Below are positions 1 to 64,000 of a DNA stretch of 64,000 nt, piece after piece. Position numbers and translations under genes: made by a program. Each line of letters starts with the position of its first letter. Within the stretch, counting starts at the first letter, position 1. The stretch spans positions 1 through 64,000 of the forward strand of contig NZ_VOUA01000011.1 in the NCBI RefSeq assembly GCF_024372725.1, read 5' to 3'. Origin of the DNA: Methanosarcina sp. KYL-1 (lineage in GTDB: Archaea > Halobacteriota > Methanosarcinia > Methanosarcinales > Methanosarcinaceae). The notes beneath the pieces are model-generated. The model did not search any database, was not told the origin of the DNA, and was given only the letters and a program-made list of their open reading frames with translations.

Positions 1-65
1 ATCTCATAAATTTAAGATATCTGGGCAACGGAAACTCGACGATTTCTGAGTTCCCAAAAAACCGG

Positions 66-115
66 GCGGGCGGCCCGAAGCATACCCCATCCTTTAGGGT
101 GGGGTGGCCGCCCGC
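66..115 (-). terminator. intrinsic-type terminator hairpin after the lipoprotein gene
   Basis: A perfect 10-bp inverted repeat (gcgggcggcc at 66-75, ggccgcccgc at 106-115) encloses a second, smaller hairpin (ccccatcc/gggtgggg with one G-T pair, 85-104). Read on the minus strand, the outer stem is followed by cgg and six T. It lies just downstream of the stop of the minus-strand lipoprotein gene that ends at 159. The inner hairpin resembles stem-loops at the ends of IS200/IS605-type elements, so an element remnant is an alternative reading. Confidence 0.6.
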
Positions 116-158
116 AATTTGATTTTTGGTATTTGAGGTATTTGTGGTATTTGTGGTA

Positions 159-1175
159 TTACTCTGATTGCTTGTTTTCCACCCCGAATCCTCCCACATG
201 CTCTGCATCGTAGAGGATCCTGCCTTCCATGTTCCTTATTAAGACCCTGATGGTGTACGTGCTTCCGGGTTTTACGTCATCTACCCGGATTTCTATCGGT
301 TTTTCCGGGGAGATGTTTTCGAAAAGCTCTTCGGCTGCCTCCCGGGTCCTGTTATCTTCCCTGATCTCATAGCGCACACGGTAGGTCTGAGCCGTCGCAT
401 TTCCGGGGATTTCGCGGATGACCATACCTTCTTCGTCCATCTTCACCACTTCACTGGTGAATATTTCGCCTTCCGAAATGTCCTCGGTCTGGACCAGTTT
501 AGCGATGAGAACGGGTTCCTGGCTGTTTTCACTTCCGCTTCCATTTCCACTACCGCTTTCGCTTTCACTTCCGTTTTTCAGCTCTCCGGTTACGATTACC
601 CAGTCCCCGTTTTCTATGCCCTTAATGCCAGCGGCAGGTTCTGCCATTTCCACCTGAAGCACGTCTCCTTCCCAGTTCAGTTTAAAAGAGACAGCCGGTA
701 CTCTTTCCAGTTCTGAAACGGTCCCGTATACGAAGATTTCCTTGTCATAAATCGGTTTTTGGAGCAGGGAATCTGCACCTATCGAACCTGTGGGGATCCC
801 AAGCTTGTACCTGCTGCCCTGGGCGTATGTTGTCTCCTCCACTTTCCCTTCAATCACGGTGACCGTGACGGTGGCAGTATCGATCACATCCGGGTCTTTT
901 TCGGAAACCAGGTCGAATTCGTAAACGAACTGCCAGGAATACGGCTCGCTCAGGTTCAGGGTTTCGAGAAGGACCGGTTCGCTCAGGTTGTACGTCCTGT
1001 AAGAGTCCAGGTTTTTGACGTAAGCTTCGGCGGCCTGCCGGCTTTCTTCTTCGGAAGTTGCGTTTAATTCACCATTTTGGTTGTCACCGCTTTCTGAGCA
1101 GCCTGAAATTGCAGTAACAATGCAGACAATTACAATAATGATATAAAGTTGGGGGAGGACCGGACGGCTTTTCAC
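159..1175 (-). CDS. secreted lipoprotein with OB-like and Fn3-like regions, function unknown
   Basis: The 338-residue product starts with a basic residue run, a hydrophobic stretch (about 10-23) and the lipobox I-S-G-C with Cys26, so it is probably a lipid-anchored exported protein. Residues about 140-200 have the alternating hydrophobic pattern of an OB-fold-like beta barrel (YDKEIFVYGTV, GDWVIVTGELK). They are followed by a Ser/Gly/Glu-rich linker at about 201-218. The C-terminal third (YRVRYEI, GSTYTIRVLIRN) looks like a fibronectin/Ig-like fold. No catalytic motif is visible. It stands alone, with a terminator-like hairpin after it. The lipoprotein call is well supported; the function is not recognised. 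Confidence 0.75.
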   Translation of the reverse strand: MKSRPVLPQLYIIIVIVCIVTAISGCSESGDNQNGELNATSEEESRQAAEAYVKNLDSYRTYNLSEPVLLETLNLSEPYSWQFVYEFDLVSEKDPDVIDTATVTVTVIEGKVEETTYAQGSRYKLGIPTGSIGADSLLQKPIYDKEIFVYGTVSELERVPAVSFKLNWEGDVLQVEMAEPAAGIKGIENGDWVIVTGELKNGSESESGSGNGSGSENSQEPVLIAKLVQTEDISEGEIFTSEVVKMDEEGMVIREIPGNATAQTYRVRYEIREDNRTREAAEELFENISPEKPIEIRVDDVKPGSTYTIRVLIRNMEGRILYDAEHVGGFGVENKQSE

Positions 1176-1856
1176 TGGAGTTATCTCCTTGTTTTTTACT
1201 TGCTTTGCATGAAAAGTATAAAAGGAAAGCTATTTAAGAATTGTTTAAAGTTTGGGCCAGCCTGAAGTTTTTGCGAGGATCTGGTTTAATGGGCCAGCCG
1301 CCAGAGGCATTGTTTTTGGCTATAATCCGGACGACGCGACGGTTATCAACTGTTCAGTTATCCACAGTAACCTTTTTTGATCTCTTCTCAGTACCGGTGC
1401 TCTCACCGGCCAACGAATGAGACCGGCCCTTTCGATCCGAGTTTCGATTCGGGATTTGGATAATTAAAAAATGCGTCCCAATGGATGTAAAAGTGCACTA
1501 AAATAACCAAAAAGGTCATCCTGACGACTGTATAAATATAGTGGAATAACCAAAAAGTGCATTCTTATGACTGTTTAATGCACAGGGGTAACAATCGTCT
1601 CACATTGTTTTTGTCCCAGTTTTTGTCCCAGTTTTTGTCCCAGTTTTTGTCTTCGGGCTTGTTCTGGGACTTGTTCATTGGTGTAAGTCAGGCATTTTCA
1701 GTTCAAAAAGAAAACAAAAACGGAAATTTCATTTCTTTTGGGGAGGCGCCGCCAGGCAAGCTGGCGGGGGATTCCTATATCGCCTGGACTGAAAAACGGT
1801 TTCCGTGATTCGGGAACTATTCTGGAACTTTTTGCAGACTTTTTTTCAATTCGGGC
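1176..1856. other. intergenic region with two repeat families
   Basis: This is non-coding by inspection. It contains an imperfect direct repeat of about 33 bp built on aataaccaaaaa...gactgt (about 1501-1533 and 1544-1577). It also has three and a half tandem copies of the 12-mer gtttttgtccca (1607-1651). A short open frame over the second repeat (1557-1808) only encodes the repeated residues FLSQ and is unlikely to be a gene. The first repeat could be an operator pair; there is no evidence for the target. Confidence 0.5.
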
Positions 1857-2408
1857 TTAAATTTTCAGGATCATTGTTGCCGAAAAGATGTAAAACGCAT
1901 TCAGGACGGCTTCCCCAATGAAAACTCCAAGCAAGCATTTGAACACATTAATTTTCAGGCCCGACCCGACATACACAATCAGGTCTGTGGGGACAAGTGG
2001 AAAAAAGCTCCAGCCTACGATTATGGGCAGTTCTTTGTCTTCAAGCCCTTTCCTTATTTTATGGGTGTATTTCCCGTATTTGGTTTCGAAATATATGTCA
2101 AAGCCCAGGTATTTTGAGAAATAGTATACTATGGCGGAGGAGCTCAGTATTCCTGCCATGTTCACGGCAAAGAGTTCCGTGGGGTCGAAGAGAAGGATTC
2201 CTGCCAGGAGGAGGGGAGTTGAGGGGACCATTGTCAGGCCCCTGGCTGAGAGGATCAGGAAGTAGATTGTAAGGGCGGCAAAATGGTGTTCTCCGGAGAG
2301 CTCTCCGAGAAAGGAGAGGTTTATTTTTTCCGGGAAAAGGAGGTATGTTGCAATTCCTCCCATAATCAGGAGCAGCCAGAAGGTAAAAACGAATCTCTTG
2401 CGCTTCAT
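1857..2408 (-). CDS. VTT-domain (TVP38/TMEM64, DedA-like) membrane protein
   Basis: This is a 183-residue integral membrane protein with a basic N-terminus, a first membrane segment (about 7-27) and at least four further hydrophobic segments. The middle region matches the TVP38/TMEM64 (VTT, SNARE-associated) family: a re-entrant-type segment with the VPSTPLLLAG motif at about 61-70, then GILSSSAIVYYFSKYLG, and later SFFPLVPTDLIVYVGSGL. Relatives are lipid scramblases or DedA-type transporters; the substrate here cannot be read from sequence. The upstream membrane-anchored gene (2426-2962) ends 17 bp before the start, so the two are probably co-transcribed. Confidence 0.8.
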   Translation of the reverse strand: MKRKRFVFTFWLLLIMGGIATYLLFPEKINLSFLGELSGEHHFAALTIYFLILSARGLTMVPSTPLLLAGILLFDPTELFAVNMAGILSSSAIVYYFSKYLGFDIYFETKYGKYTHKIRKGLEDKELPIIVGWSFFPLVPTDLIVYVGSGLKINVFKCLLGVFIGEAVLNAFYIFSATMILKI

Positions 2409-2425
2409 TTTTTCATTCTCTACTT

Positions 2426-2962
2426 TTAGTTCCCTGCTACACTGCTGCCTTTCCCGGTGCCGACAACTTTCACTGCACTTCTATTGTTAGAGGTTTCATC
2501 CACTCTATGAAATGCTCGATCCTTTTTTTCATCGACCAGGTGTACCTTTCTGGTGCTTTTGTAAACCAGGTCGGTATATTTGTTTATTCCGTAAAGCGTA
2601 TAGGTGGACCTGTTCTCAGGGTCCGGGATATCATAAATGACCAGTAACAGCCCGTCCTTTTTGTTGGCTGTGCCGTAATGGCTCTCAAAAAGTGCTATAA
2701 AGTCGTCTTCCTCGCTTAACGAGATATTGAAGTATTCGAGTGCAAATTCTTCCTTTGTGTAGGTCTGAAACTTAAATTCATGCGGGTCGGTCCCGCTGTG
2801 CTTAACAAGTAAATTGACGTGCTTGGTCAGGAAAAAGGGATGTGAAACGACTAAAATACCTGATACGAAAATGAGTAGAGAAAGGGTCACTAGAGTATAA
2901 ATGGTGATTTTCAGGTATTTTTTCATTTTTTGTCCCATCAGTCTGAATTGGTTTTGCCGCAT
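2426..2962 (-). CDS. membrane-anchored hypothetical protein
   Basis: The product is up to 178 residues. Starting at Met9 or Met13 (MKKYLKITIY) would give a conventional short basic N-terminus followed by one hydrophobic anchor, so the first 8-12 residues may not be translated. The remaining 130 residues are polar, without cysteines or a recognisable motif, and would lie outside the cell as a single-anchor protein. The stop is 17 bp upstream of the VTT-family gene, suggesting a two-gene operon. I do not recognise the family. Confidence 0.6.
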   Translation of the reverse strand: MRQNQFRLMGQKMKKYLKITIYTLVTLSLLIFVSGILVVSHPFFLTKHVNLLVKHSGTDPHEFKFQTYTKEEFALEYFNISLSEEDDFIALFESHYGTANKKDGLLLVIYDIPDPENRSTYTLYGINKYTDLVYKSTRKVHLVDEKKDRAFHRVDETSNNRSAVKVVGTGKGSSVAGN

Positions 2963-3087
2963 TTATAAATATATTCCTTTTAAGGGCTCCTTTTTACTTC
3001 CTGTATTTAAAGAAGTCGTTTTGTTCATAATGCGTAATTTTATTATTTAATCCGGTCTAATGTATAAAAAATCTTAGAGGGATAAAT

Positions 3088-3495
3088 ATGCACAGCTATT
3101 CAGGTTTTCTCAGGAGGTTCATAGCCTCATAATCGATTCTGTCTTAATTATCATTCTCGTGGTGTTCATCCAGTTCATCTCAGGGGCGGTGGAAGGAGGA
3201 ATTATAGGGGGTTCTTTCTTTTACATCCTGGTGCTGCTGGTGGGCTGGAACTATTTTGCCTTGCAGGAGAGTTCGGCCCGGCAGGCAACCGTGGGCAAGC
3301 AGGCGATGAATATCATCGTAGCCGACCTTAAAGGAAACAGGATCTCCTTTGAACAGGCCACCAGGCGCTTTGTTGGAAAAATCCTGGCTGCAATTCCTTT
3401 TTTTGCGAGTTTCCTGCCGATCCTCTTTACTGAAAAAAAGGCAGGGTCTCCATGATATTCTTGCAAGGACCCTGGTGCTTGTCCGGGAGGATTGA
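3088..3495 (+). pseudogene. RDD-family membrane protein with two opposite frameshifts
   Basis: The reading frame starting at ATG 3088 encodes MHSYSGFLRRFIAS and then meets TAA. The family continues in the next frame (IIDSVLIIILVVFIQF, then RQATVGKQAMNIIV and ATRRFVGKILAAIPFF) up to about 3438. Beyond a run of A residues (TEKK) the expected RDD ending QGLHDILARTLVLV is in the original frame and stops at TGA 3493-3495. One base therefore seems to be missing near 3127-3131 and one extra near 3430-3440, and the two shifts cancel. The restored protein of about 135 residues has RDD family length, with two or three membrane segments. It may be a decaying gene, a sequencing error pair, or recoded. 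Translation of the middle part alone from GTG 3159 is unlikely to give a functional product. Confidence 0.7.
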
Positions 3496-4016
3496 AGTCC
3501 TGCGTGAACTTGTTTCGAATCATGTCCGGCTTTTTTCTTTTCCGGGCTTTGTCAAAATCCTTTCATGCCCGGAATCTTTAAACTTCCGCTCATAAGGCTT
3601 ATACTCATCAGGTTTAATATGTGGAATTTTTGCCTCAAAATGTAAAGCAATAACCCAATATACTTCTATAAACCATACCTGTCCGGGTATATATGGCAGG
3701 GTCTGGAAAGCTTCTTCCTGAGCTTTCTTGGCATGAAAGTGTGGCATGTACTTTCATTTCTTTGTGCCTGTTATTCAGGGAATTTCATGTGCGTTTTTTC
3801 TTCTCATGGATGCTCATCTGTCATTACTCAGATTTTTTACAATGAGTATATTTTTTTATTATGGTTGCCATGCATGAATAAAACTTCATTTGCTTTAAGT
3901 AAAGATCAGGAACAGTCATTATGTCCATTGCTTTCGATCAGCGCAATTCAATCAGGCATCAGAGCACTCTTCCCGGCTATGCCGCCCCTCTGTCCGTTTC
4001 CCGGCCGGCGGCAGAA
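3496..4016. other. intergenic region, no gene recognised
   Basis: The stretch between the broken RDD gene and the HAD gene is AT-rich from 3600 to 3910. Short open frames on both strands lack family features. If the HAD gene starts at its earlier in-frame ATG (3921), the last 96 bases would be coding. Confidence 0.4.
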
Positions 4017-4523
4017 ATGAATCTCTTCCTGGATATGGACGGGGTCCTTACGGATTTTACGGGGGCCTGCGAACAGCTCGGAGAGCATATGATGTCCTGG
4101 TATGTTTCCGACAAGGACCGTTTCTGGAAGAGGGTTACGGAGGCCGGGGTCGGGTTCTGGTCGGATATGCCCTGGATGGGCGGGGGCAGGGAACTTCACG
4201 GTTTCCTTAAATGCTGCGGCTTTTCCCCGACAATCCTTTCTGCACTCCCTTACCCTGACCGGAAGGCGGCTCTTGCCAATGCCAGGAAAGGAAAGATCGC
4301 ATGGCTCAGGAATGAACTCGGGCCTGCCTATGCGGATGAGGCAATCCTCTGCTTCCGGCCTGAAAAAGCCCTCCATTCCGCGCCCGCAAGGGTCCTGATT
4401 GATGACAATTCAAAAAATATCTGCGAATGGGAGGAAGCCGGAGGAATAGGGATCCTTCACAAAAATACGACACGGACAATCAGGTGTTTGAGCAAAGTAA
4501 TTGAAATTGAACAGAAGTTGTGA
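4017..4523 (+). CDS. HAD-superfamily phosphatase, 5'-nucleotidase-like
   Basis: The product begins MNLFLDMDGVLTDF, which places HAD motif I (DxDGVLxD, nucleophile Asp6) at the very N-terminus. Later motifs are a Ser after a hydrophobic strand (about residue 76, ILSALPYPD), a conserved Lys region and motif IV (RVLIDDNSKNI, about 124-134). Size and motif layout suit the small 5'-deoxynucleotidase-like or hypothetical-phosphatase HADs. An in-frame ATG at 3921 would add 32 residues rich in Arg, Ser and Pro with no domain, so the start at 4017 is preferred. It is a soluble single gene with no obvious operon; the substrate is unknown. Confidence 0.75.
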   Translation: MNLFLDMDGVLTDFTGACEQLGEHMMSWYVSDKDRFWKRVTEAGVGFWSDMPWMGGGRELHGFLKCCGFSPTILSALPYPDRKAALANARKGKIAWLRNELGPAYADEAILCFRPEKALHSAPARVLIDDNSKNICEWEEAGGIGILHKNTTRTIRCLSKVIEIEQKL

Positions 4524-4586
4524 TTCCGAAGAAGTTACGATTTCCGAAGAAGTTACGATTTCCGAAGAAGTTATGATTTCCGAAGG
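4522..4586. repeat. 18-bp tandem repeat at the 3' end of the HAD gene
   Basis: There are three and a half copies of gatttccgaagaagttac, starting at the stop codon of the HAD gene; the first copy is one base shorter. It may be replication slippage at the gene end. Confidence 0.85.
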
Positions 4587-4597
4587 CTTCCAGGGAT

Positions 4598-4669
4598 TTG
4601 CTTCCGCCTGGTAGAAAAGCGGCCTGTTCTGGAAACATCTGTTACTGGAAACGTAGCAGGCGGAAGCAA
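4598..4669. other. 13-bp perfect inverted repeat with internal direct repeat
   Basis: The sequence ttgcttccgcctg (4598-4610) is the exact reverse complement of caggcggaagcaa (4657-4669). The 46-base loop contains a direct repeat (ctgttctggaaac and ctgttactggaaac). It lies between convergent genes (HAD, plus strand, and VIT-VWA, minus strand) and could be a transcript-end structure, a small RNA or a mobile-element trace. From 4670 to 5038 nothing else is recognised apart from AT-rich sequence. Confidence 0.6.
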
Positions 4670-5038
4670 CATAACTGAAAACACAATCAATCGATTTAAA
4701 CTCCCTTATTCGGGTAATAATCCTTAGCCCCTGGAAATATAAGTTCTAAAAATTCCTGTTTCCTTTCTTAGCCCGACTGTTTATAATCATTACCCAAAAC
4801 GTCCGGGTTAAATAATCCATTTGCATTTTCTGCATTGTTTCTGCTCCCGTCTGCTCTGACACACTAATGATCAAAGAAGAATCTTTTTTCATCCGGACGG
4901 GAGCCAATTCCTTTTCACTTTCTTGGAACAAGCTTTTTTTGAAGCTTATTTGTTTTTTAAAAAAGATATGGGAAAGGTTTTTATTCCCTTCCCTTTTTTC
5001 CCTGTAATTGGACTTTTACTGGATTTTTACTGGACTTT

Positions 5039-6958
5039 TTACCCCTGCCTTCTCTGCCGTAATACCGCGACCCCAAGCAGCCCGCCAAGGGATAGAATAA
5101 TCCCGAATCCAGGGGTGCTTTCTTCCTCAACACCTTCGTATGCAGTGTCCTGTGCAGGTTTCGGCTGGCTGGCAAGCGGAGCAGACATCACTTCCTCCTC
5201 AACAACCTCTTCTTCCATTGCAGGCATTTCCATGGCCATCTCTCCCTCAACCTCTTCATTTACTGCATCAGCCGGCTCTGGAGTTTCAGTTTTGGGCAGC
5301 TCAACGAAAAGGGAGGTGTAGGGGGTCACGAACCCGAATTCCAGGGCAAGGTCTGTGATTTCTGCAGTAAGGTTTTCGCTTTCCCCTTCAACCTCTATCC
5401 TGTCCATCAGGTTTTCGATGGTGGTATAGGCCCAGAGCCTGGGGATGAAGGCGTTCGAATCGGCAGGATCCGCGTTGAAGTCCTTTGAGAAATCCCGGGT
5501 TCCTGTTCTGGTGCCGGCCGTGACCTCCGCCCTGATGCTGCCGGTCCCGGGGCTGTATTTTCCGAGGACTATTGTGTCTGAGCCTGCAAAGAGGTTCCTT
5601 TCTCCGGTGTTAACGGTTTCCGAGACCCCTCCGGTGTAGGAGAAGTCCATATCAGTGATCAGGGGGGTTGAAATCGTTTCATAGAAGCTGCCTATTTGCT
5701 CGGCTGCGTTGTCGTCCGGGGAGAACCATTCTGCCGTCCCGTAGTTTTCCAGGCTCATTGCCCGCAGGAAGTGGTAGTTGCTCTCGTCATTGATCCCGAA
5801 AGCAATGGAAAAGATTGAGACCCTGGCAGTGTTGGCATCTTTTACGTTCTGGCGGATTGCGTAAGGGGAGACTACTCCCTCAGTTGGCTCTCCGTCGGTC
5901 AGGAAAACGATTATAGGCACCCGTTCACTTTCGGGGCTGAACATCCCGAGGGCGGTTAGCAGGGCTTCGTTGATGTTCGTGCCCCCGTTTGCTTCAAGGC
6001 TGTTTACGAATTCCAGGGCTCCGGCTTTTTCTTCCGGGCCTGCCTGCATGAGGGTTTCGGAATAGCTCTGCACGCTTGCGTCAAAGAAGATTATGTTGAA
6101 GGAGTCCCCGGGGGGCAGGTCTTCAATGATGTCCCCGAACACTTCTTTTACCTGCTCTATCTTGTACCCTTCCATGGAACCCGATTTGTCGAGCACGAAG
6201 ATTATTTCCTTGCTCAGGGCCGTGGTGCCCAGGTCTTCTTCGCTGGGGGAAAAGATGTGCATGAGGTATCCCTGGTCCCCGCTTTCGTAAAACAGCATGT
6301 TCCCGTTCAGGGGCGGGTTGGCCGTTTCAAACACGACCCTGAGTTCCGAAGAAGGAATGGAGTCCGCTTCATACCACACCTGCCCGCTGTTTGCGGAGAG
6401 GTACTTGACTTCGGTTTCCGGGAAGTCAGGGACTTCCAGGCGGGCGAGCTGGTTTGCAGCGTTTATGTTTACGGTTATGGAAAAGTCATTTGCAGCGTGG
6501 CTGCTTTCCAGGAACTGCACCAGTTCGTACTCTCCCAGGGTTTTCTTGAGTGCCTGTTCGTAGGTCAGCTTAACGGTAATGCTCTGCCCGGGCTCAAAGT
6601 TCAGGGCATAGGCAAAAAGGTTTTCATCTTCTGTCTCAAGAAGCCCGGCCGTCCGGCCTTCCGAAGCCGCAGTTTCGAATTTTTCGGAAGCTTTCCCTCT
6701 GGGCAGGACGCTGGCCCTGTATTCCTTTCCGTCAATGGTCAGGGAAAAGCCAGAAATGAACGCTTCTTCAGGGATCCTGAACTCAAACCTGTCCTGCACG
6801 GCTAGATCCGCAGGGTTGGAAAGCTTTTCTTCCACAGTGGAAATGGCATATCCGTTGTTTACATCCGATGTGATCTTCAGGTACTCTGCAACGGGGCTGG
6901 CTGCCCCTGGCTGGGCGGCTGCCAGCAAAATCAAACAGATCAGAAAAATTTTCTTGAT
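5039..6958 (-). CDS. surface VIT-VWA protein with PGF-CTERM-type sorting signal
   Basis: The 639-residue product has a signal peptide (MKKIFLICLILLAAA...), a VIT domain (about 20-150), a von Willebrand A domain with the MIDAS motif D-K-S-G-S at 257-261, and an acidic Glu/Pro/Met-rich stalk (about 555-610). It ends in PGFG, a hydrophobic segment and RQRR (614-639), the layout of archaeosortase-processed, lipid-anchored surface proteins. The protein resembles inter-alpha-trypsin-inhibitor heavy-chain-type proteins and probably mediates metal-dependent adhesion. The start is odd: no ATG, GTG or TTG precedes the signal peptide. An ATC at 6958 lies six bases after a strong AGGGGGA ribosome site, and reading it as Met restores a textbook signal peptide. 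The TTG at 6934 would cut the signal peptide in half. Confidence 0.85.
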   Translation of the reverse strand: MKKIFLICLILLAAAQPGAASPVAEYLKITSDVNNGYAISTVEEKLSNPADLAVQDRFEFRIPEEAFISGFSLTIDGKEYRASVLPRGKASEKFETAASEGRTAGLLETEDENLFAYALNFEPGQSITVKLTYEQALKKTLGEYELVQFLESSHAANDFSITVNINAANQLARLEVPDFPETEVKYLSANSGQVWYEADSIPSSELRVVFETANPPLNGNMLFYESGDQGYLMHIFSPSEEDLGTTALSKEIIFVLDKSGSMEGYKIEQVKEVFGDIIEDLPPGDSFNIIFFDASVQSYSETLMQAGPEEKAGALEFVNSLEANGGTNINEALLTALGMFSPESERVPIIVFLTDGEPTEGVVSPYAIRQNVKDANTARVSIFSIAFGINDESNYHFLRAMSLENYGTAEWFSPDDNAAEQIGSFYETISTPLITDMDFSYTGGVSETVNTGERNLFAGSDTIVLGKYSPGTGSIRAEVTAGTRTGTRDFSKDFNADPADSNAFIPRLWAYTTIENLMDRIEVEGESENLTAEITDLALEFGFVTPYTSLFVELPKTETPEPADAVNEEVEGEMAMEMPAMEEEVVEEEVMSAPLASQPKPAQDTAYEGVEEESTPGFGIILSLGGLLGVAVLRQRRQG

Positions 6959-7170
6959 ACGAAGTCCCCCTATATCTTTTCCTGGGTCTTTTTTATCTGT
7001 TTATCTGTTTTAAGTCTTTTTTTCACTATTCAGTCCTTTTTCAACACTTAGAAGAAAATAGTTCACTGTTTTATTTATGTTTGACTTTGACTGCGGATTC
7101 CTTCGAAGTTATGCCTGAATATCCGGGTAAGGGATTCAGGAAAGGAATTCAAATCCTGAAAAATGTAAAG

Positions 7171-7193
7171 ATGCCCCGCTTCCGGGCATTTTT
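7171..7193. terminator. small hairpin with T-run after the ABC exporter genes
   Basis: An ATGCCC/GGGCAT stem (7171-7176 and 7184-7189) lies just beyond the permease stop. On the plus strand it is followed directly by T residues; on the minus strand a looser T-rich run follows. It is a likely transcript end for the drrAB-like pair. Confidence 0.4.
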
Positions 7194-7197
7194 GGAC

Positions 7198-7923
7198 TTA
7201 TACCGTGGCTTTCCGGAACTGGTATGTTCCTATCAGCAGCATAACAAGGGCAGCTGCTGCAAGGCCCAGGATGCCCTGGACAGGGATCCCTCCTTCAAAA
7301 AGTGCCCTTGTACTGTCGATTGCATAGCTGACCGGGTTGAGCCTGGCAAGGGTTCGTAGCCAGTCGGGCATAACCTCGTAGGGCATGAGGGCACTGCTGG
7401 CAAAAAAGAGCGGCATGCTGATCATGCTGTTTACGGAGGCGTAGCTGTCGTGGTCGCTTAACTGGAGCCCTATCATGGCGGAGAGAGCTGAAAAGAAAAC
7501 TGCAAAGAGAAAGAGGGTAAGGTAAATAAGGACAATATTTATGGGGCTCTGGATGCGGACTCCGAGCACGGCTGCCATCAGCAGGAGGACCGTTGCCTGG
7601 ATCAGGCCTCTTGTGCTGATAAATAGGATTTTCCCGAGCAGGAGGCTTTCCCTGGGGGCCGGAAGGGCCAGGAACTTGTTCATAAATCCCAGCATCTTAT
7701 CAAAGATTATGAGTGTCCCTCCCTGCAGGGACGAAAACAGGACGGTCATAACAAGGATACTGGGGGTTATGAAAGCAAGGTAGTTATCCGTAAACTTCGC
7801 AGGGAAGGTCATCCCGACAAGCACAAGCCAGGCTGCAGGGCGAACAAGGGATGCAAAAACGTTAACCCTGCCCCGGGTCCATTTCCGGAAGTCCCGCTCA
7901 AAATAGTAAAATACCGCTTTCAT
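7198..7923 (-). CDS. ABC-2 type exporter permease (DrrB-like)
   Basis: This 241-residue membrane protein has the ABC2_membrane pattern: an amphipathic N-terminal segment, six hydrophobic segments, the conserved loop LALPAPRESLLLGKI (about 83-97), and near the C-terminus RLNPVSYAIDSTRALFEGG before the last helix. It forms the membrane part of an exporter with the ATPase encoded immediately upstream: the ATPase stop TGA and this ATG are directly adjacent with no spacer. Relatives export drugs, lipids or polysaccharides; the substrate is not evident here. Confidence 0.9.
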   Translation of the reverse strand: MKAVFYYFERDFRKWTRGRVNVFASLVRPAAWLVLVGMTFPAKFTDNYLAFITPSILVMTVLFSSLQGGTLIIFDKMLGFMNKFLALPAPRESLLLGKILFISTRGLIQATVLLLMAAVLGVRIQSPINIVLIYLTLFLFAVFFSALSAMIGLQLSDHDSYASVNSMISMPLFFASSALMPYEVMPDWLRTLARLNPVSYAIDSTRALFEGGIPVQGILGLAAAALVMLLIGTYQFRKATV

Positions 7924-8697
7924 TCAACGCCTCCCCAGTATGTTTCTAAAACCGTCTGCATCAAATCTTGTTTCTTCTTCTCTGCTCCGTACGTTTTTAA
8001 GGAAGACGTCGTTGAGGGAAGCCTCCTCTCCCAGTTCCCCTTTCAACCCTGCAGGGGACCCTATTGCCTTAATCTCCCCTTTATCAATAATTGCCACCCT
8101 GTCGCAGTACGTTTCGGCTTCTTCAAGGTAGTGCGTGGTCATGAAAATCGTCATCCCTTTTTCCTGCAGGCTTTTTATGTGCCCCCAGATTTTTTTCCGG
8201 GCTGCAACATCCAGGCCGAGGGTGGGCTCATCCAGAAAGAGGACTTCAGGCTCGTGTACAAGGGCCTGTGCCAGTTCAAGCCGCCGGCGCATCCCTCCCG
8301 AATAGGTTTTTACAAGCTCATCGGCGCGCTCGGCGAGGTCCAGCAGTTCGAGCACCTCTTCGATCCTTTCCTCCCTGTTTGGGGTCCGGTAGATTTTAGC
8401 ATAGAGCCGTACGTTTTCCCTGCCCGTGAGTTTGCGGTCCAGGGCCATGTCCTGAGGTACATAGCTGATGCTTTCCCTGACCTTTTTTGACTCTCTCACA
8501 ACGTCGTACCCGCAGACCCGTGCAGATCCCCGGCTTGGCTTAAGGAGGGTGGTCAGCATCATGACAGTTGTGCTCTTCCCTGCACCGTTTGGGCCGAGCA
8601 GCCCGAAAATTTCGTTTTCCACGTCCAGGTCCATTTCCCTGACTGCCCAAAGGTTTCCGAAGTTTTTTGATAAATTTCTTACCTCTATCACTGGCAT
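7924..8697 (-). CDS. ABC exporter ATP-binding protein (DrrA-like)
   Basis: The 257-residue ATPase has Walker A GPNGAGKST at 35-43, the Q-loop in SYVPQDMAL, the signature YSGGMRRRLELAQAL (about 135-149), Walker B VLFLDEPTLGLD (about 155-166) and the switch histidine in TTHYLEEAE. The signature and the C-terminal part (LNDVFLKNV) place it in the daunorubicin-resistance DrrA group of ABC-2 exporters. It powers the permease encoded directly downstream. It is cytoplasmic and peripheral to the membrane. The 250 bases upstream hold no other gene and should contain the promoter. Confidence 0.92.
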   Translation of the reverse strand: MPVIEVRNLSKNFGNLWAVREMDLDVENEIFGLLGPNGAGKSTTVMMLTTLLKPSRGSARVCGYDVVRESKKVRESISYVPQDMALDRKLTGRENVRLYAKIYRTPNREERIEEVLELLDLAERADELVKTYSGGMRRRLELAQALVHEPEVLFLDEPTLGLDVAARKKIWGHIKSLQEKGMTIFMTTHYLEEAETYCDRVAIIDKGEIKAIGSPAGLKGELGEEASLNDVFLKNVRSREEETRFDADGFRNILGRR

Positions 8698-8948
8698 CTC
8701 CTGCAGTTACGTGCTGGTCCTGTGTGCCTGTCCACTTTGCGGACAATTGTATATTTCATTCCGATATGATGAATAGATTTTACTTCCGATACAAAGAGAA
8801 AGGAAGTCCCCTCGGTTATACTTCTCAGAACTGTCAACTTCTAGCAAAAAGCAAGTAAGTGTGGCAAATATTGGCAAATCATCCTGTTTTTAAAATAACG
8901 ATCAATTTCTCTTCTAAGAATGGAACTAAAAAAGGCAAAAAGCCTTTT

Positions 8949-10076
8949 TCAGTTAAAGCTCCTCCTTCTTATAAGCAGCCCCGAAATTGCCAGGCCTGCT
9001 CCTGCAAGGAGCGCATCAAAGCCGGGTAAAGTGCCGGAATTCCTGTCAGTGCTTTCACTTCCTATAGACGAGTTCAGGGCTTCTTCCCCGTGTCTCTTAA
9101 CGGGAGTAATATCCGAATTCCCTGCAGTTTTCCCAATTTTCTCTCCTGTTATGGCAAAGGGTGAAAAACCCGGAGTTTCGGCTTCGAAGTAGATGTATTC
9201 GTCATCCTCGTTCACTTTCTTTGTGGGAAGCAGGTTCCACTGTTCATCATTGAAGTGCTGCAGGGCAATTGAGCTTACATCAATATTGTTATCAGTGAGC
9301 CATTCCCTGCTGACCCTGAATCCCACAACGGGACTGCCAATGTTTTCAGAGGTCGCAAAACCTTCGTTTCCTGCCCAGATATTCAGGTACTGAAAAACTT
9401 CTCCTTCGGGTCCTTCGGGGGTCAGCACTGACCTCCCCTTAAGTTCCTCGACAATGATAGTTATCTTTCCGGCAGTTTTTTTGGCGTCGAATTCCACATA
9501 ACCGACTGAAGTTGCTTCCTGTTTGAACTCGAACCTAATGTGTTTTCCGTTTGTAACGAACTGCTGTGAGAGTTCTTTTGTTTCTACGTTATTTGCAGGT
9601 TCCGGGGACCCTCCTCCCCCTCCACCGGAAGAACTGCCGCCAGAAGAGCTTCCTCCCAATCCAGAAGGACTTTCTCCTGAGGCGGAAACATCGATGTGGA
9701 CAGGAATTCTGGCTCCGGCCCCAACGATTCCTCCTGAAACGGAACATAGAATTTTTATCTTGCAGTCCGCATCTCCCTCTGCAGATGGCGGGACCCTGAG
9801 GGCCACCTTTACCATTTTATTTTCTTTCGCTTTCAGGTCAAAAGAGGAAGGAGAAAGGGTGAACCAGCTGGCATAAGTAGTGTCATCCAGATAAAGTTCG
9901 TAGGTTGCAGTTTCACTTCCTGTGTTTATTACGTATAATGACTGCTCAGCTGAGGCCCCGGGAGCAAGTTTGAAACTCAAGCTCCCGGGATTTGCCCCAA
10001 CCCCTATGTCAGAAGCTGAAACCGCCCGGGCTGAAATCATAAGCACAATAAGAAGTAATAAGATTTTTATTTTCAT
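8949..10076 (-). CDS. PGF-pre-PGF domain surface protein
   Basis: The 375-residue exported protein has a signal peptide (1-22) and an Ig-like beta domain (about 25-130, with ATYELYLDDTTYASWFTLSP). A Gly/Ser-rich linker (about 137-157) leads to the PGF-pre-PGF domain (about 165-310, ending FYFEAETPGFSPFAI-like sequence). The C-terminus is LPGFD, a hydrophobic segment and RRRS (about 348-375), a PGF-CTERM sorting signal. Such proteins are thought to be cut by archaeosortase A and anchored to membrane lipid in the S-layer space. It lies downstream of the cobN-type gene on the same strand, but a 390-bp region with a long polypyrimidine tract separates them. The ligand is unknown. Confidence 0.88.
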   Translation of the reverse strand: MKIKILLLLIVLMISARAVSASDIGVGANPGSLSFKLAPGASAEQSLYVINTGSETATYELYLDDTTYASWFTLSPSSFDLKAKENKMVKVALRVPPSAEGDADCKIKILCSVSGGIVGAGARIPVHIDVSASGESPSGLGGSSSGGSSSGGGGGGSPEPANNVETKELSQQFVTNGKHIRFEFKQEATSVGYVEFDAKKTAGKITIIVEELKGRSVLTPEGPEGEVFQYLNIWAGNEGFATSENIGSPVVGFRVSREWLTDNNIDVSSIALQHFNDEQWNLLPTKKVNEDDEYIYFEAETPGFSPFAITGEKIGKTAGNSDITPVKRHGEEALNSSIGSESTDRNSGTLPGFDALLAGAGLAISGLLIRRRSFN

Positions 10077-10189
10077 TAGTATACCTCAATGTCTTATGGC
10101 CCTCTTTTTTTCATATCCTTGATTTTTTGTGGATCGTCGTTTTGAAGGTTTCTGCTTATAGAATCGTTGCTTTCCATTTTATTTTCCGT

Positions 10190-10437
<248 letters not shown>

Positions 10438-10464
10438 TATCAAAAGGCTCGAATTCGGGGAATT

Positions 10465-13400
10465 TTATCCCTTTTTGAACCCGAGCTTTTCCCGGATCGT
10501 TTCCATTTTTTCTTTCCAGTCCGGGACTTCTTCGAGGGCCATGAGATCTACGGTGCCGCCCTGAAACTCTCCTTCCCCTGCTCTTTCTTCCATCATGGCT
10601 TCGATTTCAAGATAGGAATTCTTAAGTTTCTCAAGGAGTTCAGGGGCAGGGTTCCAGAGCTTCCTGGCTTCGGCTTCAAGGAGGCGGCGGGAGATCTCTT
10701 CCAGAGCGTAGGGGTTGTGCTCTTCAAAAAAAGCCCTCATCTCCACATCGAGGACGAAGGTGTCTGTAATCTCATCAAATATCCAGTCGTCCACGGCCTT
10801 CGTGGAGGCTTCCCAGCCGTAGACCCTCCCGATCCGACCTGAAATTTCTCCGGCTCCCTGGTAGCCGTGGGCTTTCATGCCTTCGATCCAGCGCGGGTTC
10901 AAAAGCTTGCTCCTGACCACCCGCCTCAGTTCGTCGGCAAGAGCCCGAATTTCCGGGTGCCCTCCTTCCCTGGAATCCCCGAAGTATGCTTTAACCTCTT
11001 TTCCGGAGGCCTGCCTGGCCGCCGCTGTCATGCCTCCGTGGGTCCCGAAGTAGCAGCAGCAGCCCAGAAGGTCGTGTTCGTCGCTTACAACCTTGTTGTA
11101 AGTCAGGTCCACACTTTCCAGGTTCCGGGCAAGCCGCGTATGTGCTTCTTCGCCGTTTGTGTTTTTTCCGTAGGCGTATCCGTTCCAGTAGAGGAAAACA
11201 TCGGCCAGATCCTTTTCGTCTTTCCAGGCGCTTGCATAAACCGCAAGCTGTACGCCTGAAGAATAGGTCCCCGGTTTGCTGGAAAAAATCCTGTAGGTGG
11301 CATCCCGAACTTCCATCCCCTCCTCCAGCATTCCCAGGGTATGTTTTCGGACATAGTTGCACTCAGGGTCTTCTTCTAAGGAGGCTACGGCCTGGACGGC
11401 TTCGTCCATCAGTTCCATCGAACCCGGAAAGTTGTCCCGCAGGATCCCGGAAGCCCGGATGGTCACGTCTATCCTGGGCCTTCCCAGTTCTTCTAAGGGG
11501 ATTACGGCGAAACCTTTCAGCTGCCCGCTGCCTGTCCAGACAGGTTCGACCCCGAGGAGCTGCATTATCTGGGCCATGCACTCCCCGTCTGCCCACATGA
11601 TGTCACTTGCCATCCAGTAAAATGCAATGTTTTCCGGGAGCCTGCCTTCCTCTTCCCGATATTTATCCAGCAGCATTTCTGCCAGTTGTTTTCCGACCCT
11701 CCAGGCCGCTCTTGTAGGGATCTTTTTCGGGTCCAGGGAATAGAAATTCCTGCCCGTGGGAAGTACGTCGGCTCTCCCGCGCATGATCAGCCCCGAAGGC
11801 CCGGGTTCGATATAGCCGCCTTCAAAGCCGTGCAGCAGGGCTTCGATTTCTTCCGAAGCCTCTATCCTTGCGTCGAGGTCCATAACACGGCTTTTGATTT
11901 CTCCAAAACGCAGGGCGTCTCTGGAGGAGAACCCGCGGGGCTTCGGAAGTTTTGGGTTCCGTTCTTTGAACAGTTCGGGGTCATGGAGAAGTTCGGAAAA
12001 CTCAATTCCAGGTTGCTCCAGGACACCCGCTATGCAGGCCGTGGAGAGCAGGTCAAGCTCTTCAAGGAGCTGCCCGTTTGAAAGCCCGCATCCTGAGACC
12101 TCGCCCTGGGCTTCCAGGAGCCCGTCAAAATCAAGATCCAGTTGTTCCGCAAGTGCCCTCCTTAAGGAGCCCTTTTTTTCCCCATCGTCATAGCGCAGTA
12201 CAGAGTTTATGAATTCGGCTTTTTGCCTGCCTTCGGGTCGGTTCCCGAAGATATGCATGCCGCCCTGGACCTGGGTATTCCTGAGTTTCGAGAGGGCCTC
12301 GTGGGCTTTTCTTACGAGCTCTTCAAAAGGCGTTTCCGGCCCGACTGAAAGTTCCGGGCCCAGGTTTATTTCTTCGATTTTGTCCCTTACCAGGTGCTTT
12401 AAGGCATGGCTACGGCCGGGGTCATGCCTGGCCTGTTCGTATTCCCCAAGCAGCCCGTCCAGTTCCTCAAGCCCGGCATAGAGTCCCCCTCCCTGCATGA
12501 CTGTCTGCATGTGGTCGACAAGGCAGGCCAGGCTACGGCGTTTGGCGGCGCTGCCTTCGGGAGGGTTGTCCGAGTTGTAGATATAAAAATGCGGGACCGT
12601 ACTTATTGCAAGGTCCGGGAAGCAGTTTTTCGAAAGCCCGACCCCTTTGCCCGGCAGGAATTCCAGGTTCCCGTGCGTACCTACGTGCACAACCGCATCA
12701 GCCCCGAAGCCCTCTTCCAGGTAGCGGTAGGTGGCAAGGTAGTGGTGGGTCGGGGGTACGTCGGGGTCGTGCAGGATTTTGCAGACCTGTCCGTTGCAGG
12801 CCGGGCCTGCACATCCCCGCTTGGGCTGCACGCAGACCACGGCGTTTCCGAACTTTACCCCGGTTATAACAAGTTTTCCTTCATGCAGCATTGCAGCCGG
12901 TGCCTCTCCCACGGGTTCCCCTGGGGGCTGGCCCCATGCACGGGTCATGCGAGCCTGTACTTCCGGAGAGAGGGTATTGAAGAAGTTTTCGTATTCTTCC
13001 TTTCCCACAAAGGCCAGGGCCCCTCCGTTTCGTACTATTTCTTCGATCCCTGTCCAGCGGAATTCCGAGTAAGCCTTTTTCTTGAGGATCAGGTCAATCA
13101 GCTCTTTCCCGTCAGCAGGAGGCCTGACCGCGTATCCTGCTTTTTCCATCCTCTGCAAAATCCGGGCAACACTTTCCAGGGAGTCAAGGTTGGCAGCGCA
13201 GCCTATTGTCCCTTCAACACTTGCACAGGGTTTGTTATGCAGGATGAAGGCGACCTTTTTTTCCGCGGGAGGCCTGTTCCTAAGTTCAAGGAGTTTGCAG
13301 ACCCTTGCTGCAAGCCGGGCACAGCGCTCTACTATGGGCACATGTTCCACGTAGTTCTCAAGCTTCTTCCCGCCTCCTATGATAAGGGGCTCGATGGCAC

Positions 13401-14325
13401 CTTCAAACTCGGGCATGGCGACGTACCAGGCAATATCGCTGCCAAGTCCCGGGGAAGCTTCCCAATCTTCAACGGTCATGTAGCTTGAAATTATGGGCTG
13501 GACCAGGGGCACGTCAAGTTTTTTGAGCAGGTATAGTCCCTCTCCTGCCCTGGCAGGATCGTTTTCCCTGCCCTGCCTGCTTTTAATCAAAAAAGGGGTA
13601 AGTTTTATCAGGCAATCTATAATCGGGGTGCCTTCTGGCATGAAGTACTCTTCCACGACCTCTCCCATTGCCCTTGTGCCGAGCTCGTCATCCTGAAGGG
13701 AGTAGGCAAACACAGGGATCACCCGCAGGCCCAGGCGTTCCAGGTCCCGGATAAGGGTATTTTCTACTTTAAGGTCTCCGTTAACCCAGGCCGTTCTTGA
13801 CACAAGCAGGCCTGCGGTTTTTCCGGGAGCCGGTTTGTACCACTTAAGATAGTCTTCCAGCTTTGAAAACCAGGTTTCTGTGTCCGGATGAAAGAGCCCA
13901 TCCCATGCTATCTTTTTTGGGGGTTCGGCAAGGGGGCCTTCCCCGAAGACCTCATGCCGGAGGTAATTCAATAAGTTTGTGAGGTTTTCTTCTCCATTGT
14001 AGGTGAAGTAGAGATAAGCCGTAGCTGCAATTTGCGGATTTACCGAAGACCTGGTCCAGAAATAGGCATCGTGCCCGGTGCAGACTACAGGAACTTTCTC
14101 TTTTATGGTTTCGATTTTTAAGCTGAGTTCATCCCAGAAAGTGCCGCTGGTGTAGTACAGAAGGACAAGGTCGGCAGTTTCACAGGCCTTCAGTGCTGTC
14201 TCTAGTTTATCAGGTTCTTCTTCGAGGGCTCTTGAGGAGTAGGCTTCCATTTCGAAGCCCAGTTTTTTCCCTGCTTTCAGGAGGGGAGGGATGTAGGAGT
14301 TCCATGTGATCGAAACGATTTTCAT
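10465..14325 (-). CDS. cobN: CobN/BchH-type metal chelatase large subunit
   Basis: The 1286-residue product has full family length, with conserved blocks such as GTHGNLEFLPGKGVGLS (about 549), ILHDPDVPPTHHYLATYRY, FYWMASDIMWADGECMAQ and LLGCCCYFGTHGGMTAA. These are typical of the CobN cobaltochelatase and BchH/ChlH magnesium chelatase large subunit, which binds the tetrapyrrole and metal. It acts in the cytoplasm with an AAA+ motor, and the fused ChlI-ChlD gene (14928) diverges from it across a 600-bp region. Methanogens insert cobalt early, by a small CbiX/CbiK-type enzyme, so a role in aerobic-type B12 synthesis is doubtful. Bacterial CobN-like HmuS proteins act on heme, so the substrate here is open. 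No cobalamin genes are nearby; transporter and surface genes are. Confidence 0.9.
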   Translation of the reverse strand: MKIVSITWNSYIPPLLKAGKKLGFEMEAYSSRALEEEPDKLETALKACETADLVLLYYTSGTFWDELSLKIETIKEKVPVVCTGHDAYFWTRSSVNPQIAATAYLYFTYNGEENLTNLLNYLRHEVFGEGPLAEPPKKIAWDGLFHPDTETWFSKLEDYLKWYKPAPGKTAGLLVSRTAWVNGDLKVENTLIRDLERLGLRVIPVFAYSLQDDELGTRAMGEVVEEYFMPEGTPIIDCLIKLTPFLIKSRQGRENDPARAGEGLYLLKKLDVPLVQPIISSYMTVEDWEASPGLGSDIAWYVAMPEFEGAIEPLIIGGGKKLENYVEHVPIVERCARLAARVCKLLELRNRPPAEKKVAFILHNKPCASVEGTIGCAANLDSLESVARILQRMEKAGYAVRPPADGKELIDLILKKKAYSEFRWTGIEEIVRNGGALAFVGKEEYENFFNTLSPEVQARMTRAWGQPPGEPVGEAPAAMLHEGKLVITGVKFGNAVVCVQPKRGCAGPACNGQVCKILHDPDVPPTHHYLATYRYLEEGFGADAVVHVGTHGNLEFLPGKGVGLSKNCFPDLAISTVPHFYIYNSDNPPEGSAAKRRSLACLVDHMQTVMQGGGLYAGLEELDGLLGEYEQARHDPGRSHALKHLVRDKIEEINLGPELSVGPETPFEELVRKAHEALSKLRNTQVQGGMHIFGNRPEGRQKAEFINSVLRYDDGEKKGSLRRALAEQLDLDFDGLLEAQGEVSGCGLSNGQLLEELDLLSTACIAGVLEQPGIEFSELLHDPELFKERNPKLPKPRGFSSRDALRFGEIKSRVMDLDARIEASEEIEALLHGFEGGYIEPGPSGLIMRGRADVLPTGRNFYSLDPKKIPTRAAWRVGKQLAEMLLDKYREEEGRLPENIAFYWMASDIMWADGECMAQIMQLLGVEPVWTGSGQLKGFAVIPLEELGRPRIDVTIRASGILRDNFPGSMELMDEAVQAVASLEEDPECNYVRKHTLGMLEEGMEVRDATYRIFSSKPGTYSSGVQLAVYASAWKDEKDLADVFLYWNGYAYGKNTNGEEAHTRLARNLESVDLTYNKVVSDEHDLLGCCCYFGTHGGMTAAARQASGKEVKAYFGDSREGGHPEIRALADELRRVVRSKLLNPRWIEGMKAHGYQGAGEISGRIGRVYGWEASTKAVDDWIFDEITDTFVLDVEMRAFFEEHNPYALEEISRRLLEAEARKLWNPAPELLEKLKNSYLEIEAMMEERAGEGEFQGGTVDLMALEEVPDWKEKMETIREKLGFKKG

Positions 14326-14927
14326 ATCTTAGATCCGCTCCGGATTTCTATTCCTTTAGCACCGGTTTTTTTATTTTTTGATAAGTTTTGATTTTTTTAT
14401 TCTGTTTTTTCCAACTTTTCTTTACTTTTCAATTGAGGATTTTCCTTTAATGTTTACGAAATACTTTTAAATATCATACATTGATAGGGTCATATATTAA
14501 AAACATTTCATTTTTGTCTTCTTGATTATAATAAATAGCTTTAAATCGTCAAATTTATTGTGTTTTTTGTGTTAAGTATCTTGATTTTATTAATAACTAA
14601 TTTCTGAAAACAGCTGCAGGGTCATTCTTTATTTTTGCTTATATAAGAATCAGGAGTAAAATCTTACCAGTTTTATATTTTTCTTCGTAATTGTATAAAA
14701 AATAAAACAAAAATGTTATCTAGTATTATCGTATCTTTTTTACTTATGTCTAAAAAGCTATTTTCCTGCAAAAATCTTTTCCTTTTAAAGGGGCCAGCAG
14801 ACTCATTTTTTTTTGAGAATGGCATTTTTGATTTCTGCACTTTTGATTTCTGTATTTTTGTGTTCTGCAAGGCTGGCAGGGTCTTCCCAGGGCTTCGCCG
14901 GCGGTGTTTCAGGGAGGAGGCCAAATC
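14326..14927. promoter_or_regulatory. divergent control region of the chelatase genes
   Basis: The 600 bases between the cobN-type gene (minus) and the chlID-type gene (plus) are strongly AT-rich and have no credible open frame. Both promoters must lie here. TATA-like stretches occur at about 14490-14540 and 14640-14700. A good ribosome site (ggaggagg, 14913-14920) precedes the ATG at 14928. I saw no riboswitch-like conserved core. Confidence 0.5.
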
Positions 14928-16976
14928 ATGAATGTTCCCGAAGCTTCTATCTACCCGTTTACTGCAATAGTCGGACAGGAGCAGATGAAAAAGTCCCTTG
15001 TGCTCAATGTCATCAATCCGAAAATCGGAGGTGTCCTGATCCGGGGAGAGAAGGGCACTGCCAAATCTACAGCAGTCAGGGCTCTTGTCAGTCTGCTTCC
15101 TGAAATTGAGGTTGTTGAAGGCTGCAGTTTCGGGTGCAGCCCGCATAACAAAAATGAAATGTGTGAGGCCTGTCTGGAAAAAACCGGGCGTGGAGAGCTG
15201 AAAGGAGTTCTCCGGAATATGAGGGTCGTAAACCTTCCTGTAAGTGCAACGGAGGACCGGGTGGTAGGGACCCTTGACCTTGAGCATGCCATCCAGACCG
15301 GAAAAAAACGCTTTGAACCGGGTGTGCTGGCTTTAGCCCACCGGGGGATCCTTTATGTGGATGAGATCAACCTGCTTGATGACCATCTTGTGGATACCCT
15401 GCTTGATGCGGCTGCCATGGGCGTGAACACTGTTGAGCGGGAAGGGATTTCTTTTTCCCACCCTGCAGCTTTTGTGCTCGTGGGCACCATGAACCCGGAA
15501 GAAGGGGACCTCCGGCCCCAGCTGCTTGACCGCTTCGGGCTCTGTGCGGATGTGAAAGGCATAGAAGACCCTGAAGCCCGGGTTGAACTGCTCAGGCGCA
15601 GGCTCAGTTACGAACAGGACCCTGAAGCCTTCGCAATGGAATGGGCTATCTCCGAAGCCGACCTCTGTTCCCGGATCCTGCGTGCGAAAGCCCTGCTGTC
15701 GGAAACCAGGATTTCAGATCCTATGCTTGAACTGATCGCCGGGATCTGTGTTGACACGGGAGTGGACGGGCACAGGGCAGACATCTGCATGGTGAAAACC
15801 TCTCTTACCCTTGCCGCTTTCGGGGGCAGGACCGAAGTTTCAGAGGCTGACGTCCTCGAAGCTGCCGAGCTCGTGCTCTCCCACCGCAAGCGGAGAAAGC
15901 CCTTTGATGACTCCTCCGGAGAAGATAAACTCGAGGAAAGCCTGCAAAAACACAGGAAAAAACAGGAAGAGAAAAAGGCCGGAAACGAGGAAAAAGAGTC
16001 TGAGAGGCAGAACCCGGAACGGGGCCAAAAAGAGGGCCAAAAAAATGAGCCTGAACAGGGCCAGGGCCGTGAGCCGGAGGAGAGCCGGGAAGAAGAGAAA
16101 AATGAAAACTCCCATGCGGGACATGAACAGGTTTTCGGGATGGGGGACTGCTTCCGGGCAACAAACCTGTCGCCTGAATTCCGGAAGAAAAGCCGGAAAG
16201 GGGCAGGGAAACGCAGTGATACCCGGACAGAAGCAGGAAGGGGCCGTTATGTAAAAAGTGCTGTTCCGGAAGGGAGGGTTACTGACCTTGCATTTGATGC
16301 AACCCTGAGAGCTGCTGCACCCTACCAGCCCGAAAGAAAGTTGCTTTCGGAAAACGGGAATGCAGTGCTTCTCCGGGTCCCCGACCTCCGGAAGAAAGTC
16401 CGTGAAAAAAAAATAGGAAACATGATTCTTTTTGTTGTGGATGCCAGCGGTTCAATGGGGGCCAGGCAGCGCATGGTGGCTGCCAAAGGTGCGGTGCTTT
16501 CGCTCTTGCTGGATGCATACCAGAAAAGGGACCGTGTAGGGCTGATCGCTTTCAGGGGAGACAGTGCGGAACTGCTGCTCCCTCCCACCCGGAGTGTTGA
16601 GCGTGCCCGGAAGTGCCTGCAGGAGATGCCTACCGGTGGAAAGACCCCACTGTCCCTCGGGCTTGCCAGGAGCTATGAGGTAATCCGGGCCGAAATCTGC
16701 CGGGACGCCGATGTCTGTCCTTTCATGATCCTGATCTCGGATGGGAAAGCCAACGTGAGTGCAGGCGGAAAATCCCCTTTTCTGGAAACGGAAATAATCG
16801 CATCCCGGTTCAGGGAAGAGGGAATCCCTTCGGCTGTGATTGATACCGAGAAAGGGGCCCTGCGTTTCGGGCTTGCAAAAAAAATCTCTTCGGCCCTGGG
16901 GGGCCTGTACATGGGGCTTGAAGAGCTGAGGGCAGATACGCTGCTCGGGGCTGTCCGGGTGGCAGGAGGCTTCTGA
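14928..16976 (+). CDS. fused ChlI-ChlD (BchI-BchD) chelatase ATPase subunit
   Basis: The 682-residue product joins an AAA+ domain and a VWA domain. Walker A is GEKGTAKST at 40-48 and Walker B is [12 protein letters not shown] (about 141-152), with the chelatase insert [13 protein letters not shown] at about 109. An acidic/basic Gln-Glu-Lys-rich linker spans about 325-410, and a VWA domain has the MIDAS motif D-A-S-G-S at 505-509. In magnesium and cobalt chelatases the I and D parts form the ATP-driven motor that loads metal through the large subunit, here the divergent cobN-type gene. An in-frame GTG at 14904 exists, but the ribosome site lies between it and ATG 14928, which decides the start. 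Confidence 0.92.
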
Positions 16977-16980
16977 ATAA

Positions 16981-17044
16981 TTCCCTGAAATCCGGATTTC
17001 GCACAGGAAAGGGTTTTCAGTATTCAGAAATCGATTTCAGGGAA
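16981..17044. terminator. shared hairpin between convergent chlID-type and DUF2117 genes
   Basis: The sequence ttccctgaaatc (16981-16992) is the exact reverse complement of gatttcagggaa (17033-17044). It begins four bases after the chelatase stop and overlaps the last codons of the minus-strand DUF2117 gene. It is a plausible bidirectional transcript-end structure. Confidence 0.5.
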
Positions 17045-18210
17045 TTTCCTGCAAGTATTATGATCATTTGCTTCAGGGTCTCGGTACTCTCAAACACAGC
17101 TTCATGATTTCCTGAAAAGAGTTCCTGCTTAACCTTTCTCCCAAGCTCATCATCGCTTCCTGGCTTCAGCTGCAGGACCAGCGAACCCGGATAATAAGCT
17201 ACAGTGCTTGCAAGCTCATCACAGTCTCCATCCGTAATTCCAAGTACAGGGATTCCGAACCTGTAGAAAATATTGCCTGCAATCTCCGTGGTGTCGTCTC
17301 CGACGGTTACGGCAAGGCCTGTCCCTTCTGTCATTTCAAGAGAACGTTCCGCGCAGTGGTCCATAAGTACGGCCTTAACCCTGTTTCCCGGAGTTCTCCC
17401 CTGCAGGGGATATTTTTTCGGAGGAGCGGCTTTTTCTGACCTTCCTTTTTTTCCCTTTTCCTGGATTTTTCCCTCTTCCTGGATTTTGCCTTCAAGCAGG
17501 TTTTTCCGAGAAGTCCCGGTCTTTACCCAGGCCCTGGAAAGGTCTACCGGCACTTTTTCCTCATGCCCGTGAAGGATTTCGATTCCTTCCTTCTTTACCA
17601 TTCCTCCTTCCATTGAGGTCAGGAACCCGTTTTCGGATATAAGGGCGACATCCGGAGACGTGGCTTTTCCAACTACAATACCGTTGACCATTATGTATGC
17701 CCCCGGAAGGGTAGAAATCCTTCTCAGAACACGCTGTCCTTCATTTGTAATCTCAATGGTATTGACCGGCTCAGGCGGCTGGGAGATTCTCATATCAAGA
17801 AGCCTGGAAAGTTTTTCAGCATGCATGTAAGCTTCCCGGTTCCAGGGAATGAGTTCCCCGTCGGGACTCCCGGGCCTTTCAATCTGTATAAGGGGTTTTT
17901 CTTCAGGGTTGTTAAGATGTGATACAACGATCCTTCCAAAAGCCCTGCCGGATCTCAACTCTTTTCCATGGTTAAGCAGGCATACGAGGTCATTTGCCCT
18001 GAAAAGGGCCTCAATACAGGCGCTGGGTTTCAGGTACTGGTTGATGTCAATCAGGTCTTCCAGGCCGGCATCTATCGCAGCAACTTTCCCCAGGGTCCCG
18101 CAGAGGCGGGCATCTATGCAGTTTTCCCCGGAAAGAGAGGCAAGAATCTCTTTGACAACCCGTGGAGAGTCCATGAGCTGGAGATTATGAATCACAATTC
18201 CTATTCGCAT
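17017..18210 (-). CDS. DUF2117-family protein
   Basis: The 397-residue soluble protein opens with MRIGIVIHNLQLMDSPRVVKEILASL, a Rossmann-type first strand and helix, and resembles the methanogen DUF2117 family. The N-terminal 150 residues and the C-terminal region (GLAVTVGDDTTEIAGNIFYRFGIPVLGITDGD, about 300-331) look like two alpha/beta domains that could bind a nucleotide or cofactor. Between them is a Lys/Glu-rich low-complexity linker (about 240-262). The function is not established. It lies between the chelatase motor gene and the MacB-type permease, in the opposite orientation to both, so context gives only a weak link to the surrounding system. Confidence 0.75.
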   Translation of the reverse strand: MRIGIVIHNLQLMDSPRVVKEILASLSGENCIDARLCGTLGKVAAIDAGLEDLIDINQYLKPSACIEALFRANDLVCLLNHGKELRSGRAFGRIVVSHLNNPEEKPLIQIERPGSPDGELIPWNREAYMHAEKLSRLLDMRISQPPEPVNTIEITNEGQRVLRRISTLPGAYIMVNGIVVGKATSPDVALISENGFLTSMEGGMVKKEGIEILHGHEEKVPVDLSRAWVKTGTSRKNLLEGKIQEEGKIQEKGKKGRSEKAAPPKKYPLQGRTPGNRVKAVLMDHCAERSLEMTEGTGLAVTVGDDTTEIAGNIFYRFGIPVLGITDGDCDELASTVAYYPGSLVLQLKPGSDDELGRKVKQELFSGNHEAVFESTETLKQMIIILAGNSLKSISEY

Positions 18211-18760
18211 ATAAACAAAACATATATAGTTAAACTAATTATAAACTTCGAAATGATTATATGTGAATAATTGTTTGTTTTTTCTGAATTATTTCTAATA
18301 TTTCTGTCATTTGTTTGTTTAGTTTCCTGCAGATTTTTTCCTCTTCTTTAAAGCTATAGAGGTTTAAACATATGTTTTATCACAAATTGCAATAAATTAT
18401 TTCAATGAGTTCCCTTTTTACCAGGCAATTTCTGGCAAATATCAAAAAAATTAAATATTCATAATTTCTGTTAATTAACTTGTATTATGTAACATAAAAT
18501 ATTGAAATTAACAATATTTTTTTGTAAATACTACACTTACTCCAGTCTCATACTAACAGTATTTGCGGTGTCAATATAATGAATTTAATCAAGTGAAATT
18601 CCTGCCGGTTATGCTTATTTCCTCCTCCGGAGCAGGATATTTCTGTGAAATAACCAGGCCTGAATTTTATTTTCCAGGGGTTTCCAGCCTGGTATCTGGA
18701 AGGAAGATATCTGTACTGAAGGGCCGGGAAATCGCTGCCCTGAGCAGGAACAAAAAGAAA
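18211..18760. promoter_or_regulatory. divergent AT-rich control region
   Basis: The region lies between the DUF2117 gene and the MacB-type permease. It contains several TATA-like runs (catatatag at 18221, long AT stretches from 18360 to 18530) and a repeated ttgtttgttt motif (about 18267 and 18312). The open frame extending upstream of the permease start over 18563-18760 has no family features and is taken as untranslated. Confidence 0.45.
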
Positions 18761-19954
18761 ATGGTGAACAGTTTGATTGAAGAATTTTCAATGGCAATGC
18801 GGCAGCTGCGCCTTAAAAAGCTCAGGACCCTGCTGATCCTCCTGGGAATAGCTGTCGGGGTTGCAACGGTAGTGGCCGTGGTCTCGCTCGGGGAAGGGCT
18901 TCGCATAAATGCGGTTGAGGAAATCCAGAAGTCCCGGGACCTTACCCTTATCGAGGTCTCTCCGGGTTTCAGGGATAACGGGCTTATCCTTATAAGCGGC
19001 TCAAAAGTAGAGGAGGTCCGGGAATTGGGAGAGCTTGTCTGTCCCTATGTAAAGGACTCCTATGTAAGCCCTTACAACACGTATTTCGAACTTCTCGGGG
19101 TTCCTGGGGAATACAGGGCCGCAAATGAGCTTGAACTTGCAGGCGGGAGCTGGTTTGAGCCCGGGCAGGACCAAATGGTGCTTGGCAGTGATGTCTGGGA
19201 AAAACTGGAAAAAACGGACGGCATTAAAATAGGTGTCCCCATAAAAGCCCGGCTCCGCCTTTACGGAGAAGATGGAAGGCCCCTGGATAAGGAAGTAAGT
19301 TTCATTCCCGCAGGCTATCTGAAGCCTACAGGGAGTGAAATCGATTCCTGTGCCTTCATGGAACTTGGACATGCAAAGGAACTCAGCGAAAAGGAGTATT
19401 ATGACGGCATCCTGATTAAAGTTGACAGTTCCGCCCGGGTTCCGGGAGTGAGGGAGCAGGTCGAAAAAATCGGGCTTTCAGTTTCAAGTGCCCAGGACGA
19501 TATCGATGCTATCAACCGGATCATGAACGGAGTGACCCTGGTCCTTGCCTTTTTTTCGAGCATTTCCCTGCTTGTCGGCGGGCTGATGGTGGTTAACACA
19601 ATGGTGGTCACGGTCTATGAAAGGACCCGGGAGATCGGGATTTCAAAGGCAATCGGGGCTTCGGAAAAGGATATCCTGAGAATGTTCTTAGCAGAATGCC
19701 TGCTCATCGGGGCAGCAGGAGGGGTCCTCGGAGACCTTTTTGGTGTCCTTTTCTCAAGTCTCATAGACCGGGTCGGAAGGGCCCTGCTGGTTTCCAGGCT
19801 TGAAATCGGAGGTATCGAACACCTTACCGCTTTGAACTTCAAGATTCTTGCAGCCGGTTTTTTAATCTCCCTTCTCGTGTCCGTGCTTGCAGGGCTCTAT
19901 CCTGCCTGGAGGGCTGCAAAAATGGAACCTGTCAGGGCTTTAAGGCAGCTTTAA
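18761..19954 (+). CDS. MacB/FtsX-type ABC permease
   Basis: The 398-residue membrane protein has the MacB/FtsX layout: an N-terminal helix after RQLRLKKLRTLLILLGIAVGVATVV, a large extracytoplasmic domain (about 50-260) and three C-terminal helices. Between the helices are the conserved loop ERTREIGISKAIGA and the closing sequence GLYPAWRAAKMEPVRALRQL. Such permeases act as mechanotransmitters or extract lipoproteins and surface proteins, and always need a LolD-like ATPase. None is adjacent; the only LolD-like gene is at 35134, 15 kb away. A DUF3344 surface-protein gene follows within 30 bp. I start at ATG 18761, where the MacB similarity begins, although the frame is open to 18563. Confidence 0.88.
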   Translation: MVNSLIEEFSMAMRQLRLKKLRTLLILLGIAVGVATVVAVVSLGEGLRINAVEEIQKSRDLTLIEVSPGFRDNGLILISGSKVEEVRELGELVCPYVKDSYVSPYNTYFELLGVPGEYRAANELELAGGSWFEPGQDQMVLGSDVWEKLEKTDGIKIGVPIKARLRLYGEDGRPLDKEVSFIPAGYLKPTGSEIDSCAFMELGHAKELSEKEYYDGILIKVDSSARVPGVREQVEKIGLSVSSAQDDIDAINRIMNGVTLVLAFFSSISLLVGGLMVVNTMVVTVYERTREIGISKAIGASEKDILRMFLAECLLIGAAGGVLGDLFGVLFSSLIDRVGRALLVSRLEIGGIEHLTALNFKILAAGFLISLLVSVLAGLYPAWRAAKMEPVRALRQL

Positions 19955-19981
19955 AAGGAAAATTCTCAGTTTTTTCAGGAG

Positions 19982-20923
19982 ATGAGGTACTTGGATTTTA
20001 CTAAAAAAGTTTTGGTACTGGGGCTGCTTGGAGCAGGACTATTATTCCTGCTTTCCTCCTTTTCGGAGACCGGGGGCTGGCAGGGCGACGGTACTCCTCC
20101 ATATACGATTGCAGAAGGAGTTGTCAGGGGCGAGGTATATGTAAACGGGGGGCACGGGTATACAGGGGAAAACCCTTACCTTGAATATTTCGAACTGCCT
20201 GCGGGGGATGTGAGGTATGCCAGGCTCTATGTGCCGGTCTGGAATTACGACAGCGGGGACAGCATCAGGGTGACGGTTAACGGGCACGAACTTGCATCGA
20301 GGCAGGAACCTGACTACGTTTCTGCCTGGGGGATCGGCCTCTACTGTATAGAAGCTAACAGCTCCCTTTCCCCCGGGATAAATGAGGTTTCGGTCATCTC
20401 CGAAAATCCGGGAGGAGGGCCCTACGGCGTAACCCTGGTTGCGGTCTCTGAGAACAGTTCCATGCCCCCTGTCAGTTTCTGGGTCAATGAAGGCAACTAT
20501 GCCCTGGCTTATACGAACAAAAAAGACAGCGTAAAGAGCACATTCAAAGGTACGCTTCCCGGGAAAAATGCAAGTCTCCATGCTCTGCTTGTGGCAGGCA
20601 CCGAAGGAGAAAGGGACGGACTCTATTTCGATTCTTTGCTCATAGGGAGCGATGTGGGCAGGTCTGCCGGGGGCAAATACTTTGACCTCTATTCGGTTTC
20701 CGTCTCTCCCGGAGGTCCGGAAAGCACTCTCCTTTTCGAACGGGGAGATGAAGGCTATCTCCACCCCTGTGTTGCGGTCCTGGTCCAGGAATCAGAGTCC
20801 GGCCGTGAGTTCCTTAAAACCTACGAACAAAAAGCCGAAAAGGGAGAACAGGTCCCTCTACCGGTAATCGCTGTCCTTCTCCTGGCCTGCCTGGCGCTTG
20901 CGCTGAGGTCCCGGAAGAGGTGA
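19982..20923 (+). CDS. DUF3344 surface protein with C-terminal membrane anchor
   Basis: The 313-residue protein has an N-terminal signal/anchor (about 8-25) and one DUF3344 domain (about 35-275). The domain has GGHGYTG, a YARLYVPVWNYD strand, GPYGVTLVAV, a WVNEGNYAL block and GYLHPCVAVLV, the sequence type called A here. It ends with a hydrophobic segment and RSRKR (about 290-313), like a C-terminal anchor or sorting signal without the PGF motif. It follows the MacB-type permease by 27 bp and precedes the ECF S component by 25 bp, so the three form one operon. An AGGAG ribosome site abuts ATG 19982; the in-frame TTG at 19991 has better spacing and may be the true start. Confidence 0.85.
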   Translation: MRYLDFTKKVLVLGLLGAGLLFLLSSFSETGGWQGDGTPPYTIAEGVVRGEVYVNGGHGYTGENPYLEYFELPAGDVRYARLYVPVWNYDSGDSIRVTVNGHELASRQEPDYVSAWGIGLYCIEANSSLSPGINEVSVISENPGGGPYGVTLVAVSENSSMPPVSFWVNEGNYALAYTNKKDSVKSTFKGTLPGKNASLHALLVAGTEGERDGLYFDSLLIGSDVGRSAGGKYFDLYSVSVSPGGPESTLLFERGDEGYLHPCVAVLVQESESGREFLKTYEQKAEKGEQVPLPVIAVLLLACLALALRSRKR

Positions 20924-20948
20924 TTGAAATACAAAAAAGAGGCAAAAC

Positions 20949-22040
20949 ATGAAATCTGGATGGATTCTTGCAGTAATACTCGCGCTTGTCCTGCTGGCTG
21001 CCTGTGCCCCCGGGGTTTTTGCATCCGGGGCAGTTCCCGTTTCCTCTAACTCCCCCCTCAGGTGCAGCCTGGAAATTCCCCTTGACAAAAACCAGGCTCC
21101 TGACGTCCTTGTGGCGGGGCATTCATGGGAACGGGCCCGGATAACCCTTGAGAATGCGGGAAACAAGGCCATGGACGGGGTAACCGTAAGCATCGAAGTG
21201 CCCGAGGGCCTGGAAACCGGCATCCCCACCCAGCCGTACCTCATGACAAAGGAAGGACAGCAGATTAAGGTTGAGATAGGGACCCTTTCACCAGGCCAGA
21301 GCGCAGAGCTTCTTCTAGACGTAAAACCCCCGGCTTCAATAGAGTTTAAAAAAGAGGTCTCCTTTACTATTTTCACAAACTACGCCGGAGGTGAACAGCA
21401 AAGCAAATTCCCTATTAGCATCATACCCCCTCCTTCCTGGCTGACTTACTTCACGATCCTTGCAAGCCTCCTGCTCTTTGTCGGCATCCTTACGGCAGTA
21501 AAGCGTCTCGGGGTACTTGACCTCTTTACAACCGTTGACCTGATCACAATCGCGCTTCTTGCTGCCGTTATTGCCGTTGTGTTCAGGTACCTGAGCAAAC
21601 TTATAAACTTTGGCTGGTTTGACGGATTGGTCATTGCGATCCCCACCGTTGTCCTTATGGTGGTTGCCCTGCAGCTGGTCCGAAAGCCGGGGACTGCAAC
21701 CCTGCTCTTTACCTGCGTCCTCCTCATCAGCATGGTTGTCTGGGGCTCGCATGTAATGTGGCTGGGCTTTTACCTGGCTGAGGGAGTGGTAGTCGACCTC
21801 CTGGTCTTCCTGTTCAAAATGGACTATGCGGACAGGCGCCTGACAGCTGTGGTCTACGGCATATCGAGAGGCGCGGTTTCGACTCTTGTGTTCTACATGC
21901 TCTATGCTCCGGTGGAATGGAAAATCTCCTATGCGCCCTGGTACATCGGCCTGCAGCTTGGAATTGCCTGTGCAGGCGGACTGGTCGGAGGGCTGCTTGG
22001 CTACGATACGGCCGTTAAAATGAGCGGAGCAAGGCTCTAA
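20949..22040 (+). CDS. ECF-transporter S-component-like protein with extracellular beta domain
   Basis: The 363-residue product starts with a signal peptide containing a lipobox-like L-A-A-C (Cys19). An extracellular NEW3/DUF11-like beta domain follows (about 35-155, RARITLENAGNKAMDGVTVSIEVPEGL). The last 200 residues contain about six membrane helices, resembling an ECF transporter S component (substrate-binding membrane subunit). The EcfA ATPase and EcfT genes follow directly, which supports this reading. Typical S components have only the membrane part, so the attached ectodomain is unusual. The substrate is not evident; operon linkage to a DUF3344 protein and proximity to chelatase genes hint at a metal or tetrapyrrole ligand. 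Confidence 0.7.
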   Translation: MKSGWILAVILALVLLAACAPGVFASGAVPVSSNSPLRCSLEIPLDKNQAPDVLVAGHSWERARITLENAGNKAMDGVTVSIEVPEGLETGIPTQPYLMTKEGQQIKVEIGTLSPGQSAELLLDVKPPASIEFKKEVSFTIFTNYAGGEQQSKFPISIIPPPSWLTYFTILASLLLFVGILTAVKRLGVLDLFTTVDLITIALLAAVIAVVFRYLSKLINFGWFDGLVIAIPTVVLMVVALQLVRKPGTATLLFTCVLLISMVVWGSHVMWLGFYLAEGVVVDLLVFLFKMDYADRRLTAVVYGISRGAVSTLVFYMLYAPVEWKISYAPWYIGLQLGIACAGGLVGGLLGYDTAVKMSGARL

Positions 22041-22123
22041 AGTAAGCGTATTTTCCTGATCGGGTGTTTCCCTCTCAGGTGTTTCCTTGACGTGGGTTTC
22101 CCCTTTCATTCTGCAGGGAGCTT

Positions 22124-23929
22124 TCACTCCTGCAGGGAGGGCAGGTCCGGGCACCGGGCCTGAAGGTAGCTTTTCAGTTCGGAGATGGTCAGCAGTGGGG
22201 GGACATCAATCCCCCGTTTTCTCAGGTCCAGGGCAAGCCTTGCGGGAAACGGGGGGGCGAGCCCGGCTGCGTCCAATTCCTCCGGGCTTGAAAAAACTTC
22301 TGCTGTCGGCCCGTCCAGCAGGATTTCCCCTTTTTTCAGCAAAACGACCCTTTCCGCATACTCTGCCGCAAGCTCCATATCATGGGTTATTAGAATCACG
22401 GTTTTTCCGAGCCTGTTAAGTTCCCGAATCCTGTCCAGGAACTTGTGGATGTGTCCCCTGTCCTGCCCCGTGGTCGGTTCGTCCAGGACCAGCAGGTCAG
22501 GTTCCAGGGCGAGAATAGACGCAACTGCCAGCCGCTGGCGCTGCCCCCTGGAGAGGGCGTGAGGGTGCCTTTCCCTGTATGGCGAAAGTTCCATCATTTC
22601 CAGAGCCGAGTTTGCCCTCCTCCCTACCTCCTCTTCGGGCAGGCCAAGGTTCTTGAGCCCGAACCTGATTTCTTCATACACGCTGTCCGTAAAGATCTGG
22701 GAGTCCGGGTTCTGGAAAAGGTACCCTACCTGCTGCGCCAGCCGGGCTGTGGAATATCCTTTTATATCTTTTCCGTTGAGGAGGACCCGCCCGCTTGAAG
22801 GCCTGCAAAATCCGATCAGGTGCCCCGCCAGGGTCGTCTTCCCGGCTCCATTGTGCCCAAGCAGGGCAAGAAATTCCCCGTGCCTGATTTCCAGGGAAAG
22901 GTTTTTCAGGGTTTCCGAGCCGTCCTCATGCCTGAAGCAAAGGTTTTCGACCCGGACGTGGGGCGATGTTTCCCGCGGCGGGGAGGACGCGACAGGAAGA
23001 GGACTTTCGTGCATTTTTTCTGTTTCCTGCAGGATTTCAGGCCGGCTTTCGGCTGCAGCAGAAGATTCTTCCAGGCTTTCGGCCAGGCGGCAAAGGAGGT
23101 TTTCGTAGGAAGGAGCCCTCGAAGCCCGGGAGTCCAGGCCCAGGAAGCGGGCAAGTTCGGTGAGCTGGGGGGGATGGATCCCGAGTTTTTTGAGTTTCTC
23201 TTCTTCCCTGCATAAGATTTCAAAAGGCTTCCCGTCAAGGATAATCCTGCCTTCGTCCATCACAAGCATGCGGTCTGCCATTTCAAAAACAGCATCGAGT
23301 TTGTGTTCGATCAGGATGATGGTTATCCGTTTTTCCGCATTCAACTGCCTGAGCAGTTCGAGCACTTCCAGGGTGCCTGCAGGGTCCAGGTCCGAAGTAG
23401 GCTCGTCGAGGATCAGGATGTCAGGCTCCATTGCCAGGTTTCCTCCAATTGCAGTCCGCTGTTTTTCCCCCCCCGAGAGTGTGAAGATGAACCTGCCCCG
23501 CAGCCCCTCCATCCGGACCGCTTTGAGGGCTTTTTCCACGCGGGACAGTACTTCAGGCCTGGGAAGGCCCAGGTTTTCGGGCCCGAAGGCAAGGTCTTCG
23601 CCCACTGTCAGGGAAAAAAGCTGGGTTTCGGGGTTCTGGAACACCATCCCCACTTCAAGGGCCAGCTTGTGGACTTTTTCGGTGTTAATGTCCTTTCCTC
23701 CTATCATCACGCTCCCGGAAAGGCTGCCTCCAGAAACCTCAGGCACCAGCCTGTTCAGGCAGCGGACAAGGGTACTTTTTCCGCAGCCGCTAGGGCCTGC
23801 CAGGAGCACAAACTCCCCTTTCTCAAGCTTGAGTTCCACGTCCGAAAGGGCCAGGGACTCCGAAAATGGATAGTTGTATCTGAGTTTTTCAAGCTTCACC
23901 TGTGGGTGTGGGTTTTTCATGGGGTCCAT
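22124..23929 (-). CDS. fused double ATPase of an ECF transporter (EcfA1-EcfA2)
   Basis: The 601-residue product consists of two ABC ATPase domains in tandem. Domain 1 has Walker A GPSGCGKST at 45-53, signature LSGGEKQRTAIG and Walker B DILILDEPTSDLD. A low-complexity Ser/Glu linker follows (about 285-315). Domain 2 has Walker A GHNGAGKTT, signature LSRGQRQRLAVA (Arg replaces the usual Gly) and Walker B DLLVLDEPTTGQD. The Q-loop FQNPETQLF/FQNPDSQIF is typical of cobalt/vitamin ECF ATPases. It lies between the S component (convergent) and EcfT (divergent), completing an ECF transporter. Both Met1 and Met4 are possible starts. Confidence 0.92.
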   Translation of the reverse strand: MDPMKNPHPQVKLEKLRYNYPFSESLALSDVELKLEKGEFVLLAGPSGCGKSTLVRCLNRLVPEVSGGSLSGSVMIGGKDINTEKVHKLALEVGMVFQNPETQLFSLTVGEDLAFGPENLGLPRPEVLSRVEKALKAVRMEGLRGRFIFTLSGGEKQRTAIGGNLAMEPDILILDEPTSDLDPAGTLEVLELLRQLNAEKRITIILIEHKLDAVFEMADRMLVMDEGRIILDGKPFEILCREEEKLKKLGIHPPQLTELARFLGLDSRASRAPSYENLLCRLAESLEESSAAAESRPEILQETEKMHESPLPVASSPPRETSPHVRVENLCFRHEDGSETLKNLSLEIRHGEFLALLGHNGAGKTTLAGHLIGFCRPSSGRVLLNGKDIKGYSTARLAQQVGYLFQNPDSQIFTDSVYEEIRFGLKNLGLPEEEVGRRANSALEMMELSPYRERHPHALSRGQRQRLAVASILALEPDLLVLDEPTTGQDRGHIHKFLDRIRELNRLGKTVILITHDMELAAEYAERVVLLKKGEILLDGPTAEVFSSPEELDAAGLAPPFPARLALDLRKRGIDVPPLLTISELKSYLQARCPDLPSLQE

Positions 23930-24040
23930 ACTATCGTATCCTTTGCTTATCCTTAAATGCTTAAAAAACTTATGAAAAATAAGAAATAGTTTGATTATAA
24001 TCTATGTTTGTGTGAATGCAAACCTCATGGAGGCTATGAA

Positions 24041-24904
24041 TTGAAGTGGATTTTCCGCTATGAACAAAAAGACAGCCTGCTTCACAGGCTGGACCCCCGT
24101 ATAAAACTGCTCTGGCTCTTCGGGGTCTCGGTCCTCAGTGTCGTGCTAGGGACTCCGGGCTTACTGGTGGCAGTATTCCTCTCAACCCTGCCTTTCTGGT
24201 TTATCCTGCGGCCTTCAGGAAGCAGGGTAAAGGCAATGCTGCTGGTCCTCGGGAGCATTTCCGTGAGCTTTATTCTCTCCCAGGCCCTTTTCTACTACTG
24301 GGCTAAAGACCCCCTGTTCACTCTTGTCCCTCCTTCCTTCCCGCTGCTAGGCCCCCTTACCGGAGGCGTCTATTTCTATACAGATGGGGCAGTCTACGGG
24401 CTGTACCAGTCCTTCCGCTTTATGACAGGGATTAGCGCTGCAATGCTTGTCCTTGCCACAAGCCACCCGAGCGAACTGATCACTGCCCTGGTCCGTTTTT
24501 TTGAAATAAGGGTTGGGGGAAAAAGTTACAGGATAGGCCTTCCCTACGAAATTGCGTTTATGCTCTCCTCAGCGATCAGTTTTGCCCCCACGATGCTTGA
24601 AGAATGCGGGGTCATCCTCAATGCGATGCAGGCAAGGGGACTTGAATTGAAAGGGGGGACCCGTACAAAAGTAAAGGCCATGAGATACATCCTCGTTCCC
24701 CTCGTGGTCAATATCCTCCGGGCCGGGCGAAAGCTTGCCGTAGCTGCCGATGCCCGGGGTTTCCGGGCAAACCGGAACAGGACCTATGTAAACGAACTCA
24801 AGCTGAAAAGGAACGATTATATCTTCCTGGCTTACACATTCTTTTTTACGGCAGGCGGGATCTATCTGAGCTATACGGGCTTTGGGGGAACGGTCCCCAT
24901 CTGA
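24041..24904 (+). CDS. ecfT: EcfT transmembrane coupling protein of an ECF transporter
   Basis: The 287-residue membrane protein has the EcfT/CbiQ signature region: DPRIKLLWLFGVSVLSVV near the N-terminus, several helices, then two coupling motifs with Ala-Arg-Gly (MQARGLELKGG and ADARGFRANRNRT) that contact the ATPases. It couples the double ATPase to the S component. The start is taken as TTG 24041, seven bases after a good GGAGG-type ribosome site (24029-24033); an upstream TTG at 24008 adds an unrelated 11-residue leader. It diverges from the ATPase gene across about 110 bp, which must hold both promoters. Confidence 0.9.
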   Translation: MKWIFRYEQKDSLLHRLDPRIKLLWLFGVSVLSVVLGTPGLLVAVFLSTLPFWFILRPSGSRVKAMLLVLGSISVSFILSQALFYYWAKDPLFTLVPPSFPLLGPLTGGVYFYTDGAVYGLYQSFRFMTGISAAMLVLATSHPSELITALVRFFEIRVGGKSYRIGLPYEIAFMLSSAISFAPTMLEECGVILNAMQARGLELKGGTRTKVKAMRYILVPLVVNILRAGRKLAVAADARGFRANRNRTYVNELKLKRNDYIFLAYTFFFTAGGIYLSYTGFGGTVPI

Positions 24905-24925
24905 AGCCCGAAAACTTTTTTGAAA

Positions 24926-26062
24926 TTAGGAATTCCTGCCCTTCCCTGCAAGGGCCCAGCTGACAAGTAACAGGGAAAAAGCCCATTGGACCCCGAAACC
25001 GGGGGCTTCTTTTGCTTCGGTCTCGTGGTTTCCGGCTGTTTCGGAGCTTTCCAAAGTTTCTTCGGAAGGTTCGGGGCTCTTTACTGCCCCCGGGTTTATT
25101 TCAACTGCCAGGATGGCATTCGAAGGCAGCACAAAGTCCCCAACTGCCTGGAAGCGAATGGAATTTTCTCCATCCCTCAGGTAGTCAGTGATGTCCGTCG
25201 TATCAATTTCCAGGTCCGGGTAAGGCCTGCCTGCGCAGATTCCGGGGAAAGATGCGTTATTTATCCAGAGGGTATTGTCTTCCCAGTTCCCTGCACGTGT
25301 AACCGTCCAGAGGGTTGCGCTCCGGATAGGTAGACTGAGGGATGGTTTCATCATTTCGCAAATTGTCATGGAAGGGGCCGCACCGAATTCCGGATTGCCG
25401 TTTTTGTCAAGCTGGGAGTTGAGTAAGTCTGCTCCCTCGCTTATCCAGTATTCCAGGTCTTTTCCGTTCGGGTCGGTGTAGATTATAAGCAGCCCGACGC
25501 CGTCAATACAGAAATAGGACGTACCTGGGCCTTTGTTTTCTATACACGTGCTGTAGACTCTGGACCCGTCTATGTACTCGCTTACATCGTAAGCCCAGGT
25601 GCCTGAGGGATAGTCATAGCTTCCCCATCCTTTCCTGTCGCTGTACTCTGTCCCGGGCTCAATTTCCTCGTCCTCGAAACGCAGGCTGAGCTCAGGGTAT
25701 CTCCCGGTCGTCCCCTCCGCACTCCAGCTCCAGTAGTTGTAAAGCCTTGCGGTTTTCACGCTTGCCCCTTCGGGCAGGTTTACCCTGTGGCTCACGGTAT
25801 AGGTATCTCCAGGGTAGAGCTTTTCGCTGTAATAACTGCTGCCGGCCGTAAAGGCCAGGCCTCCCCTCACGGATTCATGGGTGTAAAGGGTAAGGGGCCT
25901 GTCCGCCGTGTATCCGTTTACTACCGTTTCCTCTGCCTGTGCCGGAAATGCCAGCAGGCAAAACAGCCCTGCGAGCAGGCAGAGGAATATAGGGATCATG
26001 CTTCTGATGGTTCCTTGTGTGTTTTTTGGTCCTTCCGTTCTCCAGCTCATTTTTTGTCTCAT
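24926..26062 (-). CDS. DUF3344 surface protein with PGF-type C-terminal sorting signal
   Basis: The product is up to 378 residues, with a long N-region before a hydrophobic signal (about 23-42). Met22 is a possible start. It carries one DUF3344 domain of the second type (here type B): YSEKLYPGDTYTVSHRV, ARLYNYWSWS, DRKGWGSYDYPSGTWAYDVS, YFCIDGVGLLIIY, YWISEGADLL. A Glu/Ser/Pro-rich stalk leads to APGFG, a hydrophobic segment and GKGRNS at the end, an archaeosortase-type signal. It probably sits lipid-anchored at the cell surface. It is the last gene of a minus-strand set (31589 to 24926) of surface proteins. Confidence 0.87.
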   Translation of the reverse strand: MRQKMSWRTEGPKNTQGTIRSMIPIFLCLLAGLFCLLAFPAQAEETVVNGYTADRPLTLYTHESVRGGLAFTAGSSYYSEKLYPGDTYTVSHRVNLPEGASVKTARLYNYWSWSAEGTTGRYPELSLRFEDEEIEPGTEYSDRKGWGSYDYPSGTWAYDVSEYIDGSRVYSTCIENKGPGTSYFCIDGVGLLIIYTDPNGKDLEYWISEGADLLNSQLDKNGNPEFGAAPSMTICEMMKPSLSLPIRSATLWTVTRAGNWEDNTLWINNASFPGICAGRPYPDLEIDTTDITDYLRDGENSIRFQAVGDFVLPSNAILAVEINPGAVKSPEPSEETLESSETAGNHETEAKEAPGFGVQWAFSLLLVSWALAGKGRNS

Positions 26063-26134
26063 TCTTTCAGCCCTTCAGTCCTGTCTATCTCTTACATATA
26101 CTGTCAGTTATACATGCTGTCAGTTATTTTTTGT

Positions 26135-27346
26135 TTACGAAACTTCTCTTATTGTTACTCTCAATTTCACTTCAGTTGAGTTCTTTTCCTCTCCCTGGTC
26201 AGGTTCGGGTGCAGGTTCTTCGGCTTTCTTATCTGCTTTGTAGTCCCTGTACGAAATTCTCCTGTACACTCTGATTATATCGTTTTCGTCGTCTTCAGAA
26301 CCTGAACTTATTGCATAAGCTTGGCCGGAGAGCTGTACGTATGCATGGGCTTCCGGCACCCTGTAAGCTCCGGGCTGCTCGGAGCTGATGCAGTATGAAA
26401 ATACCCTGCGTTCATCCGGAGCCAGCACAAACTCCCGGTTTAACGCCGACTCTTCATCCGTATCAGAATCTTCTATGAAGGTAAAAGTGCCGGGGAGCGC
26501 ATCAAAGAACCGGACTTTCACAGTACGTTTCTGTATATTTTTTACGGAGACTGTGACATACAACGTTTTTCCCGTGAAGGTCTCAGAGTTTGCGAATTTG
26601 TAGACTTCAAGGGGTTCTTCAACCTTTATTTCAACAGTCTCGGACGTGAAATGTTCTCCCGAGCTGTCTGTCCAGCTTGCCCTCACGGTGACCAGGTAGC
26701 TTTTTTTAATTCTGTCCGGGAACCTGAATTTAAGGTCAGCGGTTTTTTTTGCTCCCGTGTCAAGTATGAATCGCTGAGGGACTGCTTCCCGGATGACGAG
26801 CCCGTCCGAATCCACCTCAAGCCGGATCTGGTCGACCTTTACCTCCCCGGTGTTTCGGAGTTCCATCTCAATGCTGACTTCCTCGTCCAGGAAGTATTCT
26901 TCCTCATCCGCCTCAAGGTCCAGCTCCAGAGCTGCGGTCTCTTCTTCCGGTTCCTTTGTTTCGAATATGAGCTCGGCTCTCGGGGAGTAAAGGCTGCCGA
27001 ACATCGGGAGTTTTTCCTGGTCAGTGACGTTTCCGGCCTTTAACCTGAGCTTCTTGTTGTCCAGATAGCTCCAGCCGGATGAGTTATTCTCAAGGGCCAC
27101 GTCCCCCAGGACTGTCCCGGATTCCGAGACCCTGAGCACGACCATACCGTAGCCGTCAAACTCCAGGGCTTCCACGGTGTACCCATCTTTGGAGAATGTT
27201 GGGTTTTCAAGCCCCAGGGTAATTTGCAGGCTCTCCCATTCATCTTCTTCTGCCCAGGCGAGGGAAACTCCGGCTCCCAGGAGGAGCAGGAGGAAAATGA
27301 AGCCAGATGCCGTATGAAGGAAGCTTTTTTTGTTCACTTTCCCCAC
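26135..27346 (-). CDS. secreted beta-domain protein (DUF11/NEW-like), surface
   Basis: The 403-residue protein has a signal peptide (about 12-32). Its N-terminal beta region (35-125, YTVEALEFDGYGMVVLRVSESG) resembles S-layer-related modules. Three CARDB/DUF11-like beta sandwiches follow (VSIEMELRNTGEVKVDQIRLEVDSDG; YVTVSVKNIQKRTVKVRFFDAL). The C-terminus is charged and has no anchor. Its ATG lies 13 bases inside the end of the upstream DUF3344 gene (27334-29052), so the two are translationally coupled. It is probably an extracellular partner of the DUF3344 proteins; the ligand is unknown. Confidence 0.75.
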   Translation of the reverse strand: MGKVNKKSFLHTASGFIFLLLLLGAGVSLAWAEEDEWESLQITLGLENPTFSKDGYTVEALEFDGYGMVVLRVSESGTVLGDVALENNSSGWSYLDNKKLRLKAGNVTDQEKLPMFGSLYSPRAELIFETKEPEEETAALELDLEADEEEYFLDEEVSIEMELRNTGEVKVDQIRLEVDSDGLVIREAVPQRFILDTGAKKTADLKFRFPDRIKKSYLVTVRASWTDSSGEHFTSETVEIKVEEPLEVYKFANSETFTGKTLYVTVSVKNIQKRTVKVRFFDALPGTFTFIEDSDTDEESALNREFVLAPDERRVFSYCISSEQPGAYRVPEAHAYVQLSGQAYAISSGSEDDENDIIRVYRRISYRDYKADKKAEEPAPEPDQGEEKNSTEVKLRVTIREVS

Positions 27347-29052
27347 CTCCTCCTGAGCTGTACGAAGGCGGCCAGCAGGATTCCTGCCCCTCCGGCAAAG
27401 GGCGGAAACGGAAGGCTTTCGGTCTCGCTTTTCTCAGGAATGGCCCTTGAAGTTCCCTGGACAATGGCGTTTCTTTCCCCGTTCTCCAGCAGGTCCCTCT
27501 TCGGGGAGATTTCTTTGCTTCCGGGGACATCCACAAACAAAAATTCTCCTGCCATGTTGCCAGCTCCGTCAACAGCACTGACAAATATCCTGTTGAAGCC
27601 GGCAGGCAGCTCCACTTCGGTCCGCCATTTCCCTTCCGAAAGCAGGGCTGGTTCCCCATTTACGGTTACACTGATGTCTTCGCTTGTATCTTCCACAGTC
27701 CCGCTTACAAGAATTAGCCCGCTGTTTACGGATTCTCCGTCTTCAGGCTGCTCGATCTCAATTTCGGGAGGGGTCAGGTCGATGATATTAACTTTCAGGG
27801 GAGTGTTATTGTTGTTTATCTCGCAAAGTTCTTTTCTTCTGTCCGTGGAGTCTGCAAATACTTTAAGGAAGTGCTCTCCGTCGCAGTCAGCTTCCCAGTT
27901 AAACTCCACGGTCTTTTTCCCCCCGTTTCTCAGAGAGGATATGAGAGCTGTGGAGACAATCCTGTCATCTACATAGAGCGCGACCTGAAAACTGGACGCA
28001 GGGTCGTCCCCTATGTTTTCAATGCTTGCTTTTATTATATTTTCCTCCCCTGCATAGAGGAGGGGGACTACCAGGTCCGAAACTTTCAGGTCCATGTCTC
28101 CTTCCTCTCCCGTGCTCAGGCTAAGCACCGCAAGCACCGGGTGCAGGTACTCTTCTTCTCCCCTTTCAACCCTCATCTCGTTTCCACTTTTCTCAAGGTA
28201 GTCCAGCACATCAAAGACCTTGAAGTCAAAATAATCTTTTGAGTTTGCGATGTCATTTTTGTTTGTCCCGTCCGAAAGCTGTTCGTCGTTGAAATATAGG
28301 TAGTCTTCTTCCCCGCTGGTACCTGTGAGGTATACGACGGACAGGCTTGCAAGCTCGTATTTATCCGGGTTCACCGTGCCAGAAAAACTTACGGTTAGTT
28401 CATCGTTCGTGTCCCCTTTCCCGTCCGAACTTTCCCCGTGCAGGTTTACGTTCCCTTCTTTGATCCAGTACTTTACATCGTCTCCATCTTCGTCTTCGTA
28501 TACCGCGACCAGGACTACTCCATATACCTTCCCGTCAATACTTCCGCCGGTTTTTACCACGGCCTCCGCCGATCCCGGACTTGCAATCTCAGTAACATTG
28601 TATGTTACCCAGTATACGCCGTTTCCCGAACAGTAGACTTCCGGATTGTCATCCTCTTCCCCTTTTAGATCCAGGGTTTCGAATTCAAAGTCATTAAAAG
28701 TGACGTCCAGAGTTCCCGTATTCCGGGCGTTGCCCCCCCAGACTCCCACATAGAGCCTCGCAAATTTTGTAGAGTTTCCCGGTACATTGAAGGTCTGTGT
28801 ATAAGGGGTTGCATCAAGCCCGTGTCCCCCATCCACATACACCCCGCCTTTCACGGTCCCGGAATCGACGCTTTTTAAGCTGTCAGGTTCCGGGCAACCG
28901 TCCTCCACGTAATCAGCCAGGCCAGGCTGGACCGACATAATAAGAAGCGCAAGAGCCGCAGCAAAGAGGCAGTATGCAGCCTTCTTCCCGTAAAACGCCG
29001 CAGCAAATTTTTCCAGTGTTCTTTTCGGCCTCATACTTTTTTTAATTTTCAT
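27334..29052 (-). CDS. DUF3344-CARDB surface protein with C-terminal membrane segment
   Basis: The 572-residue product starts at MKIKKSMRPKR; a start at 29094 would add 14 residues with no role. It has a signal peptide (about 25-45) and a type A DUF3344 domain (about 55-320: GGHGLDATPYTQTF, ARLYVGVWGG, YCSGNGVYWVTYNV, GNVNLHG, LSVVYLTG, YFDFKVFDVLDYL, YLHPVLAVLSL). A CARDB beta sandwich follows (about 325-420), then an Ig-like module (about 425-510, PPEIEIEQPEDGESVNSG) and a C-terminal hydrophobic segment ending RRRWGK. It overlaps the downstream secreted gene by 13 bases. It is probably anchored in the cell envelope. Confidence 0.87.
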   Translation of the reverse strand: MKIKKSMRPKRTLEKFAAAFYGKKAAYCLFAAALALLIMSVQPGLADYVEDGCPEPDSLKSVDSGTVKGGVYVDGGHGLDATPYTQTFNVPGNSTKFARLYVGVWGGNARNTGTLDVTFNDFEFETLDLKGEEDDNPEVYCSGNGVYWVTYNVTEIASPGSAEAVVKTGGSIDGKVYGVVLVAVYEDEDGDDVKYWIKEGNVNLHGESSDGKGDTNDELTVSFSGTVNPDKYELASLSVVYLTGTSGEEDYLYFNDEQLSDGTNKNDIANSKDYFDFKVFDVLDYLEKSGNEMRVERGEEEYLHPVLAVLSLSTGEEGDMDLKVSDLVVPLLYAGEENIIKASIENIGDDPASSFQVALYVDDRIVSTALISSLRNGGKKTVEFNWEADCDGEHFLKVFADSTDRRKELCEINNNNTPLKVNIIDLTPPEIEIEQPEDGESVNSGLILVSGTVEDTSEDISVTVNGEPALLSEGKWRTEVELPAGFNRIFVSAVDGAGNMAGEFLFVDVPGSKEISPKRDLLENGERNAIVQGTSRAIPEKSETESLPFPPFAGGAGILLAAFVQLRRRWGK

Positions 29053-29120
29053 TTCAGGCAGCTCCATCAAAATCATAAGATTAGCAAACTCCAATAAAAA
29101 GAATAAAATGGAAACCTTTT

Positions 29121-31589
29121 TCAGGCGGCAATTTCCGCCCAGAAAGTAAGGTTCCCTTCAAAATTCCCCGTGCCCGCATAATCCGAGGGTACCCTGAGGG
29201 CAACATTTGAGTTGCTCGATTTTTTTGAGGCTATCGTTTTGCTGAAGCTGGCCCAGGGGGCCGAATCAAGCAGGATCCCGTCCATAAAGAGGTTGTCGGC
29301 TGAATCCGTGACATCGGCTGTGACATCTAAGGCATACTTCCCGTTATTCTGGAGGGTAATTGTCTCTGCACGACTTGTTTCTCCCGGGGAAAGCGTGCCG
29401 AAATAGATTTCATTTGGGGTAACGGATAAGGAGATTGCCGGAAGGATTTCGACTCCTATCGAAATCGAGGACGAGTCATTGCCACCGGATGAGTCATTGC
29501 CGTACCTGACCAGGAGGATGGCCCCAGAAGGCACCAGGAAGTCCCCTCCTATCTCTGAGGGTGCGGCGCTGATCTCGATGGCATTATTTTCTTCCTTGAG
29601 GCAGTCTTCTACGGCTTCCAGCCGGTCGATGTCCAGGGATGAAGAGGGGCTCCCTTCATAAATGCCGGAGAATATGGCTTCATTGAAGAGCAGGAAATTA
29701 CCTTCGTTCTTTCCTGAGGGGACTACTGTCCAGAGTTCGGCGCTGCCGACCTGGTCGAGGTCCACGGTCCCGCTAAAAAGGGCTTCGGTCGTCGCCTCTT
29801 CAGAAGTCATGCCTCCTGAGGATCCGGTTGTGGAGAGCATGTCTGCGCCTTCATTTATCCAGTACTCGGTTTCCTCTCCTTCGGGTTCTTCGTACACCAC
29901 AAGGAGACACACCCCGTTAATGATAAAAGACCTCGAAGTATCCGGGTTGGTATTGGTGATGATTGTGCGGTACTCCCCGTTTCCTGGCACTAGACCCGTG
30001 ACATTGCATGCCCAGGTCCCCGAGGGGTAGTCATAACTTCCCCAGTCTTTCCTGTCACTGTAGGTGGCTTCAGGCATAACGGTGTTTCCGGCAAAGTTCA
30101 GGCTCATTACCGGGGTATCTGCATTGCTCCAGGTCCAGTAAGTGTAAAGCCTGGCAAGCTTCACGTTTGCCCCTTCCGGAAGTGAAAGAGTGTGGTTTAC
30201 TGTATATGTGGCTCCTGCGGCCATCGACCCGCTGTAATAGCTGTCTCCGTAGTCATAGCTGATGTTCCCTCTCACGATCCCGTGGGCAAAGGTTGCAAGC
30301 GGCATGTCTCCTACATAGCCATTGTGCAGCACTACCTGTTCAAGGCTCTTTTCGTTGTTTGTCCTGTCCGGGTCACTTATGACGTTGTATGGATCGGCAA
30401 CGGCTTTCAGGCTGTATGTCTTTTCCTCTCCGGGTTTCCAGGTAAAGCTGACAACGGTGTCAACTCCGGAGGGAAGCGTCTCTATAGTTTCGTTGCCAAC
30501 CTCAACCCCGTCTTCAAAAAGCACGACTGGAGTCCCGCTTACGGCTTCGGGGCCTTCGTTTCTTACCGTAACACTCACGGTATTGTTAAGGTCTTTCCAG
30601 GCTCCTGCGTAAGAATTATGGAATACCGCAAGTTCTGTAAGGTTCAGGTCCGCATCCTCATTCCCGGAAGTTTCTTCTTCGTATTCTGCCGTGAGGGTAC
30701 CGAGGACTATTTTATAGTAGGAACTGCTCCTGTTGTAGGTCATGGTGTTTGTGCCGGCCGGGTTTAAGCTGTCCGTAACATCCCATGTATCGGAACCGCC
30801 TCCGTAGTATCCCTGGGGAGTACTTGAGACCAGCTCACCCTCGTTGAATGCATATGCTCCGTTTGCGCTTGCCATATACACCGCAGTCAGGTTCGCACCT
30901 TTGGGGAGGGAGCCTTCCGGCAGCTGAGCATCAAAATCCGTGCTGCCAATATAATCTACTCCTAAGGAATTCTCACTGTAGTAGCTGTCCACGTCATGCC
31001 CCAGGTTAACCTGGTACCAGGTCGTTCTATCGCTACTGTTATTGTACGCTACAACCAGGGACATCAGCTTAATACGCCCGTCAAAGGTGCTGTCTATGGG
31101 GGCCGTGTTTATGACTGCAGTGTTCTCCCCGGGCTGTACGAGGTCTGTGACATTATAGTTCATTACATAGTCGCTTGTTACCCTGTTTGTATGGCTGTTT
31201 ACAAGGACAAATCCGTCCCCTCCGTTCATTTTGAACACAAAAGGAACATTCAGGGTCTCATTTCCGAGAACAGTTCCTCCAAAGCTGACGTTTGCCGTTC
31301 CCCGGTAATTGGCATCCTGGCTGCCGCAGTATACGCTGGTAAAGAGCATTGCCCAATCAATTTCCGCATCATCCGGGAGGGTAAATGTCTTGCTTATGGT
31401 TATGGGTTGTCCCTTCACCTGGTCTGCTATCCCGTAATAGCTGTCGAAGTATACTCCTCCGGTGACAACTCCTTCATGGACTTCGGTCAGAGGGATCCCG
31501 CCTAAGGCTTCGTCGGCGGAACAGGTCCCTGCACTCAAACACAAGCTCACAAACAAAGTTAAGAGTATAAGGAAAGGCTTTCGATTCAT
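29121..31589 (-). CDS. secreted protein with two different DUF3344 domains joined by CARDB
   Basis: The 822-residue protein has a clear signal peptide (1-25). The first DUF3344-like domain (about 35-305) is a divergent type A: VTGGVYFDSYYG, AMLFTSVYCGSQ, SDYVMNYNVTDL. A CARDB module follows (about 315-410). The second DUF3344 is type B (about 415-690: YYSGSMAAGATYTVNHTLSL, ARLYTYWTWS, DRKDWGSYDYPSGTWACNV, INGVCLLVVYEE, YWINEGADML), and a last beta module (about 705-822) has no membrane anchor. It heads a minus-strand surface-protein operon that continues to 24926. It is notable as a natural fusion of the two domain types that occur in separate adjacent genes elsewhere in the window. Confidence 0.88.
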   Translation of the reverse strand: MNRKPFLILLTLFVSLCLSAGTCSADEALGGIPLTEVHEGVVTGGVYFDSYYGIADQVKGQPITISKTFTLPDDAEIDWAMLFTSVYCGSQDANYRGTANVSFGGTVLGNETLNVPFVFKMNGGDGFVLVNSHTNRVTSDYVMNYNVTDLVQPGENTAVINTAPIDSTFDGRIKLMSLVVAYNNSSDRTTWYQVNLGHDVDSYYSENSLGVDYIGSTDFDAQLPEGSLPKGANLTAVYMASANGAYAFNEGELVSSTPQGYYGGGSDTWDVTDSLNPAGTNTMTYNRSSSYYKIVLGTLTAEYEEETSGNEDADLNLTELAVFHNSYAGAWKDLNNTVSVTVRNEGPEAVSGTPVVLFEDGVEVGNETIETLPSGVDTVVSFTWKPGEEKTYSLKAVADPYNVISDPDRTNNEKSLEQVVLHNGYVGDMPLATFAHGIVRGNISYDYGDSYYSGSMAAGATYTVNHTLSLPEGANVKLARLYTYWTWSNADTPVMSLNFAGNTVMPEATYSDRKDWGSYDYPSGTWACNVTGLVPGNGEYRTIITNTNPDTSRSFIINGVCLLVVYEEPEGEETEYWINEGADMLSTTGSSGGMTSEEATTEALFSGTVDLDQVGSAELWTVVPSGKNEGNFLLFNEAIFSGIYEGSPSSSLDIDRLEAVEDCLKEENNAIEISAAPSEIGGDFLVPSGAILLVRYGNDSSGGNDSSSISIGVEILPAISLSVTPNEIYFGTLSPGETSRAETITLQNNGKYALDVTADVTDSADNLFMDGILLDSAPWASFSKTIASKKSSNSNVALRVPSDYAGTGNFEGNLTFWAEIAA

Positions 31590-32351
31590 AAATTTCCCAC
31601 CTGAATTATTATGATCTGGATTTTCGAAGGCTCAATTTATTTGTATTGTTTTACGGCACTGGCCGGGTTAAGATCCTGAGCGTATGCGTTTCATTTATCA
31701 ATTTATATAAATTTTGTATAATGAAATATTACTTTTTTTATATGAAGTTAAATTAATAGTGATTATTTATTTATTATTTAACAATTTTGATTTTTAACTT
31801 CCTTATACATACATACAAATTCATAATTATTTTTACATTATTGTTAATCATTTTTCCCTATTTTTAGTTGAATTATAGCAGGACCCTTCAATAGAAATAA
31901 CGTATGAAAGGATTCGAATGCAGTTCCTCAAGAAACTATAACCAGGGCTTATGATGCTTTTCTTTCCCGTTTTTAGGGAGGTTTCGCGGGTCCATGCATA
32001 TTTAAAATGAAAAAAAGGTGTTTTTCCAAAGGCATTGTACTCCAAACTTAAGGTTCTTGCGCCCTTCTTAAAAAATGGTTATGTCTTTGCCTTTTGAATC
32101 CGTGAAATTCTGGCCTCCATTTTGAGATCTTAAAGGCGTATCATACGTTTTTTCATACAATAAGATCATATGGTAACATTTAATAATATGCTAAATCTCA
32201 TTATTTCCATAATTGGAGGCGAAGATCCTGCATAATTATGAAGCATCATATCATAATTTTAGCTCCTGATGCCCTCTTAACAAGCAAAAAAAGCTTACAT
32301 AATTACAAAACTTAGGTCGTTCCCTCCTACACAGCAGGAAAGTGGATTCCC
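31590..32351. promoter_or_regulatory. divergent AT-rich region between two DUF3344 operons
   Basis: The 760 bases lie between the minus-strand operon (start 31589) and the plus-strand one (start 32352). The AT content is very high from 31690 to 31870 and around 32140-32300, with many TATA-like runs. A short minus-strand open frame (31848-32045) has no family features. Both operon promoters should be here; no clear operator was recognised. Confidence 0.45.
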
Positions 32352-34118
32352 ATGAAAAAATGCCTGGTATTTGTTCTGTTAATTCTCCTGGTCCCGGTTT
32401 CCGAAGCCCGTTATTCCTATGAAGGCATGCCTTTTGAAATGGATGCTCAGGGCACCATCCAGGGAAATATGTACCTCAGCGGAGGACACGGACTCGGTTT
32501 TCCTCCATACTCCCAGAGTTTTGACGTCCCCGGGGGCTCGGTCCTCTGGGCCCGTTTGTATGTCGGGGTCTGGGGCGGAACGGAAAACTATGAGGGCTGG
32601 GTCCAGCCCGGTTTCAATGGGCTCCAGCTTGAAAGGCTGCCACTCTCCGGAGAATGCGATGAAAATGATAATGTCTACTGTTCGGGGCATGGGGTTTACT
32701 GGGTCTCATATGATGTAAGCTCCCTTGCAAAAGCCGGGGAAAATACGGTGGAAATCCTGACGAGCAGAGGCGAACCCGGAAACAGGCTGGATGGAAGGGT
32801 CTATGGGACCGTGCTTGCGGCGGCTCTGGAGGACCAGAAGGCTCCGGTGATTTCCTACCAGATCTATGCAGGCAACGTAAACCTGCATGGGATGAGCCTG
32901 AGCGGGAGCAGTGTGAATGTCAACGACTTTGCAGGTGTTAATTTCAGCCCCGTTCCTGACCCGGAGAGCATAAAGGATGCAGAACTTTCGGTTGTGTACC
33001 TGAGCGGCTCGAAGGGACTGCCCGATTACCTTGAATTTAATGGCGAAAGGCTCGGGACTCCGTCTCAGTACCTTTCGAATGAGAGGTATGGGGGGGTGGC
33101 AACGGATATCGCCAATGAGGTGAGCTATGATGCCCTGGGAGGCAGCGGAAGCCCTGGCAGCTACTTTGACATAGAGGCGTTTGATGTGCTTGAAAAATTG
33201 CAGGCTGAAAACAGGGTTACCTTTCTGAGAGGATCGGACCTGGACGGGAATGGAGAAATCGATAGCTGGGAAGGAGAAGACTATGTGCATCCTGTCCTGG
33301 CATCCCTTGTCCTGATCCGCGGGACAGCTGGAACTCCGCTCCCCGACTTATCCCCGGAGCTGGCAATCAGGGAAGAAGCCCTGGTGGACGGGGAGGATGC
33401 GGAAATCCCCTTTATAATACACAACCCCGGAGGGCTATATAATGAAAATTGTACGGTAAGCTTCCGGGTTGACGGGCAGGAGGTTTCCACCGCAGCTTTT
33501 CGGATGGATGCAAGAGGGGTATACAGTTCCTCTTTTACCTGGCCTGCGGAAAAAGGGGATCATGAGTTTGAGCTTGCAGCGGACCCTGAAAGTAAAGTGA
33601 AGGAATCGGATGAAGGAAACAACGTTTGTAAGTATGCAGCCCATGTCAAATCGGGACCCGAACTCTCGGTTTCCCTGGGGGAACCCGTAAAAGTCAAAAA
33701 TGGTGAAGGGGTTTCGGCAGTTTCGGCTTTTTTCCTCTTCCCGTTTGCTCTTTTAGGGGTGCGGAGGAAAAAAACACGTGCCCTCCTCTTGCTTGCAGTC
33801 CTTGTATTCGGGCTTTTCGGGGGGTGCGTTGAACAGGAATCCGAAACCAAACAGCTCACATACCTGGTCCCGTTAAGCATAACTAATAGTGGAGAAGCGT
33901 CTGCCCGGGACTTTAGCGTGAATCTCTATCTTGATGGGGAAAGTGTGACCGTTATGGATATTCCGGAACTGGAAGGTAAGGCTTCAATTTCCGAGGAGCT
34001 GCATATTAAAACAGAGAAGGGAGAGCATACCCTGAATTTAAAGGTGGATGAAAGCAACCGTATAACCGAGTCGGATGAGGAAAACAATGAATGTGAGATC
34101 TTTTATAATTTTACTTAA
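32352..34118 (+). CDS. DUF3344-CARDB protein with internal anchor followed by internal lipobox
   Basis: The 588-residue product has a signal peptide (1-19) and a type A DUF3344 domain (about 30-330: GGHGLGFPPYSQSF, ARLYVGVWGG, YCSGHGVYWVSYDV, GNVNLHG, YFDIEAFDVL, YVHPVLASLVL). A CARDB module follows (about 340-435). Then come two hydrophobic runs: SAFFLFPFALLGVRRKK (about 457-473), which looks like a C-terminal sorting or anchor tail, and ALLLLAVLVFGLFGGC (to Cys492), which looks like a lipoprotein signal. About 95 residues with a second CARDB-like module follow. It reads as two genes fused end to end, or a protein processed into two. It overlaps the next DUF3344 gene by 32 bases. Confidence 0.85.
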   Translation: MKKCLVFVLLILLVPVSEARYSYEGMPFEMDAQGTIQGNMYLSGGHGLGFPPYSQSFDVPGGSVLWARLYVGVWGGTENYEGWVQPGFNGLQLERLPLSGECDENDNVYCSGHGVYWVSYDVSSLAKAGENTVEILTSRGEPGNRLDGRVYGTVLAAALEDQKAPVISYQIYAGNVNLHGMSLSGSSVNVNDFAGVNFSPVPDPESIKDAELSVVYLSGSKGLPDYLEFNGERLGTPSQYLSNERYGGVATDIANEVSYDALGGSGSPGSYFDIEAFDVLEKLQAENRVTFLRGSDLDGNGEIDSWEGEDYVHPVLASLVLIRGTAGTPLPDLSPELAIREEALVDGEDAEIPFIIHNPGGLYNENCTVSFRVDGQEVSTAAFRMDARGVYSSSFTWPAEKGDHEFELAADPESKVKESDEGNNVCKYAAHVKSGPELSVSLGEPVKVKNGEGVSAVSAFFLFPFALLGVRRKKTRALLLLAVLVFGLFGGCVEQESETKQLTYLVPLSITNSGEASARDFSVNLYLDGESVTVMDIPELEGKASISEELHIKTEKGEHTLNLKVDESNRITESDEENNECEIFYNFT

Positions 34119-35076
34119 TGTCCTGCTGCTGCTCAGCTTGCCTGTTTCGGCTTCCTATGCAGGGGACAAGCCCCTGCAAACTGCCCTTCATGGTAAACAC
34201 CCGGGAGCACTTGATTTTTCCCTGGGGGACGGCAGGTACAGCGGGGAACTGACGTACAATGACAGCTATACCGTTAATTTCAAGGTCGATCCCCCTGCCG
34301 GCAGTTCCATAAAATTTGCAAGGGCTTATGTTTACTGGGGCTGGAGCAAAAAAGGGCTTGAAGGCATCTATCCGGAGTTCAGTGCCTCCCTTATTCATGA
34401 AGGTACTTCCGTGCCCCTTCCTGAGGGACAGAGGTATGCCGACAGCAAGGGCTTTGCATCCAGGTATGACTTCTTTTCAGGCACGGATGCTTATGACCTG
34501 TCCGGGGTGATTTCAAAATCCGGCAGCTATTCGGTCTCGCTTGTGAATACCGCCGGGGACGGGAGCACTTTTTGCGTACAGGGTATCGGGCTTCTCCTGG
34601 TCTATGAAAGTCCTGAGCTGCCAGTTGTCGAATACTGGATCTCCGAAGGCTGTGACATGCTGTATGCCGAATATGGGATAGATCCCGAAATGGCCACAAC
34701 GACTGCTTACTTTGAAGGGGAAATTGACCCCCGGGACGTTTCAGATGCACGCCTGATAACGGTCTCTCCTTCTGGAGGCTACAGTTCGGGCACCGGGGCC
34801 AGGAGCAAGCTTTTCTTTAATGAGAATACGAAGCAAGTTCCCGTCCTGGGCGAGATCATACAGCTCCTGTTCGGAAGTGGAAAAAGCTGGAAAAATGTGT
34901 ATGTGACAAACGAAACTGCCCAGGTCGCCCTGGACGAAAGGCAGGTGGGAGATTATCTGGAATCGGCAGGGAATTTTGCCAGCATCCAGGACAATGGGGA
35001 TTATCTCCTGGCAACAAATGCAATACTCTTGCTTGAATTTGAAGGGCCTGAAAAGGGAACCAAAGCAGGGGCCTGA
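34087..35076 (+). CDS. secreted DUF3344 protein, no anchor
   Basis: The 329-residue product starts at ATG 34087, six bases after a GAGG ribosome site inside the preceding gene; an ATG at 34075 adds four residues. It has a signal peptide (about 1-23) and one type B DUF3344 domain: YTVNFKVDPPAGSSIKFARAY-type strand, YADSKGFASRYDFFSGTDAYDLS, TFCVQGIGLLLVYE, YWISEGCDML, NAILLLEFEG. There is no C-terminal hydrophobic tail. It is translationally coupled to the type A gene before it, as the type B/type A pair is in the other operon. The LolD-type ATPase follows after 57 bases. Confidence 0.85.
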   Translation: MNVRSFIILLNVLLLLSLPVSASYAGDKPLQTALHGKHPGALDFSLGDGRYSGELTYNDSYTVNFKVDPPAGSSIKFARAYVYWGWSKKGLEGIYPEFSASLIHEGTSVPLPEGQRYADSKGFASRYDFFSGTDAYDLSGVISKSGSYSVSLVNTAGDGSTFCVQGIGLLLVYESPELPVVEYWISEGCDMLYAEYGIDPEMATTTAYFEGEIDPRDVSDARLITVSPSGGYSSGTGARSKLFFNENTKQVPVLGEIIQLLFGSGKSWKNVYVTNETAQVALDERQVGDYLESAGNFASIQDNGDYLLATNAILLLEFEGPEKGTKAGA

Positions 35077-35133
35077 GCCGCGGCCATGCCCCCTCGGAAA
35101 AGGAAGCTGATATTTTGCAGGAAGGGATGAAAA

Positions 35134-35808
35134 TTGAATATTGTTGAAACCATGGACCTCTCTAAATTCTATAAATTTGATTCGGGGCTGCGCGTGGAAG
35201 CCCTTAACGGGATAGATGTGGATATCGAGGAGGAGGAATTTGTTTCCTTCATGGGGCCTTCAGGGTCCGGAAAGTCCACGCTGCTTAATATCATAGGCTG
35301 CCTGGACAGGCCAACTGCGGGCAGGGTTTTCATAGAGGGCGGTGAAGTTGACTACGGCAATTCCTCCGGTCTTGTCCGGCTGCACAGGCAGACAATAGGT
35401 TTTGTCTTCCAGGCTTTTAACCTGATCCCAACAATGAACGCCCTGGAGAATGTCTGCTACCCGATGTATTTTAACAGGGTCGGGCGTTCCCTGCAAAAAC
35501 AGAGGGGAAACGAGCTTCTCGACCTGGTCGGGCTGGGGCACCGGGCGCATCACCTTCCCTCCGAGTTATCCGGGGGGGAACAGCAGAGGGTTGCCATAGC
35601 AAGGGCGCTTGCAAACAGCCCCAGGCTTATTCTGGCAGACGAGCCCACAGGAAACCTTGATTCAGGTACCGGTAAAAAGATCACGGCTCTTATGAGAAAA
35701 ATTAACCGGGAGCAAGGGGTCAGTTTTGTCGTTACGACCCACGACCCTGAAATGGCCATGGCTGCGGACCGGGTAGTGAAGCTAAAGGACGGAAAACTCA
35801 CTGAATGA
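35134..35808 (+). CDS. LolD/MacB-type ABC transporter ATP-binding protein
   Basis: The 224-residue ATPase has Walker A GPSGSGKST at 41-49, the Q-loop FQAFNLIP, signature LSGGEQQRVAIARAL (about 144-158), Walker B LILADEPTGNLD and switch H in TTHDPEMA. Signature and length place it in the LolD/MacB/FtsE group. It starts at TTG, about seven bases after an AGGAAGGG ribosome site (35120-35127). Its natural partner is a MacB/FtsX-type permease; none follows it, and the only one in the window is at 18761. It is probably in the operon with the two preceding DUF3344 genes. Confidence 0.92.
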   Translation: MNIVETMDLSKFYKFDSGLRVEALNGIDVDIEEEEFVSFMGPSGSGKSTLLNIIGCLDRPTAGRVFIEGGEVDYGNSSGLVRLHRQTIGFVFQAFNLIPTMNALENVCYPMYFNRVGRSLQKQRGNELLDLVGLGHRAHHLPSELSGGEQQRVAIARALANSPRLILADEPTGNLDSGTGKKITALMRKINREQGVSFVVTTHDPEMAMAADRVVKLKDGKLTE

Positions 35809-36172
35809 GATTTTTCAAGCAGGATGCCGGAACTTTCCCTCTGAAGCAGGTCCGGGTTGCTGGTCATGGATAACAGTTCTGGAAACGCTTCAGAGACGAA
35901 AAAGCCTGTTTTTTCTGGGTATATTTTCTCGGGAGAGAACTTCAGAGGGCTGTCAGCTTTTGTATTGAAAAGTGTTTTTTCCCTCCCGTGAACATCCTGT
36001 CAGGATGCCATGTACCGGGGGTGCTTGCTTATGTGCTTCCTTCTTTTAAAATCCAACTTTCTAAATATATAAACTAAATAATCGTTGAATAACTATATAC
36101 AGGTTTGTGTTTTTATTTAAACGGACAATTTTAAGTTGACCTAACTCTGGTGAATTGGTTGGATGTGAACAG
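35809..36172. other. intergenic region with a 41-codon open frame
   Basis: An ATG at 35866 opens a 41-residue frame to TGA 35989-35991 (MDNSSGNASETKK..., then FSGENFRGLSAFVLKSV). It has no strong ribosome site. In this position, right after a LolD-type ATPase, it could be the remnant N-terminus of a lost permease, but the similarity is too short to claim. A 7-bp hairpin (catcctg/caggatg, about 35993-36007) follows. AT-rich promoter-like sequence for the next gene lies at 36060-36130. Confidence 0.3.
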
Positions 36173-37096
36173 ATGAATAGAAATAAAGGATCGAAGTTTG
36201 TTAGTTTGTTTTTGATTGTCCTTTTTTTTGGAGTCATACTGGTTCCGGCGGCAGGGGCTGCTCCGGGGAAAGACCCAGGTAAGGAAGACGGTGGGGAAAA
36301 GAATGTTGATGATTCCTCCTGGGAGGAATGGAAACAGGCCCACACCGTGGAAGTAGAGGTGACAACGGTTTACAATTACAAAAAAGATGGGAATTTCGAA
36401 ATTACCGAGACTTATTCCGGAGAGAAACTTAAACAGAAGTTCAAAGTCGATAAATTAACAAAATCAAAATCTTTTACAGTTCCCTCGGGGAAGCAGGTAA
36501 CTGTGAATACGCAGGCAGGTCCTTTTGAGATGCAGCCGGGGGACCGTAAAGAGGTCCTGTCCGAGAAATCCGTTGTCCTGACAACCGCCGATGACCCTTA
36601 TTCATGGTCGGAAGTTACTGGTTCAACATCTGTCTCTTATCCTCAGTGGACATGGTCAAAAGTCCTGTGGTTCTATGAACTCGAAGACCCGATAAACCTT
36701 ATCTGGGAGCAGAGTAACCTGAAAACAGTTAAAAGTGTAATCCTGAAGCAAAGGTGGACTGACAACCCCTCGGAATACACTCACTACATCTCATATCCTG
36801 ACGGGACCTGGGTACGCGGGGACGGTGTGGCCGACAGCAAGTACCGGGTGCTCGGAGGCTATCATGCACGGCTCTGGGAACTCCCGGGCGGTGCGGTGGT
36901 AGCAAATGCCCACCATGACGATGACATATTCATCCTTCCCGGGCACCAGGTGGACAGGTATGAAGCCGCTGAAGGTAAAGTTGCAAGCTTTTTCAATACC
37001 TGGTCTGTCCTTCAGGATTATATTTACCTTGCTAACCCTGTTGGAACTCCCGGTTATGAGCCATATAATGACGGAAAGGCAACCCTTATCACGTAA
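36173..37096 (+). CDS. secreted hypothetical protein
   Basis: The 307-residue product starts at ATG 36173 (MNRNKGSKFV), with a signal peptide ending near AGAAPG (about 30); an upstream in-frame TTG adds six residues. The mature part begins charged, then is rich in aromatic and beta-type sequence (TTVYNYKKDGNFEITETYSG, SYPQWTWSKVLWFYEL, VILKQRWTDNPSEYTHYISYP). It has an acidic motif A-H-H-D-D-D-I at about 249-255 that could bind metal. No membrane segment other than the signal is present. I do not recognise the family. It is a single gene with a terminator-like hairpin after it. Confidence 0.65.
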   Translation: MNRNKGSKFVSLFLIVLFFGVILVPAAGAAPGKDPGKEDGGEKNVDDSSWEEWKQAHTVEVEVTTVYNYKKDGNFEITETYSGEKLKQKFKVDKLTKSKSFTVPSGKQVTVNTQAGPFEMQPGDRKEVLSEKSVVLTTADDPYSWSEVTGSTSVSYPQWTWSKVLWFYELEDPINLIWEQSNLKTVKSVILKQRWTDNPSEYTHYISYPDGTWVRGDGVADSKYRVLGGYHARLWELPGGAVVANAHHDDDIFILPGHQVDRYEAAEGKVASFFNTWSVLQDYIYLANPVGTPGYEPYNDGKATLIT

Positions 37097-37111
37097 AAAG
37101 CAGTATGATGC

Positions 37112-37138
37112 GCGGGGCTTTCCTGTCCCGCTTTTTTT
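37112..37138 (+). terminator. intrinsic-type terminator after the secreted hypothetical gene
   Basis: The stem gcggg (37112-37116) and cccgc (37127-37131) is followed directly by seven T. It lies 16 bases after the stop of the plus-strand gene. Confidence 0.6.
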
Positions 37139-37164
37139 AAAACTATTTTTCAGTCAGTGTTTAA

Positions 37165-37668
37165 TCAGTATATGCTTACTCCCTTCACGCTTGGCAGGTT
37201 CAGGATATCGTCCACAAGGTCTCCGGGGACTTTCTGGTCGGTGATGATGGTGAGCCTGGGGTTGTCCGTGAGGTAGGGGTCGTCCGAGACGGCCTGGCGG
37301 ATACTAACGTTATGCTGCGAGATCAGGCCTGCAACTTCCGCAAGGATACCAACATGTGCGGCATCTTCGGGGATGATGATGATTACTCCGAGGCCGAGGG
37401 CCGGGGCCACGTCTCTTAAGAAGGGGATTGAGTGGACATTTCTAAAAATCGTGCTTAAAAGTTCGTCCGAGACTATGGTCTTTGTGGTTGCGTCAACAAC
37501 CCTCCTATCAACTCCGGCTTCCTTTGCGAGCTGAGTGTGCGCTATCTCGATACTTCCGGAAGTTACCTTTCCTTCCTCGTTTACCTGGAATCCGCGTTCA
37601 AAAAGCAGTTTAAGTACTTTTGCCTGCGCCGGGTATTTTTCAAATTTTTTGAGTAATGTCTGCCACAT
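37165..37668 (-). CDS. HTH-ACT regulator of amino-acid metabolism
   Basis: The 167-residue soluble protein has an N-terminal winged-helix-like region (about 14-80, with HTQLAKEAGVDRRVVDATTKTI) and a C-terminal ACT domain (about 95-167, VGILAEVAGLISQHNVSIRQAVSDDP). This is the archaeal family described as regulator of amino acid metabolism with an ACT domain. ACT domains bind amino acids, so it probably senses an amino-acid end product and controls transcription. It stands alone on the minus strand; targets are not evident. Confidence 0.85.
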   Translation of the reverse strand: MWQTLLKKFEKYPAQAKVLKLLFERGFQVNEEGKVTSGSIEIAHTQLAKEAGVDRRVVDATTKTIVSDELLSTIFRNVHSIPFLRDVAPALGLGVIIIIPEDAAHVGILAEVAGLISQHNVSIRQAVSDDPYLTDNPRLTIITDQKVPGDLVDDILNLPSVKGVSIY

Positions 37669-37914
37669 ATAAATGCAATCTTAAGTTGGGTCCAATGATA
37701 TAAAGCTTACTGGTTAATTTCCGGTTCCTGTCTCAAAAAAAGCTTTTCGAGGCCATATTCCTGGGTTCGCGGCGTTAACCGTTCCGGCGTTAATTTGATG
37801 TACATGCAGGACACGAGTTTCATCATGGAAGTTTCCAGTTCGGGCAGTACGCACAACTCCGGGAAAACAAAGTACCAGCTTCTTCTGATAGCCGACCTCA
37901 GGAAAGAAATCGGA

Positions 37915-38640
37915 ATGGCTCTCAGGCTTGACCCTGAGAAAATTGCAGCCGAAATCGAAAAAATCGGTTTTTCCTGCCAGCACTGCGGCAAGTGCTGCAG
38001 GCGGGCTTTTGGGGACAACAGGGTCGCAGTTATCCCTGAGGAAATCGAAAAGATCCGGGACCATACAGGCCTCTCAAAACTTGAGGTCGCAGGCCCTCTG
38101 GTGCCTGAAGTCTCTTCCCCTGCCGAAGGGGATGACGAAAATGAAAATGCCGGAGACGAAGGCTTTTCCGGAACCGGTGCCGGAGAAGACTCCAGTCTTT
38201 CCGACTTTCCGGGCTTTCTTGAGCTTCTGGAAGAAGACATCGATTCCGAGGGCAACATCCATGCTTTTGGCTGGATGGTCAGGCGGAAAAGGAACGGAGA
38301 CTGCATCTTTCTGGAAAAAGGGACTAACCGGTGCAGGGTCTATCCAGTGCGCCCCATGCTCTGCAGGACCTATCCCTTTTACCTGGAAGGGCTGAAACTG
38401 TACACCTGCGAGTGTGAAGGGCTCGGGTGTCCGATTTCCAGGGAAGAAAGCCGAATACTCGCAGAAGCCCTCCTCTTCAGGTACGTTTCCGAGCTTGAGG
38501 ACATGCTTGCCATGTACGAAAAGTTTGAAAATTTCGAAAAAGGGGATAAGGGGCCGGAAATTGCAAGGAAAAATGCTGAAAAGGGCACATGTACCTATAT
38601 CGTCCACGACAGCAACGGGGCTGTAAAAATTATCGATTGA
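37915..38640 (+). CDS. YkgJ-family cysteine-cluster protein
   Basis: The 241-residue product starts at MALRLDPEKIAAEIEKIGF. It has the cluster C-Q-H-C-G-K-C-C (Cys21, 24, 27, 28), an acidic low-complexity insert (about 68-97), and a second half with Cys in RCRVYPVRPMLCRTYPF and C-E-C-E-G-L-G-C. This matches the Zn/Fe-chelating CxxCxxCC (YkgJ/UPF0153) family, whose role is poorly defined. The insert is unusual. The frame extends upstream to 37795, but that part (MMYMQDTSFIM...) lacks family similarity, so ATG 37915 is preferred. Confidence 0.8.
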   Translation: MALRLDPEKIAAEIEKIGFSCQHCGKCCRRAFGDNRVAVIPEEIEKIRDHTGLSKLEVAGPLVPEVSSPAEGDDENENAGDEGFSGTGAGEDSSLSDFPGFLELLEEDIDSEGNIHAFGWMVRRKRNGDCIFLEKGTNRCRVYPVRPMLCRTYPFYLEGLKLYTCECEGLGCPISREESRILAEALLFRYVSELEDMLAMYEKFENFEKGDKGPEIARKNAEKGTCTYIVHDSNGAVKIID

Positions 38641-38653
38641 CATTGCAGGCTTG

Positions 38654-38719
38654 AAATGTCAGTTAAATGTCAGTCAAATGTCAGTCAAATGTCAGTTTAA
38701 TGTCAGTTAAATGTCAGGG
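38654..38719. repeat. six 11-bp tandem repeats
   Basis: Six units of aaatgtcagtt/c follow the stop of the YkgJ-family gene. No gene lies between here and 38928; the remainder is T-rich, with a TATA-like stretch (aaatttattaatta) at about 38894 before the next gene. Confidence 0.9.
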
Positions 38720-38927
38720 ATTCCTTTCAGGTCCCTGATTCCTTTATTTTTCTCCGTTTCCTCTGTTTTTTCCGGACCTGTTGAGTTCTCTGGCTTGCGC
38801 TTAATCCCCTGACTTCCTTTTTTTCTTAATTCTGGACATACATATTCGGTTTTGAACAGGTTTTTTCGTCTATGCTCCGGTAATGGCCATCATTAAATTT
38901 ATTAATTAGAAAGCGCCAGTTATCCCC

Positions 38928-40223
38928 ATGACCGGAATGTCTGGTAATGACAAGCGTCCGATGACCGTTTCGGAGAAGATTTTTTCGAAAGCCTCCGGAA
39001 GTCCCGTAAAAGCCGGAGATTTCGTGCTGGCAAACATAGACCTGGCAATGACTCATGACATTACAGGTCCGCTGGCAGTTCAGGGCTTTTACGAGATAAT
39101 GAAAGACCAGGAAGAGAAAACAGTCTGGGACCCCAAAAAAATCGTGATCATATTCGACCACCAGGTCCCTGCGGATTCGATTAATGCCGCGCAAAACCAT
39201 ATCATGCTCAGGAAGTTTGCGGCAGAGCAGGGCATTTTAAACTACGACGTGTACGAAGGGGTCTGCCACCAGGTCCTGCCCGAAAAAGGGCATGTGCTGC
39301 CCGGGGACCTGATTGTGGGTTCGGACTCCCACACCTGTGCGTACGGGTCTTTAGGGGCATTTTCTACCGGTATAGGGTCAACTGACATGGCAGCTGTCTT
39401 TGCCACCGGGAAACTCTGGTTTAAGGTCCCTGAGACCTTCCGCTTTGAAATCGAAGGCAAACTGCCGAAGCGCGTTTATTCGAAAGACCTGATTCTCCAC
39501 CTGATAGGGGACGTCGGGGTAGAAGGGGCCAGGTACAGGGCTGCCGAGTTTGCAGGCTCTACTGTCCGTTCCCTGTCCGTTCCCGAGCGCATGACCATGT
39601 CCAACATGGCAATTGAGATGGGAGGAAAGGCAGGTATCATAGAAGCCGACGAAGTGACTGAAGCTTACCTCAAAGAGCGTGTCCCGGGTTACGAGCTTGA
39701 CCCTTACTGGAAGTCCGATGAGGATGCAGTGTACTACGATGTCCGGCACTACGATATCTCGGATCTGGAACCCCAGATAGCCTGCCCGCACAATGTAGAC
39801 AACGTAAAGCCGGTAACTGAAGTCGAGGGCACGAAAATCGACCAGATCTTCATGGGGTCCTGCACTAATGGCAGGTTCGAAGACATCAAGATCATGGCCG
39901 ACATCATGGGCGATGAGCCTGTGGCAAAGGGCCTGCGCCTCCTTGTCGTTCCCGCTTCAAGGACCGAGTACATGAAACTGCTGAAAGCCGGGTACATCGA
40001 AAAGCTCATGAACGCCGGCGCAATCGTGGAATCTCCCTGCTGTGGGCCTTGCATGGGCGGCTCTTTTGGCCTCCTCGGGGCAGGGGAAGTGGGCCTTGCT
40101 ACTTCCAACCGCAACTTTAAGGGCAGGGAAGGCAGCGCCGAGTCCTTCGTATATCTCTGTTCCCCGGCAACCGCGGGCGCATCCGCCCTTACCGGAGAAA
40201 TCACCGACCCGAGGAAGGTCTGA
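38928..40223 (+). CDS. homoaconitase / 3-isopropylmalate dehydratase large subunit
   Basis: The 431-residue aconitase-family large subunit has [4Fe-4S] ligands visible in GSCTNGR (Cys312) and CCGPC (Cys372 and Cys375), plus the substrate region [20 protein letters not shown] and [13 protein letters not shown]. It catalyses the dehydration/rehydration step in leucine biosynthesis, or in methanogens the homoaconitase steps toward 2-oxosuberate for coenzyme B. Sequence reading alone does not separate the HacA and LeuC roles. The small subunit is not in this window. It is probably co-transcribed with hisE, 48 bp downstream. Met1 or Met4 could be the start. Confidence 0.93.
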
Positions 40224-40271
40224 GAAACTTCACTTCCTCTTATTTTTATTTTTGAAAAAAAAGGTGTTAGA

Positions 40272-40586
40272 ATGCCGGATGCCGACTTATCCATTTTAAA
40301 CAGGGTGTATGACATCATTCTGGACCGGAAGCAGAACTATGACGAACGTTCTTATGTCTGCAAGCTTTTAAACCATCGCAAGGGCATGAACAAGATCCTT
40401 GAAAAAGTAGGTGAGGAGTCCATCGAAACGATTCTTGCGGTAAGGAACGAAGACCACGCAGAGATCGTCTCGGAAACCTCTGACCTGATTTTCCATGTCC
40501 TGGTAATGCTTGCGGCAAATGACATAACCCTGGACGAAATCGCAGCCGAGCTAAGTGCCCGTCATGTGAGTATGAAAAGGGAGTAA
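40272..40586 (+). CDS. hisE: phosphoribosyl-ATP pyrophosphatase
   Basis: The 104-residue all-helical protein has the MazG/HisE pattern: [34 protein letters not shown]-type helix (about 18-50), then E-x-x-D metal-binding residues in [17 protein letters not shown]. It hydrolyses phosphoribosyl-ATP to phosphoribosyl-AMP in histidine biosynthesis in the cytoplasm. It follows the aconitase-family gene with a 48-bp spacer carrying an AAGGTG ribosome site. No other his genes are near, as is common in archaea. Confidence 0.95.
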
Positions 40587-40664
40587 AAGGGTCTTGAAAT
40601 AAGGAATTAAAATAAGGAATTAAAATAAAATACTGAAGTTTCGGGGCATTGGCCCCTATGTTTT

Positions 40665-41540
40665 TCAGTACACTGCGAGTTCATTCATCACGTCAGTTTT
40701 TGAGAGGGTGCCTTTTGGCACTCCATTTATCGTGACAATCAGCCTTCCAACGTTGTATTTATGGAAGAGTTTCACGACATCGTAAAGCTGCATGTCTCCG
40801 TCTACGGTGATCAGCTCTTTTGTCATTATATCCTTTACTTTCACGTTGAGCTTGCCCTGGGCAATGGCATGGGCTATGTCGGTATATGTAACGATCCCGA
40901 CTATTTTTCCCTTGTCTTCTACTGGAGCTCCGTGTACGTTGTTCCGGATAAAAAGCCTTGTAGCTTCCTGGATGCTGGCGTTTACGTTTATGAGCATCGG
41001 GGGGTATTTCATGTAGTGCTTGACCTGCTTTTTCGGGAGGGATATCATCTCGTTGATGTTGAAGAGGATCGAGTTATTGGTGTCGTCTCTTCCGGTTACC
41101 TCTCCCCGGATAATCAGCCGGTTTACGGGCGTCGGGCCCACCTGGATTTTGTCATCCATTATGAAGTCCTTGATGTTCCCTATTACCCGGATTACGCCGT
41201 TGCACATGTCCGGGTTGCGGACGGTCGTAAAGCTGATTTCGGCGGCAGTGGCCCCATTTACGATCACGTTGTTCCTGTAGATCGGCACAACGGACTCGTT
41301 TTTTAACTGCTGGATCCGCAGGGAATCGTATGCGGCTCCTGTGGGCTTGTACCCTCCTTTGGGCCCGGGTACGCCTTCCACCAGTCCTAATGCCTTTAAA
41401 AGCTGCATCTGGTTGCGGATAGTCCCGGGGTTGCGCTGGATGACTTCTGCGATTTCTTCCCCTTTGATTGCCCGGTCCTTTTGCCGCTGAAGATTGATTA
41501 ATGAAATAATAATGTCTTTTTGAATAGGAGTGAGTTCCAT
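40665..41540 (-). CDS. HTH-CBS transcriptional regulator
   Basis: The 291-residue protein has a winged-helix DNA-binding region (about 1-75, IKGEEIAEVIQRNPGTIRNQMQLLKALGLVEG), a middle beta region (about 85-160) and a pair of CBS domains (about 170-225, with NNVHGAPVEDKGKIVGIVTYTDI, and 232-290, with IMTKELITVDGD and VGRLIVTINGVPKG). Archaeal members of this type are predicted regulators that sense adenylate or other nucleotides through CBS. It is cytoplasmic. Two copies of a 12-bp palindrome upstream (41658 and 41745) are possible operators for it or for the divergent NOG1 gene. Confidence 0.85.
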   Translation of the reverse strand: MELTPIQKDIIISLINLQRQKDRAIKGEEIAEVIQRNPGTIRNQMQLLKALGLVEGVPGPKGGYKPTGAAYDSLRIQQLKNESVVPIYRNNVIVNGATAAEISFTTVRNPDMCNGVIRVIGNIKDFIMDDKIQVGPTPVNRLIIRGEVTGRDDTNNSILFNINEMISLPKKQVKHYMKYPPMLINVNASIQEATRLFIRNNVHGAPVEDKGKIVGIVTYTDIAHAIAQGKLNVKVKDIMTKELITVDGDMQLYDVVKLFHKYNVGRLIVTINGVPKGTLSKTDVMNELAVY

Positions 41541-42153
41541 ATAACCACCATCAATTTCATATACATGTATTCGGATGATGTATAACGCCTATACATCGAT
41601 AATAATCAGTCATAATAGTATTTGCCATAATTAATGATTATAAATCCCTACTACAAATTATAATTACAAATATAAAAAGAGTCCGGTTCTGCTTTGTGTA
41701 TACCAGTGGAGTTCATAACTTACATTTAAGCCTATTGTTGGGATTTGTAATTACAATTATAATAATAAACCAGTAATGTCATTATCTGTTCCCTGATACT
41801 TCGATCTGTACAGGGAAAAATGATATTTGGGACAAAAATGATATTTTCTGGAAATTTGTACCTGAAAATTTCTGATGATGCGGCATCCCCTTGCCTGAAG
41901 TTTAAAAAGATTTTTCCGGATAGTTTTCCGGCACTCCGAACTTCAAGCAGATAATTTCAAACTTCATGCGGAAAGAGGCATGATTAAAAAGTCTGATCGA
42001 AAGTTTGAGGCTAATCTGAAAAAATTAATAAAGGAGAATCGGAATTCCACCGGGAATCCCATAAATTTTTGCTTACCTGATTTCGCTTCGCTGAACGTTT
42101 AATTTAAAATAACTGTATATAGTTGAAAGGAGCCTGTAAAGGGTCTGAATAAT
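41541..42153. promoter_or_regulatory. divergent region with two palindromic operator candidates
   Basis: The 610 bases lie between the HTH-CBS regulator and NOG1 and have no credible gene. TTGTAATTACAA, a perfect 12-bp palindrome, is at 41745-41756, and a copy with one mismatch (ttataattacaa) is at 41658-41669, 87 bp away. Both lie 115-220 bp upstream of the regulator start, in AT-rich sequence. They fit a dimeric HTH protein, but binding is inference. Confidence 0.5.
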
Positions 42154-43152
42154 ATGATATTCGAGAAAATTCACACTGTTCCTACTTCCGATGAATTAAC
42201 TAACAAAGCATTCAAAAGGGCATCGAGGGCGATGTCCGGGAAAACAATTGATGGGAGGGAAAGCCGGCTCAAGGCCAATGAGTCCATGATGCTGACTGCT
42301 GCAAACATCTTTTCCGATAACCTTGCAAACATTGTCAGGCGTTTCCCCAGTTTTGAACATTTGCCCCGCTTCTATTATGAACTTACCGACATCCTTGTGG
42401 GTGTGGAGAAGCTCAAGATGGCCCTGGCCTCCGTGGACTGGGCAAGCGGGAAGATCCATGAAGTTTCCAGGGTCTACGTCGGAAAAATCCGGGATGCTGA
42501 AAGCCCTGAAACTCCCCGAAAAGAGGCTTTCGGGAGGATGGCATCCATTATCAAGTCAATCAACAAGGACCTCCTCTTCTTAAATGAGGCCAGAAACATC
42601 TTGAGGAAACTCCCTGAAGTTCTGGAAGAGCCCACCGTCGTGGTTGCGGGCTATCCTAATGTTGGGAAGTCCAGTTTTGTCACAAGAATTACCGGGGCAA
42701 CCCCGGAAATCGCGCCCTATCCCTTTACTACAAAAGGTGTGACAATCGGGCACTTTACCCGAAATATGGTCCGCTACCAGGTAATGGACACCCCCGGGCT
42801 TCTTGACCGTCCGATGTCCGAGAGGAATGATATCGAACTGCAGGCTATTACCGCGATCAGCTATCTGGACGCTGTTGTCATGTTCCTCATGGACCCCAGT
42901 GAAAGCTGCGGGTACGAAATCAAAGACCAGATGCGTCTCCTTAAGGAAATCCGGGAAAATTTCAACCTCCCCGTGCTGGTTGTTGCAAACAAGGCAGACA
43001 GGCCGGAATTCCAGAAACTTGATGAAGTCCAGTTCAACATCTCCACGATTACCGGGGAAGGAATTGAAGAGGTAATGGAAAGGCTGCTGGAGATGATCGA
43101 AGAAAAGCGCCTCATTTCCACGCCGGAGCCGGATGAAGAGGCAGAGGCCTGA
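42154..43152 (+). CDS. NOG1-family ribosome-biogenesis GTPase
   Basis: The 332-residue protein has a helical N-terminal domain (1-155) characteristic of NOG1 and a GTPase domain with G1 GYPNVGKSS at 166-174, G2 around FTTKGVTIG, G3 DTPGLLDRP and G4 ANKADRP. The C-terminus is acidic. NOG1 acts in assembly of the large ribosomal subunit in archaea and eukaryotes; archaeal members are about this length and lack the long eukaryotic tail. It is a single gene with a hairpin terminator after it. Confidence 0.93.
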   Translation: MIFEKIHTVPTSDELTNKAFKRASRAMSGKTIDGRESRLKANESMMLTAANIFSDNLANIVRRFPSFEHLPRFYYELTDILVGVEKLKMALASVDWASGKIHEVSRVYVGKIRDAESPETPRKEAFGRMASIIKSINKDLLFLNEARNILRKLPEVLEEPTVVVAGYPNVGKSSFVTRITGATPEIAPYPFTTKGVTIGHFTRNMVRYQVMDTPGLLDRPMSERNDIELQAITAISYLDAVVMFLMDPSESCGYEIKDQMRLLKEIRENFNLPVLVVANKADRPEFQKLDEVQFNISTITGEGIEEVMERLLEMIEEKRLISTPEPDEEAEA

Positions 43153-43168
43153 TTCCTGAAGGGAGCCC

Positions 43169-43198
43169 GGCCTGAAGTTCAAGCTGAAACTTCAGGCC
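43169..43198. terminator. 11-bp perfect hairpin between nog1 and the ccdA-type gene
   Basis: The sequence ggcctgaagtt (43169-43179) pairs exactly with aacttcaggcc (43188-43198). It lies 16 bases after the NOG1 stop, in a convergent region, and is likely a transcript-end structure. Confidence 0.55.
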
Positions 43199-43220
43199 CG
43201 ACTTCTTCCAGCAATTAAAA

Positions 43221-43285
43221 TAATTCAAGTAATTTAATAAGTCAAGTAATTCAGATAATTCAAGTAATTTAATAAGTCAAGTAAG
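43221..43285. repeat. 29-bp direct repeat, period 36 bp
   Basis: Two exact copies of a 29-bp unit (taattcaagtaatttaataa, then gtcaagtaa) start at 43221 and 43257. Related shorter motifs (taagtcaaatgggtcaaa) continue to 43336, at the end of the ccdA-type gene. Confidence 0.85.
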
Positions 43286-43330
43286 TCAAATGGGCAAACT
43301 AAATTTAATAAGTTACTTAAGTCAAATGGG

Positions 43331-44461
43331 TCAAATAAGCCCGAGTTGAAGCAGCAGGGCCAGTAAGACCAGTATCAGTCCTGTTGCCAGCCTTATTTCC
43401 ACGCGCCTTTTTTCCCTGAATTCCGTAACCGCCGTCGGGCTCAGCCCGAAGGAGAGGAGAAACCCCAGGATAATTACCGGGAGCAGCAGGCCCAGGTTGT
43501 AAAGCCCGAGGTATATTGCTCCTTCCGTGACATTGGTTTTTGTTGACAGAAAGCTCAGGACTGAGAGGTAAATTGCCCCCACGCAGGGGGCCTTGACCAG
43601 GGAAAACATCCCCCCTGCAAGGAAGGACAGCAGCAGGAGGTTTCTTTCCCCCATCCGGCTCATGAAGTCCTTGAGGGCTTTTGGGGTCCTGAACGTGGAT
43701 TTTGCATGAGTCTTCAACCAGTATGCGTCGTAGAGGTGCCAGAGCCCGAGGACTCCGGTCAGAAGTACCGTCAGGGTGGTAAAGGTCCTCCGGATTCCGG
43801 GCAGGAAATCAATCGTCCCCAGGATGCTTAACCCGGCAAACATGTACATGGTGAAGATCCCTGCCGAAAAGCCGGCGGTAATCTTCAGCATCTCCTTTTT
43901 CCCTCCCTGCTGGGAGAGGGTAATCGAAGCCAGAAATGCCATTACAGCAAGCAGGCAGGGGTTGAAACCTGCAAGGATGCCTGCTGTCAGGATTATGAAG
44001 GGGTTCAACTTGCTGGCGGTTTCGTTTTGCCCGGCAGGTTTTTCCGGTCCCGAAACACCGCTTTCGGGAGTCATGGGTGCGGAGGGCGGGTTTTCTATGG
44101 CTTCTATCAGCAGGGCTTCGAACAGGGTTTCATTTCCCCCGTAGTCCTGGTATGCGATTACAAAACTCCGGTTGACCACGACTGCAGGGACAGAGCTAAT
44201 CCCGTATTCCTGCATGAGGGAGTAGTCGGCCATTATCTCATGGCTGGAATAGTTGATGTCCGGATACCTTTCAACAACTTTTGTCACAACCGGAAGGGCC
44301 TGCTGGCATTTAAGGCAGCCTTCTTCGTAAAAATAATCCACATAGACAGCTTCTGCCTGGCCGGGGGAACCAAAAGCCGGGCTTAGCAGCAAGAAAGAGC
44401 AAAGGAGCAGCCCGAGTATTCCCTTAATGGCATGATGTAGCTGAACAGGTTGTTCTTTCAT
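43331..44461 (-). CDS. CcdA-type membrane thiol transporter fused to an N-terminal thioredoxin-like domain
   Basis: The 376-residue product has a signal/anchor (about 13-30) and an extracytoplasmic thioredoxin-like domain with C-L-K-C at 49-52 and a cis-Pro region SSVPAVVV. A Pro-rich linker leads to about six membrane helices with the CcdA cysteines in GFNPCLLAVMAF and VKAPCVGAIYL. Such proteins carry reducing power from cytoplasmic thioredoxin across the membrane to surface disulfides. The start ATG 44461 lies 38 bases inside the end of the upstream Cys-rich gene, so the two are coupled; the frame extends to 44494 but Met at 44461 fits the signal better. Confidence 0.87.
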   Translation of the reverse strand: MKEQPVQLHHAIKGILGLLLCSFLLLSPAFGSPGQAEAVYVDYFYEEGCLKCQQALPVVTKVVERYPDINYSSHEIMADYSLMQEYGISSVPAVVVNRSFVIAYQDYGGNETLFEALLIEAIENPPSAPMTPESGVSGPEKPAGQNETASKLNPFIILTAGILAGFNPCLLAVMAFLASITLSQQGGKKEMLKITAGFSAGIFTMYMFAGLSILGTIDFLPGIRRTFTTLTVLLTGVLGLWHLYDAYWLKTHAKSTFRTPKALKDFMSRMGERNLLLLSFLAGGMFSLVKAPCVGAIYLSVLSFLSTKTNVTEGAIYLGLYNLGLLLPVIILGFLLSFGLSPTAVTEFREKRRVEIRLATGLILVLLALLLQLGLI

Positions 44462-44885
44462 AGTTCTCTTCTGAAGCCATTTTCGTGGAAACATTCAAAA
44501 CTTCTCCCGTATCCGCGGAAACGTAGCCCTCGATAACGTACAGGGTGTTTACACCTGCACAGGCACAGGTCCTTTCCAGGATCTCAACCTTCCAGACATC
44601 TTCTCCTTCCCGGACCGTGCTCCCGTTCAGGTCATACGCGGTATTGCGGATGAGTGTGGTTTTTACGACCCTCCACTCCGGCACCCTGAAGTGCTCCGAG
44701 ATGTATGTCGAAGCGATGGAGTCGTTGGCCACGTTTTTTATGGCCCCGGATGCGCTGATGTTGAGTTCCAGGCCAGCTTCATCCCGTTCATTGCCTGGAA
44801 AATCGTGGACAGGTATGACATTCAAGGCAATGATGCCGATAAGAATAACTGCCGAAATGACTGCAAACAGCTCTCCGCTTTTCAC
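44424..44885 (-). CDS. membrane-anchored protein with Cys-rich C-terminus
   Basis: The 153-residue product has an N-terminal membrane segment (about 7-25) and an extracellular beta-type domain (VWKVEILER, TLYVIEGYVSADTGEVLNVS). Four cysteines fall in two close pairs: C-A-C (about 108-110) and C-x4-C at the very end (TTCSATSCH). I do not recognise the family. It overlaps the start of the CcdA-thioredoxin gene, so it is a good candidate for the surface protein whose cysteines that system reduces. Confidence 0.7.
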   Translation of the reverse strand: MKSGELFAVISAVILIGIIALNVIPVHDFPGNERDEAGLELNISASGAIKNVANDSIASTYISEHFRVPEWRVVKTTLIRNTAYDLNGSTVREGEDVWKVEILERTCACAGVNTLYVIEGYVSADTGEVLNVSTKMASEENYERTTCSATSCH

Positions 44886-45263
44886 ATTATTCCATTAGAA
44901 TGACCTGAATATAACTTTTACCAAAATCCATACGATTTCTCTTTTTTATATAATTTTCTTTTTGAATCCGGGACGTTGGAGAAAGAAAAGAGCAATCAAA
45001 ATGGCTCTCTGAAAAGAGTCACTACGAAATTAGCTTCTTGAATTAGCTTTCTTGAATTAGCTTTCTTGAATTAGCTTTCTTTGATTCAGCTTCCTTGCTA
45101 TTTAATAAAAGATGTAATCTCTTGCAAGGAAGTCTGGGAAAACAGTGGGAAAGTAAGGAAGTATTGGAAAGCAGGTGGAAACTTAAGAAATTACGGGGCA
45201 GCAGAGGGGAACGGAGGGATATCTGCCTCCGCCAAACCTGCTTCTTTAAGCCCCTTTTCCCTT
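44886..45263. other. intergenic region with 15-bp tandem repeats
   Basis: Four copies of an approximately 15-bp unit (gaattagctttctt) run from about 45027 to 45085. No gene is seen; short frames on the plus strand overlap only repeats. Confidence 0.6.
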
Positions 45264-46376
45264 TCAGAGGACTTTTTCCATAATGCCAAGTGCTTTTTCA
45301 ATGTCTGCCATGGATGCTGCATAGGAAATTCTTATGTAGCCGTCGCCTCCGCTTCCGAAAGCTGTCCCGGGTACAACTACCACTCCGTTTGAGATCAGTT
45401 TGGAAGCTACTTCTGCGGAGTTGGAGACTTTCGGGAAGGCGTAGAAAGCCCCTTTGGGGAGCGGGCATTCCATTCCAAGCTCATTGAGGCCTTTTACCAG
45501 CACGTCCCTGCGCTTCCTGAACTCTTCGCGCATGGTTGTGACCGAGTCCTGCGGGCCTGTCACGGCAGCGTGGGCGGCTTTCTGGGCGATGGAGTTGGCG
45601 CAGGCCTGGATGTACTGGTGCACCTTAAGCATCTGGGCCGTATACTCCTGCTTTGCGGCTACGTATCCGAGCCTCCACCCGGTCATGGCATAGCTCTTGG
45701 AAGTTGCGTTTACCGTGATTACATTGTCCGAATAACTGGCAGGGCTTACGTGTTCCCCTTCGTAGATGAAGTATTCGTAGACTTCGTCCGAGATAATCGT
45801 TATTCCGTGGTCGTCGGCAATTTCGGCAAGGGCCTTGATGTCGGCCTTGCTTGCAACGGCGCCCGTGGGGTTGGAGGGGGAGTTAAGGATAATGGCCTTT
45901 GTCTTCGGGGTGATTTTCTCGAGCACGGTTTCCGGCTTCATGGTAAGGTCTTCTGCAAGGGGGACACTTACGGACTTTCCGTTCAGGATCTCGACAAGGG
46001 CGTTGTAGGATACGAAGCCGGGGTTTGAGATAAGGACCTCATCTCCCGGGTTCAGGAGGGCTGCCAGGGCGATTGCCAGGGCTTCAGATGCCCCTGAGGT
46101 GACGATTATTTCCTGGGGGGATACTGAAAACCCGTTCTCCTCCTGGAACTTGCGGCTCAGGGCTTCCCTCAGTTCCGGGATTCCCGGGCCCACGGTGTAG
46201 CCTGTAAAACCTTCGTTTATGGCTTTGATTGCTGCGGCCTTGATATGCTTCGGGGTGTCGAAGTCAGGCTGCCCCAATCCGAGGTTGATGGCGTTTGAGC
46301 CTGCAGCTTCGAAGATCTTCCGGATCCCTGATGTGTCTATCCTGAGTACGTTCTCTGAAAACTTCATGTCCTTCAT
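45264..46376 (-). CDS. class I PLP-dependent aminotransferase
   Basis: The 370-residue fold-type I aminotransferase has INLGLGQPDFDTP near the N-terminus, SGASEALAIALAAL, NSPSNPTGAVAS, SDEVYEYFIYEG and the PLP lysine Lys227 in ATSKSYAMTGWRLGY, then RISYAAS near the end. It is close to the archaeal aspartate/alanine aminotransferases (AspC-like); the exact amino-donor is not readable. It is cytoplasmic. A start at Met4 (MKFSENVLRID) is possible. It lies 120 bp downstream of the phosphohexuloisomerase gene on the same strand; metabolic linkage is not evident. Confidence 0.92.
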   Translation of the reverse strand: MKDMKFSENVLRIDTSGIRKIFEAAGSNAINLGLGQPDFDTPKHIKAAAIKAINEGFTGYTVGPGIPELREALSRKFQEENGFSVSPQEIIVTSGASEALAIALAALLNPGDEVLISNPGFVSYNALVEILNGKSVSVPLAEDLTMKPETVLEKITPKTKAIILNSPSNPTGAVASKADIKALAEIADDHGITIISDEVYEYFIYEGEHVSPASYSDNVITVNATSKSYAMTGWRLGYVAAKQEYTAQMLKVHQYIQACANSIAQKAAHAAVTGPQDSVTTMREEFRKRRDVLVKGLNELGMECPLPKGAFYAFPKVSNSAEVASKLISNGVVVVPGTAFGSGGDGYIRISYAASMADIEKALGIMEKVL

Positions 46377-46495
46377 GTCAGACCCTCCTGCTCTTATTCC
46401 TGCCGGTTTTTATGTTTCCTGCCAGTGGGTTCCCATGCCAGCGGCCCGCAGGCTCAGGATGTCCCGGCCTTTTTCGGGCTTTTGTTTCAGGGTTT

Positions 46496-47110
46496 TTATT
46501 CGATATTCGTGTGCCTTGACTTGAGTTCGGCTTCCGAGGCCCCTGTAAGCATAATCAGCTGGGCGATTACCGAGTCCAGGAACACAAGTGAGGTGATCTC
46601 AAAAGCAGTTCCCAGGGGAGGCAGGTTTTTGTAATCTCCCCGCATGTTCCTCTCAAGGTAGCCTCCTGCGTCGAGGTCGTTTTTGGCCTTGCTCGGGAGA
46701 ACCATGGCTATGTCCGAAATCCTGCCGAGTGTAGACTCTTTTTTGGAAGTGACCGTTATCAGGGGTGATCCGATATCCTTTACGATTTTCCCAAGGTCAG
46801 CTATGGAACGGGTTTCCCCTGACCCTGAGATCGCAATCACGACATCTTCCTCGCGCACGGCCGGGGTGGTGGTCTCTCCGACAACATACACGGTAAACCC
46901 GAGGTGCATGAGGCGCATGGCAAAAGCCTTGGCAACAAGCCCTGACCTTCCGGCACCCATTACAAAGACCCTTTCGCCTTCAAGGATTTTTTTGAGCATG
47001 CCTTTTATGGCTTCCTGGTCAAGCTTGCCAATCACGTCATTTAGCTGATCCACAATCAATCTCATTGATAACAGTACATCTTCGCAGTCATTTACCTGAA
47101 ATTCTTTCAT
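46496..47110 (-). CDS. hxlB: 6-phospho-3-hexuloisomerase
   Basis: The 204-residue SIS-domain protein has the phosphosugar-binding sequence VMGAGRSGLVAKAFAMRLMHLG and ISGSGETRSIADL, plus the family helix DQEAIKGMLKKIL. With 3-hexulose-6-phosphate synthase it interconverts fructose 6-phosphate and ribulose 5-phosphate plus formaldehyde in archaea, supplying pentoses. The start at ATG 47110 follows a clear GGAG ribosome site at proper spacing; an upstream frame to 47170 adds 20 unlikely residues. No hxlA gene is in the window. Confidence 0.92.
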   Translation of the reverse strand: MKEFQVNDCEDVLLSMRLIVDQLNDVIGKLDQEAIKGMLKKILEGERVFVMGAGRSGLVAKAFAMRLMHLGFTVYVVGETTTPAVREEDVVIAISGSGETRSIADLGKIVKDIGSPLITVTSKKESTLGRISDIAMVLPSKAKNDLDAGGYLERNMRGDYKNLPPLGTAFEITSLVFLDSVIAQLIMLTGASEAELKSRHTNIE

Positions 47111-47498
47111 ACGAGTTCTCCGAAAAAAATATTGGGGCAACTCCCCAATTTCCTTATCGATAATAATCAATTGGTTAGCGCTTGATTTACCGATCTACAT
47201 CAAATAACTAACGATGGTTCCTTAAATTATTTACTAATCTAATGAAAGTCCTTTAACTTATTAATGACAGTTCATTAAATTATTCGTGTATAATCTCCCC
47301 GAAAGCTTTCGAAAACCTTTCGGGAAGGGTATCCGGGCAAATTCCCGGAAAGCTTCATGCAATTGCTTCTGCTACTTCTGCTGCTTCCGCTGCAGGCCCG
47401 GGTTCTATGAGGGGGCGGGCGTGTATCCGGACAAATTCCCGGAAAACTTCCTTACAATGCCTCTGCGCATGTCGGTTGCCTCTGCGCATGTCGACCTT
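47111..47498. other. intergenic region with duplicated segments
   Basis: The segment tatccgggcaaattcccgga (about 47330) recurs with changes at about 47422. The sequence gcctctgcgcatgtcg is present twice (about 47459 and 47479). The AT-rich part (47200-47290) should hold the hxlB promoter. No gene is seen. Confidence 0.5.
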
Positions 47499-48011
47499 TT
47501 ATCGGGAGCTTTGCGGTTCCGTCTTATAATTGATTGCCTTCAGTTCCCAGCTTTCAATATTGCTTCTGAATTCCTGGTAGAGCCGCTGTATGTCGCAATC
47601 GCTTCCGTTCCAGTAGAAGTCTTTACGCACGTCTCCTCTCCGGAGTTCTTCAACAATAAATTTGGATAAATGAAAAAGGGCTTTTTTGCTGGAAAATGGG
47701 ATACTGTAGTTCACCCGATATCCGCCTGAGGTTTTCCCGTAGGAAACCAGTGTGTACCCCTTGCTTTCATATTCGGTGATGTCATCAAAATCGCAGATAA
47801 TCTCAAACTCATGAACGGTGGAAGGGTCCACTTTTGAGATCCCTAAAAGTACCTGCGCTATGATGTAATCGGGAACCTTACGTCCGAACCATACGGCAAT
47901 CTTTCCGTAGGTACAGATCACATTGACGTCGTTCCTGCCCATCTCAAAGGAACCGAGGGACTGGGGAGGGAATATTTTTACTTCCAGGTCTTGTGTCTTC
48001 TGGGCACACAT
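47499..48011 (-). CDS. hypothetical protein in the Era-like/DUF2073 operon
   Basis: The product is about 170 residues, soluble, with mixed alpha/beta character (VNVICTYGKIAVWFGRKVPDYIIAQVLLGISKVD; EFEIICDFDDITEYESKGYTLVSYG). It has one Cys pair too distant for a metal site. I do not recognise the family. It starts a few bases after the DUF2073 stop (ATG 48011, or GTG 48020), so it is the third gene of the Era-like GTPase operon and probably shares its function. Confidence 0.7.
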   Translation of the reverse strand: MCAQKTQDLEVKIFPPQSLGSFEMGRNDVNVICTYGKIAVWFGRKVPDYIIAQVLLGISKVDPSTVHEFEIICDFDDITEYESKGYTLVSYGKTSGGYRVNYSIPFSSKKALFHLSKFIVEELRRGDVRKDFYWNGSDCDIQRLYQEFRSNIESWELKAINYKTEPQSSR

Positions 48012-48025
48012 TGTTTCCACTTCAT

Positions 48026-48394
48026 TTATTCACTTGCAGAGACAAGTGCACTGATAAGGTTCCGGTCCTTTTTGAGGGTTTTGAGCTGGTTTGCAGGTCC
48101 TATCACAGTGAGCCTTTTATTACTCTGTTTTTTGAAGAATTTTCCCAGCAAGGAGGCGTCCGTATTTGCGGGGTAGCTCTGCATCTCAATTCCAGAAAAC
48201 ACATCCGGCTGGATGGCCGACATTGTCATTTCGATGAGCTTTGCTTCCTCCATAGGGTTTAAGCCCTTTTCAAGCACCAGGATTTTTCCTTTCCTTACCT
48301 CGTCGATGATATAGCGGACTTTTTCCATCGAAGCCATCTGGGATATCTTGGCTTCGGATACAAGATCCATTTGAATTCCCTGCATGTCGATCAC
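48026..48394 (-). CDS. DUF2073 protein
   Basis: The 122-residue protein (MIDMQGIQMDLVSEAKISQ, VLEKGLNPMEEAKLIEMTM, NKRLTVIGPANQLKTLKKD) belongs to the archaeal DUF2073 family. Its ATG overlaps the stop of the Era-like GTPase gene by four bases, a classical translational coupling. In archaea DUF2073 and this GTPase are found together, so it is likely a partner or cofactor of the GTPase; the activity is unknown. Confidence 0.87.
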   Translation of the reverse strand: MIDMQGIQMDLVSEAKISQMASMEKVRYIIDEVRKGKILVLEKGLNPMEEAKLIEMTMSAIQPDVFSGIEMQSYPANTDASLLGKFFKKQSNKRLTVIGPANQLKTLKKDRNLISALVSASE

Positions 48395-49032
48395 CCGAAC
48401 TGTTTTGCAAGTGCTTCATAAAACGAGTCCATTCCGACTCCTTCAAGCGCTGAGACCGGAACCATCGGGTGCTGTGGGAAGGCTTCCTTGATAACTCCGG
48501 GGTCGGCATCCGGAAGGTCAACCTTGTTTGCAACTATCAAGAGGGGCAGGTTTCTGGCTTCCATATTCCCGATTACCGTCACATTAACCTGTGTGTACGG
48601 GTTTTCAGTGGAGTCCATGACCAGGATGACCCCGTCAAGGTCTTCGAGCCACTTAACGGCTTCGATCACACCTTCCGTTGCTTCCTTGGACCTTTTCTTC
48701 GACTCGACATCGTTCATCCCCTGCTCCATGAAATCATGGAAATCGATTTTCGTGGCAAGTCCGGGGGTGTCCACGATATCAAGGGTGATTGTGTGCCCGT
48801 TTGCTTCGATGGTGAGGCCGTTCCGGCGTTTTGCATGCCTGGTTTCGTGGGCGATATGCGACACGGAGCCCATGGTTTCCTCATTCCCTACCCAATCGTG
48901 AAGGATCCGGTTGCTGAGGGTTGTCTTGCCGGCGTTAGGGGGTCCGTAGATTCCTATACAAGCTCCCTTTTTCTTAAACATCTTATTAAAGATCTTTGAA
49001 AAGCTTACCTTAAATCGTTTTATCATACTCAT
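48391..49032 (-). CDS. archaeal Era-like GTPase
   Basis: The 213-residue GTPase has G1 GPPNAGKT at 30-37, G3 DTPG at 88-91 and G4 ANKVDLPD (about 168-175), preceded by a basic amphipathic N-terminus (SMIKRFKVSFSKIFNKMFKKK) that could bind membrane or RNA. It lacks the KH domain of bacterial Era. The family belongs to the TrmE-Era-EngA-type P-loop GTPases and is conserved in archaea with DUF2073. Its role is inferred to be in ribosome or RNA metabolism. Confidence 0.87.
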   Translation of the reverse strand: MSMIKRFKVSFSKIFNKMFKKKGACIGIYGPPNAGKTTLSNRILHDWVGNEETMGSVSHIAHETRHAKRRNGLTIEANGHTITLDIVDTPGLATKIDFHDFMEQGMNDVESKKRSKEATEGVIEAVKWLEDLDGVILVMDSTENPYTQVNVTVIGNMEARNLPLLIVANKVDLPDADPGVIKEAFPQHPMVPVSALEGVGMDSFYEALAKQFG

Positions 49033-49927
49033 TGCTTCCCTCCGTTGGGAAAGGCATACACCTAAGGATTTTCGGATTGCTTTCCTTATGAGTGGATGGT
49101 GTTTTGCACAACTCTGCTATCTTAATCGACCCATGCATATAAATAATTTTCATTTGTTGAGTCCAGGAAACCGCAGAAATTGAAGACACTCGGCTTCCTC
49201 TCCGGTATAAGCCCTGGATATAATAAGGATATTTGCACCCTTTCTCATATGGAGGCGCAACTGCCTCCGTGAAAATAACACCAGGATATAAATAAATTTC
49301 TTGTCAAATGCCTGTTTTCCGGGAGTAAATTCCTTGAAAGGCTTTATTTTCATGAGGAACTTTCATGTCTTCCGCAAATACTTTTCCCGAGTGTAAAACT
49401 TTTTTTAGGTGCGTACAGATTCTCTGTATGTTCCTTTAAATAACTTCCTATAACTTCCTATTTCCATTCCGGATTCTAACAATAAAAATGACTGTTAACA
49501 ACACAGGTCCGACCCTCAGTATGTCGTTTTCATCCGGGTTGCGTCTGTGTTTCTAAAATGCCTTTTTAGCCTTTTTCCCGTTATTCAGCCTTTTTCTCGA
49601 GATTACGGTACGAAAATTCCTGTCTTCCGGGTTTTGCGTTTTTTCCTTTTTCCTGGCACTTCAGGGCAAATTAAGGCGTTTTTTCTGCAGATGTGCTCAA
49701 CAATCCATATATGCACCTCAGGAAGAGCGGTTTTTGCCGGATCTCGCCGCAGGTGCTTACCTGTGTTTCACGGTACGGTTATTTTGCTTAACTCTGAACT
49801 TAAGCGCTATTCCTATATTTATCTTTTTTACTTTTTATGGAAGGGGCTTCAGGGGAGCAGTATTTTTTTCTTTTTCGGCAGTATTTTCCTTTCCCTCGTG
49901 GCTTTGCTTTTCCCGGGCAGGGCCTTT
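49033..49927. other. 900-bp region without a recognised gene
   Basis: Short open frames on both strands (for example 49150-49353 minus, 49547-49975 plus) lack family features, and the plus-strand ones are rich in Phe/Cys/Ser, as expected from T-rich non-coding DNA. No tRNA-like or strongly paired structure was noticed. The promoter of the Era-like operon lies near 49080-49140 (TATA-like catatAAATAA). Confidence 0.4.
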
Positions 49928-50923
49928 TCATTTGTCCCTTATGGAGGAATTTATGGCTACTTCGGCTATGTTTGAGCCCAGGTCTCCTATCCTGGAGAGG
50001 CTGTCCACAACCATCCCGAGGGATATCATGGTTTCGTGGGATTCCAGGTTGAGGATGGATGCGTTCAGTTCCTTTACCCGGGGCCGCATGCTGTTGATGC
50101 CGTCGATTACCTTGTTGGCAAGGGGTGTATCCGCATTATAAAGGGAATCCATTGCCTGCTTCACAAGTTCCATGTAAGTGTTGCTTAGGTCCTCAATCTC
50201 TTCCATTACATCGGCACGAACAGCGGTTTCCAGCTTTGAGGCAACGTTTGCTATCCTCTGGGCGTGGTCTGCGATTCTTTCCAGGGGGCTTGCCGCCATC
50301 CTGAAATCGTGGTATTCCTCGATACTTGTTTCCGAGGAGTCGGGTATCCTGCCCCCGCAAAGGACGGACCTGAACTGCTTGGAGATCATGAGGTACAACC
50401 TGTCTACCTCGTCATCCCTCTGGCTCACGTCCAGGGCAAGGTCGTGGTCAACAGTCCGCAGAGCCCTTATGGCATCCTCTTGCATGGAACTTGTGATCAG
50501 GAACATCCGGTGTACGCCTTTTTTGATAGGGAGTTCACTGGGGTTCAGGAGGTCCTGGATGACCACGCAGTTTGCGCTTTCCTCGATGATTTCAGGGCCG
50601 ATCAGTTTGTAACATACCTTCCGGATGATCTGTTTCTGTTCGGAAAGTATCCTCTTTGAGGTGAATTCTATCCTGTCGTAGCCATAAATGTATGCGGCAA
50701 TAATATCCCTTTCAAGGGCGTTTCCTTCACAGTCGGTAATGTCGATCTTTTTCGTCTTGAGCGCTTGCCCTTCCAGGATCGGGTCAATCACCAGTTTCCC
50801 GTCGGGTTGGGTCAGGAGGGAAACCCGCATTCCGGTTTTGATTCCTACTTTTTCAGCCCACTGTTTGGGGAGGGAGATAATGAATGTGGATCCGCCGGTC
50901 TGTTGAACTTTTCTGGTCTCTAT
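49928..50923 (-). CDS. AbrB-PhoU-type phosphate uptake regulator, apparent ATA start
   Basis: The 332-residue protein has an N-terminal AbrB/SpoVT-like DNA-binding domain (about 3-45: ETRKVQQTGGSTFIISLPKQWAEKVGIKTG) and a PhoU-like helical region (about 120-330, with repeated E/D-x3-D pattern metal sites, EVDRLYLMISKQF and ERIADHAQRIANVAS). Archaeal proteins of this type regulate phosphate transport. The first ATG (50830) would delete most of the AbrB domain. Upstream the frame is open only to TAA 50939-50941 and contains no ATG, GTG or TTG; ATA at 50921-50923 lies seven bases after AGGGG and gives the expected N-terminus. Confidence 0.85.
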   Translation of the reverse strand: METRKVQQTGGSTFIISLPKQWAEKVGIKTGMRVSLLTQPDGKLVIDPILEGQALKTKKIDITDCEGNALERDIIAAYIYGYDRIEFTSKRILSEQKQIIRKVCYKLIGPEIIEESANCVVIQDLLNPSELPIKKGVHRMFLITSSMQEDAIRALRTVDHDLALDVSQRDDEVDRLYLMISKQFRSVLCGGRIPDSSETSIEEYHDFRMAASPLERIADHAQRIANVASKLETAVRADVMEEIEDLSNTYMELVKQAMDSLYNADTPLANKVIDGINSMRPRVKELNASILNLESHETMISLGMVVDSLSRIGDLGSNIAEVAINSSIRDK

Positions 50924-51192
50924 ATTAATTCCCCTTTTTTACTTAATGAAGTTAAATATCAAGATTTGATACTATTTGCTACATATTTATAGTATATATC
51001 TATTGGTAGTGCTCTAAGGTCATATTATATATAGCAATTGAATCTACTATTTATATTTTTAAGATTTTTAGGTTTTCAGAAATAAACATATAAAATAAAC
51101 TTATAATTATTGGTACAACTGTAAAACTTGAATTTATTCATGGTTTCTGCGGGCAGTAAAAATTATTAAAGAACAGCGCGTTCTGGGGCTGG

Positions 51193-52074
51193 ATGACGTT
51201 TGAAGGGCATGCCTGCGCTTCCGGGGCAGGGACGATTATAAACGCCATAGCAACCTGGAAAGGCGCAGCATTCGGGATAGACTTAAAGACCTTTGCAAAA
51301 GTGGAACTTTTCGAAGGTGAAACCGGGATTTCCGGCTCAATCGAAGGGATGCCTGAGGGAGACACCCGGCTCATAGAGCGCTGTGTCGAGCTAACCCTGG
51401 GGCAGTTAGGGCTCGAACTCGGGGGCACGGTAAGGACCGGGAGTGAAATCCCCCTGGCTGGCGGGCTTAAGAGCAGCAGTGCGGCAGCAAATGCAACAGT
51501 CCTGGCAACACTGGAGGCAGTTGGTGAGGCCCTCCCTCCCCTTGAAATCGTTAAGCTGGGGGTCAGGGCTGCAAAAGAAGTAGGAGTTACGGTAACCGGG
51601 GCTTTTGATGATGCCTGTGCATCCTTTTTCGGGGGGGTCGTGATCACGGACAACCGGGAAATGGAGCTTGTCAAAAGAGAAGAGTTCGAGTCAAAGGTAC
51701 TGATCTTTGCCCCTGCCAGGAGGGCTTTCAGTGCCGATACCGATGTAAAGCGCTCCCGGCTTATTGCCCCCTATGTGGAGCTGGCTTACGGGCTTGCCCT
51801 TGAAGGTGACTACGAACGCGCCATGACTTTAAACGGTTTCCTTTACTGCGGGGCGCTCGGTTTTGATACCGAGTACATGCTCAGGGCCCTGGAATGCGGG
51901 GTAAAAGGAGTCAGCCTGTCCGGGACCGGCCCTTCCTATGCCGCCCTTGTGGGCCAGGAGCAGGTAAAAGAGCTTAAACAGGCCTGGGAAAGCTGCGGGC
52001 TTGAAGGAAAGGTCATAGAGACCAGTATAAATAACAGGGATGCAATAACTTTAAGCAGGGAGGTATCCTTTTGA
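51193..52074 (+). CDS. aroK: archaeal shikimate kinase (GHMP family)
   Basis: The 293-residue GHMP kinase has the ATP-binding motif PLAGGLKSSSAAANAT (about 88-103), a substrate region TGAFDDACASFFGG and the C-terminal GVSLSGTGPSYAAL. The archaeal shikimate kinase belongs to this family rather than the bacterial AroK P-loop family. It phosphorylates shikimate in chorismate synthesis. Its TGA overlaps the TTG start of the chorismate mutase gene by four bases, so the two are coupled. Confidence 0.93.
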   Translation: MTFEGHACASGAGTIINAIATWKGAAFGIDLKTFAKVELFEGETGISGSIEGMPEGDTRLIERCVELTLGQLGLELGGTVRTGSEIPLAGGLKSSSAAANATVLATLEAVGEALPPLEIVKLGVRAAKEVGVTVTGAFDDACASFFGGVVITDNREMELVKREEFESKVLIFAPARRAFSADTDVKRSRLIAPYVELAYGLALEGDYERAMTLNGFLYCGALGFDTEYMLRALECGVKGVSLSGTGPSYAALVGQEQVKELKQAWESCGLEGKVIETSINNRDAITLSREVSF

Positions 52075-52358
52075 GTGAGCTTGAAGCTGTCCGCAAAGAG
52101 ATTGAGGTAATTGACCGGGAAATCCTTGCCCTGATTAATAGAAGGGTCAACCTGGCTGAAAAGGTTCTGGAATCAAAAAGAATAAATGGGACCTCCATAA
52201 ATGACCGTAAGCAAAATGAAGTCGTGCTTAACCGTGCCGTGAACGCCGCAACCGAACTAAACCTCGATTTGGGGTCCGTAAAGGCGATTTTCGAAATCCT
52301 TATCAGGATGAGCATCGAACGCCAAAAAGAGTTGAGCGGCAAGGGAAACCTTCCCTGA
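52071..52358 (+). CDS. chorismate mutase (AroQ type)
   Basis: The 95-residue all-helical protein (LEAVRKEIEVIDREILALINRRVNLAEKVLESK, then ILIRMSIERQ) is an AroQ-type chorismate mutase domain, which converts chorismate to prephenate toward Phe and Tyr. The start is TTG 52071, about nine bases after GGGAGG; its TTGA overlaps the kinase stop. Free-standing mutases of this size are common in archaea. Confidence 0.93.
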   Translation: MSELEAVRKEIEVIDREILALINRRVNLAEKVLESKRINGTSINDRKQNEVVLNRAVNAATELNLDLGSVKAIFEILIRMSIERQKELSGKGNLP

Positions 52359-52380
52359 GCGGCCCCGATAGGAGTAAAAA

Positions 52381-52776
52381 ATGGTCGATATTTCACTGAT
52401 TATGGGTTCAGAATCCGACAGGTCAATAGCCAACCGGGCGATTGCTGTTCTGGAAAAAAGCAAGTACACGTTCGAAGTGAGGGTAATATCCGCTCACAGA
52501 AACCCGGATGAGCTTGACAGTTACGTCGCAGGTACCGATGCAAAGGTCTTCATTACGATAGCAGGCCTATCGGCAGCCCTTCCGGGAGTGGTGGCTTCCA
52601 GGACAAAAAAGCCGGTAATAGGTGTCCCGGTAAGCGCAAAACTCGGAGGACTTGACGCCCTCCTCTCCATAGCCCAGATGCCTCCGGGCGTGCCTGTTGC
52701 CAGCGTGGGAGTTGACAACGGCGCAAATGGCGCACACCTTGCCCTGAGGATTTTGGATTTAATCGATAACGAGTAA
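52381..52776 (+). CDS. purE: PurE, phosphoribosylaminoimidazole carboxylase / mutase
   Basis: The 131-residue protein has the PurE active-site signatures: G-S-E-S-D at 9-13, S-A-H-R at about 37-40, and [22 protein letters not shown] and [18 protein letters not shown]. It carries out the CO2-adding or mutase step of purine synthesis. It follows chorismate mutase by 22 bp on the same strand, probably one transcript although the pathways differ. The length is slightly shorter than the common 160-residue form, consistent with archaeal PurE. Confidence 0.93.
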
Positions 52777-53353
52777 CTTCCATTCTTTAAGAAGTGCCTC
52801 CTGCCTGAGGCTTTATTATTTCCTTTTTCTTTTCCGGGCCAGTTAATGTATGCCATTTCTGATTTTTTGCTGCTTGAAATAGCCAGTTCTGATATTCCTG
52901 TTCTGGTTTTTTGCTGCTTGAAATAGGAAGGTTTTTTGAAGCTGTGCTTTTTGAAAAAGGACTTCGGCTCTATGCAGCCAGCTCAGGATTAGTTTGGGGG
53001 TGGGCACCTGAGTGGGAGTAGTGGGTGGGGATGGGGGGTAAAAGAATCGGTTGAGGTTTACAACAAAAAACAGTTTTCTCAGATGCCCATTCATTCTAAT
53101 ATGTTACATTATATATAAAAAAGCAGTTATACTGCAGTTTTTATGGACTTTTTGGAAGTACTTATATTTTTGAAGTAAGATTTCCGTTTCAAGTCCTGAA
53201 TCTTGCAGTGGAAAAAGTTCAGTTCCCGGTGGGGATGCATTCCTCCGGCTTTTTGCGGGAAGAGGGGCCGGAGTTGCCGGCAGCCAGGGTCGTAGCCCCA
53301 GATAGGGCTGTTCTGGGCTGCTTCGGGTTTCCGGGATATATGTGAGTATTGTC
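52777..53353. other. intergenic region between convergent genes
   Basis: This is non-coding. It contains a duplicated short segment (tttttgctgcttgaaatag at about 52863 and 52908) and G-rich sequence at 52985-53045. Open frames are short and without family features. It lies between PurE (plus) and the Dph6-like gene (minus). Confidence 0.5.
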
Positions 53354-54025
53354 TCAGTTCTTGTCGACCAGTTTTGCCTCAAGGATTTTTAAGACACCCG
53401 TGTCGCCAACCCATTCGATTTCGGTTTTCAGGATTTCTATGCGTTTTTTGAAGAAGGGTGCGTCAAGGACGAGGGTCTCGTACTCTCCGCCTTCCCCTGC
53501 CATGTGTACCATACGCCTGCGGTTCAGGGCTTTTAAGTTTTCAATGGAGTTGACGTTAATGGGCCTGCCCAGCCAGGACTCATCCAGCCCGTCGGCTGCA
53601 ACCCTGACAATCCGGATGTCGAGCACCTTTATCATCTCGTGGAGCAGTTCTTCAGGGTCCCTGTGCCAGAGAGGGGCGTAAACTTCAAGCCCAAGGGAGT
53701 CGCAGATCTTCTGCACCCTGCTTGCCTGGTACTGGGACTCGATGGCGCCTACCGTGACCCCGTCAACGTCCACTTTCTTTAAGGCGAGGGTCAGGTCGTC
53801 CAGTTCAAGTTCCTTGATCCCGCTGGACTGCTGCTGGATAAGGGGGATTTCACAGGCCTCGGAGATCAGTTTGACCATGTGGAGGTTGATGGAGTGGTAC
53901 ATATAGGAGTCATCCCTGGCAGGGATGATGTTTATGAGGTGTGTGACCTCGTGCCCTTCCTGGAGGGCCTTGTATATGGCGAAGATCGAGTCCTTGCCAC
54001 CGGAAACCAGTGCTGCGAGTTTCAT
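53354..54025 (-). CDS. Dph6-like ATP-pyrophosphatase (diphthine-ammonia ligase family)
   Basis: The 223-residue protein starts at MKLAALVSGGKDSIFA, with the PP-loop motif S-G-G-K-D-S at 8-13; an extra upstream Met adds six residues. It also has ESQYQASRVQKICDSLGLEVYAPLWHRDP and the C-terminal GEGGEYETLVLDAPFF, characteristic of the Dph6/TIGR00289 family, which amidates diphthine in translation elongation factor 2. The diphthine synthase gene DphB is 3 kb away on the same strand, which supports the role. Confidence 0.88.
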   Translation of the reverse strand: MKLAALVSGGKDSIFAIYKALQEGHEVTHLINIIPARDDSYMYHSINLHMVKLISEACEIPLIQQQSSGIKELELDDLTLALKKVDVDGVTVGAIESQYQASRVQKICDSLGLEVYAPLWHRDPEELLHEMIKVLDIRIVRVAADGLDESWLGRPINVNSIENLKALNRRRMVHMAGEGGEYETLVLDAPFFKKRIEILKTEIEWVGDTGVLKILEAKLVDKN

Positions 54026-54210
54026 CTGCATCACATTTTTCATATCTTTATCTCTATTTTTCTAAATTGGGGGTTTACATTTCGGGCCTTATGTCTGCCG
54101 GGTCTGTATGCTTACTTAACTTTTATAGTGTTCTGTTTTTTTTTCGCCGGCTGCCTTTCCGGGAGGGGTCCGTAAGGGTTATGAGAGGTTTATGAGAGGT
54201 CTATGGAAGG

Positions 54211-54260
54211 GTTTGGAAGGGTTTGGAAGGGTTTGGAAGGGTTTGGAAGGGTTTGGAAAT
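54211..54260. repeat. 10-bp tandem repeat
   Basis: Four full copies of gtttggaagg and a partial fifth lie between the Dph6-like gene and the PfkB kinase gene. A related unit tatgagaggt/c precedes (54180-54202) and gttatggaaat follows. Confidence 0.9.
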
Positions 54261-54318
54261 GTTATGGAAATGTTATGGAAAGTTTATTGAAGCCTGGCTT
54301 CCTGAAGACCCCTTTTCT

Positions 54319-55215
54319 TTACCTCGGTTCAAGTTTTCCGAAATGGGCTTCATAGCGGGCCTGCATTTTCTCCCAGGTAGGGAGGTCGGTCTGCGGGCCT
54401 CGGGTCTCCACGGCGAAGGATGCTACGGTTGCCCCGATTTTCCCGCAGGTGGGAAGGGGGTAACCCCTGGTGTAGGCGAGCAGGAACCCTGCCCTGTAGG
54501 CGTCTCCTGCCCCTGTGGGGTCCAGGGCTTTTACGGGGACGATAGGGATCAGGTACTCTTCATCGTCGGTATGGATCCGGCTGCCTTCTGAATCATAGGT
54601 TATCACAATTGTGGCGATAATTGCCTTGAGTTCGGAAAAGCTTTTTCCGGTCATTTCGGAAACCCGCTTTATCTCGTGCCGGTTTGCAAAGAGAATGTCG
54701 GTGTGGGCAAGGATGGTCTCCAGGTTTTCTTTCGAGTAGGTAACAAGGTCCTGTCCCGGGTCAAAGGATACAAAACCGGCAATCTGTGAGATTTTTGCGT
54801 TATAGACTGAGTCCGCTGTTGCAAGGTGGACAAAGTCCACTGGTCTTGGTTCCAGTTCCTTGAATTTCGAGGAGGCTCCCCAGTAAAAGTAAGTGGTCTG
54901 GTTGTCTTCCCTGTCATTGAAAATGAAGGCTTTGGACAGCTTCTGGTCATCGAGCCTGTAGAGTTGGGTGAGGTCTACACCGACTTCTTTGAGGTGATTT
55001 TCGTATCCCGAACTTTCAAAGTCCGCACCCACGGGAGAGATGAGCTGGCACTTCCCTCCAAGCCTGGCGATGGCAACCGCAATGTTTGCAGCCCCTCCGC
55101 CCGGGTGCTCTTCGTAGTCTATGACCGGAGAAGACTCGTTTTTTCCTGCAATCCTTTCAACGTCAACTATGCAGTCCAGGGCGGTATGCCCCACGACGGA
55201 AATTAATCTGTCCAT
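54319..55215 (-). CDS. PfkB-family carbohydrate/nucleoside kinase
   Basis: The 298-residue ribokinase-fold enzyme has the N-terminal motif HPGGGAANIAVAIARLGG (about 37-54) and the C-terminal anion-hole/catalytic motif DPTGAGDAYRAGF (about 226-238, catalytic Asp). It resembles archaeal nucleoside kinase-like PfkB members, which phosphorylate nucleosides such as inosine or cytidine; sugar specificity cannot be read from sequence. It is cytoplasmic. The gene is on its own, with repeats on both sides. Confidence 0.9.
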   Translation of the reverse strand: MDRLISVVGHTALDCIVDVERIAGKNESSPVIDYEEHPGGGAANIAVAIARLGGKCQLISPVGADFESSGYENHLKEVGVDLTQLYRLDDQKLSKAFIFNDREDNQTTYFYWGASSKFKELEPRPVDFVHLATADSVYNAKISQIAGFVSFDPGQDLVTYSKENLETILAHTDILFANRHEIKRVSEMTGKSFSELKAIIATIVITYDSEGSRIHTDDEEYLIPIVPVKALDPTGAGDAYRAGFLLAYTRGYPLPTCGKIGATVASFAVETRGPQTDLPTWEKMQARYEAHFGKLEPR

Positions 55216-55302
55216 GTAGCTGTCCTCATTTTCCTCGGGTTCAGGAAGCGACCCCGGGGAGTTTCGTTCAGGTATATCGCAAAAATCTCAAAAATAATTA
55301 AG

Positions 55303-55421
55303 CATGCAATCTAAAGCACGCAATCTAAAGCACGCAATCTAAAGCATACAACTATTCAAAAGATAAAAATTACTGCTTCTTCAGATGCTTCTTTAAATGC
55401 TTCTTTAAATGCTTCTTTAGA
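55303..55421. repeat. two neighbouring short tandem repeat arrays
   Basis: Three copies of gcaatctaaagcac (55306-55347) and four copies of the 12-mer tgcttctttaaa (55374-55421, with variation) fill much of the 280-bp space before the DUF555 gene. No gene is seen. Confidence 0.88.
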
Positions 55422-55499
55422 TGTTTTTCCAGGTCGTCTGACCAGGTTTTTCAGGAAAAGGAAAAACCGGTTTGTTAAAAACCGGTTTGCTTATCCTCC

Positions 55500-55889
55500 T
55501 TATTTTTCTTTTTCCTTGCCTTTCTGGCGTTCTCCCTTTTCCACTGTCCTCTCGAATTCCGTCACTTCGACAACTTTGAGGGGGATGTCCCGGAGGGATT
55601 TTCCGATTACTGACTTGGCAATCCTTTCCGCGTGTTCCGCGGATTCTGCATCAAAGACCTTCATTTCAAAAATAAGTCCCACAAGGGCGGTGTTTGCCGC
55701 TATGAATACACTGCCAAAAGGCTCATTACATGCCGGGCAGTACGTGGTCCCCACGTCGACCTCTACAAAATCCAGTTTTGGGTTCAGGCGTTTTCCAGCC
55801 TCAGAAATCGCAACCCCTATTGCATCATCAGCCGTTTTTACATCTCTAACCAACCAAGCTGCTTCAAGTACCACATGAAAGTTCGTCAT
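55500..55889 (-). CDS. DUF555 / UPF0212 protein
   Basis: The 129-residue soluble protein ([52 protein letters not shown]) belongs to the methanogen UPF0212 (DUF555) family. The C-P-A-C pair suggests a metal- or redox-type site. A Lys/Glu-rich tail ends the protein. No function has been established for the family. It is not obviously in an operon. Confidence 0.9.
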
Positions 55890-56086
55890 TATTTATCCAC
55901 CGCATTTATTCATTCATACAAGTTTTTCAATGATTGTTTCCCCTGATAAGGGAACAGTTTTCTACAGAACCAAAGAATGGAATAAAGTATATAAATTATT
56001 TCTGTTTGCAATAAATTATTTATGTTCGTCATTTTTTTCTTTCTTATCTGCTTTTCTCTCTTTATTTTCTCTTGTTATATGGTAAA

Positions 56087-56485
56087 TCATATGGTAAAAA
56101 GCGTTTCATCGTCCACTGAAAAGACTCCCAGTTTTGCTCCCGCATCGAGCCAGGCATGCCCGTAGCTGAAAGAGGCAAGGGCGTTTACGGGGTCCCCGTG
56201 TTCCAGGAAATAAATCCCGTCTTTGTAGTAAGCCTCGGCCATTGTGTAGTAGTCCACGGCTACGGCGTACATGTGGGATTCCGGGATTGGGGCGTATTTT
56301 GCTTTCTTGAGGGCTCTTTTGAGCATGTCTTCGTATCTTGTGACCTTTTCGTTCAAATCGGCAGGCATCTTCATCACCCTGGCACCTAATTTCTCCAATC
56401 CTTTAAGGAAGTTCTCCGGTCTTTCGGGAGTTTTTTCAGCTCTCCGGGAAGTCTTTGTCCTTTGATTTTTTTCTTTACTCCGCAT
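56087..56485 (-). CDS. DUF357 protein
   Basis: The 132-residue product has a basic low-complexity N-terminus (MRSKEKNQRTKTSRRAEK), followed by the helical DUF357 domain (about 45-132: KVTRYEDMLKRALKKA, YTMAEAYYKDGIYFLEHGDPVNALASFSYGHAWLDAG). The domain is TPR-like and of unknown function. Its ATG lies inside the end of the diphthine synthase gene (overlap about 11 bases), so it is coupled to it. A start at 56515 would add 10 residues. Confidence 0.85.
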   Translation of the reverse strand: MRSKEKNQRTKTSRRAEKTPERPENFLKGLEKLGARVMKMPADLNEKVTRYEDMLKRALKKAKYAPIPESHMYAVAVDYYTMAEAYYKDGIYFLEHGDPVNALASFSYGHAWLDAGAKLGVFSVDDETLFTI

Positions 56486-57275
56486 TTTCCAGGAATTTTT
56501 CCGGCCCGCCCGCAAGTTTCACGAGGGCTTCGGCTTCAAGGAAGTGCAGCTTTCCCGGGATGACCAGGATCTGGAGGGGCTCTCCGAAATCGAAATCCTT
56601 CAGGTTTTTTGCATAGTCAGCTTTTACGACCGGCTTTTTTGAGCCTGCCCTGGCAATCCCCACGGCGACAGCCCGGTCAATGACCCCTTCTCCCCTTCTT
56701 TTTTCGACTTCCAGGAGGAGCTCAAGGGCCCTGTTTACGGTCATGTAGCCCTTCTCCTTATCGATGTCGAGGAAGACAAGGGTATGCAGCCCCAGTTCGG
56801 AGTTTTGCTTTATGATGTCGTATGGGGTTTCCGAAATGACCAGTGTGCCGCGCCCGCTGACGTAAGGGTGGGGTATGCTTGCGGATTTTCCGAATCGGTA
56901 GTTCTGGAGGCCCGTAAGCCCTGAAACGGCTGAGGCAATGGAGGCCCCGTGGACCAGGCGGGTTTCGATACCGAGCTTTTCGGCCCTCAGGCGCAGGTCC
57001 ACATGGGTTGTGGAGACCATGGTGTCTCCGCCGGTGAGAAAGGCAACTTTCCTGTCCCTGGCTTCGTTCAGCCAGTCCGGCTGCTGCTCCACGTCTTCCC
57101 TGGCAAGCACATGGACTTTTTTCCCGTAGAGTTTTTCCATTTTTTCGAGGTCCGTACCCATAAGGCAGGAGGTGTAGAACTCCACATAGACCAGGTCGGC
57201 CTCCCTGACAGCTTCAAGCCCTTTTAAGGAAATGTCGTATTCGTCAAAAAGGCCAAGCCCTATGAATGTGAGCAT
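56475..57275 (-). CDS. dphB: diphthine synthase
   Basis: The 266-residue SAM-dependent methyltransferase of the tetrapyrrole-methylase fold begins MLTFIGLGLFDEYDISLKGLEAV. It has GGDTMVSTTHVDLRLRAEKLGIETRLVHGASI (about 78-110) and HTLVFLDIDKEKGYMT later. It trimethylates the modified histidine of elongation factor 2 to form diphthine. The Dph6-like gene nearby completes the amidation step. The DUF357 gene follows it with overlap. Confidence 0.95.
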   Translation of the reverse strand: MLTFIGLGLFDEYDISLKGLEAVREADLVYVEFYTSCLMGTDLEKMEKLYGKKVHVLAREDVEQQPDWLNEARDRKVAFLTGGDTMVSTTHVDLRLRAEKLGIETRLVHGASIASAVSGLTGLQNYRFGKSASIPHPYVSGRGTLVISETPYDIIKQNSELGLHTLVFLDIDKEKGYMTVNRALELLLEVEKRRGEGVIDRAVAVGIARAGSKKPVVKADYAKNLKDFDFGEPLQILVIPGKLHFLEAEALVKLAGGPEKFLENAE

Positions 57276-57360
57276 AGCCCGCTTTAGGGGGCTTATTAAC
57301 TTAAAGCTTTTTGGCGCTGGGCTGTATCCGGGTTACCTTCATGACTTTTCTTCCGGGTTT

Positions 57361-57404
57361 TCGTACACGCCCAATGTATATCTTCGTACACGCTCAACGT
57401 ATAT
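57361..57404. promoter_or_regulatory. 21-bp direct repeat overlapping the TATA box of the thioredoxin operon
   Basis: The sequence tcgtacacgcccaatgtata (57361) recurs, with two changes, as tcgtacacgctcaacgtata at 57384 (period 23 bp, about two helical turns). The second copy runs into the TATA-like tatatatat (57400-57408), about 60 bp before the thioredoxin ATG at 57468. The layout suggests two protomers of a regulator covering the promoter. TTCGTA resembles reported half-sites of the methanogen redox regulator MsvR; that link is inference. Confidence 0.55.
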
Positions 57405-57467
57405 ATATCTGGAAATTAATATTAGAAATGAGTTTACAACTGCAATTTTTTGGGGTGATTTTTAGAA

Positions 57468-57710
57468 ATGGTTAAGGTTACGCTCATTCATGCCAGCTGG
57501 TGTACGGTCTGCCCTACTGCACGCAGGCTCTGGAATGACCTGAAATCGGAGTACGATTTCGAGTATGAGGAAGTTGACGTGGAAACCCCTGAAGGACAGG
57601 AACTAACTGAGAAATATGGTATAGTAGGGGTCCCCACAACCCTCATTGACGGGGAGGTCGTTTTTACGGGGCTTCCTAAAAAGGCACAGGCTATTGCCCG
57701 CATCAGCTGA
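57468..57710 (+). CDS. small thioredoxin-like / glutaredoxin-like redox protein
   Basis: The 80-residue protein has the active site W-C-T-V-C-P (Cys12, Cys15) and the cis-Pro region GVPTTLIDG, the fold and length of small archaeal thioredoxin/glutaredoxin-like proteins. It reduces disulfides in the cytoplasm using electrons from the reductase encoded 36 bp downstream. The pair is very likely one operon controlled by the repeat around its TATA box. Confidence 0.92.
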   Translation: MVKVTLIHASWCTVCPTARRLWNDLKSEYDFEYEEVDVETPEGQELTEKYGIVGVPTTLIDGEVVFTGLPKKAQAIARIS

Positions 57711-57746
57711 AAGGCTTTCAGGGTTCTAATTTCTACGGGGGAAAGC

Positions 57747-58682
57747 ATGTACGACCTGATTATTATCGGGGGAGGGCCCGCAGGGCTCACTGCCGGGATT
57801 TATGCGGTCCGCTTCGGGCTAGATACCCTGGTCCTTGAAAGAAGCGAGATTAGCGGCCAGATTACACTGACTGATATTGTGGAGAACTATCCCGGGTTTC
57901 CGGAGATTTCGGGGCTTGAGCTCATGGAGAAGTATAAGGCCCACGCCCTAAAAGCCGGGGTTGAGACCCGGATTACGGAAGTCCTGTCGGTCCGCAGTGA
58001 AGGGGCAAAAAAGGTCGTTTCCACGGACGGTGGGGGGCTGGAAGCAAAAGCCGTAATTCTTGCCACCGGGGCAAACCCAAAGCACCTGGGCGTGCCCGGG
58101 GAAGAGGCGCTTATCGGTAAGGGAGTTTCCTACTGCGCCACTTGCGACGGGCCTTTTTTCAGGAATAAGACCGTTGTGGTGGTGGGTGGGGGCGACTCGG
58201 CCCTTACGGATGCTCTTATCCTTTCCAGGATTGCAAAGCAGGTGTACCTTGTCCATAGGCGGGACCGGTTGAAGGCGGCAAAAGTCCTGCAGGAACGGGC
58301 TTTTTCGGCTCCGAACATCGAGTTCATTTACAATACCGCGGTCCGGGAAATTGTGGGAAGTACGGGAGAAATCCGTCGGGTTGAAAAGGTAATTCTTGAA
58401 AACCTCAAAAGCGGGGAAGTCAGGGAACTGCCCACAAACGGAATCTTCATTTACATAGGAATCCGCCCCAACACCGAAATCGTGGATGTGGATAAGGACG
58501 AAAGGGGCTTTATCAGGACCGGACGCTGGATGGAAAGCTCTGAGAAGGGGATTTATGCCATAGGGGACTGCCGGGATACGCCCATATGGCAGCTCGTAAC
58601 AGCCGTAAGCGACGGGGCAGTTGCAGCCACAGCCGTAAACGAATATCTCGAGAGCCTCAAATATCCGGAAAAAAGTGGTTAA
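57747..58682 (+). CDS. trxB: thioredoxin reductase
   Basis: The 311-residue flavoprotein has FAD-binding GGGPAG at 8-13, redox-active C-A-T-C (Cys130-Cys133), and the pyridine-nucleotide site VVVVGGGDSALTDA with HRRDRLKA, which suits NADPH. The C-terminal FAD motif is GIYAIGDCRD. It reduces the small thioredoxin encoded just upstream. A good ribosome site (GGGGGAAA) precedes the ATG. This is a standard low-molecular-weight reductase. Confidence 0.95.
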   Translation: MYDLIIIGGGPAGLTAGIYAVRFGLDTLVLERSEISGQITLTDIVENYPGFPEISGLELMEKYKAHALKAGVETRITEVLSVRSEGAKKVVSTDGGGLEAKAVILATGANPKHLGVPGEEALIGKGVSYCATCDGPFFRNKTVVVVGGGDSALTDALILSRIAKQVYLVHRRDRLKAAKVLQERAFSAPNIEFIYNTAVREIVGSTGEIRRVEKVILENLKSGEVRELPTNGIFIYIGIRPNTEIVDVDKDERGFIRTGRWMESSEKGIYAIGDCRDTPIWQLVTAVSDGAVAATAVNEYLESLKYPEKSG

Positions 58683-58800
58683 CTCTTTTAAGTAAATGGT
58701 CAAGTCTTTTAAGTGAAAAGTGGTTAACTCTATTAAGTAAATATTCAAGGCTTTTAAGTGAATTGCCAAACTCATTAAGTAAATAATTAATTCCTTGAGA
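58683..58800. repeat. degenerate repeats after trxB
   Basis: Five imperfect units built on aactcttttaagtaaat follow the trxB stop, with a period of roughly 20-25 bp. No gene is seen to 58941. Confidence 0.7.
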
Positions 58801-58941
58801 GAAAAGAGCTTTAAAATAAATGGCAGGCCCTGGCTTTTAACTCCTCAAAGCCCCAGCTATTCATGAAAACCTTATAAATAGTGGGACAGGAGGTTTTCTC
58901 TGTCCCGGGGTTTGTGTTTCTTGGGTTTTGCTTTTCAGAGA

Positions 58942-59223
58942 TTATTCTACAAGTTCGTTGATCTTATTGTAGAAATCTATGATCAGCCTTGTTGCTTCGC
59001 TTTCCATGTTAAGCTGGAAAGTGCGGATCTGCTTTCCCAGGGGTTTTTCTATGACTATGCCTGTTTCAATCAACGGGGTAATGACCCTTGATACGCTGGA
59101 GTGGGACAGGCCGGTCTCTTCTGCGATCCCGGAAAGGTAGGTTGATTCGTTCTGGTGTTCTATCAGGTTTTTAAGCACAGTCATCTGTGCGGTTTTTCCA
59201 AATATTTTTTCAAGTGTATCCAT
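58942..59223 (-). CDS. winged-helix transcriptional regulator
   Basis: The 93-residue protein (MDTLEKIFGKTAQMTVLKNL, then STYLSGIAEETGLSHSSVSRVITPLIETGIVIEKPLGKQIRTFQLN) is a MarR/ArsR-like winged helix with a recognition helix SHSSVSRVI. It is a small archaeal DNA-binding protein; the target and inducer are unknown. The coding frame extends three residues upstream; Met at 59223 is preferred because the core begins there. Confidence 0.85.
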   Translation of the reverse strand: MDTLEKIFGKTAQMTVLKNLIEHQNESTYLSGIAEETGLSHSSVSRVITPLIETGIVIEKPLGKQIRTFQLNMESEATRLIIDFYNKINELVE

Positions 59224-59472
59224 TGTTTTCATCTCAGAGGTGGCTATTACAGTAAAATACGATTCGTATTCCCAATATTAACGTGTTCTTTTCAATTATA
59301 AACTTATCTCCTTTTGGGTGAGTCCGGCGATTCATAATAAATCTTATAACTATTTAGGTAATTCTCCCATGATCGCTTCAATCCCTCCGGTGCCTATCGG
59401 TTTAACAAATTTTGAGAAATGTTTAATACCTAAGAAAATCTATAATGTAAGGTGTTAGGAGGGAGTTGGGTC

Positions 59473-59985
59473 ATGTACGAAAATAATCTTGACCGTGATA
59501 TTTTAAGACTGATTGAAGAGCAGCCCGAACTCAGCGACAGGGCTATTGCGAATGCCTTATCGGTTTCGGAAGAACAGGTAAAGGCCCGGATTTCGTGTTT
59601 TCAGGATACCCGTGAAAAAATCCTGATCGTGAATGCCGAAATGGGTGCCATGACCGCCCTCAAGATGGAACTTGAGGCCGAAGATTATAATGTAGTCGGG
59701 GCATCGGATGGTTTTTCCGCAGTCAATTTGGTAAAAGCCGAAAAGCCTGACATTGTTCTGCTTGACCGGACGCTTCCCGGAATGGACGGTTTTGAGGTAT
59801 GCAGGCAGCTAAAGGCTGATTCCCTCTACGGGCATGTACCTGTTGTTATGCTGAGCGCAGGAGGTGCGGTAGAGGACGTGGTCAAAGGCTTTGAGACAGG
59901 GGCTGATGACTATGTCATGAAGCCTTTTAACCTTCAGGAGCTAAAAGCCAGGATCAGGATGGTCCTGCGGAGGAGCCGGTTCTAG
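59473..59985 (+). CDS. response regulator receiver protein with N-terminal helix-turn-helix
   Basis: The 170-residue product starts at ATG 59473, eight bases after AGGAGGGA. It has an N-terminal HTH-like part (about 1-45: DILRLIEEQPELSDRAIANALSVSEEQVKARI) and a receiver domain (about 48-165). The phosphoacceptor Asp is in VLLDRTLPGMDG, the Ser is in VVMLSAGG and the Lys in VMKPF. The usual acidic pair before the first helix (DD) is replaced by N-A-E (ILIVNAEMG), so Mg2+ binding may be weakened. The HTH-first order is unusual for a response regulator. No sensor kinase is nearby. Confidence 0.85.
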   Translation: MYENNLDRDILRLIEEQPELSDRAIANALSVSEEQVKARISCFQDTREKILIVNAEMGAMTALKMELEAEDYNVVGASDGFSAVNLVKAEKPDIVLLDRTLPGMDGFEVCRQLKADSLYGHVPVVMLSAGGAVEDVVKGFETGADDYVMKPFNLQELKARIRMVLRRSRF

Positions 59986-61053
59986 TTGAAACTTTAATCC
60001 CGGTTTTTCTGATATGGTCAGAAAAAATTTCCTTTGTTCGGTATCCCTGTTTCTCTTAAAAGGACAGGGCTTCCCCGGCATCTGGTCCGTATCTATTAAA
60101 GCCTGTATAAAATGCCTGTATATTCGCCAATCTTCCAGAGAGCCTGCTCTTACCCGGCAGACAGTCCGCAACCTTTCAGAGCTGTGCCTTTCTGGAATCA
60201 CATAATGTTTTTTTCTTTTCATTTCAATGCTTTTCCTTTCGGTCCCTACTGCTTATTGTAGCGGCAGCTTCCTTATCGTAGCTGTAGCCTTCCACAGGTC
60301 GAGGGGTAAATGGGTAAAACCGATCAGAGGGGTAGAATCGAGCAGGAGATGGAGAGCCGGGAAGGAAAGGTGGGATAGAGCAGGACATTTAGAACTGGGA
60401 AGGAGAGGTTGGATAGAGTGGGAGAGCCGGAAGGATGTAGTTTTCGTTCCCGGACCGGGACGGGTTCGGAAAGTCAGAGTAAGTCCAGTAAATCAGAGTA
60501 AGTCTGAGTAAGTCAGGAGGGATACTTCGGGGGGTTTTAGCATTAAATTTTGCACCCCGCATTATCGCTGTTTTTCGGAGTAAGTGAGGCACACCGTCCC
60601 CATGCCTCCGGCAGGAAGGCATTTCAGGTATTGGATAAAACCCGGGAGACTGAAATATTTGGTTTTTCCTGTTAAAATGGCTTTTTTATGTCCTTTTAAT
60701 TGATTATCGGGGTTATTTTTTATATAAAAACAAAATAATTCAAAATATAGGTAAATAAATTTTAATTAAGGGCTTAATTTCTAAAAAAGACTTTTAAATT
60801 CCTTTTTTACTCAACAGAAGCATTTGATAATTTTAAATCTCTATTTTTAAATATAGACAGTATATGAAAATTTCAAAACATTTAAAACAGAATAAAGCGT
60901 AAATTATTATGCGTAACTGTTAATCCTTCCTTATTTTTGATAAGGATCCGAAATACAAAACGGATTTAATGATCTGAATGCATAAATATTGTTGTTCGGG
61001 CAATGTGGCAAAATGGTGGAAAAACGTACTGAAAAGAAACATGGAAAAAGATT
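59986..61053. other. 1-kb region without a recognised gene
   Basis: The region contains GA-rich near-repeats (60330-60440, with units like ggagagccgg and gggatagag) and agtaagtc repeats (60478-60520). The last 350 bp are very AT-rich. Open frames here are short and repetitive. The TPR gene promoter is probably in the AT-rich part (60870-61020). Confidence 0.4.
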
Positions 61054-61932
61054 ATGACTTCTAATGAATGGTACAGTAAAGGCGTTGCACTCTATGAACT
61101 TAAAAGGTTCGGAGAAGCTCTGAATGCGTACGAGAAGGCTCTGGAAATAAGTCCTGATAATGCAAGAATCCTGTTCAGCAAAGGAATGGTCTTGAAACAT
61201 TTAATGAGGCACGAAGAAGCCCTCGATGTCTTGAACAAATCCCTGGAGATCAATCCGATGGATGCAAAAACCTTATGCTGCAAAGCTGAGGTCCTTTTTG
61301 ACCTTATGCAGTATGAAGATGCCCTGGAAGCCTATAACAGGGCTGTCGAAATAGCTCCCGAAGATCCGGAAGTCTGGCACAGGCGGGGAATTGCCCTTAG
61401 GGAAATGAGAGCATACGAAGAAGCAATGGATGACTTTGAAAAAGCGATCCACATCTATGCAAGCAGCCTTGACCTGAGCGCGATGAGCGCCAGTGAATGG
61501 TGTAAGAAGGGCATGAGCCTCTGCAAGGTAAAGAGTTATGAGGAAGCCCTGGATGCTTTCGACAGGGCGCTTGAGCTAAATCCCATGAACGGAAAGGCCC
61601 TTTACAACAAGGGGGTCGCCCTCCGCTGGCTCGGGCAGCAGGAAGAAGCAAGGATGTATATTGAAAAAGCAGTTGAAGTATTCGACAGCAAGATAAAAGC
61701 AAACCCAGAAAATGCCAGGTTCTGGTACAACAAGGGAATTGCCCTCAGGGACATTGAAAAGTACAAAGAGGCCCTTGAAGCTTTTGAAAAAGCAATCGAA
61801 ATCAACCCGAGCTTTACAAAAGCCTGGATCGGGAAAGGCATCGTATACGACAGGATAAAGAAGCACCAGAAGGCAATGGAAGCCTACGAAAGGGCAGTAG
61901 ACGTAAATCCTGTTTACTCGGACCTTCTCTAA
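61054..61932 (+). CDS. tetratricopeptide repeat protein
   Basis: The 292-residue protein is made almost only of TPR units (about eight, e.g. EWYSKGVALYELKRFGEALNAYEKALEISPDN, ALYNKGVALRWLGQQEEARMYIEKAVEV). It has no signal peptide or membrane segment, so it is cytoplasmic and probably a scaffold for protein interaction. A longer insert between repeats (IYASSLDLSAMSASEW, about 137-150) breaks the regular pattern. A second TPR gene starts 1.4 kb downstream. Confidence 0.92.
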   Translation: MTSNEWYSKGVALYELKRFGEALNAYEKALEISPDNARILFSKGMVLKHLMRHEEALDVLNKSLEINPMDAKTLCCKAEVLFDLMQYEDALEAYNRAVEIAPEDPEVWHRRGIALREMRAYEEAMDDFEKAIHIYASSLDLSAMSASEWCKKGMSLCKVKSYEEALDAFDRALELNPMNGKALYNKGVALRWLGQQEEARMYIEKAVEVFDSKIKANPENARFWYNKGIALRDIEKYKEALEAFEKAIEINPSFTKAWIGKGIVYDRIKKHQKAMEAYERAVDVNPVYSDLL

Positions 61933-62305
61933 ATGTATTGAAGAATAAATATATTGAAGAATATTCCAGACCCCTCTGAAATACGCAAATTAGAGCATAT
62001 GCACAATAAGCCGTTAGCTGAAGAGACCTTAAGGGAATTTTCTTTAGGGAGCTTTTTCGGGCCTGACGGCATACAAATTTACTTTTTTATTTTCTCAATT
62101 TACCTGTACCACCCGGACGCGAAATTTCAACTTATTTTCATTTTTTGTATTTTAATTTTATATGTCTCAGGTGTATTTCATTGAACAAGCTTGTGTTTTT
62201 CAGCTTCTTTTTCGCCTGTGCTTTATTACCTGTGCTTTATTGCCTGTGCCCGTTCCCCTTTGTTTTTCCCTTTTGTTTTTCCCTTTTGTTTTTTCCTTGT
62301 TTTGT
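61933..62305. other. intergenic region, no gene recognised
   Basis: AT-rich and T-rich sequence lies between the TPR gene and the HAD hydrolase gene. Plus-strand frames here and over the HAD gene (to 63133) are its shadow. The tttttcccttttgtttttccc repeats (62264-62302) are low complexity. Confidence 0.4.
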
Positions 62306-63016
62306 TTACCTTTGCCGGTTCAGGGTTCGGACACAGTCCACAAGGTCGGGGAAATTTTCGAGGCGGAAATCAAAGCACGTGCCTGTCTCTTCCTGAGCCC
62401 TCCAGTCCCCGTAGGCGGCGTATGCAGTGTTCAGTCCGAGTTGTCTGGCGGGGGTCATGTCCCTCCTGATGCTGTCTCCTACGACCAGGGTTTCTTCGGG
62501 CCTGACGCCCAGGGCCCTGAGGGCAAAAAGGAAGGGGGCAGGGTCAGGCTTTTTTGCGCCGGTCATGTCAAAGGCCACCAGGAGGTCAAAAGAGGAAAGG
62601 AGCCCTACTCTGGCAAGCCTGGCCCGGGCATGGGCTCTGTCAGCATCGGTTATTATGGCGAGTTTGAGGTCCAGTTTCTTCAGTTCTTCCAGAGTGTCCC
62701 TGACCCCGGGATAGAGTTCTATGTTTTCCAGCTTTTCCCTTTCGTAAATCTCACAGCACTGCCTGTAGCCCTGCACCGTGAAAAGCCGGCTGTCCTGCAT
62801 GTAGTCCAGGATATTTTCGTAGTCTTCGAACCCGTGGACCCCTCGCAGGAAATAATTGAAAAGTTCGGCGGAGCTTCCTACTTTTTCCCCGCCTTCCGCC
62901 TCAAGGCAGGCAAGGACCTCTCTGCAGGCTACAAGTTTTGCTGCTATGAAGTCAAAAAGAGTGTTGTCCATGTCAAAGAGGACCGCTTTCAGAGGCAGGG
63001 CAAGTTTTTTGTACAT
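62306..63016 (-). CDS. HAD-superfamily hydrolase (subfamily IA)
   Basis: The 236-residue phosphatase has motif I LFDMDNTLFDF (nucleophile Asp at about 15), a helical cap (about 25-95), motif II AIITDADRAHARARL (Thr), motif III Lys in TGAKKPDPAPF and motif IV LVVGDSIRRDMTPAR. It is typical of the TIGR02253-like archaeal HAD hydrolases, some of which are glyceraldehyde 3-phosphate or nucleotide phosphatases. It is soluble and alone on the minus strand. Confidence 0.9.
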   Translation of the reverse strand: MYKKLALPLKAVLFDMDNTLFDFIAAKLVACREVLACLEAEGGEKVGSSAELFNYFLRGVHGFEDYENILDYMQDSRLFTVQGYRQCCEIYEREKLENIELYPGVRDTLEELKKLDLKLAIITDADRAHARARLARVGLLSSFDLLVAFDMTGAKKPDPAPFLFALRALGVRPEETLVVGDSIRRDMTPARQLGLNTAYAAYGDWRAQEETGTCFDFRLENFPDLVDCVRTLNRQR

Positions 63017-63118
63017 GTTTCACCGGTTTCATTTGTTTTTCATTCAGCAGACAGGAGGGTCCGGGGGAAGGGCTGTAAAAGTCTTAAACCACGAGAGCCT
63101 ATTAGTTTACAGGAGCTT

Positions 63119-63166
63119 ATTAGATTAGATTAGATTAGATTAGATTAGATTAGATTGATTAGATTA
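63119..63166. repeat. pentamer tandem repeat
   Basis: Seven copies of tagat (63121-63155) and a broken copy lie in a region where acaggagc also recurs three times (63099-63192). This 300-bp space before the last TPR gene holds no gene. Confidence 0.95.
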
Positions 63167-63318
63167 CAGGAGCTATTAAAGTACAGGAGCCTTTAAAAGT
63201 CAGAAGTACTCATTTATAGTCCATAAATAAGGAATAACTTTAAGAAGATTACGAGCCCGGGTAAACCTGAATATCGCACTCCCGGATTTATACTTAACAC
63301 ATTACAGGAAATTTTATT

Positions 63319-64000
63319 ATGAATCTTGAAGACCCAAAGGAAACAAACTCCGAAAACGAAGATAAGGAAGAGCAGGCTGCATCGGAAGAAGCAGCTCAGG
63401 AAGAGGTCAGCGACGAGATCCTTGCAGCCGAACTGAACGAATGCGGGCTGGACCTGATAAGGCTTGGCAAGTACAATGAAGCAGTCGTTGCCTTTGACAA
63501 GGCCATTGAAAAGGACCCTGAAAATATCTACCTTTTAAACAATAAAGCTGCAGCCCTTGAAAGCCTCGGGCAGTACGATAAAGCCCTTGAACTCTATGAA
63601 AAGGCCCTGGAGATTTCCTCCGATGACCCCGATTTGTGGAACAATATGGCCTTTTCTTTCTCCCAGGTCGGAGAATACGAAAAAGCAGTCGTTGCCTATG
63701 ATAAAGCCCTTGAAATCAGGCCCGACTATCCAAATGCCTGGTACGGGAAAGCCGTTAACCTGAGCCAGTCCGGAAATTACGAAAAGGCGGTTGATGCTTA
63801 TGAAAAGGTCCTCGGGGAAGACCCGAACTACAAGGAAGCCTGGGTCGGGAAAGGCATAGCCCTCGGGCAGCTCGGAAAATATGACGAGGCTATCGTCGCC
63901 TACGACAGGGCAATAGTGCTCGATCCCGGCTTTGCCGAGGCCTGGTACTACAAAGGTGTCGACCTTGACAGCCTGGGGAGCTACAGGCAGGCCATGAAAG
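63319..64000 (+). CDS. tetratricopeptide repeat protein, runs past the window end
   Basis: At least 227 codons start at ATG 63319, with a possible ribosome site (CAGGAA) nine bases upstream. The N-terminus (about 1-40) is acidic (EDPKETNSENEDKEE-like). It is followed by regular TPR units, for example YNEAVVAFDKAIEKDPENIY, ALESLGQYDKALELYEKALEIS and AWYGKAVNLSQSGNYEKAV. No stop occurs before the end of the window, so the C-terminus is unknown. It resembles the TPR gene at 61054 and may be a diverged relative. Confidence 0.9.
   Translation, partial: MNLEDPKETNSENEDKEEQAASEEAAQEEVSDEILAAELNECGLDLIRLGKYNEAVVAFDKAIEKDPENIYLLNNKAAALESLGQYDKALELYEKALEISSDDPDLWNNMAFSFSQVGEYEKAVVAYDKALEIRPDYPNAWYGKAVNLSQSGNYEKAVDAYEKVLGEDPNYKEAWVGKGIALGQLGKYDEAIVAYDRAIVLDPGFAEAWYYKGVDLDSLGSYRQAMK

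Follow-up and report, generated by a model that had tools for sequence, protein, structure and literature searches.

Conserved linkage of a cysteine-rich CobN-type chelatase, an ECF transporter and DUF3344 surface proteins in Methanosarcina: a candidate system for corrinoid salvage

Background

Why would a methanogen encode a CobN-type chelatase amid genes for transporters and surface proteins? The question is raised by a cluster in the window analysed here, i.e. the first 64,000 nucleotides of contig NZ_VOUA01000011.1 of Methanosarcina sp. KYL-1. An initial annotation of this DNA had listed CobN, ChlID, a complete ECF transporter, MacB, LolD and six DUF3344 genes within 25 kb, and had proposed that the DUF3344 proteins bind a metal chelate at the cell surface, that the ECF transporter imports it and that CobN/ChlID inserts or removes the metal. 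If the cluster works as one machine, the puzzling archaeal CobN enzymes would gain a testable job, DUF3344 would thereby be placed in a functional setting, and there would be named genes and residues with which to test how methane-cycling archaea acquire corrinoids or metals. Profile matches, predicted folds and conserved gene neighbourhoods lead us to hold, with about even confidence, that the cluster is a surface-to-cytoplasm system for the salvage and re-metalling of a metallo-tetrapyrrole, most likely a corrinoid (a relative of vitamin B12).

Results

Genes of the cluster

The gene content claimed for the region is confirmed by profile matches: CobN, ChlID, a fused EcfA, EcfT, MacB, LolD and six DUF3344 genes are all present between 10 and 36 kb of the window. 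Interspersed among them are one DUF2117 gene (17017..18210, minus strand; PF09890, 8e-107), which stands next to MacB in related loci as well, and one gene for an S-layer/CARDB-like surface protein (26135..27346, minus strand; weak matches), a type that in three other loci, too, adjoins a relative of the 27334..29094 gene. To the left of CobN the unit extends through an Ig-like surface protein (8949..10076, minus strand; Pfam matches below cut-off, with a signal peptide and a C-terminal hydrophobic stretch by hydropathy) to an ABC-2 type permease (7198..7923, minus strand; PF01061, 1.2e-29) and its partner ATPase (7924..8697, minus strand; PF00005), and relatives of this pair recur beside CobN in other genomes. 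Scans of the window for Rfam families (gathering threshold) and tRNAs gave no matches, and none of the 30 ORFs scanned in the window was recognised as a corrin gene.

The six DUF3344 (PF11824) genes encode seven domains that score 77-243 bits against a curated cut-off of 27.2, and a search of the whole 4.04 Mb assembly recovered no further ones. They comprise a core protein directly upstream of EcfS (19982..20923, plus strand), a surface protein with DUF3344 (24926..26062, minus strand), one that adds CARDB and Glucodextran_B (27334..29094, minus strand), one with two DUF3344 domains and CARDB (29121..31589, minus strand), one with two CARDB domains besides DUF3344 (32352..34118, plus strand) and a protein adjoining LolD (34075..35076, plus strand). 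The fold predicted for DUF3344 is a jelly-roll that resembles carbohydrate-binding modules. The MacB/FtsX-type permease (18563..19954, plus strand; MacB_PCD and FtsX) has a likely partner in the LolD-like ABC ATPase (35134..35808, plus strand), given the profile matches of the latter and the gene order in other genomes, where MacB adjoins LolD on one strand; the ATPase scores 233.4 bits against 307.75 for the LolD equivalog TIGR02211.

An S-component recognised by its fold

The ECF transporter proved complete only by virtue of a gene that the initial annotation had not named, i.e. EcfS (20949..22040, plus strand), which has a signal peptide and an Ig-like ectodomain. Residues 188-363 of its predicted model (pLDDT 78.7, pTM 0.62) match the S-component 5edl, the nearest solved structure, with Z 16.2 and an rmsd of 3.0 over 169 aligned residues; the next match (Z 13.1) spans the ectodomain only. 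Nearly all other matches likewise concern the Ig-like ectodomain (integrins, YcnI), and no function was read from them. Judged by this predicted fold the protein is an ECF S-component, and the parts S, T and A are thus all present. Sequence searches of the PDB with the EcfS and DUF3344 profiles retrieved no credible relative. No His or Cys is invariant, or close to it, in the EcfS alignment, which weighs somewhat against a heme pocket like that of LhaS, where heme is probably bound by His.

The fused EcfA1A2 ATPase (22124..23929, minus strand) has two PF00005 stretches and reaches 492 bits with TIGR04520 (cut-off 315). EcfT (24008..24904, plus strand; PF02361, 1.3e-22) stays below the cobalt CbiQ equivalog TIGR02454 (37.4 bits, cut-off 111.8), and its alignment shows conserved segments QARGLE and ADxRGFRA, which we take to be the arginine coupling motifs.

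A cysteine-rich clade of CobN

CobN (10465..14325, minus strand; 1286 aa) matches PF02514 across residues 106-1229 and contains the CobN-Mg_chel domain at full length (1256 bits, profile positions 3-1088 of 1090). It exceeds the cut-off of NF004646 (PRK05989.2-4; 2017 bits, cut-off 1468), misses that of the classical cobaltochelatase equivalog TIGR02257 (799.9 vs 822.05 bits) and narrowly misses that of BchH, TIGR02025 (825.5 vs 829 bits). The class I chelatase motif HFG(T/A)HG with its catalytic His (PMC12583661) is present as HVGTHG (H551), with V in place of F, and hydropathy over the 1286 aa indicates no membrane span. The AAA+/VWA motor expected as its partner is encoded next to it (ChlID, 14904..16976, plus strand; Mg_chelatase, AAA_lid_2 and VWA).

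In the tree, 37 of the 43 rows, the window protein included, form a single clade whose conserved cysteines fall in two segments; as far as the alignment can tell, both map to the catalytic cleft. The first comprises C505, C510 and C515 of the window protein (CX4CX4C, within a five-residue insertion) and the second, opposite to it, C1089-C1091, which reads CC(C/H/G) across the clade. CobN rows of up to 1100 aa and L113 (the same gene as L168) were left out of the tree. L097 (partial) and L109 (535 aa) were omitted from set A2, and L110 (580 aa) from set A3.

Conservation of the linkage

Conserved neighbourhoods of DUF3344 with CobN, ChlID or ECF genes, which the proposed association would predict, were found in many genomes, with two types of importer and in one bacterium. 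Among the matches listed, EcfT and EcfS orthologues share one distribution: 17 of the 111 family genomes, all of them DUF3344-positive, and 0 of the 88 DUF3344-negative ones (Fisher 2e-15, a value that ignores shared descent). In each of 24 loci the gene immediately preceding EcfS encodes a DUF3344 protein. Two loci (L091 and L092) carry EcfT-EcfA without a DUF3344 match, the gene upstream in L091 being KaiC/Ras-like.

CobN lies at most 20 kb from DUF3344 in 9 of the 13 genomes of at most 7 contigs in which both genes are among the matches listed, against 0.37 expected when relatedness is ignored; G167 was included despite a split CobN row of only 1047 bits, and G244 was scored as a miss at 20.5 kb by the positions used. 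About ten more genomes have CobN and DUF3344, among the matches listed, on different contigs. Three genera (G000, G002 and G005) have CobN beside the DUF3344-ECF module. Of the 14 remaining genomes with this module, 11 have CobN, among the matches listed, a few kb away from a second EcfT; the S-component candidate that goes with this EcfT shows weak similarity to the window EcfS (hhalign E 3e-4, probability 39%). The HGW-Firmicutes-8 MAG has the one-strand run DUF3344-EcfT-DUF3344-EcfS-EcfA-CobN-ChlID-ChlID, and certain genomes of the family, like genomes of other families, have FecCD and Peripla_BP_2 (a FecBCD importer) beside CobN in place of the ECF transporter. Surface-protein genes and an importer whose S-component is unusual thus form an operon-like context in methanogens, in ANME-2 methanotrophs (the ECF-DUF3344 part) and in one bacterium. 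M. acetivorans, used as a control, has DUF3344 and CobN as well.

When DUF3344 was the sole criterion for choosing a region, only 1 of 18 regions included CobN. Nineteen of the DUF3344-positive genomes consist of at most 7 contigs, and for 6 of these the matches listed include no CobN at E 1e-100; eight genomes of the same genus have this CobN without DUF3344, again among the matches listed. LolD and MacB were the commonest neighbours among the families sought in the same 18 regions (13 each), and DUF3344 occurs in 79 of 374 genomes of the phylum against full-length EcfS in 6 (matches listed); hence MacB/LolD is the usual partner of DUF3344 and the ECF transporter is not a general one. A set of twenty regions had been picked for close CobN and DUF3344 coordinates or for membership of the G428 island, so that counts on them are biased. 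Neighbours were called with home-made HMMs, and the labels MacB, LolD, FecA and ABC2 are meant at the family level.

Candidate operators

As to co-regulation of the cluster, a palindrome search yielded a candidate operator common to the promoter regions between DUF2117 and MacB (ATTAGTTTAACTATA; 18225..18239, minus strand) and between EcfA and EcfT (AATAGTTTGATTATA; 23985..23999, plus strand). It is absent between CobN and ChlID, where the best score is 6.9 (at 14544), below the 9.4 attained by background loci in this genome, which rules out a single operator for the whole cluster. The idea that an ACT-domain protein (37165-37668) might be a NikR-like regulator was rejected: its ACT match is below cut-off and it is only a conserved chromosomal neighbour.

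Discussion

As to the cargo, we favour a corrinoid over heme because the cysteine-rich CobN gene is part of a cbi operon in two genomes of one genus (G328 and G244), where corrin genes flank it on one side and CbiA on the other, and because the CobN island of the single Firmicutes MAG includes CbiZ and BtuR. CobN should be dispensable for making corrins de novo, since a CbiX-family gene was found in 26 of 26 genomes, which also rules out that CobN replaces an absent CbiX. The earlier statement that methanogens do not need CobN for cobalamin fits a cobalt-early pathway, yet two genomes have this CobN in a cbi operon.

Heme (iron) acquisition, in which DUF3344 and the ECF transporter would import heme and CobN remove the iron, is in our view unlikely. 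HmuS of Bacteroidota is indeed a CobN homologue and a dechelatase (PMC12583661), an ECF importer of heme exists (LhaSTA; PMC7299338), CobN-like proteins of M. barkeri change with the iron source (PMC10846266) and the Firmicutes run contains a MotA/ExbB protein. The window CobN, however, has CCC where HmuS has its His-1209 motif, has no membrane span and is partnered by ChlID; corrin genes surround CobN where its neighbours are informative, and EcfS has no conserved His. The M. barkeri study itself judged heme import unlikely, the operon being missing (PMC10846266). The import and remodelling interpretation of the initial annotation thus holds up in its conserved neighbourhoods. Chelate binding by DUF3344, whose predicted fold is like that of carbohydrate-binding modules, stays hypothetical, and so does the heme cargo that the analogy with HmuS had suggested, HmuS-specific features being absent and the few informative neighbours pointing to corrinoids.

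Less likely still is uptake of nickel or cobalt on a non-tetrapyrrole metallophore, with CobN as the supplier of metal for the synthesis of F430 or corrins. Many FecBCD importers do carry metallophores, and siderophores can be recycled by MacB-type pumps; CobN-class enzymes, however, are known to act on macrocycles. In favour of this reading are Methanoperedens plasmids on which DUF3344 genes adjoin NikR, CbiMNQO and EcfT/EcfA (PMC9674854). Against it, CobN is twice found inside a cbi operon, and no synthesis gene for a metallophore was recognised among the scanned part of the neighbours.

Lower again we rank the possibility of two adjacent systems clustered for shared regulation or transfer, DUF3344 and MacB/LolD building or shedding adhesive surface proteins and CobN/ChlID with the importer forming a separate tetrapyrrole module. 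The prominence of MacB and LolD near DUF3344, its carbohydrate-module-like predicted fold, its overlap with a cluster of ambiguous function from a fibrillar-adhesin screen (PMC9210967) and the genomes with CobN and no DUF3344 would all suit such a division; the invariable position of DUF3344 directly before EcfS, and the recurrence of the association in a bacterium and alongside either type of importer, argue against it. A chance neighbourhood is very improbable: although CobN lies elsewhere in 11 of the 17 DUF3344-ECF genomes (among the matches listed), the co-occurrence of EcfT/EcfS with DUF3344, the fixed gene order, the Firmicutes run and the observed proximity of CobN all contradict it.

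In the corrinoid salvage that we prefer, the anchored DUF3344 and CARDB proteins and the Ig-like ectodomain of EcfS would collect the cargo outside the cell, and EcfS would deliver it to the module of EcfT and fused EcfA ATPases that powers uptake. In the cytoplasm ChlID would spend ATP so that the cysteine-rich CobN can insert, remove or exchange the metal, while MacB/LolD may act on surface proteins or recycle the ligand and the ABC-2 pair may export spent ligand. More tentatively, and with considerable doubt, we propose that the chelatase is a new kind of CobN, whose cleft cysteines hold an Fe-S cluster or a thiolate-bound metal. This centre would power a reductive exchange of the metal in the imported corrinoid, which a DUF3344-EcfS receptor at the surface would supply. 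If true, the cluster would encode a line for corrinoid repair that runs from surface to cytoplasm, seen so far in methane-cycling archaea and in one bacterium.

Comparison with known systems

The hmu heme system of Bacteroidota (PMC12583661) likewise encodes a CobN-superfamily protein together with uptake genes, and HmuS shares the His of HxGTHG (H551 here). HmuS has the His-1209 motif LSLDHxxEFMGG where the window CobN has LLGCCCYFGTHGG, and a transmembrane region at each end; the window differs further in its ChlID, its archaeal surface proteins and its ECF import (FecBCD in relatives). LhaSTA of Staphylococcus lugdunensis (PMC7299338) is an ECF importer with S, T and A parts, as is proposed here for a metallo-tetrapyrrole, whereas the window EcfS carries an Ig-like ectodomain, is linked to chelatase genes and has a cargo that we infer. 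MacB/LolD-type (FtsX-like) transporters combine, as here, a MacB_PCD and FtsX permease with a LolD-like ATPase; the window pair is archaeal, tied to DUF3344 and below the LolD and DarD equivalog cut-offs. The Methanoperedens plasmid region DUF3344-NikR-CbiMNQO-EcfT/EcfA, too, places DUF3344 genes beside an EcfT/EcfA pair; it was guessed to be a biotin transporter, in a main text without CobN or cobaltochelatase (PMC9674854). Finally, haloarchaea have a late cobaltochelatase, CobN with ChlID, suggested to serve cobalamin salvage in organisms with a cobalt-early pathway (PMC8305020), as would apply here; the window CobN differs in belonging to the cysteine-rich clade and in its linkage to an importer and to DUF3344/MacB/LolD surface genes.

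Gene content and completeness of the transporter

The window covers the initial 64 kb of a contig that measures 96.7 kb (assembly 4.04 Mb). The genes from which the initial annotation derived a system for metal-chelate capture, import and remodelling were all confirmed using Pfam and NCBIfam, i.e. CobN (10465-14325, minus strand), ChlID (14904-16976, plus), the MacB permease (18563-19954, plus), the fused EcfA1A2 (22124-23929, minus), EcfT (24008-24904, plus), the LolD-like ATPase (35134-35808, plus) and DUF3344, represented by six genes with seven domains and no further ones found in the assembly. Overlooked were an ABC-2 permease/ATPase pair (7198-8697) and the gene at 20949-22040 (plus), whose product has seven hydrophobic stretches, the signal peptide among them. 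Its model (23 sequences, pLDDT 78.7, pTM 0.62) joins a beta ectodomain to a helical part; the helical part retrieved the ECF S-component 5edl (Z 16.2, 169 residues) and the subsequent fold-search rows were mostly Ig-like, matching the ectodomain. Because of this S-component match the ECF transporter is indeed complete, as had been claimed, with 20949-22040 as EcfS.

The adjacent DUF3344 protein (19982-20923, plus) was modelled as beta-rich (24 sequences, pLDDT 84.3), and its first half resembles the jelly rolls of BcsB, CBM35 and GH2 (Z 8-10), a predicted fold of the ligand-binding type. No tetrapyrrole link was found among the fold matches of this model.

Two flanking genes were also observed. 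A VIT+VWA protein with a PGF-CTERM motif (5039-6934) adjoins the ABC-2 pair, and a 69% relative occupies the same place in genome G005 (L055:18012-20000). The 37165-37668 protein (sub-threshold ACT match) is 95-98% conserved; in three other loci (L042, L044, L048) its relatives adjoin the module on the LolD side, which is a fixed chromosomal site.

Conservation of the ECF-DUF3344 core

Of the 111 family genomes, 23 contain DUF3344 and 17, the window's included, contain an orthologue of EcfT that is 56-85% identical (the next-best match reaches 34%). All 17 are DUF3344-positive and the same 17 have EcfS (Fisher exact 2e-15, relatedness ignored). A scan of the genome contigs yielded 35 loci, seven of them from records named ANME-2. 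The conserved DUF3344-ECF neighbourhood that the initial annotation proposed to look for is evident here: a DUF3344 gene lies immediately upstream of EcfS on the same strand in 24/24 loci with EcfS, and EcfT-DUF3344-EcfS are consecutive in half of the loci with a called EcfT (17/34). EcfS is separated from EcfT in six genomes (G077, G078, G079, G097, G099, G101), either on another contig or by 33 kb to 1.1 Mb. The first three, from the window's genus, have 15-20 DUF3344 matches each, some in open frames of >2000 aa.

The EcfA|EcfT and DUF2117|MacB promoters (DUF2117: 17017-18210, minus) share a conserved palindrome, ATAGTnnnACTAT. Its two copies there are the top two matrix sites in the 64 kb (20.5 and 19.6; next 13.5), the matrix having been built from such sites; a fixed pattern with <=3 mismatches recovered the EcfA|EcfT site alone, with 0.59 expected by chance. 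The matrix scan of the window gave no comparable site at CobN|ChlID. As to the co-regulation that the initial annotation expected of a unit, the candidate operator is shared by the first two promoters and absent from the third.

Across the phylum sample, DUF3344 occurs in 79/374 genomes and full-length EcfS in six, all with DUF3344; ECF is therefore not a general DUF3344 partner. In 18 regions picked on DUF3344 alone, MacB and LolD were each found in 13, and in 12 regions the two are neighbours on the same strand; FecCD or PBP occurred in 7, ChlID in 2 and CobN in 1. MacB and LolD are 15 kb apart in the window; their adjacency elsewhere, e.g. in G002, argues that they form one transporter. In L054:4361-6179 (G077) a 330 aa ORF, apparently an insertion, splits LolD in two.

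Association of CobN with DUF3344 and importers

Three genomes have CobN next to the DUF3344-ECF module: the window's own, G005 and G002. In G005, which belongs to another genus, the order is ECF-MacB-DUF2117-ChlID-CobN-ABC-2 and CobN is split over two frames; in G002 the module is flanked by CobN on one side and ChlID on the other. In 11/14 other genomes CobN (60-74% identical by segment) has a second EcfT, 31-33% identical, in its vicinity, and the same ABC-2 pair follows in all five of those loci read out (L062-L064, L066, L174). The candidate S-component of this second ECF is longer and resembles the window's EcfS weakly (hhalign E 3e-4, probability 39%), and beta-propeller proteins are encoded upstream of CobN. 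The genes are on separate contigs in G099 and G104, and no CobN of the window kind was seen in G098 (79% complete). In G105, G056, G070 and other families CobN occurs with FecCD importers, most with Peripla_BP_2. The window-type CobN is thus accompanied by an importer whose type varies.

In the 19 DUF3344-positive phylum genomes with <=7 contigs, CobN was found in 13 and not in 6 (among the matches listed). It lies <=20 kb from DUF3344 in 9 of the 13 genomes with both, again among the matches listed, where 0.37 were expected (P 4e-12, uncorrected for shared descent), so that the proposed DUF3344-CobN neighbourhood is conserved as well. Regions chosen on proximity combine CobN, ChlID, FecBCD, ABC-2, DUF3344, LolD and MacB variously in several families. 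That the cluster is a functional unit is well supported, and it can soundly be read as a system that captures a metal chelate, perhaps through DUF3344, imports it and remodels it, possibly by inserting or by removing metal.

Some loci have additional features. PBP-like proteins (by eye) with dockerin-like N-termini lie beside CobN (L059:853-4615, L071:10137-15840) and a cohesin-domain protein (Pfam, just above cut-off) beside DUF3344 (L057:1820-2437), which suggests cohesin-dockerin scaffolding of binding proteins. Gate-domain (PF07670) membrane proteins, possibly a metal permease, recur in CobN loci (L060:9782-10966, L162:12177-13142, L154:13403-14392, L152:14731-16044, L165:14178-15158). In L068 (G076:C17:15001-35000) CobN and EcfA are each spread over several frames; the sole DUF3344 gene of that genome is ~6.7 kb beyond.

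A cysteine-rich CobN

The window's CobN has a CX4CX4C triple (505, 510, 515) at an insertion of five residues that the solved CobN and ChlH do not share. Its CCC (1089-1091) aligns with SDD of M. tuberculosis CobN and VSH of ChlH. The triple is present in 17/22 CobN rows (four lack it, one is cut off before it) and C1089-C1090 in 18/22, the third position being variable; in the next set the triple occurs in 15/15 archaeal and 2/4 bacterial rows. A quick tree of 43 rows places the 37 cysteine rows on one side of a branch (SH-aLRT 100); the other six are long branches. In the phylum search, where cysteine status was checked for the rows read out, near-full-length rows score either >=1344 or <=1133 bits.

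Nature of the cargo

Corrin genes surround the cysteine CobN in two genomes, G328 and G244; the run comprises a PadR regulator, a methyltransferase, TP_methylases, CbiG (observed in G244), CbiC (observed in G328), CbiD, CobN and CbiA. The bacterial HGW-Firmicutes-8 encodes on one strand DUF3344 genes, a MotA/ExbB protein, EcfT, DUF3344, EcfS, EcfA, CobN, two ChlID and an ABC-2 pair, and has a second Cys-CobN run (beta-propeller, long S-component, EcfT, EcfA, two ChlID); SLH and Cu_amine_oxidN1 proteins are encoded on the same contig. Its island includes CbiZ, BtuR/CobO and surface proteins that combine DUF4430 with a toroid domain, a layout reminiscent of intrinsic factor/transcobalamin. The corrin runs together with CbiZ and BtuR favour a corrinoid as the imported cargo, which is our best guess.

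On the Firmicutes MAG contig (G428:C50; L165-L171, L113), ~90 kb form a chelatase and uptake island in which CobN is present four times and ECF ATPase genes three times, together with FecBCD, CbiZ, BtuR, FmdE and DUF4430 surface proteins.

A CbiX-family gene was found in 26/26 genomes tested. CobN should therefore be dispensable for inserting cobalt de novo, and it more likely serves salvage, repair or metal exchange. The initial statement that methanogens do not need CobN for cobalamin accords with this, yet in two genomes CobN lies inside the corrin runs.

Comparison with known systems

The cluster is undescribed in the titles and abstract openings on CobN/cobaltochelatase in methanogens, archaea, Methanosarcina or ANME, or with ECF, including PMC12583661, PMC10846266, PMC8305020 and PMC2667541. 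Full-text searching of the literature for DUF3344 led to two papers, in which it figures in adhesin prediction (PMC9210967) and, with NikR, CbiMNQO and EcfT/EcfA, on Methanoperedens plasmids (PMC9674854); the DUF3344 passages of both papers mention no link with CobN.

According to PMC12583661, HmuS has His-1209 and, opposite, His-538, the equivalent of H551 in the window's CobN. On our reading of the alignment, the CCC segment would correspond to the His-1209 segment and C515, judged by its spacing from H551, would lie in the cleft. For LhaS a spectrum suggested His ligation (PMC7299338), whereas no His or Cys of EcfS is invariant or close to it. A salvage-type role has been suggested for haloarchaeal CobN (PMC8305020), the same type of task as that proposed here for the window's CobN.

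Follow-up and report, generated by a model that had tools for sequence, protein, structure and literature searches.

Seven DUF3344 domains in the window

Do two types of DUF3344 domain that lie side by side in Methanosarcina sp. KYL-1, and once within a single protein, form a heterodimer, as the original prediction argued by Rosetta-stone logic? We addressed this question in a stretch of 64,000 nucleotides (the window) from the 4.04 Mb genome of this organism, which is of the Methanosarcina type (G000). Domains were called with the Pfam model PF11824 (DUF3344; 275 positions, curated cut-off 27.2 bits). All six domains named originally were recovered, together with an A-type domain that had been overlooked. 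The seven domains (A0, B1, A1, FA, FB, A2 and B2, of which FA and FB share a protein of 822 aa) all exceeded the cut-off, at 77-243 bits. This single Pfam model matches every one of them without telling A and B apart; what is described below on the two types, their internal duplication and their operon goes beyond PF11824.

The overlooked domain, A0 (19982-20923, + strand), belongs to a protein with a C-terminal transmembrane (TM) segment. It adjoins a multi-TM, ECF S-like protein (20949-22040, +) with an extracellular NEW3/DUF11-like part and a weak ABC_cobalt match.

Two discrete types of DUF3344

DUF3344 is nearly absent from the literature, yet it was present in 63 of the 295 sampled genomes of the archaeal phylum, about a fifth. 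M. acetivorans is among the species with a match to the family. A single-protein scan of genome contigs returned seven loci, each of which belonged to a methanogen or an ANME archaeon, and a search of plasmid and phage collections for the family gave no match.

A tree of 219 domains from the fetched loci was split into 95 A and 124 B domains, with SH support of 100 on both sides. In a maximum-likelihood IQ-TREE analysis of 56 diverse domains, A and B were again separated by a single branch (support 100/100), which each of the 200 bootstrap trees checked also contained. With profiles built from the family of the window (f1) alone, 169 of 169 domains of other families were assigned to the type given by the tree; the margin was never below 64 bits, and no domain fell within 10 bits. 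As the labels came from the tree, this result measures separability and is not fully independent. The two types are thus real and discrete. Together with their pairing at the scale of the phylum, this rules out one continuous family without paired organisation.

Alignment of N-half and C-half profiles revealed an internal duplication common to both types (probability 88% for A and 57% for B). Because A and B share it, the duplication is probably older than the split between them. The A side of the tree also contains a long-branched subfamily of 41 domains, here called A'.

The sequence motifs by which type A had been described hold for a narrower group. They mark Methanosarcina-like members and are frequent in only some A domains: GGHG was found in 15 of 95 and is not conserved in the orthologues of the A protein of neighbouring A-B pairs (pair-A). 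For these reasons a common metal site formed by GGHG, YCSG and GNVNLHG was rejected as the shared function of type A.

Order of A and B within proteins and between genes

Among the proteins with at least two DUF3344 domains, 37 of 50 were mixed, compared to 26.3 expected from label shuffling, and A came first in 34 of these 37 (17.3 expected). The preference for A before B remained after related domains had been collapsed, with 11-12 A-to-B junctions within proteins versus two B-to-A junctions. Neighbouring genes with a single domain each, less than 100 bp apart, were ordered A then B in 25 of 26 cases and B then A in one. Here the excess disappeared upon collapsing, which left 5-6 A-to-B and seven B-to-A junctions. 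Since the collapsed A-to-B junctions do not exceed the reverse, the neighbouring gene pair is essentially one inherited ancient operon rather than many independent pairings. The predicted pairing goes beyond chance in neighbours as well as in fusions, but the gene neighbours are mostly orthologues of one operon.

Other proteins depart from a one-to-one arrangement. Long proteins carry the arrays BB, ABBB, BAAB and BABAA. Solitary B domains occur in seven genomes (G141, G149, G172, G225, G207, G269 and G243), in proteins of 1036-1214 aa that contained PEGA in both members scanned, and a solitary A' occurs in G055; A and B therefore do not obligately co-occur. A candidate hidden A domain at the N-terminus of the solitary-B proteins was rejected (hhalign probability 0.3%). 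Because of these solitary domains and arrays, an obligate 1:1 heterodimer is not a family-wide rule.

The same proteins bring in the first of two competing explanations, namely that both types serve structural or adhesive roles as modules of mosaic, S-layer-associated surface proteins, and that their adjacency stems from ancestral duplication and shared descent and does not need binding. We consider this unlikely, though it accounts for a good part of the data: DUF3344 is accompanied by CARDB, PEGA, CBM96 and Big_2 modules in proteins of up to 3431 aa, BB, ABBB and BABAA arrays and solitary B are what it would lead one to expect, and DUF3344 has been described as a fibrillar-adhesin-like cluster of ambiguous function (PMC9210967). 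It does not predict the excess of A-first proteins that survives the collapsing of related domains. Moreover, an overlapping operon with ABC transporter genes over many genera and a linkage to CobN, both described below, would be unexpected for plain adhesins.

The left-hand genes and the 822-aa fusion

B1 (24926-26062, -) is a B-type protein whose C-terminus resembles, by eye, a PGF-type sorting signal. A1 (27334-29094, -) combines an A-type DUF3344 domain with a CARDB domain and a glucodextranase-B-like domain, and has a C-terminal tail that appears hydrophobic by eye. Both are present as originally described, but they are separated by a gene for a CARDB-like secreted protein (26135-27346, -), a companion of A1 in L061 and L072. 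The complete three-gene arrangement was found in L061. It is not general, as the near relatives G007 and L131 have B1 beside A2-B2, without A1.

The 822-aa protein (29121-31589, -) has the predicted layout of an A-like domain, CARDB and a B domain. Its A part (FA) is a member of the third subtype, A', and has none of the GGHG, YCSG and GNVNLHG motifs, while the trees place its B part (FB) closest to B1 and not to B2. Consequently, the fusion does not join the lineages of the A2-B2 pair. Fusions of A' and B in one chain occur in many lineages.

A2 and B2 form a conserved operon with ABC transporter genes

The right-hand neighbours proved to be a conserved overlapping operon. A2 (32352-34118, +; 588 aa) consists of a signal peptide, an A-type DUF3344 domain, CARDB, a TM hairpin and a second CARDB; its soluble A-CARDB part covers about residues 20-440. 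B2 (34075-35076, +; start probably at 34087) overlaps A2 and consists of a signal peptide and a B-type DUF3344 domain, without a membrane anchor. It is followed by a LolD-type ABC ATPase (35134-35808, +). Across the phylum, the conserved order is A (about 600 aa), an overlapping B (about 340 aa), the LolD-type ATPase and an FtsX/MacB-type permease; of the 25 neighbouring A-B pairs, 21 have the ATPase after B and 20 have the permease. In the window the permease (18563-19954, +) is displaced and lies 15 kb from the ATPase. The close relative L131 has the same separated order, with ECF genes between permease and ATPase, whereas the two genes are contiguous in L060, in ANME-2 loci and in other families.

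Several further features of this region were observed. At residues of about 450-500 of A2, the mid-protein TM hairpin is followed by a lipobox-like FGGC and the second CARDB, an architecture that looks as if two surface proteins had been joined. The A2 segment DLDGNGEIDSWE is an EF-hand-like calcium-loop sequence, and its D...DG.I...EGED pattern is kept in pair-A orthologues. Beyond the ATPase, positions 36155-37096 encode a secreted protein of 313 aa, which had no Pfam match and no relative in loci L058-L114.

The two members of the pair differ in how they are attached. A signal peptide is found in the pair-A proteins, 22 of 25 of which also contain a TM segment around residue 490. Of the pair-B proteins, 23 of 25 carry a signal peptide but lack any other TM segment, so that B either needs a partner to remain at the surface or is released. 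The divergence of A and B was congruent over 23 orthologous pairs (r=0.90; best of 20,000 permutations, 0.45), which demonstrates co-inheritance and is compatible with interaction, but is not proof of it.

A LolD-type ATPase and an FtsX/MacB-type permease in one operon with dedicated extracytoplasmic proteins are also features of the type VII ABC systems LolCDE, MacAB and FtsEX. The archaeal system differs in that there is no outer membrane, and in that the partners are DUF3344 proteins rather than LolA-, MacA- or PcsB-like proteins. The second competing explanation is one that we regard as improbable: A would homodimerise or act alone and secreted B would dock on the FtsX-type permease instead of on A, the linkage reflecting the pump that both serve, as could be suspected from the absence of an anchor in B, from the B gene directly preceding the ATPase and permease genes and from A0 lying next to the ECF S-like protein with no B gene between, but the A'-B fusions of many lineages suggest that A and B work side by side.

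Predicted structure and the proposed heterodimer

AlphaFold predicted all-beta domains with high confidence for both the fusion and A2 (pTM 0.82 for A2). The fusion model, based on 77 sequences, had a mean pLDDT of 93.1 and a pTM of 0.65; each domain was confident, and the relative placement of A and B was not fixed. Single A proteins were excluded from its alignment, as MAFFT had spread them over both halves. The models suggest a double jelly-roll-like fold for DUF3344. Fold matches in the PDB comprised CARDB (3idu, 2kl6), glycosidase-type jelly rolls, reelin, BcsB, S-layer and Ig-type chains; they had low whole-chain TM scores and point to no function. A sequence search of solved structures gave only CARDB-type and other Ig-like domains. 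The matches to S-layer and glycosidase jelly rolls, like the pTM of the fusion, would also suit structural or adhesive modules.

An A:B heterodimer is plausible. It fits the strict A-then-B overlapping operon, the anchored A and unanchored B, the congruent divergence and the fusions in cis, although gene order and congruent divergence are also expected from co-inheritance. The Rosetta-stone argument itself is weak for mosaic extracellular modules, because these also form BB, ABBB and BABAA arrays and occur as solitary B. The original prediction is partly supported: the paired organisation and the fusions stand, the two types do not always occur together, and the fused lineages differ from those of the right-hand pair.

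The CobN/ECF island

The DUF3344 genes of the window lie in an island that includes a CobN-like chelatase subunit (10465-14325, -) with a ChlID-like partner, an ECF-type transporter with a double ABC ATPase (22124-23929, -) and a CbiQ/EcfT-type transmembrane protein (24008-24904, +), and an ABC-2 exporter. The linkage of the DUF3344 pair to CobN is strong. Seven single-contig genomes contain both, and in each of them the A-B pair was 2.9-20.4 kb from CobN; multiplying the individual chances gives 4e-12 on the assumption of independent genomes, which does not hold. CobN was present in 51 of 63 genomes with DUF3344 versus 126 of 232 others (p=1.3e-4, genomes again not being independent). Some genomes have the pair without CobN (G211, G121 and G123). 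Conversely, three Methanosarcina without DUF3344 (L138, L140 and L141) retain CobN-ECF-ABC islands; in L138, which was scanned with Pfam, beta-propeller and S-layer-domain proteins occupy the place of DUF3344.

A CobN-like chelatase is linked to A-B-LolD-FtsX across several archaeal families (L136, L137 and L142-L147), and in L145 the CobN-like gene is followed by a CobB/CbiA-like amidotransferase. A0, the S-like protein, EcfT and EcfAA are kept together in Methanosarcina and ANME-2. With its CbiQ-family protein and double ABC ATPase the window resembles ECF/CbiMNQO-type transporters, but its S-like component can be recognised only weakly and has an A-type DUF3344 protein as its partner.

On a Methanoperedens plasmid, DUF3344 proteins lie beside NikR, CbiMNQO and EcfT/EcfA genes (PMC9674854). 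As a rule, however, adjacency to NikR was rejected: nikR is near universal and, among the matches listed, was near the island only in G291. A shared inverted-repeat operator was sought in the divergent promoters, where only AT-rich dyads with no common core were seen, without a significance test.

In the CobN-like de-chelatase haem systems HmuS/BtuS of Bacteroidota, too, a CobN-like subunit has ABC transporters and surface proteins in its vicinity (PMC12583661, PMC6460266). The archaeal island differs by its ChlID-like partner, its ECF parts and DUF3344. No HmuY, HmuR or HmuTUV domain was found among the proteins scanned at 159-46376 of the window, and a published study likewise finds no complete hmu operon in archaea (PMC12583661).

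Discussion

Our best explanation, which we favour tentatively, is that one internally duplicated, all-beta extracellular domain diverged long ago into two paralogous forms, A and B, and that these act together as extracytoplasmic subunits of an ABC complex like LolCDE/MacB within a CobN/ECF island, probably for metal or tetrapyrrole acquisition. In this view, the ABC complex of the A2-B2 operon would be of the type VII (LolCDE/MacB) kind, with A2 and B2 as its extracytoplasmic partners. A would be tethered to the membrane via its TM hairpin, and secreted B would be retained at the surface through A, the permease or the two together. The job may be to capture or handle a scarce metal, or a metal-tetrapyrrole, on the cell surface, with nickel as the leading guess; the genes around make such a job likely, since the island also includes a CobN/ChlID-like chelatase, an ABC-2 exporter and an ECF transporter that has A0 as an A-type partner of its own. 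What the data show are the two types and their conserved order, the fusions, the anchors, the operon and the linkage to CobN; that A touches B, that both assemble with the ABC proteins, and what the substrate is, we infer. As to function, the acquisition of a metal or tetrapyrrole fits best. Counted against this explanation are the pTM of the fusion, which gives no confident packing of A on B, solitary B and A', the arrays that are not 1:1, pair genomes without CobN, the rarity of nikR near the island among the matches listed, the lack of a convincing shared operator, and CobN islands without DUF3344.

A more specific and rather doubtful version envisages an archaeal machine not described before. 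In it, anchored A and soluble B would make up a heterodimeric receptor of the double jelly-roll type, and a mechanotransmitting LolD-FtsX ABC pump would drive this receptor to capture or release a nickel or tetrapyrrole ligand. The ligand would be passed to the ECF transporter, which has an A-type receptor of its own, and to the CobN-like chelatase. If true, this receptor-pump machine would give orphan archaeal CobN proteins a function. The role of archaeal HmuS/CobN homologues has been described as unclear (PMC12583661), and two CobN-like proteins of M. barkeri change with the iron and sulfur source (PMC10846266); the linkage of CobN to DUF3344 bears on the question of what these homologues do.

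With two ordered types in a conserved ABC operon, an anonymous surface family becomes a testable complex. A family that comes in two versions, neighbouring or fused, beside pump and chelatase genes suggests a two-part surface module of metal or cofactor acquisition.
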